DNA of 33,937 nt from Patescibacteria group bacterium. GTDB lineage: Bacteria > Patescibacteriota > Patescibacteriia > Magasanikbacterales > GWA2-37-8. Position 1 is the first letter of the stretch; the number at the start of each line of letters is the position of its first letter. Positions 1-33,937 of the stretch are shown one piece after another. The stretch is taken from the NCBI GenBank assembly GCA_022710645.1, contig JAKLGL010000001.1, positions 529,010-562,946 on the forward strand, given 5' to 3'. The notes under the pieces were generated by a model, which saw only the letters and a list, made by a program, of their open reading frames with translations, did not search any database and was not told where the DNA came from. Position numbers and translations under genes: made by a program.

Positions 1-594
1 CTCATCACCAAAATCACCACTGCTTCAGGAGAAGAAAAGAAACTTTACGGTATGAGTTCGGAGAATGTGGAGATAACGTTTAACGGTGAAGGTAGGTTGC
101 AAAGCGGTGAAGCCAGGGTTGTTTTTCCAACAGAGGTTCAAGAATTGATAGATGAAAATCAAAGTATTAAAGTTAATGTTACTTTAACCTCTCTTGATAC
201 TGTAAATAGTATTGCGGTAATAAATAAAGATAAAACAGGTTTTACAGTCAAAGAACTTAAAAATGGAAAATCTGACGCGACTTTTGATTGGTTTGTTGTA
301 GCTAAAAGAAAGATAATCGATGATATCTTGGTTGATAATAGCAATGATGAAATTATTGAAGAGATTCCAACAACAACCTCTGATGACACAACTCCTGAAA
401 TAATAGTAGAACCGACGGTAACAGAAGAGTTGACAACTACAACTTTCGAAAATGTTTCTCCAGAGGTAATTGAAGAACCGGTTGTTATTCCCGAGCCAGT
501 AGTTGAAACTGCTCCAGAAGTTACTATTGTTCCGCCGACAATTGAAGAACCTGCACCAGCGTCGGAAACACCGACAGAAACTCCTTCAATTTAA
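1..594 (+). CDS. C-terminal part of a surface-exposed repeat/tail-fibre-like protein (5' end outside window)
   Basis: The frame is open from base 1, so the ATG at 52 is probably internal and this is the 3' end of a longer gene. The first ~100 residues have beta-rich sequence with motifs such as GEARVVF and GFTVKEL followed by FDWFVVAKRK. I recognise this pattern from C-terminal domains of large bacterial surface or tail-fibre-like proteins. The last ~85 residues are low-complexity and rich in Pro, Glu, Thr and Val, like a spacer or wall-spanning tail; no sorting motif or membrane segment follows. A strong terminator stands just downstream. The function beyond a cell-surface role is not known to me. 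Confidence 0.6.
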   Translation, partial: LITKITTASGEEKKLYGMSSENVEITFNGEGRLQSGEARVVFPTEVQELIDENQSIKVNVTLTSLDTVNSIAVINKDKTGFTVKELKNGKSDATFDWFVVAKRKIIDDILVDNSNDEIIEEIPTTTSDDTTPEIIVEPTVTEELTTTTFENVSPEVIEEPVVIPEPVVETAPEVTIVPPTIEEPAPASETPTETPSI

Positions 595-604
595 TTTTTT
601 TAAA

Positions 605-637
605 AACAACCGTTAAATGACGGTTGTTTTGTTTTTT
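605..637 (+). terminator. Rho-independent terminator after the surface protein
   Basis: A perfect 9-bp stem (AACAACCGT, 605-613, with ACGGTTGTT, 620-628), a 6-nt loop and a T-rich tail (629-637) lie 11 bases after the stop codon. Confidence 0.85.
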
Positions 638-652
638 GAATATTGCTATACT
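624..652 (+). promoter_or_regulatory. Predicted sigma70 promoter for uppP
   Basis: TTGTTT (624-629), a 17-bp spacer and TATACT (647-652). The -10 is preceded by TGC, which makes an extended -10. The weak -35 overlaps the right arm of the upstream terminator. Confidence 0.55.
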
Positions 653-691
653 ATATAAAGTAAAGTTGTACAATTATTGTATACAAAATTT

Positions 692-1459
692 ATGTCTTAT
701 TTTCACGCAATCATTATCGCTGTTGTTGAAGGAATTACCGAATTTTTACCGATTTCTTCCACCGGCCATATGATTTTGACCGCTGATTTATTGAAATTGG
801 AATATAGTAAATTTCTTTCCACTTTTGAAATCAGTATACAATTGGGCGCTATTTTGGCTGTAATTTATTTGTATTGGAAAAAACTTTTTATAGGTATTGA
901 AATTTGGAAAAAAATCATAGTTGCTTTTCTGCCTTCGGCGATTTTGGGTTTTACTTTTTACCCGATGATTAAAAAAATGTTAGAAGGAAATACCGTGGTT
1001 CTATGGTCTCTTTTTTTAGGCGGTATTGTTTTAATAATTTTTGAACTTTGGTATAAAGAACGAGAAACAGATATTTCCGAAGTGGAAAATATTTCTTACA
1101 AACAATCATTTATTGTTGGTCTTTATCAATGTATTGCTATGATTCCCGGGGTTTCTCGTTCCGCAGCTACTATTATCGGCGGGCTTACTCAGAGGATGAA
1201 ACGAAAAACGATAATTGAATTTTCTTTTCTTTTGGCTATTCCGACTATGGGCGCAGCCACAGGGTATGATTTATTAAAAAACGCTTCGGCTTTTAATATT
1301 GATCAACTTCTACTTCTTTTTACAGGTTTTATAATATCTTTTTTTGTAGCGATTATTAGTATTAAATTTTTGCTAAGTTTAGTCAAAAAATACACATTTA
1401 TTGGGTTTGGGGTTTATCGTATTATCATAGCTATTGTCTTTTGGTTTTTTATAAGTTAA
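692..1459 (+). CDS. uppP: Undecaprenyl-diphosphate phosphatase UppP/BacA
   Basis: Integral membrane phosphatase that recycles undecaprenyl diphosphate to the monophosphate lipid carrier used for peptidoglycan and surface glycans. The protein is 255 residues, a normal length, with several hydrophobic segments throughout. Both family signatures are intact: EGITEFLPISSTGH at residues ~13-26 and PGVSRS at ~152-157, which supply the catalytic Glu, Ser, His and Arg. I chose the ATG at 692 over an upstream in-frame TTG at 677 because the family starts just before the EGITEF helix and because T precedes the ATG, as in almost every gene here. The CBS-domain gene follows 42 bases later and probably shares the transcript. 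Confidence 0.95.
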   Translation: MSYFHAIIIAVVEGITEFLPISSTGHMILTADLLKLEYSKFLSTFEISIQLGAILAVIYLYWKKLFIGIEIWKKIIVAFLPSAILGFTFYPMIKKMLEGNTVVLWSLFLGGIVLIIFELWYKERETDISEVENISYKQSFIVGLYQCIAMIPGVSRSAATIIGGLTQRMKRKTIIEFSFLLAIPTMGAATGYDLLKNASAFNIDQLLLLFTGFIISFFVAIISIKFLLSLVKKYTFIGFGVYRIIIAIVFWFFIS

Positions 1460-1471
1460 AATAAAATTAAC

Positions 1472-1503
1472 AATCTTTTAATCTTCTAATTTTTAAACTT
1501 TAT
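1472..1503 (+). repeat. Four-unit degenerate 8-nt tandem array ending in the start codon
   Basis: AATCTTTT, AATCTTCT, AATTTTTA and AACTTTAT follow one another without gaps. The last two bases of the fourth unit are the AT of the ATG at 1502. Confidence 0.7.
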
Positions 1504-1954
1504 GTTAGTTCGCGATCTCATGGACCCCAAGGTCCTTGCCGTTTATGTCGGTACAACTTATGAACAAGTTTTTAAAACTTTGCAAGAAAATAACGCCGGC
1601 GGAGCTATTGTTTTAGATGAAGATGAAAGGTTAGTTGGTTTTGTTTCTGAAAAAGATTTATTTCGTATTTTGTATCCTTTTTATACTAGTTATTACGATA
1701 ATCCGGAAATGTATACAGATTTTGAAGAAAGGGAAGGAAAACCCGAACAAATAAGAAATAAGAAAGTCGAAGTGTTTATGAAAAAAGAGGTGTATACTAT
1801 CGGACCGAACGAACCGGCGATAAAAGCCGGAGCTTTGATGTTAGCCAGAAGCACTGATAGATTAACGGTTATGGAAAACGGTAAACCTATTGGCACTCTT
1901 TATCGTAAAAACATCTTCAAGACGTTGTTGGAAAAAAGTTTGGGATTAAAATAA
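1502..1954 (+). CDS. CBS-domain pair protein
   Basis: A 150-residue soluble protein made of two CBS motifs. The first spans about residues 1-60 (RDLMDPKVLAV, then GGAIVLDEDERLVGFVSEKDL). The second spans about 88-150 (VEVFMKKEVYTIGPNEPA, then RLTVMENGKPIGTLYRKNI). Such pairs form Bateman modules that bind adenine nucleotides (AMP, ATP or SAM) and sense energy state; no catalytic domain is attached, so it probably acts on a partner. It follows uppP closely and is closed by a strong terminator. The ligand and target cannot be read from the sequence. Confidence 0.88.
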   Translation: MLVRDLMDPKVLAVYVGTTYEQVFKTLQENNAGGAIVLDEDERLVGFVSEKDLFRILYPFYTSYYDNPEMYTDFEEREGKPEQIRNKKVEVFMKKEVYTIGPNEPAIKAGALMLARSTDRLTVMENGKPIGTLYRKNIFKTLLEKSLGLK

Positions 1955-1965
1955 AAGTTATGATT

Positions 1966-2009
1966 ATAACCCTCGTCAAAATTGACGAGGGTTATTTGTT
2001 TTATTTTTT
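1966..2009 (+). terminator. Rho-independent terminator after the CBS gene
   Basis: A perfect 14-bp inverted repeat (1966-1979 with 1982-1995, core ACCCTCGTC) is followed by a T-rich tract up to 2009. The T tract leads directly into the proS -35 box. Confidence 0.9.
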
Positions 2010-2036
2010 GACAAAAATAGGTTAATTTAGTATAAT
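2008..2036 (+). promoter_or_regulatory. Consensus sigma70 promoter for proS
   Basis: TTGACA (2008-2013), exactly 17 bp, TATAAT (2031-2036): a full consensus match. It begins inside the T tract of the preceding terminator and leaves a leader of only ~20 nt before the ATG. Confidence 0.9.
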
Positions 2037-2061
2037 TTTATCAAATATCTAAATATTTTTT

Positions 2062-3309
2062 ATGAAATTTTCTCAACTTTTTACCAAAACAAGTAAAACC
2101 GCGGTTTCCGATGCCGACAGTATTAACGCTAAATTATTGACTCAAGCCGGTTTTATCACCAAACAAATGGCTGGAGTCTATGTTTTTTTACCGCTTGGTT
2201 TGAGGGTGCTCAATAAAATAGAAAATACTATTCGCGAAGAAATGAATAAAATCGGAGGAAATGAAGTTTTAATGCCGACTTTGACATTGGAAGAAAATTA
2301 CGAAATTACCGGTCGCGACAAAACTTTGACTGATGTTTTTTACCGCACTTCCGGAGCCGGAGAATCAAAAATAGTTCTGAATCCGACTCATGAAGAAATT
2401 GTTACTCCATTGGTGCAAAAATTCGTTTTTTCTTATCAGGATTTACCTAAAAGTGTTTATCAATTTCAAACTAAATTCAGAAATGAAGCTCGCGCTAAAT
2501 CAGGACTTTTGCGCGGTCGTGAATTTCGGATGAAAGATATGTATTCTTTTCATGCGGATGAAAAAGATTTAGACGCTTATTATGAGGAAGTAACAAAAGC
2601 TTATTTTAGGGTTTATGACAGATTGGGACTTGGAAATGGCAGGACAATTTTAACTTATGCTTCCGGTGGCGCTTTTTCCAAATATTCTCATGAATACCAA
2701 ACTTTATCTTCTATAGGCGAGGATACTATTTATATTTGTGAAAAATGTCAGGTAGCGGTAAATAAAGAAATCGCCGACGAACAAAATGTTTGTCCTAAAT
2801 GCGGAAATAAAGATCTAAAAGAAGAAAAGGCGATAGAGGTGGGAAATATTTTTAAGTTGATGGATAAATTTACCGGACCTTTCAAGTTTTTATATCAAAA
2901 TGAAAAAGGAGAACAGCAGGTAGCACAAATGGGTTGTTATGGAATAGGTCCTTCGCGTATTATGGGTACTATCGTAGAAGTTTACAATGATGAAAAAGGT
3001 ATTATCTGGCCGGAAAGCGTAGCTCCTTACAAAGTCCACTTAATGTCTTTGGGTAAAGAAGAAGAAAGTAAAAAAGAAGCGGAAAAAATTTATCAAGAAT
3101 TATCACAGAAAAATATCGAAGTTTTATTTGATGATAGAGGAAACTCTTCTGCCGGAGAAAAATTGGCTGATGCCGATCTCATTGGTTTGCCGTATCGTGT
3201 TGTAGTTTCCAAAAAAACCATGGAAAAAGGCGGAGTGGAAGTGAAAAAAAGAAATGAAGAAAATGTTGAAATAATAAAAGCAAAAGATTTGATTAAAATT
3301 TTGTCTTAG
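2062..3309 (+). CDS. proS: Prolyl-tRNA synthetase, short form without editing domain
   Basis: Class II aminoacyl-tRNA synthetase that charges tRNA-Pro. Motif 2 is at about residues 139-159 (RNEARAKSGLLRGREFRMKD) and motif 3 at ~291-302 (GCYGIGPSRIMG), with the anticodon-binding domain after ~320. At 415 residues it is much shorter than the usual bacterial form (~570), because the INS editing domain between motifs 2 and 3 is missing. What remains there is a compact four-cysteine ribbon, C226/C229 and C244/C247, which matches the two Cys pairs that flank the insert in full-length enzymes. Hydrolysis of mischarged Ala-tRNA-Pro would therefore need a separate protein. It has its own consensus promoter. 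Confidence 0.95.
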   Translation: MKFSQLFTKTSKTAVSDADSINAKLLTQAGFITKQMAGVYVFLPLGLRVLNKIENTIREEMNKIGGNEVLMPTLTLEENYEITGRDKTLTDVFYRTSGAGESKIVLNPTHEEIVTPLVQKFVFSYQDLPKSVYQFQTKFRNEARAKSGLLRGREFRMKDMYSFHADEKDLDAYYEEVTKAYFRVYDRLGLGNGRTILTYASGGAFSKYSHEYQTLSSIGEDTIYICEKCQVAVNKEIADEQNVCPKCGNKDLKEEKAIEVGNIFKLMDKFTGPFKFLYQNEKGEQQVAQMGCYGIGPSRIMGTIVEVYNDEKGIIWPESVAPYKVHLMSLGKEEESKKEAEKIYQELSQKNIEVLFDDRGNSSAGEKLADADLIGLPYRVVVSKKTMEKGGVEVKKRNEENVEIIKAKDLIKILS

Positions 3310-3310
3310 C

Positions 3311-3346
3311 AATCTTTGTAATTTCTGTAATTTTTGTAATGTCTAT
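3311..3346 (+). repeat. Four-unit degenerate 9-nt tandem array running into the thiI start
   Basis: AATCTTTGT, AATTTCTGT, AATTTTTGT and AATGTCTAT are contiguous. The two possible thiI start codons (3339 and 3345) lie in the fourth unit. Confidence 0.75.
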
Positions 3347-4469
3347 GTTATTTTACGTTCGAGTCGATGAAATTTTTCTCAAAGGTAAAAATCAAAAAAT
3401 GTTTTTTGACGTTTTACGAGAAAATCTGAAAAAGACATTATCCCCGACATTTATCAAGCGGACCGAAGGCGGTCTGCTTTTAGATATATCGGAAAAAAAG
3501 AAAGAATTGCTTGGCTTGATTCCCGGAGTCGCCAAATATTCTTCTGTATCTGTATGTAAAAATGTTTTGACGGAGATGATTAAAGCCGGATATAAAATAT
3601 TAAAGGATTTCAAAGGGAAAACTTTTGCCATAGATACAAATCGTTCTTATAAAAAATTTCCTTTGAAATCACAGGAGATCAATAAAGAAGTGGGAGCTGA
3701 ATTGGCAAAAAAATTCTCTTTGAAAGTGGATTTAAACAATCCGGAAATTAAAATTTCTATTTTTATCACCAAGGACGAAACTTATGTTTGTGGAGATGAT
3801 GTTGAAGGTGTTGGCGGTTTGCCTGTGGGAACTTCCGGCAAAGTAATGTGTTTATTATCCGGAGGGATAGATAGTCCGGTAGCCGCTTATTTGATGATGA
3901 AACGAGGAGCTCAAATACAATTGATTCATTTTCAAAATCAAACCCAAGTAACACAAGAAGTTTCGGAAAAGATTTTTGATTTGGCAAAAGTTCTCAGTCA
4001 ATATCAATCAAAGATAAAATTACACATTGTGCCTTTTGCCGGTTGGCAAAAACAAGTGGTGATGAAAATTCCGGCGGATATTAGAATGCTTATAACCAGA
4101 AGATTAATGTTCAAGATAGCTCAAAATATAGCCAGAAAAGAAAAATGTCTGGCGTTATGTACGGGTGATAGTGTGGGTCAAGTTGCTTCGCAAACCTTGG
4201 AAAATATGGAGGTTGTCTATATGGCTGCCGAAATGCTAAAACTCAACCCTTTATCCGGAGCCAATAAAATAGAAATTACTCAATTGGCGCGTAAAATAGG
4301 AACTCTGGATATTTCCAATCGTCCCTATGAGGATTGTTGCAGTTTATTTGTAGACAAACACCCGCAAACCAAAGCCAAAATAAGCCACATAGAAGAAGTG
4401 GAAAAGAGGTTGGACTTATCCACACTTGACAAAACTGAAGTTATATCATACAATATTAGTATGAGTTAA
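3345..4469 (+). CDS. thiI: tRNA 4-thiouridine synthetase ThiI, no rhodanese domain
   Basis: Adenylates U8 of tRNA and inserts sulfur to make s4U. An N-terminal ferredoxin-like/THUMP region (to ~residue 165) is followed by the PP-loop ATPase with the SGGIDS motif (~172-177) and a conserved NRPYEDCC segment (~326-332). It ends without the C-terminal rhodanese domain of the E. coli enzyme, so sulfur must come from a persulfide donor such as the cysteine desulfurase encoded ~1.3 kb downstream. The ATG at 3339 would add two residues. I prefer 3345 because T precedes it, as at almost every other start here, and because 3339 lies in a repeat unit. The gene end contains a promoter for the next gene. 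Confidence 0.92.
   Translation: MLFYVRVDEIFLKGKNQKMFFDVLRENLKKTLSPTFIKRTEGGLLLDISEKKKELLGLIPGVAKYSSVSVCKNVLTEMIKAGYKILKDFKGKTFAIDTNRSYKKFPLKSQEINKEVGAELAKKFSLKVDLNNPEIKISIFITKDETYVCGDDVEGVGGLPVGTSGKVMCLLSGGIDSPVAAYLMMKRGAQIQLIHFQNQTQVTQEVSEKIFDLAKVLSQYQSKIKLHIVPFAGWQKQVVMKIPADIRMLITRRLMFKIAQNIARKEKCLALCTGDSVGQVASQTLENMEVVYMAAEMLKLNPLSGANKIEITQLARKIGTLDISNRPYEDCCSLFVDKHPQTKAKISHIEEVEKRLDLSTLDKTEVISYNISMS
4426..4454 (+). promoter_or_regulatory. Predicted sigma70 promoter inside the thiI 3' end
   Basis: TTGACA (4426-4431), 17 bp, TACAAT (4449-4454), within the last codons of thiI and 38 bases before the glutaredoxin ATG. Confidence 0.75.
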
Positions 4470-4492
4470 TTAATTTTTTATATTATATTTGT

Positions 4493-4720
4493 ATGATAAA
4501 TATATATTCCACTCCGTCATGTCCTTATTGTCACATGGTCAAGGATTATCTCAAAAGTAAAAATATTTCTTTTACCGACTATAATGTGGCGGAAGATCAT
4601 GATAAAGCCCAAGAAATGATTGAAAAATCCGGTCAAATGGGGGTTCCGGTAGTTGAAATTGACAATAATATAATCGTAGGTTTTGACAAACCGGAGATAG
4701 ATAGGTTGTTAAATTTATAA
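4493..4720 (+). CDS. Glutaredoxin-like thiol-disulfide oxidoreductase
   Basis: A 75-residue single thioredoxin-fold domain. It has the redox-active CPYC motif (C10 and C13) after the first beta strand (INIYSTPS), the cis-proline loop VPVVEI at ~51-56 and a C-terminal GFDKPEIDRLL helix. This is the size and motif order of glutaredoxin/NrdH-type proteins, which reduce disulfides of partner enzymes. Its own promoter inside thiI suggests expression independent of proS-thiI. The AT-rich palindrome 19 bases downstream could act as its terminator. I cannot tell from sequence whether glutathione or thioredoxin reductase reduces it. Confidence 0.9.
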   Translation: MINIYSTPSCPYCHMVKDYLKSKNISFTDYNVAEDHDKAQEMIEKSGQMGVPVVEIDNNIIVGFDKPEIDRLLNL

Positions 4721-4723
4721 ATA

Positions 4724-4752
4724 TAGACATGAGAAGATAAAAATATTATAAT
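4724..4752 (+). promoter_or_regulatory. Predicted sigma70 promoter for the nuclease-Rrf2-isc operon
   Basis: TAGACA (4724-4729), 17 bp, TATAAT (4747-4752). The -10 lies inside the left arm of a 36-nt palindrome, so the predicted transcription start falls near the palindrome centre. Confidence 0.65.
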
Positions 4753-4774
4753 ATGACCATATTATAATATTTTT
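4739..4774 (+). promoter_or_regulatory. 36-nt perfect AT-rich palindrome, candidate operator or terminator
   Basis: Arms of 17 nt (4739-4755 and 4758-4774) are perfect reverse complements around a 2-nt centre (AC). It covers the -10 box of the promoter upstream of the operon that encodes an Rrf2-family regulator, so it could be that regulator's operator. It also starts with an A run and ends with a T run, so it could terminate the glutaredoxin transcript. Confidence 0.6.
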
Positions 4775-4784
4775 TAAATTATAT

Positions 4785-5372
4785 ATGCTAAATGAAATAG
4801 TTTTTGACATAGAAACGCAAAATACTTTTGCCGAAGTGGAAAATGATTTTAAGAAATTAAAAGTTTCCGTTGTTTCTATCTATAGTTATGCCACGGATAC
4901 TTATCAAAGTTTTTCCGAAGACGAACTGTCAAAACTTTGGCCGATTTTGGAAAAAGCGGATAGACTCATCGGTTATAATAGTGAACATTTTGATTTACCC
5001 GTCCTAAATAATTATTATTTGGGGAATTTATTGGAACTTCCGAGTTTGGATTTATTAAAAAAAATTAAAGAAAGTTTAGGTATTAGATTGAAATTATCGG
5101 ATGTGGCCGAAGCGACTCTCGACAATATAACCAAGAGTGCGGACGGTCTGCAAGCTATCAAATGGTGGAAAGAGGGTAAAATAGACGAAATAAAAAAATA
5201 TTGTGAGCAAGACGTGAGAGTTACCAAAGAATTGTATGATTTTGGCAGAACTAACAATCAATTGTTTTATAAAAATTTAGTTGGAGAAGTTTTACCGTTT
5301 GCGGTAGATTTTTCTTTTCCGAACGATCAGAAAGAAATTAAAAAATCAGTTAATTTTACATTACCGTTTTAA
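4785..5372 (+). CDS. RNase H-like DEDDy 3'-5' exonuclease family protein (YprB-type)
   Basis: A 195-residue protein with the DEDD exonuclease fold: FDIET at residues 7-11 (D8, E10), EHFDLPVL at 67-74 (D70), and YCEQD at 139-143 (Y139, D143), which makes it DEDDy type. It matches the stand-alone RNase_H_2/YprB-like family. The substrate is not evident; 3'-5' trimming of DNA or RNA is the family expectation. It is the first gene after the palindromic promoter and stands only 2 bases before the Rrf2 regulator, so it is probably cotranscribed with the Fe-S genes, although no direct link to Fe-S assembly is known to me. Confidence 0.82.
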   Translation: MLNEIVFDIETQNTFAEVENDFKKLKVSVVSIYSYATDTYQSFSEDELSKLWPILEKADRLIGYNSEHFDLPVLNNYYLGNLLELPSLDLLKKIKESLGIRLKLSDVAEATLDNITKSADGLQAIKWWKEGKIDEIKKYCEQDVRVTKELYDFGRTNNQLFYKNLVGEVLPFAVDFSFPNDQKEIKKSVNFTLPF

Positions 5373-5374
5373 TT

Positions 5375-5764
5375 ATGTTTAGTTTAAAAAAAGAAACCGA
5401 TTACGCTTTACAATTGTTAAAAAGTATTCCGAAAGATAAGAAATTTTGCGTTAGTTTGAAAGATGTCGCCAAAGAGACTGGTGTTTCTTTTTTATTTTTA
5501 CAAAAGATTGCGCGAAAATTGCGTTTAGCCGGTTTGTTGAAAGCCGTGCAAGGGGTGAATGGCGGATATTCTTTATCCCGACCGGCCAATCAGATATCTT
5601 TGAAAGATATTATTGTGGCAATTGAAGGCGGATGTGCCGTATTGCCTTGTTATTGCGAAAAAAATAAATGTGCTTCCGCTAAATGTGTTTTGAAAAGCAA
5701 AATGAAGAAGATTAATGAAGATATTTTGAAAATTTTATCTAAAACGAAATTAAGCCAGTTTTAA
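5375..5764 (+). CDS. Rrf2/IscR-family transcriptional regulator with five-cysteine cluster loop
   Basis: A 129-residue winged-helix regulator. The Rrf2 N-terminus is clear (KKETDYALQLL, then VSLKDVAKETGVS with the recognition helix LQKIARKLRLAGLL, wing GVNGGYSL). Residues 87-104 hold C87, C92, C94, C99 and C104, at the place where IscR ligates its [2Fe-2S] cluster (three Cys and one His there). The exact ligands here differ and are unproven. It is encoded directly before the cysteine desulfurase with 1 base between them, the classic iscR position, so it is likely an Fe-S or redox sensor that regulates this operon. The palindrome at 4739-4774 is the obvious candidate site. Confidence 0.9.
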   Translation: MFSLKKETDYALQLLKSIPKDKKFCVSLKDVAKETGVSFLFLQKIARKLRLAGLLKAVQGVNGGYSLSRPANQISLKDIIVAIEGGCAVLPCYCEKNKCASAKCVLKSKMKKINEDILKILSKTKLSQF

Positions 5765-5765
5765 T

Positions 5766-6998
5766 ATGTTGCCTAAACCAAAAAAAATTCATCAAGTATA
5801 TTTTGATCATGCAGCTACTACATATACCGACAAGGCTGTAGTGAAAGCCATGATGCCGTATTTTACGGATATTTTTGGCAATCCTTCTTCGCTTTATAAA
5901 ATCGGACGTGAAGCTCAAACAATTCTCAGTAATGTTCGTAAAACCGTAGCTGAACTTATTCACGCAATGCCGGAAAATATCGTTTTTACCGCCGGCGGTA
6001 GTGAGTCAGATAATTTAGCTATTTTTGGTACGGCTTATGCGCATTCACAAATCGGAAAGCATATTATTTCCATAGGCATTGAACATCACGCCGTGCTTTA
6101 TCCTTTGCGTGAATTGGAAAAGCAAGGTTTTGAAGTTACTTATCTCAAAGTTGATAAAGAAGGTTTTGTTTCTGTCAAAGATGTGATTTCCGCTATTCGT
6201 CCGGATACGATTTTGATTACTATCATGTACGCAAATAATGAAATCGGCACTCTTGAACCGATTGCGGAAATCGGGCGTGAACTTTTGCGATATCGTAAAG
6301 AAAAAAATACCGCTTATCCTTATTTCCATACTGATGCGTGCCAAGCCGCCGGTTATCTGGATTTAGACGTAGAAAAATTACACGTTGATTTGATGACAAT
6401 AAATGGTAGTAAAATTTACGGACCCAAAGGAACGGGAATGCTATATGTCCGTCGCGGTATAAAAATAAAACCAATGATTTTTGGCGGAGCGCAGGAAAAG
6501 AAATTGCGAGCCGGTACGGAAAATGTTCCCGGTATTGTTGGTTTTGTTAAAGCCTTAGAATTGGCGCAAAAAAATAAAGATAAAGAGTTTTTGAAAATTC
6601 AGAAATTATCCACTTATTTGTGGAATGAAGTCAATAAAAAAATCAAAAAAGTTCGTTTAAACGGTCCTGTAATAGGCGATAAACGTTTGCCGAATAATGT
6701 GAATATTACTTTTGAAGATGTGGAAGGTGAAGCATTACTTTTGTATTTGGATGAATATGGTGTTATGTGTTCCACCGGTTCGGCTTGCACTTCGGAATCT
6801 TTGGAACCATCACATGTTTTGCGTGCCATTGGTTTACCTTACGAATTTGCTCACGGTAGTTTGCGATTTTCTTTGGGAAAAGAAAATACCAAAGAAGATA
6901 TTGATTATATGATGAAATATTTACCGCAAATTGTTGAAACTTTGCGAGAAATCAGTCCGGTGAATATGGGTAAAGAAAAACATCCTAAGTATAAATAA
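5766..6998 (+). CDS. iscS: Cysteine desulfurase (IscS/NifS family)
   Basis: PLP enzyme that removes sulfur from cysteine to form an enzyme persulfide for Fe-S cluster assembly and thio-tRNA synthesis. The N-terminal DHAATT motif is at ~14-19, the PLP lysine is K216 in GSKIYGPKG, and the sulfur-carrying cysteine is C341 in STGSACTSE. The usual His before the PLP lysine (SAHK) is Ser here. Length (410 aa) and the mobile Cys-loop fit the IscS/NifS group (class I). Between the Rrf2 regulator and the IscU scaffold, it is likely the sulfur source for both IscU and ThiI. A second Cys (C335) lies six residues before C341. Confidence 0.95.
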   Translation: MLPKPKKIHQVYFDHAATTYTDKAVVKAMMPYFTDIFGNPSSLYKIGREAQTILSNVRKTVAELIHAMPENIVFTAGGSESDNLAIFGTAYAHSQIGKHIISIGIEHHAVLYPLRELEKQGFEVTYLKVDKEGFVSVKDVISAIRPDTILITIMYANNEIGTLEPIAEIGRELLRYRKEKNTAYPYFHTDACQAAGYLDLDVEKLHVDLMTINGSKIYGPKGTGMLYVRRGIKIKPMIFGGAQEKKLRAGTENVPGIVGFVKALELAQKNKDKEFLKIQKLSTYLWNEVNKKIKKVRLNGPVIGDKRLPNNVNITFEDVEGEALLLYLDEYGVMCSTGSACTSESLEPSHVLRAIGLPYEFAHGSLRFSLGKENTKEDIDYMMKYLPQIVETLREISPVNMGKEKHPKYK

Positions 6999-7084
6999 AT
7001 TTACAATTTTTAATGAATTTTCAATTGTAAATTATAACATTGTAAATTCAATGAAAATTACAAAATTGAAAATTAAAAATTCTA
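6997..7084 (+). repeat. AT-rich direct and inverted repeats between iscS and iscU
   Basis: ATTGTAAATT occurs twice (7024-7033 and 7039-7048) and inverted once (AATTTACAAT, 6998-7007). The segment 7055-7084 is a looser inverted copy of the 7015-7033 region. The composition is unlike the coding sequence that follows, which argues that translation does not start at 7051. Confidence 0.6.
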
Positions 7085-7089
7085 CCAGT

Positions 7090-7770
7090 ATGTTTAAGAA
7101 AAAAACCAAAAAATCCACCGTAGTTAAAAAGACCTATGACGTCCGTAGTAAAGATGGTAGTTCGGGTTGGCTTTATACCGATAAAGTTAAAGATCATTTT
7201 TTCTCTCCGCGCAATTTTATGCATTTTGGCGAAGAAAAAAAATTTAAATTCAACGGTTACGGCCGTGTCGGTTCTCCAGCTTGCGGAGATGAGATGGTTT
7301 TGTGGTTGCAAATAGATCCAAAAACGGAAAAAATCAAAGATTGTCGTTGGCGAACTTTCGGTTGCGGTAGTGCTATTGCTTCTACCTCGGCGATGAGTGA
7401 AATGATAAAAAGAAAAGGCGGGATGAAAGTTGATGGTGCACTAAAAATAAAACCTCAAGATATTCTCAAAGAACTTGGCGGTTTGCCTGACCGAAAAGTT
7501 CACTGTTCTGTTTTGGGTGATAAAGCGTTACAGGCAGCAATAAACGATTATTTTCGTAAAACCAAACAACATGATAGAATAGTTGTTGAAGGTGCTAAAA
7601 TTGTTGACCCTAAATTAAAAATTACAGATAAGGATATAGAAGAAGCTGTTCTTGATGGTGCGCGTACGTTGGAAGATATCCAAAATAAACTCAAAGTCGG
7701 TGTTAGTAGCCCAGAGGTTATTCCGGCAATTGAAGAATTGATTAGATTCTATACGGAAAAGTATTTCTAA
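7090..7770 (+). CDS. iscU: IscU-type Fe-S scaffold fused to a cysteine-less BFD-like domain
   Basis: Scaffold on which [2Fe-2S] clusters form. With the start at 7090 the IscU domain covers about residues 30-160 and has the three ligand cysteines C65 (PACGD), C92 (GCGSAIAST) and C139 (HCSVLGDKA). A tail (~170-226) reads ITDKDIEEAV, GARTLEDIQ, then VGVSSPEV. This aligns by eye with the BFD-like [2Fe-2S] domain that follows IscU in NifU, but its four cysteines are gone. The ATG at 7051 would add 13 residues encoded by intergenic repeat sequence and is preceded by A, so I prefer 7090. It lies downstream of iscS, probably in the same operon. Confidence 0.9.
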   Translation: MFKKKTKKSTVVKKTYDVRSKDGSSGWLYTDKVKDHFFSPRNFMHFGEEKKFKFNGYGRVGSPACGDEMVLWLQIDPKTEKIKDCRWRTFGCGSAIASTSAMSEMIKRKGGMKVDGALKIKPQDILKELGGLPDRKVHCSVLGDKALQAAINDYFRKTKQHDRIVVEGAKIVDPKLKITDKDIEEAVLDGARTLEDIQNKLKVGVSSPEVIPAIEELIRFYTEKYF

Positions 7771-7815
7771 GAGTCTATAAAGTCCATAATATCCTTAAAG
7801 TCTATAAAGAGACAC
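7771..7815 (+). repeat. Five-unit degenerate 9-nt array
   Basis: GAGTCTATA, AAGTCCATA, ATATCCTTA, AAGTCTATA and AAGAGACAC are contiguous after the iscU stop. The units are in the opposite sense to the AACTTTAT-type units found elsewhere in the window. Confidence 0.7.
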
Positions 7816-7818
7816 GAA

Positions 7819-7848
7819 ATGTCATCTCTGCCTTCGCAGGAATGATAG
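7819..7848. repeat. REP-like imperfect palindrome
   Basis: TCATCTCTGC (7822-7831) and GCAGGAATGA (7836-7845) pair at 8 of 10 positions around a short centre. It resembles the short palindromic repeat with a GCGAAGGCAGG core that recurs in many unrelated bacterial genomes. It is GC-richer than its surroundings. Confidence 0.55.
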
Positions 7849-7887
7849 TGATAAAATTTTAATTAATTTAATAATTTAACTAATCTT

Positions 7888-8070
7888 ATGATTCCAAAAG
7901 TAGACAGTGAAAAGTGTATTGGTTGTGGCGCTTGCGTTGCAATCGCTGGAAATACTTTCAAATTAAACGCTGAAGGTAAATCCGAAGTTGTTAATCCAAC
8001 AGGCGATACTCCGGAAGTTATTCAACAAGCAGTTGAAGGTTGTCCGGTTGGAGCAATAACGCTGGAATAA
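7888..8070 (+). CDS. Single-cluster [4Fe-4S] ferredoxin
   Basis: A 60-residue ferredoxin with C10, C13 and C16 in CIGCGAC and C52 in a GCPVGA motif, which supplies one [4Fe-4S] cluster. The second Cys set of bacterial 8Fe ferredoxins is absent. It probably supplies electrons for Fe-S cluster assembly or for Fe-S enzymes such as QueH. It follows iscU after a 117-base spacer that holds a 9-nt array and a REP-like element, and it is closed by its own terminator. The spacer before its ATG (7861-7889) is again a short-period AT repeat. Confidence 0.93.
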   Translation: MIPKVDSEKCIGCGACVAIAGNTFKLNAEGKSEVVNPTGDTPEVIQQAVEGCPVGAITLE

Positions 8071-8076
8071 GTAAAG

Positions 8077-8103
8077 AAAAACGCGTTAACCACGCGTTTT
8101 TTT
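8077..8103 (+). terminator. Rho-independent terminator after ferredoxin
   Basis: AAAAACGCGT (8077-8086) pairs with ACGCGTTTTT (8092-8101) over a 5-nt loop, with a run of seven T's. Confidence 0.88.
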
Positions 8104-8229
8104 AAATTCTAAATTCTAAACCCTAAATCCTAAACAATATTTAATATCTAATATCTAAAATTTTATAAATTTATCATTTAATTTTTGATATTGTTTAGAA
8201 CTTAGAAATTAGAGCTTAGGGCTTATATT
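8104..8229. repeat. Inverted pair of degenerate 7-nt arrays around an AT-rich centre
   Basis: The left part is a run of 7-mers (TAAATTC, TAAATTC, TAAACCC, TAAATCC, then TAATATC, TAATATC). The right part (8195-8222) is a run of TTAGAAC, TTAGAAA, TTAGAGC and TTAGGGC, which is the same unit inverted. An exact 11-bp inverted repeat, CTAAACAATAT (8130-8140) and ATATTGTTTAG (8188-8198), joins them. This fills the spacer between the ferredoxin terminator and the rsmI promoter; I see no gene in it. Confidence 0.7.
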
Positions 8230-8233
8230 TTAG

Positions 8234-8262
8234 TTGCTTTTTTTATGCTTTTTTGTTACAAT
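8234..8262 (+). promoter_or_regulatory. Predicted sigma70 promoter for rsmI-metG
   Basis: TTGCTT (8234-8239), 17 bp, TACAAT (8257-8262), ending 26 bases before the rsmI ATG. Confidence 0.6.
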
Positions 8263-8288
8263 AAAGCCAAATATAGACGGTATAAAGT

Positions 8289-8960
8289 ATGAATGGAAAG
8301 TTATTTATTATCGCTACGCCTATAGGAAATTTAGGTGATGTTACCTTGCGCGCTTTGGAAACTTTCAAAAGCGTTGATTTGATATTGTGTGAAGACACTA
8401 GAGTAACCAAAAACATGCTAGATCATTATAAAATCAATAAACAATTGATTAGTTTTCATCAACATAGCGAAATTGCCAAATTTAAAGAAATTGAAAGTTT
8501 ACTTTTATCCGGTAAAAATATCGGTTTAGTTACTGATGCCGGTACACCGGGAATTTCTGATCCAGGTGGTCTACTCATTGAATATTTGATTAAAAAGGGT
8601 TTAGGGGACAATGTAGTGGCTATTCCGGGAGTTTCTGCCGTAGTGATGGCGTTGTCAATTTCCGGTTTTCCGACTGATAGGTTTATGTTTATGGGTTTTC
8701 CTCCGCACAAAAATAAAAGACAAAAATATTTCAAAGAAGTAGCAGAAAAAGAAGAGACAGTTGTTTTTTACGAATCCGGTCATCGTATTTTGAAATGTTT
8801 AAATGAATTAAAAGAATTACTTGATCCAAAAAGACAGCTCGTTGTGTGTCGAGAATTGACCAAAAAATTTGAAACGATTTATCGTGGAACTATTGATGAA
8901 ATTATAGAGAAAATGAAAGATGAAAGAGGGGAGTTTGTAATCATAATAAATAGAAAATAA
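8289..8960 (+). CDS. rsmI: 16S rRNA (cytidine1402-2'-O)-methyltransferase RsmI
   Basis: SAM-dependent methyltransferase of the tetrapyrrole-methylase fold that modifies C1402 in the ribosomal P site. Family motifs are clear: ATPIGNLGDVTLRAL near residues 9-23, LCEDTRVTKNML, TDAGTPGISDPG and FYESGHRI. At 223 residues it lacks the ~50-residue C-terminal extension of longer RsmI proteins. It is followed 11 bases later by metG, so the two translation genes are likely one transcript. Confidence 0.95.
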   Translation: MNGKLFIIATPIGNLGDVTLRALETFKSVDLILCEDTRVTKNMLDHYKINKQLISFHQHSEIAKFKEIESLLLSGKNIGLVTDAGTPGISDPGGLLIEYLIKKGLGDNVVAIPGVSAVVMALSISGFPTDRFMFMGFPPHKNKRQKYFKEVAEKEETVVFYESGHRILKCLNELKELLDPKRQLVVCRELTKKFETIYRGTIDEIIEKMKDERGEFVIIINRK

Positions 8961-8971
8961 ATTTTATACTT

Positions 8972-10510
8972 ATGTCTAAGAAAGAAAAATTCTATCTTAC
9001 TACCGCTATTCCTTACGCCAACGCCTCACCGCATATTGGTTTTGCTTTAGAATTACTATATACCGATGTTATGGCTCGTTATCAACGACTTCTTGGTAAA
9101 GATGTTTATTTTTTAACCGGAGCTGATGAACATGGTCAAAAGATTTTGAAAACTGCCAAAGAAAAAGGAATGGGTGTTGTAGATTTTGCTGCGCAAAATT
9201 CTGCGGAATTCGTAAACCTTGCTGATCAATGGAATATTTCCAATAATGATTTTATTCGTACGACTGAAGAACGTCATATGTCGCGAGCACAAGAATTTTG
9301 GAAAGCTGCGGAAAAAAGTGGGGATATTTATAAAAAGAAATACAGTGGTTTATACTGCGTTGGGTGTGAAGCTTATAAAACCGAAAAAGATTTGGTGGAC
9401 GGGAAGTGTCCGGATCATAATAAAGAACCGGAATTAATAGAAGAAGAAAATTATTTTTTCAAGCTTTCTAAATATCAAGAACCATTGGAATTTTTATTTG
9501 AAAAAAATAAAGATTTTGTATATCCTCAAAGTCGTTATAATGAAATGTATAATATTTTAAAAAGCGGGTTAGAAGATATTTCTATTTCCAGATCAAAAGA
9601 AAAACTTCCTTGGGGTATACCGGTTCCGGGAGATGAAACTCAAGTGATGTATGTTTGGTTTGATGCTTTAACCAATTATGTTACCGCTTTAGGTTATAGT
9701 GATGATGAAAAATTATTGAAAAAATATTGGCCGGCTGATGCGCATGTTATCGGTAAAGAAATAAACCGTTTCCATTCTTTGATGTGGCCGGCAATGCTCA
9801 TGTCTGCTGGTTTGGAATTACCAAAACAAATTGCTGCGCATGGTTGGATGACAGCCGAGGGGCAAAAGATGAGTAAATCCATTGGCAATGTTATTAATCC
9901 GTTTGAGATTATTACCAGATATCCGCTGGAATCAGTTCGTTATTTTTTGATGCGCGAAATTCCTTTTGATAATGATGGTGATTATAGTGAAAATAAATTT
10001 AAAGATCGTTTCAATGCCGATCTCGCCAATGGTTTGGGCAATTTGACTAATCGGGTGTTGTCCATGGTGGTGAAATATTGCGATGGTAAAGTTCCGAAAG
10101 TTCAAAATAAAAATGATGAGTTGATAAAATATTTGTCTGACGAAATTTGGCCTTCTTACCGCAAAAATATGGATGTCTGGCGTTTTGATCGTGCTTTGGA
10201 AACAGTTTCTAAATTTATTACTCATTGTGATCAGATGATTTCCGATAAAAAACCATGGTCTATGGCCAAAGAAGGTAAGATGAACGAAGTTTCCGATTTA
10301 CTTTATCATCTTTGTGAAAGTTTGCGTCATATTGCGGTGATGATTTGGCCGGTGATGCCCGAAACCTCGGAAAAGATTTTGACTCAGCTTGGATTGGATG
10401 TTGCCAAAGAAAATGCCAAAAGCTTAGATGAATTGCAATCATGGGTAGAATTGACTGTTGGAAATAAAATAGGAGAATTGCAACCATTATTTCCCAGATT
10501 GGAGAAATAA
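8972..10510 (+). CDS. metG: Methionyl-tRNA synthetase
   Basis: Class I aminoacyl-tRNA synthetase that charges both initiator and elongator tRNA-Met. The first signature reads PHIGFAL (residues ~20-26) and the second is an exact KMSKS in GQKMSKSIGN. A zinc knuckle is reduced to C-x2-C plus C-x-D-H (CVGCEAY and KCPDH), so it has one knuckle rather than two. The 512-residue protein ends after the anticodon-binding helical bundle, with no Trbp111-like dimerisation domain. It is cotranscribed with rsmI and probably cvpA. Confidence 0.95.
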   Translation: MSKKEKFYLTTAIPYANASPHIGFALELLYTDVMARYQRLLGKDVYFLTGADEHGQKILKTAKEKGMGVVDFAAQNSAEFVNLADQWNISNNDFIRTTEERHMSRAQEFWKAAEKSGDIYKKKYSGLYCVGCEAYKTEKDLVDGKCPDHNKEPELIEEENYFFKLSKYQEPLEFLFEKNKDFVYPQSRYNEMYNILKSGLEDISISRSKEKLPWGIPVPGDETQVMYVWFDALTNYVTALGYSDDEKLLKKYWPADAHVIGKEINRFHSLMWPAMLMSAGLELPKQIAAHGWMTAEGQKMSKSIGNVINPFEIITRYPLESVRYFLMREIPFDNDGDYSENKFKDRFNADLANGLGNLTNRVLSMVVKYCDGKVPKVQNKNDELIKYLSDEIWPSYRKNMDVWRFDRALETVSKFITHCDQMISDKKPWSMAKEGKMNEVSDLLYHLCESLRHIAVMIWPVMPETSEKILTQLGLDVAKENAKSLDELQSWVELTVGNKIGELQPLFPRLEK

Positions 10511-10529
10511 AATATTGAATATTTTCGTA

Positions 10530-10559
10530 CGTAACTTTATAAACTTTTAACTTACGCCT
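10530..10559 (+). repeat. Short AACTTTAT-type repeat before cvpA
   Basis: AACTTTATA, AACTTTT and AACTTACG follow each other at 8-9 nt spacing and end three bases before the cvpA ATG. The unit resembles those at 1472-1503 and 32403-32505. Confidence 0.55.
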
Positions 10560-11087
10560 ATGTCTTTGTTTGACATTACATTAATAATCATAATCGGAAG
10601 CTTTGGGCTTTTCGGTTTATGGTTTGGTCTTGTTCATACCTTAGGTTCACTTATTGGTATGATCTTAGGTGTATTTTTAGCTACTCGTTATTATGAAACA
10701 ATGGCCAATTGGTTGATGAATATCACCGGTTGGCAAGCCAATTTTTCCAAAGTTTTGATTTTCATCATTGCTTTTTTTCTTATCAATCGTTTAGTTGGAT
10801 TGATTTTTTGGATTATTGATAAATTATTAGGTTTTATTACCCGTTTGCCTTTTATCAACGGAATAAATAGGTTTCTTGGTTTACTTTTTGGATTACTTGA
10901 AGGTGCTATCGGTTTAGGTATGGTCTTTTATTTTATTGGCAAGTTTCCTCTTTCTGAGTGGTTTATGGGAAAATTGGGCGAATCTTTTTTAATGCCAAGT
11001 TTAGTAAATATGGCTAACATTTTAACTCCGTTTATTCCTGAAGCCCTGAAAGCAGTACAGAGTTCCATAGATTATTTCATCAAATAA
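10560..11087 (+). CDS. CvpA-family membrane protein
   Basis: A 175-residue protein with about four hydrophobic helices: an N-terminal FDITLIIIIGSFGLFGLWFG segment, then LGSLIGMILGVFLA, FSKVLIFIIAFFLINRLVG and FLGLLFGLLEGAIGLGMVF. The layout and the RLPFINGINRFLGLLFGLLEG stretch fit the CvpA/colicin V production family, whose biochemical role is poorly defined (envelope maintenance in known cases). It probably shares the metG transcript. No enzymatic motif is visible. Confidence 0.82.
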   Translation: MSLFDITLIIIIGSFGLFGLWFGLVHTLGSLIGMILGVFLATRYYETMANWLMNITGWQANFSKVLIFIIAFFLINRLVGLIFWIIDKLLGFITRLPFINGINRFLGLLFGLLEGAIGLGMVFYFIGKFPLSEWFMGKLGESFLMPSLVNMANILTPFIPEALKAVQSSIDYFIK

Positions 11088-11096
11088 GTCGTGTTT

Positions 11097-11174
11097 TGTC
11101 ATTCTGAGCAAAGCGAAGAATCTGTAACAAACAATTATTTTGTCTACAGATCCTTCATTACGTTCAGGATGACA
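11097..11174. repeat. Imperfect inverted-repeat element (REP/MITE-like)
   Basis: A 30-nt left arm (11097-11126, beginning TGTCATTCTGAG) and a 30-nt right arm (11145-11174, ending TCAGGATGACA) pair at 23 of 30 positions around an 18-nt AT-rich centre. I recognise the TGTCATTCTGAG...AGGATGACA signature from dispersed repeats in many unrelated bacterial genomes. It fills nearly all of the cvpA to MEMO-CapA spacer and ends 7 bases before the next ATG. Confidence 0.75.
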
Positions 11175-11181
11175 TTTGATT

Positions 11182-13041
11182 ATGAAAAAAGTTTTTATCG
11201 TTAATTTAATCCTTCTCCCGATACTTTTATTATCGGGTATTGTTTTTGTTAATTTGTGTTATAAGGCTCCGGTTTTTTTGGATAGCAGAGAAATTTTGGC
11301 TGTAGCTGATATCAAAGAAGTATCGGCGGACATAATTTCTTCCCAAGAAACTATTTTGGCCGAACCTTTTGACTTACAAATTTACGAAGATTTTTATAAT
11401 AAAATTCCGTCAGTTCCGGAAAATTTAGGAGAAATTAAGGGTGGTATTGTTCCACATCATTTGTTAGCCGGTCATCTGCCCGCCGCATTTTTTAATAATC
11501 TCAAAAAACAAAATCCGGAAACAGTTTATCTTATCGGACCAGATCATTATCATGCGGGATCTGGAAAAGTTTTAACTACAAATTTATCTTGGCAAACACC
11601 TTACGGAATTTTACCGGCAAACAAAAAGATGGTCGAGAATTTGCAAAATCAAGGTGTGGCAACAAATGGTAATAAAGAAATATTTGCTAAAGAACAAAGT
11701 ATATCCGCTTTGGTTTCTTTTGTTAAAAAATCTCTTCCCGATACGCAAATAGTGCCGTTGATTTTTGATTATACGGTCACCACCGATACTTTGGAAAAAG
11801 TTTATGAATATTTGAAAAATAATGTATCTGATAAATCCGTAGTTGTGGCTTCAGTGGATTTCTCCCACTATATGACTTGGCCGGTAGCGAATTTTCACGA
11901 TGAATTTACCAAACAAGTTATCAAAAATTTGGATTATACGCGAGCGAATAAATTGGAAATAGATTCTTGGGGTAGTATCTATGTTTTGACCAAATATTTA
12001 TCCGCGAAAAATTTTGGTAAAGTAGCTTACGAATTATCCAGTAATTCCGCGCAATTGATAGGAATTCCTTGGACCAAAGAAACTACCAGCCACTACAGTC
12101 CATATTTTGTCGCAGGTGACGCGCAAAAAGAAAAAGTCGGCAGTTTGTTGGTTTTTGGAGATATGATGCTCGATCGTAATGTTAAAAATAAAATAGACCA
12201 AAACGGTTTTGATTATATTTTGGGTAATTTGGCCGGACAAGAAAACAGATTTTTTATGGGAGTTGATTTGATAATGGCCAATTTGGAAGGTCCTTTCGCT
12301 GACAGTCGTCGCGCTACGACCAAAGAAATCGCTTTTCGTTTTGACCCCATGCTGTTACCGGAATTAAAAAAATACAATTTTGATTTGTTTGGTTTGGCCA
12401 ACAATCATACGCTTGATATGAGTAAAACCGGATTTGACGAAGCAAAGAAAAATTTATCTGCCGCCGGTTTTGATTATTTTGGAACTCAATACAGAGTTGA
12501 TAATGAATCTTTGATTATTAAACAAGTGGGGGATTATAAAATCGGTTTCATCGGGCTCAACGATACTAATTCAGCAATAGAAAAAAGCGCGGTGAAAAAA
12601 TTGATTGATAGTGCTAAAACGCAAGACGCGGATAGAACAATAATTTTTATCCACTGGGGAGCAGAATACAAAGAAATTTCCAATACTCGTCAGCGAGAAC
12701 TCGCACATTATTTTGTAGATAACGGCGCGGATATTGTTATCGGCCACCACCCTCACGTAGTGCAAGAAATGGAAATTTATAATAATCATCCGATATTTTA
12801 TTCTTTGGGTAATTTTGTTTTTGATCAATATTTTTCCGTTCCCACCCAACAAGGTTTTGCCGTCGGCTTAATCATCAAAGATAAACAATTATCAGTTTAT
12901 GTATTTCCGCTTCAACAAAAAGCCAGTGCCGTCTCATTGATGGAATACAGTATTGCGGAAAAATATATGACAAACTGGACGAAAAATTCCCGTTTGCAAA
13001 ATTATCAATTCAATAATTTTAATTTAAAAATTAATTTATAA
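11182..13041 (+). CDS. Membrane-anchored fusion of MEMO-like and CapA-like domains
   Basis: A 619-residue protein with an uncleaved-looking N-terminal hydrophobic segment (~residues 4-26), so both domains should face outward. Residues ~85-315 match the MEMO/AmmeMemoRadiSam-B family: VPHHLLAGH (92-93 His pair), GPDHYH (119-124) and DFSHY (226-230). Residues ~320-580 match the CapA/PgsA metallophosphatase-like family: GDMMLDR (326-332), NLEGP (367-371), ANNHT (406-410), HWGAEY (491-496) and GHHPHVVQ (521-528). CapA proteins act in poly-gamma-glutamate capsule export or anchoring; the MEMO role is unknown. I chose the ATG at 11182 over a TTG at 11176 that lies next to the repeat. The following two genes are spaced by 2-3 bases. 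Confidence 0.85.
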   Translation: MKKVFIVNLILLPILLLSGIVFVNLCYKAPVFLDSREILAVADIKEVSADIISSQETILAEPFDLQIYEDFYNKIPSVPENLGEIKGGIVPHHLLAGHLPAAFFNNLKKQNPETVYLIGPDHYHAGSGKVLTTNLSWQTPYGILPANKKMVENLQNQGVATNGNKEIFAKEQSISALVSFVKKSLPDTQIVPLIFDYTVTTDTLEKVYEYLKNNVSDKSVVVASVDFSHYMTWPVANFHDEFTKQVIKNLDYTRANKLEIDSWGSIYVLTKYLSAKNFGKVAYELSSNSAQLIGIPWTKETTSHYSPYFVAGDAQKEKVGSLLVFGDMMLDRNVKNKIDQNGFDYILGNLAGQENRFFMGVDLIMANLEGPFADSRRATTKEIAFRFDPMLLPELKKYNFDLFGLANNHTLDMSKTGFDEAKKNLSAAGFDYFGTQYRVDNESLIIKQVGDYKIGFIGLNDTNSAIEKSAVKKLIDSAKTQDADRTIIFIHWGAEYKEISNTRQRELAHYFVDNGADIVIGHHPHVVQEMEIYNNHPIFYSLGNFVFDQYFSVPTQQGFAVGLIIKDKQLSVYVFPLQQKASAVSLMEYSIAEKYMTNWTKNSRLQNYQFNNFNLKINL

Positions 13042-13043
13042 AT

Positions 13044-15164
13044 ATGTTGGATTTTAAAAAACAAATTAATGATTATATCGCTTGGGCCGTTGTCAGCGGA
13101 CTGGCAATTTTAAGTTTTGGTTTAACTTTCTATTATTTAGATGTGGTAAACAATGATATTGATAAGATATCCCAAAACATCAGTAAAGGTTCGTTAAATA
13201 ATTCTGTTGATAAAAAAATAAATAATTCGGAAAATAGTTCTGAGAGAGTGGCTAGAATTGTTCGACCGTATATAGAAAAATTTAAGGCGGTTACCAAAGA
13301 TCAAATATTACCAAAAGAAGGTGAAAAAGGTAGGGATAATATTGGTGTTTATAATATAGTTGATGGAATAAAGATGTATGATTTATCTGTTGGTAAAAAT
13401 ATTGAAGTTTCTTGGAATCAGGCGGAATATTTAAAACAAGATGAGAAAATTAAATTTCTTACAGATATTAATCCTGGGTGTGCAGTAAGTAGTGAGTTGG
13501 GTGATTATGATGATTATTCATATTCATATTATGCATATAATTTTTTAAAAAACATTGCTAAAGTTGGTACTATCCAGTCCCCAGAGATATTTAAAGGAGA
13601 TAAGGTGTTTTATTTTTCCTTTACCAACAACGAACCGTTTTCCGGAGCTAAGGATGTTTTAGGATTTTTTGATGATAAGACAAAACAGTTTATTTATTTT
13701 TATAACAATAGTTATGATAGTGGTTGTTATAACGAATCTTCTAAATCCGACTTAGAAGAATGTGGCTTGGAATTGCGAAAATGCAGTATGCGACTTTTAG
13801 ATTCAGACAATATAGAATCTATTAATTTTTTTGATGCACGGATAGTTAAAAATTTTCCTGAGCTTGAATCTAAAGAAAAAGTGGAAATCCCTAATGCCGA
13901 TTCTTATTTGTCACGGATAACCGGCGGTATCTATCCAAATGTAATGACGGAAAAAATCGATGGTTTATTGTTTGATAATGTATATAAAGCGGGGAAAAAC
14001 GATAATTATGAAAATAAAAATATTGGGGGGTATTTTATTCTTTCACCACTTGGTAAACAAGTATTTTATGACTATATCCCTTATTTTTTAAAAGAAGAAA
14101 TTTCAAAAAATGAAACGAGTGTTAAAGTGTATATTGGTAATATTGTATTTAATTCTGCTGAAGCAAAAAAATTGGGGAATAAGTTTGTTTTTGGTTATCC
14201 GCAGTACGGTGGTTGTGGTGGAACTTTACATAATAATTTAGGTTCGGAAATTGTTAATAGAATATTTAGTAGCGAAGAATTGTCAGTTGTCGGTAAAACA
14301 GAAAAAGGAGATAAAATTTATGAATTAAAGAATAAAGCAGAAGACACTTTTTATCAAGATAATTTTCAGCTAATGTATAACTTGAAGGAAAATTTTTTGA
14401 AGTATAAAGAGTCAATTGGTGATGTAGTTACCAATTCAGAACAAAATATTAGTTCATTAAGTAAAGAAGATTTTTTTAATCCAAATAAAAATTCTGATTA
14501 TAAAACTTATTTGGATTCCGTGCCGTTTATATTTTGGAAAGATGAATTTGGAAATTGGCGTGTCTATGAAAGAGAATATTATTGGCAACAAAAAAACAGT
14601 ATGACTTTGGCCGAATGTGGTAAACCAGTCATTTACCTTTATCCTCAAAAAGACACAAGTGTGAATGTTCGAGTCGCACCGAATGGTGGTTTGACGATAG
14701 TAGATCCTTTTTATCCAACAGGCGGATGGAATGTTTTAGCTACTCCGGAAAGTGTTTTAACCAATACCGATGGCAAAACCTATCCGTATTTATTCTGGGA
14801 AGGTAAAGCATACGATATGAATGTTCCTCAGCAAGGTTTTGTTTTAAAACGTGAAGAAGTAGAAAAAAAGATGACAGCACTTTTGGTCAAACTCGGTTTG
14901 AATCAAAAGGAAACAAAAGATTTCTTGGAATTTTGGCAACCGAAACTTGAAGAAAAAGATTTTGCTTTTGTGACATTTTTACCGCAAAACGAATTTGATG
15001 CTTTGGCTCCGCTTACCGTTTCTCCGCAACCGGACAAAGTGATCCGTGTGTTTATGATTTACGAACCTCTTGATAATTTTGTTAAAGTCGCACCGCTTAA
15101 AATAGAGACACCCGTGAGAACCGGTTTTACCGTAGTGGAATGGGGTGGAAGATTATTAAAATAA
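13044..15164 (+). CDS. Membrane-anchored protein of unknown function with a conserved C-terminal domain
   Basis: A 706-residue protein with one N-terminal transmembrane helix (~14-33) and a large extracytoplasmic part. The middle (~70-500) is polar and unrecognised, with several Cys (for example CGLELRKCS and GGCGG) that could form disulfides. From C525 the sequence changes to a domain beginning CGKPVIYLYPQ and ending FTVVEWGGRL. I have a sense of similar C-termini in other CPR proteins, but I cannot name a family. It lies 2 bases after the MEMO-CapA gene and 3 bases before tatD, so it is translated with them. No catalytic motif is evident. Confidence 0.75.
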   Translation: MLDFKKQINDYIAWAVVSGLAILSFGLTFYYLDVVNNDIDKISQNISKGSLNNSVDKKINNSENSSERVARIVRPYIEKFKAVTKDQILPKEGEKGRDNIGVYNIVDGIKMYDLSVGKNIEVSWNQAEYLKQDEKIKFLTDINPGCAVSSELGDYDDYSYSYYAYNFLKNIAKVGTIQSPEIFKGDKVFYFSFTNNEPFSGAKDVLGFFDDKTKQFIYFYNNSYDSGCYNESSKSDLEECGLELRKCSMRLLDSDNIESINFFDARIVKNFPELESKEKVEIPNADSYLSRITGGIYPNVMTEKIDGLLFDNVYKAGKNDNYENKNIGGYFILSPLGKQVFYDYIPYFLKEEISKNETSVKVYIGNIVFNSAEAKKLGNKFVFGYPQYGGCGGTLHNNLGSEIVNRIFSSEELSVVGKTEKGDKIYELKNKAEDTFYQDNFQLMYNLKENFLKYKESIGDVVTNSEQNISSLSKEDFFNPNKNSDYKTYLDSVPFIFWKDEFGNWRVYEREYYWQQKNSMTLAECGKPVIYLYPQKDTSVNVRVAPNGGLTIVDPFYPTGGWNVLATPESVLTNTDGKTYPYLFWEGKAYDMNVPQQGFVLKREEVEKKMTALLVKLGLNQKETKDFLEFWQPKLEEKDFAFVTFLPQNEFDALAPLTVSPQPDKVIRVFMIYEPLDNFVKVAPLKIETPVRTGFTVVEWGGRLLK

Positions 15165-15167
15165 AAT

Positions 15168-23923: not shown

Positions 23924-26373
23924 AATTTAATTTTGAACAGCAAAAAATAATAGATAATGTTTTTGGTGCACATCTCATTAGCGCTCCGGTCGGCACTGGT
24001 AAAACTACTATTTTATCCGAACGAGTTTTGTCGGCTTTGAAAAACGGGATAAAGCCGGAAGAAATTTTATGTTTGACTTTTACCAATAAAGCGGCGACCG
24101 AAATGTTGGAGCGTATCAAAGGAAAAATTTCGCAAAAAGAAATTTTTGAAAAATTGACTATAAAAACGTTTCACGGTTTTTGCGCCAATCTCGTGAAAAG
24201 TGAAGCTAAGGAACTTGGACTCAATACGGATTTTACGATTATTGACGAAGAAGAACAAATGCAGATTTTTGAAAACATTTTGGACGATTATCCGGAAATC
24301 AAAGAACAAAAAAACGATAAATTGTTTGACAAGATTTATCGTCACCGTTTGGTGGAAACGGAAAATCTTATTGGATGTTCCACGCCCCAAACTCCACTGA
24401 ATCGCGAGGAAGAACAAATAAAAGATAAATATTTTAAAAAATTATCCGATCTCAACGCGATGGATTTCAACGAATTGGTGGTTAATACACTGAAAATTTT
24501 ATATTTGGAAGAAAAATTAAAGCAGAAATGGACGAGCCGTTATAAATTTATCCAAGTAGACGAATTTCAAGATACACACTTGTCTGAATATCTGGTGGTA
24601 AAAGAAATGGCCAAAGTTCATAAAAACATCACATTCATCGGTGATTTGGATCAGACGATTTATTCTTGGCGAGGAAGCAATCCTGTTTTTATCGCCAAAA
24701 TTTTTAAAAATCATTTCGCTCCGGTGCAAGAGCATAATCTTTCCGTAAATTATCGCTTTAATCCGTATTTGCTTTTGGCGGTTAAATCTTTTTTGAACAG
24801 TTTTGAAAAATCTCACACCAAAGAATTAACTACGGAAAACAGCGGCGGTAAAGAAAAATGCGTAACTGTTTTTCGCGGTTTTGATTTTAACGAAGAAATA
24901 TCTTTTGTTATCAATGAATTGAAAAAAATAAGAGCGGAAGAGCCGGGGGCTACGGTAGCGGTTTTATCGCGGGGTCACCAAGCGATTCGTGAATCCGTAG
25001 TAAAATTTGAAGAGCAAAAAGAACCTTTTATAACCGTGGATAAATTTCGTTTTTTTCGCAGACAAGAAATTAAAGATTTACTGGCTTGCGTTAAAATTTT
25101 ATTTAATAAATTTGATACCGAGAGCGCGGCCAGATTGATTCTTCGACCGGAAAAGATAATGACTGCACCGGCTTTCAAAAAAATGATTGAAGAAATAGGC
25201 TATTCCGGGTTGCGCGTTTGCGATTTTTTATCTTTTGCCAATTTTGGGAGAAGAGAACCTTTTGAAAAATTGATAATTGCTTTGGAAAAATCCAGGTTGG
25301 TGGTACTTGATACTGAAACTACCGGTACCAATCCGAATCGCGATGAGATAATTCAAATTTATGTGCAAGAAATAATTAACGGTAAGGTAGGAACAAAATT
25401 TCATTTTTATTTAAAAAATTCCATACCCGTTGGTATTTCTCAAGATGTACATGGTTTGTCGGATGAATTTTTACGCGCTAACGGCGAAGACCCGAAAGAA
25501 GTTTTGAAAAAAATCGCGGATTTTATCGGGTCTGACGCAGTGGTCGGACATAACGTCTATTTTGATATCAGAATGATAATTGAAAATTGTAAACGTTTGG
25601 GTTTTAAAACGGAAATTAAAGAATTTTATGACACACTGGATTTGAGTCGTCGTTTATTGCAAAGCGAAAATTACAAATTGACGACTTTGGCGAAAATGCT
25701 GAATTTAAGTTGCGCCACTCATAGCGCCGACGACGATGTTGCGGCGACTACGGACCTTCTTTTTTATTTAGTGTCGCGTTTGAAACAATATGGAAAGGAT
25801 AGAGAAAAATTGTTTAAAGAATACGGCAATAAATTTTTGCCGTTGGCTTTGAAAATGGAAAACTGGCGAAAAGTTGTCCGAGATTTTCGTCCGGCCAAAG
25901 CCGTAGAATTTATTTTTAACGATTCGGGATTGAAAAAATATTACGAAGAAAACGATAAAACCGGAGAAAAAAGTAAAAATACGGAAATGTTGTTAAATTT
26001 CTTGGTAAATTTTGATGATCAGCAAAAAGACGGAGAAAACGCTTTGCAAGAATTAATAGGTAGGTTCGCTTTGGCTAAAAATTTGGATTTTCTCGGGTTG
26101 GAATCCGGTAAAACGCCGATTATTACCGTGCATCAAGCCAAGGGCTTGGAATTTGATTATGTTTTTATCATCGGCCTGAACGAATTTAAATTTCCGGCTT
26201 ATAAAAGTGATCTGGAAGAAGAAAAAAGATTATTTTACGTGGCTTTGACCAGGGCAAAAAAACATATTTATTTGAGTTATAGCGATAACTATGTCAGTTC
26301 TTATGGTCCGCGTCAACAAGCCAGAAGTCGTTTTATTGACAGTTTGGAACAAAAATACGTAGAATACCTTTGA
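23920..26373 (+). CDS. UvrD/PcrA-like SF1 helicase with an inserted DEDDh exonuclease
   Basis: An 817-residue ATP-dependent DNA helicase. Superfamily 1 motifs: GTGKTT (25-30), DEFQDT (214-219), GDLDQTIYSWRG (241-252), NYRF (277-280), VHQAKGLEFDYVF (737-749) and ALTRAKK (775-781). Between the motif IV region and motif V, where UvrD-type helicases carry domain 2B, residues ~458-622 form a complete DnaQ-like exonuclease with DTETTG (464-469), HNVYFD (544-549) and HSADDD (601-606), so the DEDDh catalytic set is intact. Unwinding plus 3'-5' trimming suggests a repair role. I prefer the ATG at 23920, overlapping the lgt stop; the frame is open upstream inside lgt. Confidence 0.9.
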   Translation: MKFNFEQQKIIDNVFGAHLISAPVGTGKTTILSERVLSALKNGIKPEEILCLTFTNKAATEMLERIKGKISQKEIFEKLTIKTFHGFCANLVKSEAKELGLNTDFTIIDEEEQMQIFENILDDYPEIKEQKNDKLFDKIYRHRLVETENLIGCSTPQTPLNREEEQIKDKYFKKLSDLNAMDFNELVVNTLKILYLEEKLKQKWTSRYKFIQVDEFQDTHLSEYLVVKEMAKVHKNITFIGDLDQTIYSWRGSNPVFIAKIFKNHFAPVQEHNLSVNYRFNPYLLLAVKSFLNSFEKSHTKELTTENSGGKEKCVTVFRGFDFNEEISFVINELKKIRAEEPGATVAVLSRGHQAIRESVVKFEEQKEPFITVDKFRFFRRQEIKDLLACVKILFNKFDTESAARLILRPEKIMTAPAFKKMIEEIGYSGLRVCDFLSFANFGRREPFEKLIIALEKSRLVVLDTETTGTNPNRDEIIQIYVQEIINGKVGTKFHFYLKNSIPVGISQDVHGLSDEFLRANGEDPKEVLKKIADFIGSDAVVGHNVYFDIRMIIENCKRLGFKTEIKEFYDTLDLSRRLLQSENYKLTTLAKMLNLSCATHSADDDVAATTDLLFYLVSRLKQYGKDREKLFKEYGNKFLPLALKMENWRKVVRDFRPAKAVEFIFNDSGLKKYYEENDKTGEKSKNTEMLLNFLVNFDDQQKDGENALQELIGRFALAKNLDFLGLESGKTPIITVHQAKGLEFDYVFIIGLNEFKFPAYKSDLEEEKRLFYVALTRAKKHIYLSYSDNYVSSYGPRQQARSRFIDSLEQKYVEYL

Positions 26374-26394
26374 TTTTCTTTATATTTTAAATCA

Positions 26395-27507
26395 ATGTCA
26401 AATAAAGAATTTAATTATAAGTTCTACACCACCGCCTCTGAAGCCTGGGATGCTATGTACCAGGCGATTTTAGATTCTCAAAAATCAGTTTATTGGGAAA
26501 TTTATGCTTTGGGTAATGATGAAATAGGAGATAAATTTATCAATTTGTTGATTAAAAAAGCGGGAGAAGGTTTGGATATAAAAATTATCGTCGACCATTT
26601 GGGCAGTTTTTCTTTATCAACCACGCAACAAGATAATTTGCGCAATGCCGGAGTGGATTTGATTGTTTATAATGAAGTTTTTAAATTTCAATTTAATTTG
26701 TATAAATGGTTCAAAAGAATTTGGCAAAGGAATCATCGTAAAGTTTTGATAATTGACGAAGAAACCGGTTTTATCGGCGGTGTTAACGTGACGGTTCAAG
26801 AAAAAGAGTGGGGAGATCTGTATTTGAAAATAGAGGGGAAAACAGTCAGACCGTTACTGCGTCAATTTGCTCACAGTTATATAAAATCCGGAGGTAAGAA
26901 AAAAAATGTCAAAGCTTTGTTTCACCCGATATTACTCAAAGAATTTCCTTCTTTGAAAAAGAAAATAGGATTTATTTTTCATGAGCCGATATTTAATCGG
27001 AACAATTCAAAATTGAAAAATTTTTATTATGATTTGATACGTTCGGCAAGACAATCAATCACTTTATTGACGCCATATTACATCCCTGATAAAAAATTTC
27101 TACAACTTATTTCGGAAGCCAAAAAAAGAGGAGTGGAAATAAATATTATTCTACCTTATCGTCCGGATCATAAATTTATCCAAATTGCGTCCCAGGCTTT
27201 TTATGAATTGTCGCGTAAAGCCGGGGCAAAAATTTTTCTTTTGCCCAGAATGCATCATGGTAAAGCCATATCCGTTGACGGTAAGTTTGGTTCTATCGGA
27301 AGTAATAATTTTACTCATCGCAGTTTTTATATCAACAAAGAGGCGGATGTTAATTTTCAAGAAAAAGAAATGGTTGCCGAATTAAACGATATTCTAGAAG
27401 AATTGAAAAAACAAGCCGTGCCGTACGATAGGAAAAAGTTTGTTGATTTTTGGATTATAAAAAAGATTAAACAATGGTGGGCGGAGAAAATAAAAAGAAT
27501 TGTTTGA
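26395..27507 (+). CDS. Phospholipase D-family protein, probable cardiolipin synthase
   Basis: A 370-residue protein with two HKD motifs: H114, K116, D121 (HRKVLIID) and H288, K290, D295 (HGKAISVD), each followed by a GG or GSNNF segment. This is the layout of ClsA/ClsB-type cardiolipin synthases, which join two phosphatidylglycerols. The N-terminal membrane helices of ClsA are absent, as in ClsB; a basic Trp-rich C-terminus (KKIKQWWAEKIKR) may bind membrane. It is the only start here without T at -1 (A instead). Another PLD activity cannot be excluded. Confidence 0.85.
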   Translation: MSNKEFNYKFYTTASEAWDAMYQAILDSQKSVYWEIYALGNDEIGDKFINLLIKKAGEGLDIKIIVDHLGSFSLSTTQQDNLRNAGVDLIVYNEVFKFQFNLYKWFKRIWQRNHRKVLIIDEETGFIGGVNVTVQEKEWGDLYLKIEGKTVRPLLRQFAHSYIKSGGKKKNVKALFHPILLKEFPSLKKKIGFIFHEPIFNRNNSKLKNFYYDLIRSARQSITLLTPYYIPDKKFLQLISEAKKRGVEINIILPYRPDHKFIQIASQAFYELSRKAGAKIFLLPRMHHGKAISVDGKFGSIGSNNFTHRSFYINKEADVNFQEKEMVAELNDILEELKKQAVPYDRKKFVDFWIIKKIKQWWAEKIKRIV

Positions 27508-27534
27508 TTTTTAGATTTATGATTTTTATAAATT

Positions 27535-28776
27535 ATGCCTATTAAACAGGTCAAAACTCAAACCACAGTAAACTCAATTCCTTTGGCTGAGCGCATGCGC
27601 CCACAGGATTTTGACGGTTTTTTTGGTCAAACAGATATTGTAGGGCAAGGGAAAATTTTGCGTAAATTAATAGAAAGTGATGATTTGACATCGCTTATTT
27701 TTTGGGGCCCGCCGGGAGTTGGTAAAACAACTTTGGCCAAAATAATCGCCGCTAAAACCAAATCGCATTTTATCCAACTTTCTGCGGTGATGAGTGGTAA
27801 AGATGAATTGCGTGAAGCTGTAGCGCAAGCCAAAGAAATAAAAGAAAAAGAAAATCGTCGCACCATTTTATTTATTGATGAAATCCATCGTTGGAATAAA
27901 GCTCAACAAGATGCGTTGTTGCCTTATGTGGAGCAAGGGGATATTATTTTGATTGGCGCGACTACGGAAAATCCTTCTTTTGAAATTATCAGAGCTTTGC
28001 TTTCCAGATCGCGAGTCTTTGTTTTGAAATCACTTAGTGAAGAAGAACTATTTCAAGTTGTGAAAAGAGCATTGGTTGATGAAAATGTCGGTTTGGGAAC
28101 AATGAAAATTAAAATAGATGATGAGGTAATAAAAACAATAGTATTTTTTTCCGGAGGTGATGCGCGAACAGCGTTAAATATTTTGGAGTTAGCAGTAAAG
28201 CTTAATAAAGAAGGAAAAATAGATAAAAGTGATATTAAAGAATCTGCACAAAAAGTAAATGTGGTTTTTGATAAACAGGGCGAAGAATTTTATAATTTAA
28301 TTTCCGCGTTACATAAATCTATGCGCGGTAGTGATCCAGATGCCTCTATTTATTGGTTATGTCGTATGTTACAAGGTGGAGCCGATCCGCTCTATGTGGC
28401 GCGTCGGGTAGTTCGTTTTGCTTCCGAAGATATCGGGATGGCTAACGGTGAAGCCCTTATTCAGGCTAATGCGGCTTATGATGCATGTCATCGTCTAGGG
28501 ATGCCCGAGTGCGGAGTACATTTGGCTCAGGCGGTAGTTTATTGCGCTAAATCGGCAAAATCCAATTTATTGTATGTGGCTTATGAAAAAGCAATGAAAG
28601 ATGCGGAACAAACATCTCATTTGGGAGTGCCGTTACACCTCCGTAATGCTCCGACTCAATTTATGAAAGATATTGGTTATAGCGACGGATATAAATATAA
28701 TCCCGATTTTGACGGTCCTGTGGAACAAGAATATTTGCCAGAGGAGTTGAAAGGAAAAAAATACTTAAAAAAATAA
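27535..28776 (+). CDS. rarA: Replication-associated recombination protein RarA/MgsA
   Basis: AAA+ ATPase related to clamp-loader subunits that acts at stalled replication forks. The Walker A motif GPPGVGKTT is at 58-66, Walker B reads LFIDEIHRW (112-120), sensor 1 is GATTENPSFE and the arginine finger segment is LLSRSRVF. The C-terminal half has the family-specific PDASIYWLCRML, RRVVRFASEDIG and tetramerisation region up to the LPEELKGKKYLKK end. Full length (413 aa). It follows cls by 27 bases, and queH starts 6 bases after its stop. Confidence 0.95.
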   Translation: MPIKQVKTQTTVNSIPLAERMRPQDFDGFFGQTDIVGQGKILRKLIESDDLTSLIFWGPPGVGKTTLAKIIAAKTKSHFIQLSAVMSGKDELREAVAQAKEIKEKENRRTILFIDEIHRWNKAQQDALLPYVEQGDIILIGATTENPSFEIIRALLSRSRVFVLKSLSEEELFQVVKRALVDENVGLGTMKIKIDDEVIKTIVFFSGGDARTALNILELAVKLNKEGKIDKSDIKESAQKVNVVFDKQGEEFYNLISALHKSMRGSDPDASIYWLCRMLQGGADPLYVARRVVRFASEDIGMANGEALIQANAAYDACHRLGMPECGVHLAQAVVYCAKSAKSNLLYVAYEKAMKDAEQTSHLGVPLHLRNAPTQFMKDIGYSDGYKYNPDFDGPVEQEYLPEELKGKKYLKK

Positions 28777-28782
28777 TCTCAT

Positions 28783-29373
28783 ATGGATAAATGTCTACTT
28801 CATGTCTGCTGTGCTCCTTGCAGTATTGCCGTAATAGATGAATTAAAAAACGATTATGATTTAACCGTTTATTTTTATAACCCCAATATTTATCCAGAAC
28901 AAGAATATCTCAAGCGTAAAGCCGAAGTTGTCCGAGTTTGTAACGAATGGAAAATACCGATGATTGATGCAGATTATGAAACACAAAATTGGGAAGAGTG
29001 CACAAAAGGCCTGGAAAATGAACCGGAAGGCGGAAAAAGATGTTTGAATTGTTTTGCAATGCGATTAAATAAAGCCGGGGAATATGCCAAGCAAAATAAT
29101 TTTGATATTTTTGCTACAACTCTGACCAGTGGTAGAAATAAAAAAGCGGACGTTATTCATCCGCTCGGGTTTAAAATCGCTGAAAAATTTGGTTTGAAAT
29201 TTTTGGATATTGACTGGAAAACCGAAGGAAGACAGGAAAAAGGAAGAAAGATGGTCAAAGACAGGGGAATTTATAGGCAGGATTATTGTGGATGTCGGTT
29301 TTCAATAGAAAACCGAACTCAAAACTCAAATATCATCCGCCGCGGCGGACAAAACCACAACTTAAAACCTTAA
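28783..29373 (+). CDS. queH: Epoxyqueuosine reductase QueH
   Basis: Reduces epoxyqueuosine to queuosine in tRNA, the last step of Q synthesis. The three cysteine sets of the QueH (formerly DUF208) family are present: HVCCAPC (C9, C10, C13), RCLNC (C87, C90) and YCGC (C169, C171), which bind a [4Fe-4S] cluster and a nearby iron. After the YCGC motif the family normally ends within a few residues. Here ~25 polar residues follow, encoded by a hairpin and a GC-rich palindrome, so the tail looks like read-in repeat sequence. No other Q-pathway gene is in the window. Confidence 0.93.
   Translation: MDKCLLHVCCAPCSIAVIDELKNDYDLTVYFYNPNIYPEQEYLKRKAEVVRVCNEWKIPMIDADYETQNWEECTKGLENEPEGGKRCLNCFAMRLNKAGEYAKQNNFDIFATTLTSGRNKKADVIHPLGFKIAEKFGLKFLDIDWKTEGRQEKGRKMVKDRGIYRQDYCGCRFSIENRTQNSNIIRRGGQNHNLKP
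29296..29349 (+). repeat. Hairpin and GC-rich palindrome within the queH 3' tail
   Basis: CGGTTTTC (29296-29303) pairs perfectly with GAAAACCG (29308-29315). A perfect 14-nt palindrome, TCCGCCGCGGCGGA, lies at 29336-29349 and stands out in an AT-rich region. Confidence 0.65.
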
Positions 29374-29388
29374 AATTTATAATAAATC

Positions 29389-29406
29389 GTCCCGACTTGT
29401 CGGGAC
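29389..29406. terminator. Palindromic hairpin between convergent queH and tsaE
   Basis: GTCCCGAC and GTCGGGAC form a perfect 8-bp inverted repeat (7 bp with a CTTG tetraloop). It lies between the 3' ends of two convergent genes, but no clear T tract follows on either strand, so terminator function is uncertain. Confidence 0.5.
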
Positions 29407-29428
29407 ACCAACGTTTTGACTTTTGAGA

Positions 29429-29854
29429 TTAATATTGTATTTTTCTTCCCGTCGGAGCGTGTTCAATGCGTATTTCCACGCATTTCTTTTTTTTGAGCAA
29501 GTTGGGAATTTTTTCCGCCCATTCTATAACACAGATTGTTTCAGTATTCCCCAAATAGTCATCGATGCCGATATCCAACAGTTCGTCTTCATCTTTGAGA
29601 CGGTAAGCGTCAATATGAACAAATTTTAAACTTTTTCCGTTAAGTTGAATGAAATATACGTTAAAAAGTGTAAAAGTAGGGCTTTTGATTCTCTGTTTAA
29701 TACCAAAAACTTGAGCAACGCCTTTGGTTAATGTGGTTTTCCCGGCCCCCAGATCTCCGTATAAACACAAAATATCTCCACCTTGCAAAGTAGTAGCAAT
29801 TTTTTTTCCGAAATCAACCAATTCTTTCTCGTTTTTAATAAAAATTTCTTGCAT
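29429..29854 (-). CDS. tsaE: tRNA threonylcarbamoyladenosine biosynthesis ATPase TsaE
   Basis: ATPase that drives the TsaB-TsaD complex in making t6A37 of ANN-decoding tRNAs. The 141-residue protein has the P-loop GDLGAGKTT (33-41), the SPTFTL switch segment, HIDAYRL, and the Walker-B-like CVIEWAEKIP stretch. It is the only minus-strand gene here. Its promoter faces the promoter of the next plus-strand gene. The tsaB, tsaC and tsaD partners are not in this window. Confidence 0.95.
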   Translation of the reverse strand: MQEIFIKNEKELVDFGKKIATTLQGGDILCLYGDLGAGKTTLTKGVAQVFGIKQRIKSPTFTLFNVYFIQLNGKSLKFVHIDAYRLKDEDELLDIGIDDYLGNTETICVIEWAEKIPNLLKKKKCVEIRIEHAPTGRKIQY

Positions 29855-29866
29855 ATATTTTCTCTT

Positions 29867-29895
29867 ATTTTAGCAAAAATTATAGATATTGTCAA
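29867..29895 (-). promoter_or_regulatory. Predicted sigma70 promoter of tsaE
   Basis: Read on the minus strand: TTGACA (29895-29890), 17 bp, TAAAAT (29872-29867), with TGC before the -10. The -10 ends 13 bases before the ATG. Confidence 0.75.
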
Positions 29896-29917
29896 CTTGT
29901 GCTTATTGTTGTAAAAT
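29889..29917 (+). promoter_or_regulatory. Predicted sigma70 promoter of the O-antigen ligase-like gene
   Basis: TTGTCA (29889-29894), 17 bp, TAAAAT (29912-29917). Its -35 occupies the same bases as the tsaE -35 on the other strand. Confidence 0.65.
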
Positions 29918-29935
29918 ATACACATTAAAAATCAG

Positions 29936-29959
29936 AGACGGGGAAGCTAAGCCCTGTCT
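29936..29959 (+). promoter_or_regulatory. Leader hairpin before the O-antigen ligase-like gene
   Basis: AGACGGGG (29936-29943) pairs with CCCTGTCT (29952-29959) with one G-T wobble over an 8-nt loop, ~20 bases before the ATG. There is no T tract; the function is unknown. Confidence 0.45.
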
Positions 29960-29978
29960 ATTCTAATCTTCTTAAATT

Positions 29979-32036
29979 ATGTCTAAAGACAAGGTAATTT
30001 TGGCGATAAAGATACTTATCTACGCCAGTTTTTTTGTGCCTCTTTTGGTGTTACCGAGTTCGTTTATTTTCCCTTTTATCGTACCAAAGATTTTGACGTT
30101 TCGTTCCATTGTTTTATTGATGACCGGATTATATGCCTTGTTATTGATAGTTGATTTTGAAGAATACAAACCGAAGTTTACCCCGATAAACATCGCTGTA
30201 TTCTTGTTTTGGCTTAGTTTTTGTATTTCCACGTTTACCGGAGTGGATCCATATCATAGTTTTTGGGACAATCATGAACGTATGTTGGGATTTTTTACTA
30301 TTACGCATTATGTAATATATTTTTATGTTTGTGGAGCTGTTTTGAAAACTTGGTCGGATTGGCGTTTAGCTTTGAAAATATTTTTAATCGCCGGAACAGG
30401 GGTGATGTTTGTGGGTTTTTTGCAAGTTGGCAATCCTCAATTGTTGTTGAATCAAGGTTCTGATCGTGTTGCCAGTACGCTTGGTAACCCGATTTACGTT
30501 GGCGGATATGCTTTGTTTTTGTCAGCTATGGCTGCGTTGCTGTTGGCCAAAGAAAAAACCTTACATTGGCGTTGGATATTGGGTGCGATATTAGCTCTGT
30601 CTTTTTTTGGAATATTTTTTAGTGGTACTCGCGGTGACATGTTGGCTCTGGCTGTAGCTATTCCTTTGATTATTTTTTTGTTAGCCATAGCTTTGCGCGG
30701 TTATCCGAAAGCGAAAATTTATCTTTGGTCGTCTTTGGCTGTTTTTGTTTTGATTTTTTCAATTTTGTATTTTAACCGTCAAACTGATTTTGTAAAAAGC
30801 ATTCCTGCTGTCGGTCGTGCTATTAATACATCTTATTCGACCATTAAAGCCAGCCCCCGTTGGATTGCTTGGCAAATAGCTTTGCAAAGTTGGAAAGACA
30901 AACCTATTTTTGGCTGGGGTCCGAATAATTATTTTTACGCTTTTAATTCTCATTATAATCCCAGATCGTTGGATTTCGGTTATGGAGAAACATGGTTTGA
31001 TAACGCTCACAATATAGTACTCAATACTATGGCGGTTCAAGGAACTTTCGGTATCTTGGTTTATCTATTGTTGTTTGCGATAGCAGTTATGTCTTTGACG
31101 ATTGCTTACAGGAAAAAACATGTGGATTTGACTATTTTTATTGTTCTTTCGGTTTATGTTATTTCTCATTTAGTGGAAAATATTACGGTTTTTGAGAATT
31201 TGACATCATATCTTTATTTTATGTTTGTTTTGGCTATGATTAGCCGTTTGACTTTGTTGCCAGAAAAAGATGAAAAAAATCAAAATGTTCAAGCAAACAA
31301 AAATTTAAGTTTAGGTGTAGTTTCAGTTGTTGGCGTAACGGTTTTTATTCTTATATTTATTTTTAACATTCAACCGGCGAGAGCCAATATGAAATCGCTT
31401 GATGCTATCAAAATGTTGAATTCCAATCCGCCGATGGCTTTGTCGTCCGTGGAAGACGCTATTAATTTCAAATCTCCGCATATTGACGATATCAGAAGCG
31501 ACATCTCTCGATCCGTAGTGCAAATAGCTTATTCTTTGATGCAAAATCAACAAACAAAAATAGATTTTTTGAAAAAGATTTTAGATGTTTGTTATAGTGA
31601 ACTTCATAAAAATACCGATTTACACCCTCTTGATATCCGTAATCAAATGACATTATCGCAAATGGCGCAAGTGATGGCCCAATTGAACAATGATCCTATA
31701 AAAATAGCGGAAGCGGAAAATTATCTCAAAGACGCTTTGGATAAATCGCCAAAACGACAACAACTGGTATATTCGTTGGCGATGTTACAAATGCAAATGG
31801 GAAAAACGAATGAAGCCGCGATATTGTTGGAAAATACCATAAAAGATAATTCTAAAATCGCGGAAAGTTATTGGCGTTTGGCTTATGTGTATAAAATTGT
31901 CGGTGATGATAAAAAAGTTTTGGAGATTTTGCAATTGGCGGAAAAAAACGGTGTAGTATTTACGGAAAATGAAAATAATATTATCGCGCAAATAATGGCG
32001 ATTACACCTGCGACGACAACAGTGAAGAAAAAGTAG
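29979..32036 (+). CDS. O-antigen ligase/polymerase-like membrane protein with C-terminal TPRs
   Basis: A 685-residue protein with about a dozen hydrophobic helices up to ~430. The Wzy_C/WaaL-type core has NPIYVGGYALFL, FSGTRGDMLAL, and a periplasmic-type loop from GWGPNNYFYAFNSHYNP to DNAHNIVLNTMAVQG, with the Arg and His positions typical of the family. The C-terminal ~200 residues are helical TPR-like repeats (DALDKSPKRQQLVYSLAML, EAAILLENTIKDNSKIAESYWRLAYVYKIVGDDKK-type spacing). Family members transfer lipid-linked glycans to lipid A or to proteins. In a cell without LPS, glycosylation of pilin or surface protein is more likely. GDP-fucose genes follow. Confidence 0.82.
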   Translation: MSKDKVILAIKILIYASFFVPLLVLPSSFIFPFIVPKILTFRSIVLLMTGLYALLLIVDFEEYKPKFTPINIAVFLFWLSFCISTFTGVDPYHSFWDNHERMLGFFTITHYVIYFYVCGAVLKTWSDWRLALKIFLIAGTGVMFVGFLQVGNPQLLLNQGSDRVASTLGNPIYVGGYALFLSAMAALLLAKEKTLHWRWILGAILALSFFGIFFSGTRGDMLALAVAIPLIIFLLAIALRGYPKAKIYLWSSLAVFVLIFSILYFNRQTDFVKSIPAVGRAINTSYSTIKASPRWIAWQIALQSWKDKPIFGWGPNNYFYAFNSHYNPRSLDFGYGETWFDNAHNIVLNTMAVQGTFGILVYLLLFAIAVMSLTIAYRKKHVDLTIFIVLSVYVISHLVENITVFENLTSYLYFMFVLAMISRLTLLPEKDEKNQNVQANKNLSLGVVSVVGVTVFILIFIFNIQPARANMKSLDAIKMLNSNPPMALSSVEDAINFKSPHIDDIRSDISRSVVQIAYSLMQNQQTKIDFLKKILDVCYSELHKNTDLHPLDIRNQMTLSQMAQVMAQLNNDPIKIAEAENYLKDALDKSPKRQQLVYSLAMLQMQMGKTNEAAILLENTIKDNSKIAESYWRLAYVYKIVGDDKKVLEILQLAEKNGVVFTENENNIIAQIMAITPATTTVKKK

Positions 32037-32037
32037 A

Positions 32038-32064
32038 AAGTTTATAAAGTTCATAAAGTCCCAG
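32038..32064 (+). repeat. Three-unit 9-nt array upstream of the four-helix-bundle gene
   Basis: AAAGTTTAT, AAAGTTCAT and AAAGTCCCA. Read on the other strand these give GAACTTTAT and similar units, so they are inverted relative to the array at 32403-32505. Confidence 0.7.
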
Positions 32065-32068
32065 ACAT

Positions 32069-32413
32069 ATGAAAATAGACAAGTTCGAAGATATAATTGC
32101 TTGGCAAAAGAGTGAACTTCTGGTTTTGGATATCTATAAACATTTTAAGAATTGTAGAGATTTTAGTTTTAGAGATCAAATTCAAAGAGCCGCAGTATCT
32201 ATTATGAATAATATTGCCGAAGGATTTGAGCGAAGAACCAACAAAGAGTTAAGTAATTTTTTATTTATTGCTAAAGGTTCTTGTGCTGAAGTTCGTTCAA
32301 TGTTATATCTTGCTCTTAAACTTGGTTATGTTTCTAAAAATAAATTTGAGGAATGGTATTCTCTAACAACAGAAATTTCCAGAATGCTTTCAGGCTTTAT
32401 CAAAACTTTATAA
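32069..32413 (+). CDS. Four-helix-bundle protein of the S23/IVS family
   Basis: A 114-residue all-helical protein. The family pattern is complete: an early Trp-containing FEDIIAWQKSELLVLDIY helix, then RDQIQRAAVSIMNNIAEGFER, FLFIAKGSCAEVRSMLYLA, and a final amphipathic helix. Homologues form pentamers, some lie in 23S rRNA intervening sequences, and the group includes the Avd subunit of diversity-generating retroelements. No reverse transcriptase, template repeat or rRNA is nearby, so the role here is unknown. The gene is bracketed by oppositely oriented 9-nt arrays, and its TAA stop lies in the first unit of the downstream array. Confidence 0.9.
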   Translation: MKIDKFEDIIAWQKSELLVLDIYKHFKNCRDFSFRDQIQRAAVSIMNNIAEGFERRTNKELSNFLFIAKGSCAEVRSMLYLALKLGYVSKNKFEEWYSLTTEISRMLSGFIKTL

Positions 32414-32505
32414 ACTCTATAACTGTACAAACCTTATGAATTTTACGAACTCTATCACCACCACTTTTTCGAACTTTACGAACTTTATAACTTTACAAAC
32501 TTTAT
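32403..32505 (+). repeat. Ten-unit degenerate RAACTTTAY array running into the gmd start codon
   Basis: Units of 8-9 nt: AAACTTTAT, AAACTCTAT, AACTGTAC, AAACCTTAT, GAATTTTAC, GAACTCTAT, a 15-nt interruption (32456-32470), then GAACTTTAC, GAACTTTAT, AACTTTAC and AAACTTTAT. The array covers the whole spacer. It begins inside the end of the four-helix-bundle gene and its last unit supplies the AT of the gmd ATG (32504). Confidence 0.85.
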
Positions 32506-33541
32506 GAACTCAAAGCGTGCTTTTATCACGGGAATTACCGGTCAAGATGGTTCTTATCTCGCAGAATTACTACTAGCCAAAGGTTATGAAGTCCATGGAT
32601 TGATTCGTCGTTCCAGCACTTTTAATACCGGGAGAATAGATCATCTCTACAAAGATCCTCATGTAAATGATGTTAAATTATTTTTACATTTTGGAGATTT
32701 GACAGATGGAAGTAATATTTCTCGTTTGTTGGAGCAAATAAAACCGGACGAAATATACAATCTCGGAGCGCAAAGTCACGTTAAAGTGAGTTTTGATATG
32801 CCGGTATATACCGGAAATACGGACGGTCTCGGAACGCTACGATTACTCGATGCTATCAAAGAAACGGGAATAAAAACAAAATTTTATCAAGCTGGTTCGT
32901 CTGAAATGTTTGGAAAAGTTCAAGAAACTCCGCAAAAAGAAACCACACCTTTTTATCCGCGTAGCCCCTATGCTTGTACCAAGGCTTATGCGCATTGGCT
33001 TTGTGTCAACTATCGTGAAGCTTACAATATGTTTATTTGTAACGGGATTTTGTTTAATCATGAATCACCGCGACGCGGCGGGACTTTTGTCACCAAAAAA
33101 ATTACTGATGCGTTGCATAATATCAAGGAAGGTAGACAAGAAAAACTTTATCTTGGTAATTTGGAAGCCAGACGTGACTGGGGTTATTCCAAAGATTATG
33201 TGGAAGCGATGTGGTTAATGCTCCAGCAAGAAAAACCCGATGATTACGTGATAGCTACCGGAGAAACACATACAGTAAAAGAGTTTACGGAAGAAGCTGG
33301 AAAATATTTCGGTTTTGATATTATTTGGCAAGGAAGCGGAATAAATGAAAAAGGTATAGATAAAAATACCGGTAAAATAATAATAGAAATAGATGAGCGC
33401 TATTTTCGTCCGGCGGAAGTGGATTTATTATTGGGAGATTATTCCAAAGCAAAGAAAAATTTCAATTGGGAACCGAAAACCAAGTTTAAAGAATTAGTGA
33501 AAATAATGTGTGAAGCCGAAGAATATGGAGAAAAACTCTAA
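32504..33541 (+). CDS. gmd: GDP-mannose 4,6-dehydratase
   Basis: Converts GDP-D-mannose to GDP-4-keto-6-deoxymannose with bound NADP+. The 345-residue SDR-fold protein has the nucleotide-binding [10 protein letters not shown] (10-19), the [13 protein letters not shown] loop, catalytic residues in GSSEMFG (~131-137) and the YACTK motif (Y156, K160), then [16 protein letters not shown]. Full length. fcl overlaps its 3' end by 17 bases, so the pair makes GDP-L-fucose. It likely feeds the glycan handled by the O-antigen ligase-like protein. Confidence 0.97.
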
Positions 33542-33937
33542 GATTTATATAGCGGGACATACCGGCTTGGTTGGTTCGGCATTGATTCGAAATCTGCAGT
33601 CTCAAGGGTATAATAATTTGATCTATAAAACTTTTGAGGAGTTAGATTTAACCGATCAACAAGCAACAATGAAATTTTTTGAAAAAGAAAAACCAGAATA
33701 TATAATTTTGGCAGCCGCGAAAGTCGGGGGTATCGGAGCCAATAACACTTATCCGGCAGAATTTATTTATCAGAATTTACAGATTCAAAACAATGTTATC
33801 CATCAAGCTTATTTGTGCGGAGTAAAAAAATTGTTGTTTTTGGGATCGGTTTGTATTTATCCGAAATTTGCTCCCGAACCGGTAAAAGAAGAATATTTGT
33901 TAACCGGAACATTAGAACCGACCAATGAGCCTTATGC
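33525..33937 (+). CDS. fcl: GDP-L-fucose synthase, 5' part (runs off the window)
   Basis: Epimerase-reductase that turns GDP-4-keto-6-deoxymannose into GDP-L-fucose. The visible 137 residues start [20 protein letters not shown] with the Rossmann GxxGxxG. They go on with [19 protein letters not shown] and the active-site segment GSVCIYP, where the family usually has GSSCIYP (the first Ser and the Cys are kept, the second Ser is Val). The end LEPTNEPYA is just before the YxxxK motif, which lies outside the window. The start overlaps the end of gmd by 17 bases. Confidence 0.93.

Follow-up and report, generated by a model that had tools for sequence, protein, structure and literature searches.

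A uridine directly 5′ of AUG as a putative start signal in a class of Patescibacteria

The native genes of this genome carry a near-invariant U immediately before the start AUG, also inside operons; gene junctions that would exclude this base have been lost, and Shine-Dalgarno (SD) motifs and U(-1) are mutually exclusive. The UAUG start, together with the missing SD in nearly all sampled genes, suggests that the ribosomes locate starts by one extra letter, and UAUG as a start signal of the whole class is strongly supported by the genome comparisons below. Start selection in bacteria that lack SD motifs remains an unsolved problem, and here one base holds almost all of the upstream information, near fixation in each class member sampled.

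The base at -1 in the window and across the genome

The source genome is that of a relative of Candidatus Magasanikbacteria (Patescibacteria), whose class comprises very small bacteria that have not been cultured. The window, the whole 33,937-nt stretch that was analyzed, contains 36 genes, each called from its leftmost in-frame ATG, picked blind to the preceding base. T precedes 32 of these 36 ATGs (p = 7e-13 against the intergenic-ATG value of 31%) and A the remaining 4, at 3339 (thiI), 7051 (iscU), 23848, and 26395 (cls), the gene names being those of the preliminary description. Three of the four have a nearby downstream TATG, at 3345, 7090, and 23920, which accounts for the 35 of 36 in the preliminary description; its claim that T(-1) is near-invariant in the window is borne out. 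In cls, a TATG follows only at 26455, and its leftmost ATG is a candidate start.

On the forward strand, the first UAUG start of the finding spans 691–694 and, like those at 2061–2064 and 4784–4787, belongs to a gene with a sole ATG candidate. Operon-internal UAUG starts follow the upstream stop by 2 nt at 5374–5377, 13043–13046, 16412–16415, and 18038–18041, by 3 nt at 15167–15170, by 5 nt at 22306–22309, and by 9 nt at 18434–18437, and at 5765–5768 and 19938–19941 a single nucleotide separates stop and start in a TAA-T-ATG junction. Three UAUGs are candidate starts downstream of a leftmost ATG with A(-1): 3344–3347 (thiI), two codons 3′ of the AAUG at 3339; 7089–7092 (iscU), where the leftmost ATG is at 7051; and 23919–23922, whose ATGA overlaps the upstream stop over 4 nt, downstream of the leftmost ATG at 23848. 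The exception is the AAUG at the leftmost, candidate start of cls (26394–26397), with its next UAUG at 26454–26457. The other forward-strand UAUG starts lie at 1501–1504, 4492–4495, 7887–7890, 8288–8291, 8971–8974, 10559–10562, 11181–11184, 16146–16149, 17243–17246, 17526–17529, 20927–20930, 23143–23146, 27534–27537, 28782–28785, 29978–29981, 32068–32071, and 32503–32506, and a single gene was called on the minus strand, with its UAUG at 29852–29855. This enumeration omits the start at 52, which is counted in the 36 and is unreliable as its gene runs off the window edge, and the start at 22846, that of a short, uncertain ORF.

Genome analysis covered 867 kb of 929 kb, with starts again set at the leftmost in-frame ATG without regard to the -1 base. 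T(-1) is found at 82.9% of 733 leftmost ATGs, compared with 28.0% of 4023 internal and 31% of 2960 intergenic ATGs of the same genome, which is ∼63% AT. Three class members at GC 0.55–0.58 likewise have T(-1) at 0.67–0.88 of starts and at 5%–13% of internal ATGs. The preliminary description had proposed a genome-wide property of starts that exceeds mere AT-richness, and both parts of that proposal are upheld by these comparisons. The fraction is 90.1% in the 504 genes with one ATG candidate, among which A(-1) is down to ∼4%, and 94.8% in the 192 genes located 0–15 nt behind a co-directional stop. Well-scoring single-ATG genes have T(-1) in 95.2% of 147 and 94.4% of 178 cases, and the lowest-scoring band in 70.3% of 37. 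Values are lowest in calls that overlap their upstream neighbor (58.7% of 46) and behind gaps >150 nt (73.9% of 119), which we attribute to the leftmost start being most often too long there. Information at -1 amounts to 1.04 bits, and every other position from -20 to -2 holds at most 0.06 bits. The ribosomal-protein region of the genome has T(-1) at 27 of 30 leftmost ATGs, including genes that we take, from their N-termini, to encode uS12, uS7, EF-G, EF-Tu, uL2, uS19, uS3, uL14, uL6, and uL15; uS10 and adk, each with C(-1), are exceptions.

Mid-gene TATG occurs at 1.10 of expectation, and a comparison of class and other genomes found no class-specific avoidance of in-frame UAUG inside genes. 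Some feature in addition to UAUG must therefore keep internal sites from serving as starts. In the leaders, which are A/U-rich and G-poor, TATG is depleted (37 observed versus 77.7 expected), as are CATG (9 versus 22.9) and, in part, AATG (82 versus 117), counts to which the leftmost-start rule contributes by itself stripping some upstream ATGs. Non-ATG starts (GTG/TTG) show no clear T(-1) in the small class sample (9 of 18). The E. coli control set used alongside these class comparisons retained 44 annotated CDS out of 50, after removal of those that were very short, duplicated, or truncated.

Gene junctions, relatives, and Shine-Dalgarno motifs

The distances between neighboring genes also reflect this base. 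Our genome has 29 stop/start junctions at gap +1 and 3 at gap -1 or 0. Junctions unable to place U at -1 make up 1 of 102 in the class and 42 of 88 in SD-type Patescibacteria (p = 3e-16), the latter being a group of 10 genomes defined after SD fractions had been seen. T(-1) is present in 16 of 18 ATGA overlaps, that is, as an NUA codon before the overlap, such that the U(-1) rule shapes not only the junctions but even C-terminal codons.

The preliminary description had suggested a comparison with related candidate phyla radiation genomes, and the trait recurs in all 23 same-class relatives sampled (67%–100%); the 24 class genomes including our own range from 0.67 to 1.00 at GC 0.34–0.58, with T(-1) falling as GC rises (Spearman -0.44, p = 0.03). 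Across 47 Magasanikbacteria-like loci, T(-1) reaches 91.4% of 663 starts. The same pipeline returns 21% of 124 for Firmicutes and 18% of 99 for Chloroflexota, both with SD motifs, in groups formed by record title (L277, one of the 13 “Chloroflexota,” bears no more than the title “Bacterium HR28”). The T(-1) observation is thus confirmed as real and extends far beyond the window. In the open-access PMC literature on starts in Patescibacteria and the candidate phyla radiation, we found no report of a UAUG rule among titles and abstract openings. Patescibacteria are absent from the phylum table of a nucleotide-bias survey of 260 prokaryotes (PMC5397173).

The preliminary description further stated that SD motifs are missing. 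This is correct for the window, in which no SD core 4-mer begins at -13 to -8 before any leftmost ATG, and incorrect for the genome, in which 88 of 734 genes have such a 4-mer at -20 to -4, compared with 56.9 ± 5.2 in shuffles, with a peak at -12 to -8. At that frequency an SD motif at canonical distance is not the majority state, and genes with clear SD motifs are far from being most genes, in keeping with the preliminary description. Among leftmost-ATG genes, an SD core at canonical distance precedes 34 of the 115 that lack T(-1) and 21 of the 605 that have it, and a further count gives 12 of 39 without and 10 of 419 with T(-1) (p = 9e-9); strong SDs lacking U(-1) occur in a minority of foreign-looking genes. 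The anti-SD CACCTCC (CACCUCC) is present in 27 of 27 class 16S sequences that reach that far, our own ending at a contig end. Considered with the SD motifs of genes without T(-1), its retention in relatives indicates that a minority of genes are probably still initiated through SD pairing. The earlier claim of initiation by UAUG context rather than by anti-SD pairing is therefore supported for the context and too strong in its exclusion of SD pairing.

In the Magasanikbacteria-like loci, the SD core is found before 42 of 663 starts and in 94 of 663 control stretches, and some class stretches (for example, G008, G026, G034, and G074) have SD slightly above their control. In the anti-SD sequestration of the Bacteroidetes type, bS21 contributes to the pocket along with bS18 and bS6. 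At E ≤ 1e-3, bS21 is detected in 10 of 24 class genomes, with 2 over the cut-off and none in G000, and in 35 of 37 outside, a pattern to be read as divergence rather than proven absence.

Initiator tRNA and 16S rRNA

The initiator tRNA of our genome has A37, as do those of G001, G089, G104, and G162 in a search with position 37 left open; the other searches fixed A37 and so are uninformative on this base. C33 occurs in the initiator tRNA of 15 of the 22 class genomes read and 1 of the 22 read outside (2 class and 15 outside genomes were unread). C33 was rejected as the cause of the U(-1) rule, as seven U33 class members keep it, a number that includes G001, whose divergent match was taken as initiator tRNA. 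No shift in the +4 base matching C33 or U33 was found.

In 16S rRNA, the class carries G693A in 29 of 29 sequences (1 of 17 outside) and U1506C in 27 of 27 (4 of 12 outside), as well as A921-U1396, near G926. The 16S of G001 (G693, U1506), which we guess to be a contaminant, is excluded from both class and outside counts. Both substituted positions sit beside the mRNA E-site path. Neither C33 nor G693A is necessary or sufficient, as T(-1) is 0.91 in G104 with G693 and U33, and 0.56 in G112 with A693.

How the uridine may be read

UAUG start selection fits most of the computed evidence, namely the context-blind calls, operon genes, junction avoidance, SD exclusion, high-GC relatives, and outgroups. 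The mechanism that we think probable, although by no means secure, is that UAUG marks starts, with U(-1) recognized along with the start codon, most likely via pairing with A37, on an altered 30S subunit, and that SD initiation serves a minority. Most mRNAs would be bound by the 30S subunit through their A/U-rich leader without SD pairing, and a U directly 5′ of the AUG would be needed for, or would strongly favor, fixing the initiator tRNA at the correct AUG. Its reading would most likely be an extended pairing with A37, a possible interaction judging from the tRNA sequences, on a 30S subunit whose E-site mRNA path would be changed by G693A, U1506C, and A921-U1396 near G926. The minority of foreign-looking genes would still depend on SD pairing, via the anti-SD retained in relatives. 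A bolder formulation, which we advance tentatively, doubting it slightly more than we believe it, is that UAUG amounts to a four-base start codon throughout the class, for which the ribosome would have been re-tuned by these 16S changes and, often, by C33 in the initiator tRNA; SD initiation would be reserved for recently acquired genes, and the native and foreign genes of one cell would obey two different start rules. For annotation, UAUG supplies a working rule for placing starts in these genomes and helps to flag foreign genes.

A serious alternative, though an unlikely one in our assessment, is that the rRNA and proteins of the E site read U(-1) in place of the tRNA, with a pocket of G926, G1505-U1506, G693, and uS7/uS11 tolerating only the small, flexible U. 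In the P-site structures described in PMC4611024, A37 is stacked on the codon-anticodon helix and not paired with mRNA, and in other structures G926 has the -1 base on one face and G1505 on the opposite one, the -3 base being on G693 (PMC12607687, PMC11903750); it is this geometry, with changed 16S bases nearby, that makes the alternative serious. The class substitutions at 693, 1506, and 921-1396 are located on or close to the mRNA path from -1 to -3, and in E. coli the effect of kasugamycin at this site varies with the -1 base (PMC8794815). Outside the class, mean T(-1) is 0.69 in genomes with C1506 (n = 6) and 0.41 in those with U1506 (n = 24; p = 0.003). However, a midpoint-rooted FastTree tree groups 5 of these 6 C1506 genomes with the class in a single clade, which leaves only one or two origins, and G162 has C1506 with T(-1) at 0.48, G041 U1506 with 0.69. 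As C1506 and the trait come mostly from one clade, their association, strong across genomes, is not independent evidence, and C1506 was rejected as an independent correlate.

The remaining explanations dispense with a reader altogether. U(-1) might act indirectly, by keeping the start unstructured, avoiding alternative frames, or unstacking the mRNA kink. The composition of the leaders agrees with this, as does the weak structure around starts that is general in non-SD genes (PMC5397173), but information confined to one position, with almost none at its neighbors, the rarity of A, which would do equally well, and the persistence of the rule at 55%–58% GC render it improbable. Leaderless transcription, with T(-1)A(+1) as the preferred transcription start and the T belonging to the promoter, is less probable again: genes behind gaps >60 nt or with divergent neighbors do show a weak -10-like excess near -14 (17 at -14; neighboring positions mostly 3–10), yet no -10 peak dominates, and T(-1), far from being confined to transcript-first genes, is strongest close behind an upstream stop and present in most ATGA overlaps, which as a rule are unable to start transcripts. 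Operon-internal genes and overlaps together refute leaderless promoters as the general cause. An artifact of AT-richness or of context-guided start choice could be suspected in an AT-rich genome whose starts were initially picked by eye, and we give it almost no credence, for it is refuted by the agreement of the blind calls, the low T(-1) of the outgroups, the internal and intergenic ATGs near 30%, and the high-GC class members.

An extended codon-anticodon interaction between U(-1) and A37 of the initiator tRNA was reportedly proposed by Esposito et al. in 2003, as an aid to start recognition in single reporters. The base and its place are the same here, where such pairing would act as the principal rule for an entire bacterial class, and the class thus provides a clean natural test of this old proposal and singles out specific 16S positions. 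SD-led initiation has in common with the class the anti-SD found in relatives and SDs in a minority of genes, and differs in that most class genes are without SD and have U(-1) instead. Leaderless initiation likewise does not need SD, but the rule described here is strongest inside operons.

The Kozak-like context of Bacteroidetes, as described for Flavobacterium johnsoniae in PMC6847099, is similar in its SD-poor mRNAs, retained 16S anti-SD, single-nucleotide context near the AUG, and under-representation of AUG near starts. Its determinant is A(-3), whereas in our genome -3 holds 0.03 bits and nearly all the information resides in the almost fixed U(-1). Tetranucleotide start codons described in vitro (Manderschied 1978, Schmitt 1980, as summarized in PMC9841429) also extend initiator-tRNA recognition by a fourth base; there, A(+4) pairs with U33, whereas many class members have C33.

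Start codons in the window and across the genome

The most prominent feature of gene starts in this genome is a T directly before the ATG: position -1 carries 1.04 bits of information, and every other position from -20 to -2 carries 0.06 or less. Starts were computed for a single MAG of 929,478 bp in 24 contigs, of which C1, C12 and 20 kb of C18 (867 kb) were analyzed; the other small contigs, two of them N, were left out. The window occupies C1:529010-562946. A leftmost ATG, the furthest-upstream in-frame candidate picked blind to the preceding base, was available for 733 of 734 called genes. The proposal in the preliminary description that starts are selected by UAUG context is strongly supported, as T precedes 82.9% of these 733 ATGs, compared with 28.0% of 4023 internal ATGs; the value for intergenic ATGs is 31% of 2960. 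The frequency is 90.1% for the 504 genes having exactly one candidate. When single-candidate genes close to the coding onset are banded by score, T precedes 95.2% of 147 and 94.4% of 178 in the two top bands, 88.5% of 96 in the next and 70.3% of 37 in the lowest. By gene spacing, T is least frequent where a call runs into the gene upstream (58.7% of 46) or follows a gap of more than 150 nt (73.9% of 119).

In the window, a hexamer-based caller gave 36 genes, whose names follow the preliminary description. T precedes 32 of the leftmost ATGs and A the other four, three of which have a TATG close downstream (thiI, 3345; iscU, 7090; the gene at 23848, 23920). The earlier count of T at 35 of 36 starts is thus a fair reading, with cls (26395) the remaining exception. 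Two short ORFs, 22846-23019 and 22871-23104, overlap there in different frames, and either may be the real one.

The ribosomal-protein region has T at 27 of 30 leftmost ATGs, including those of uS12, uS7, EF-G, EF-Tu, uL2, uS19, uS3, uL14, uL6 and uL15, identified by their N-termini. The exceptions are uS10 and adenylate kinase (both C) and uL5 (G), the last of which we think is an over-long gene call. We found no class-specific avoidance of in-frame TATG within genes, where the class is the group around Candidatus Magasanikbacteria to which this genome belongs. Leaders contain TATG at 0.48 of expectation, a depletion that is equalled by CATG (0.39) and is partly a product of the leftmost rule. 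At non-ATG starts in the class, T is found in 9 of 18.

Shine-Dalgarno genes and stop/start junctions

The reported absence of Shine-Dalgarno (SD) motifs holds in the window, where no leftmost ATG has a core at -13 to -8, and fails genome-wide, where 88 of 734 genes have a core at -20 to -4 against 56.9 in shuffles, with core 4-mers peaking at -12 to -8. SD is a minority system, exclusive with U(-1). Cores occur in 10 of 419 single-ATG genes with T(-1) and in 12 of 39 without (p = 9e-9), and in 21 of 605 and 34 of 115, respectively, of the leftmost-ATG set; the corresponding figures for internal ATGs are 76 of 1133 and 174 of 2903. Many SD genes combine strong AAGGAGG-like motifs with a low coding score per codon, and several of the 50 listed match only weakly and could instead start at a TATG. 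Strong-SD genes are scattered outside the window, for example on C1 (12299-12776, 20942-22333, 157404-164592, 288871-291877 and 413756-415140) and C12 (50828-52619 and 81974-85016); most lack a nearby U(-1) start, and they show a low coding score and encode unusual proteins. A Pfam scan of ten of the 50 left four without a match at E<=0.01, the others matching HD, RCC1-repeat, ankyrin or response-regulator families, and some SD genes appear lipoprotein-like by eye. Their composition suggests that strong-SD genes were acquired; they would use the other start rule.

Leaderless promoters are ruled out as the general source of T(-1), since it is found in 94.8% of 192 genes lying 0-15 nt behind a co-directional stop and in 16 of 18 4-nt ATGA overlaps. 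A leaderless minority may still exist, given a weak -10-like excess near -14 among genes whose upstream gaps are long. In 16 of the 18 overlaps the last upstream codon is NUA (ATA 9, TTA 4, CTA 3; the other two are AAA), such that the start rule dictates a C-terminal Leu or Ile.

Starts at gap -1 (TAATG, TGATG) or 0 make U(-1) impossible. This genome has three such junctions against 29 at gap +1, 25 of which read TAA, then T, then ATG. In ribosomal-protein stretches (gaps -4 to +6), gaps -1 and 0 account for 1 of 102 junctions in 24 class genomes and 42 of 88 in ten Patescibacteria grouped as SD-type after their SD fractions were seen (p = 3e-16). This footprint is independent of choosing starts by T.

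Distribution among relatives

By L2 protein, most of the named neighbors belong to Candidatus Magasanikbacteria; Komeilibacteria and Falkowbacteria are more distant. Loci from other genomes were stretches of 20 kb or less. In 47 Magasanikbacteria-like loci, most of which carry that name and eight of which have just Patescibacteria, Parcubacteria or bacterium as title, T precedes 91.4% of 663 starts and 25.8% of 2600 internal ATGs, with SD in 42 of 663 against 94 in control stretches. T(-1) is found at 91.3% of 23 starts in two Falkowbacteria loci, 80% of 15 in one Komeilibacteria locus, 91.4% of 35 in three further Parcubacteria-titled loci and 3 of 5 in one more (L258). It falls to 21% of 124 in nine Firmicutes loci (SD in 108), 18% of 99 in thirteen loci grouped as Chloroflexota (SD in 80) and 17 of 44 annotated E. 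coli genes.

Across 24 class genomes, including this one, T(-1) ranges from 0.67 (G119, n=9) to 1.00 at GC 0.34-0.58, declining somewhat as GC rises (Spearman -0.44, p = 0.03). Another 37 genomes of the phylum span 0.14-0.91, with G104 highest. SD loss alone is insufficient, as G105 (SD 0.04, T 0.30) and G176 (SD 0.07, T 0.14) lack the rule. UAUG is strongly supported as the start signal of the class. In G001, the 16S (contig C34) is unlike the rest of the class while the ribosomal-protein region of that genome obeys the rule, possibly through bin contamination.

Candidate readers of U(-1)

U(-1) would be read during start-codon recognition, most simply by extended pairing with A37 of the initiator tRNA. 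The tRNA of this genome (L047:10465-10538, outside the window) has A37, an A29-U41 pair and C33 instead of U33. Of the genomes read, 15 of 22 in the class carry C33, compared with 1 of 22 outside; the seven class members with U33 still follow the rule. A37 is stacked in P-site structures described in excerpts of PMC4611024, which counts against A37 pairing.

Changed 16S bases permit reading by rRNA rather than tRNA. Structures described in excerpts of PMC12607687 and PMC11903750 have the -1 base stacked on G926, whose opposite face carries G1505, and the -3 base on G693, whose conservation the former gives as 93.5%. We compared 31 class genomes, a different set from the 24 used for T(-1), with 17 outside; G001, lacking all three changes, was excluded from both. 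Position 693 is A in 29 of 29 class sequences and 1 of 17 outside (G in the reference), 1506 is C in 27 of 27 and 4 of 12 (U in the reference), and at 921-1396, an A-U pair in the class, A is found in 30 of 30 and U in 26 of 26, compared with 5 of 16 and 4 of 15 beyond it. A pattern search also found A693 in G112, G053 and G175, beyond the class. The 690 loop of this genome is rewritten, with A693 plus changes at 690, 695 and 697 in most of the class. In E. coli, according to excerpts of PMC8794815, the effect of kasugamycin at this site already varies with the -1 base. Outside the class, mean T(-1) is 0.69 in six C1506 genomes and 0.41 in 24 U1506 genomes (p = 0.003), but five of the six cluster with the class in a 21-protein tree, so this link represents one or two events.

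The 16S of this genome (L033:1-1141, minus strand, outside the window) ends at the contig end, before the anti-SD, which is kept in all 27 class sequences reaching that far. bS21 was found at E<=1e-3 in 10 of 24 class genomes, this one not among them, and in 35 of 37 outside; by sequence search it appears highly divergent or missing in most sampled class members. In several class 16S genes the E. coli alignment breaks between 1114 and 1174, where extra bases are present.
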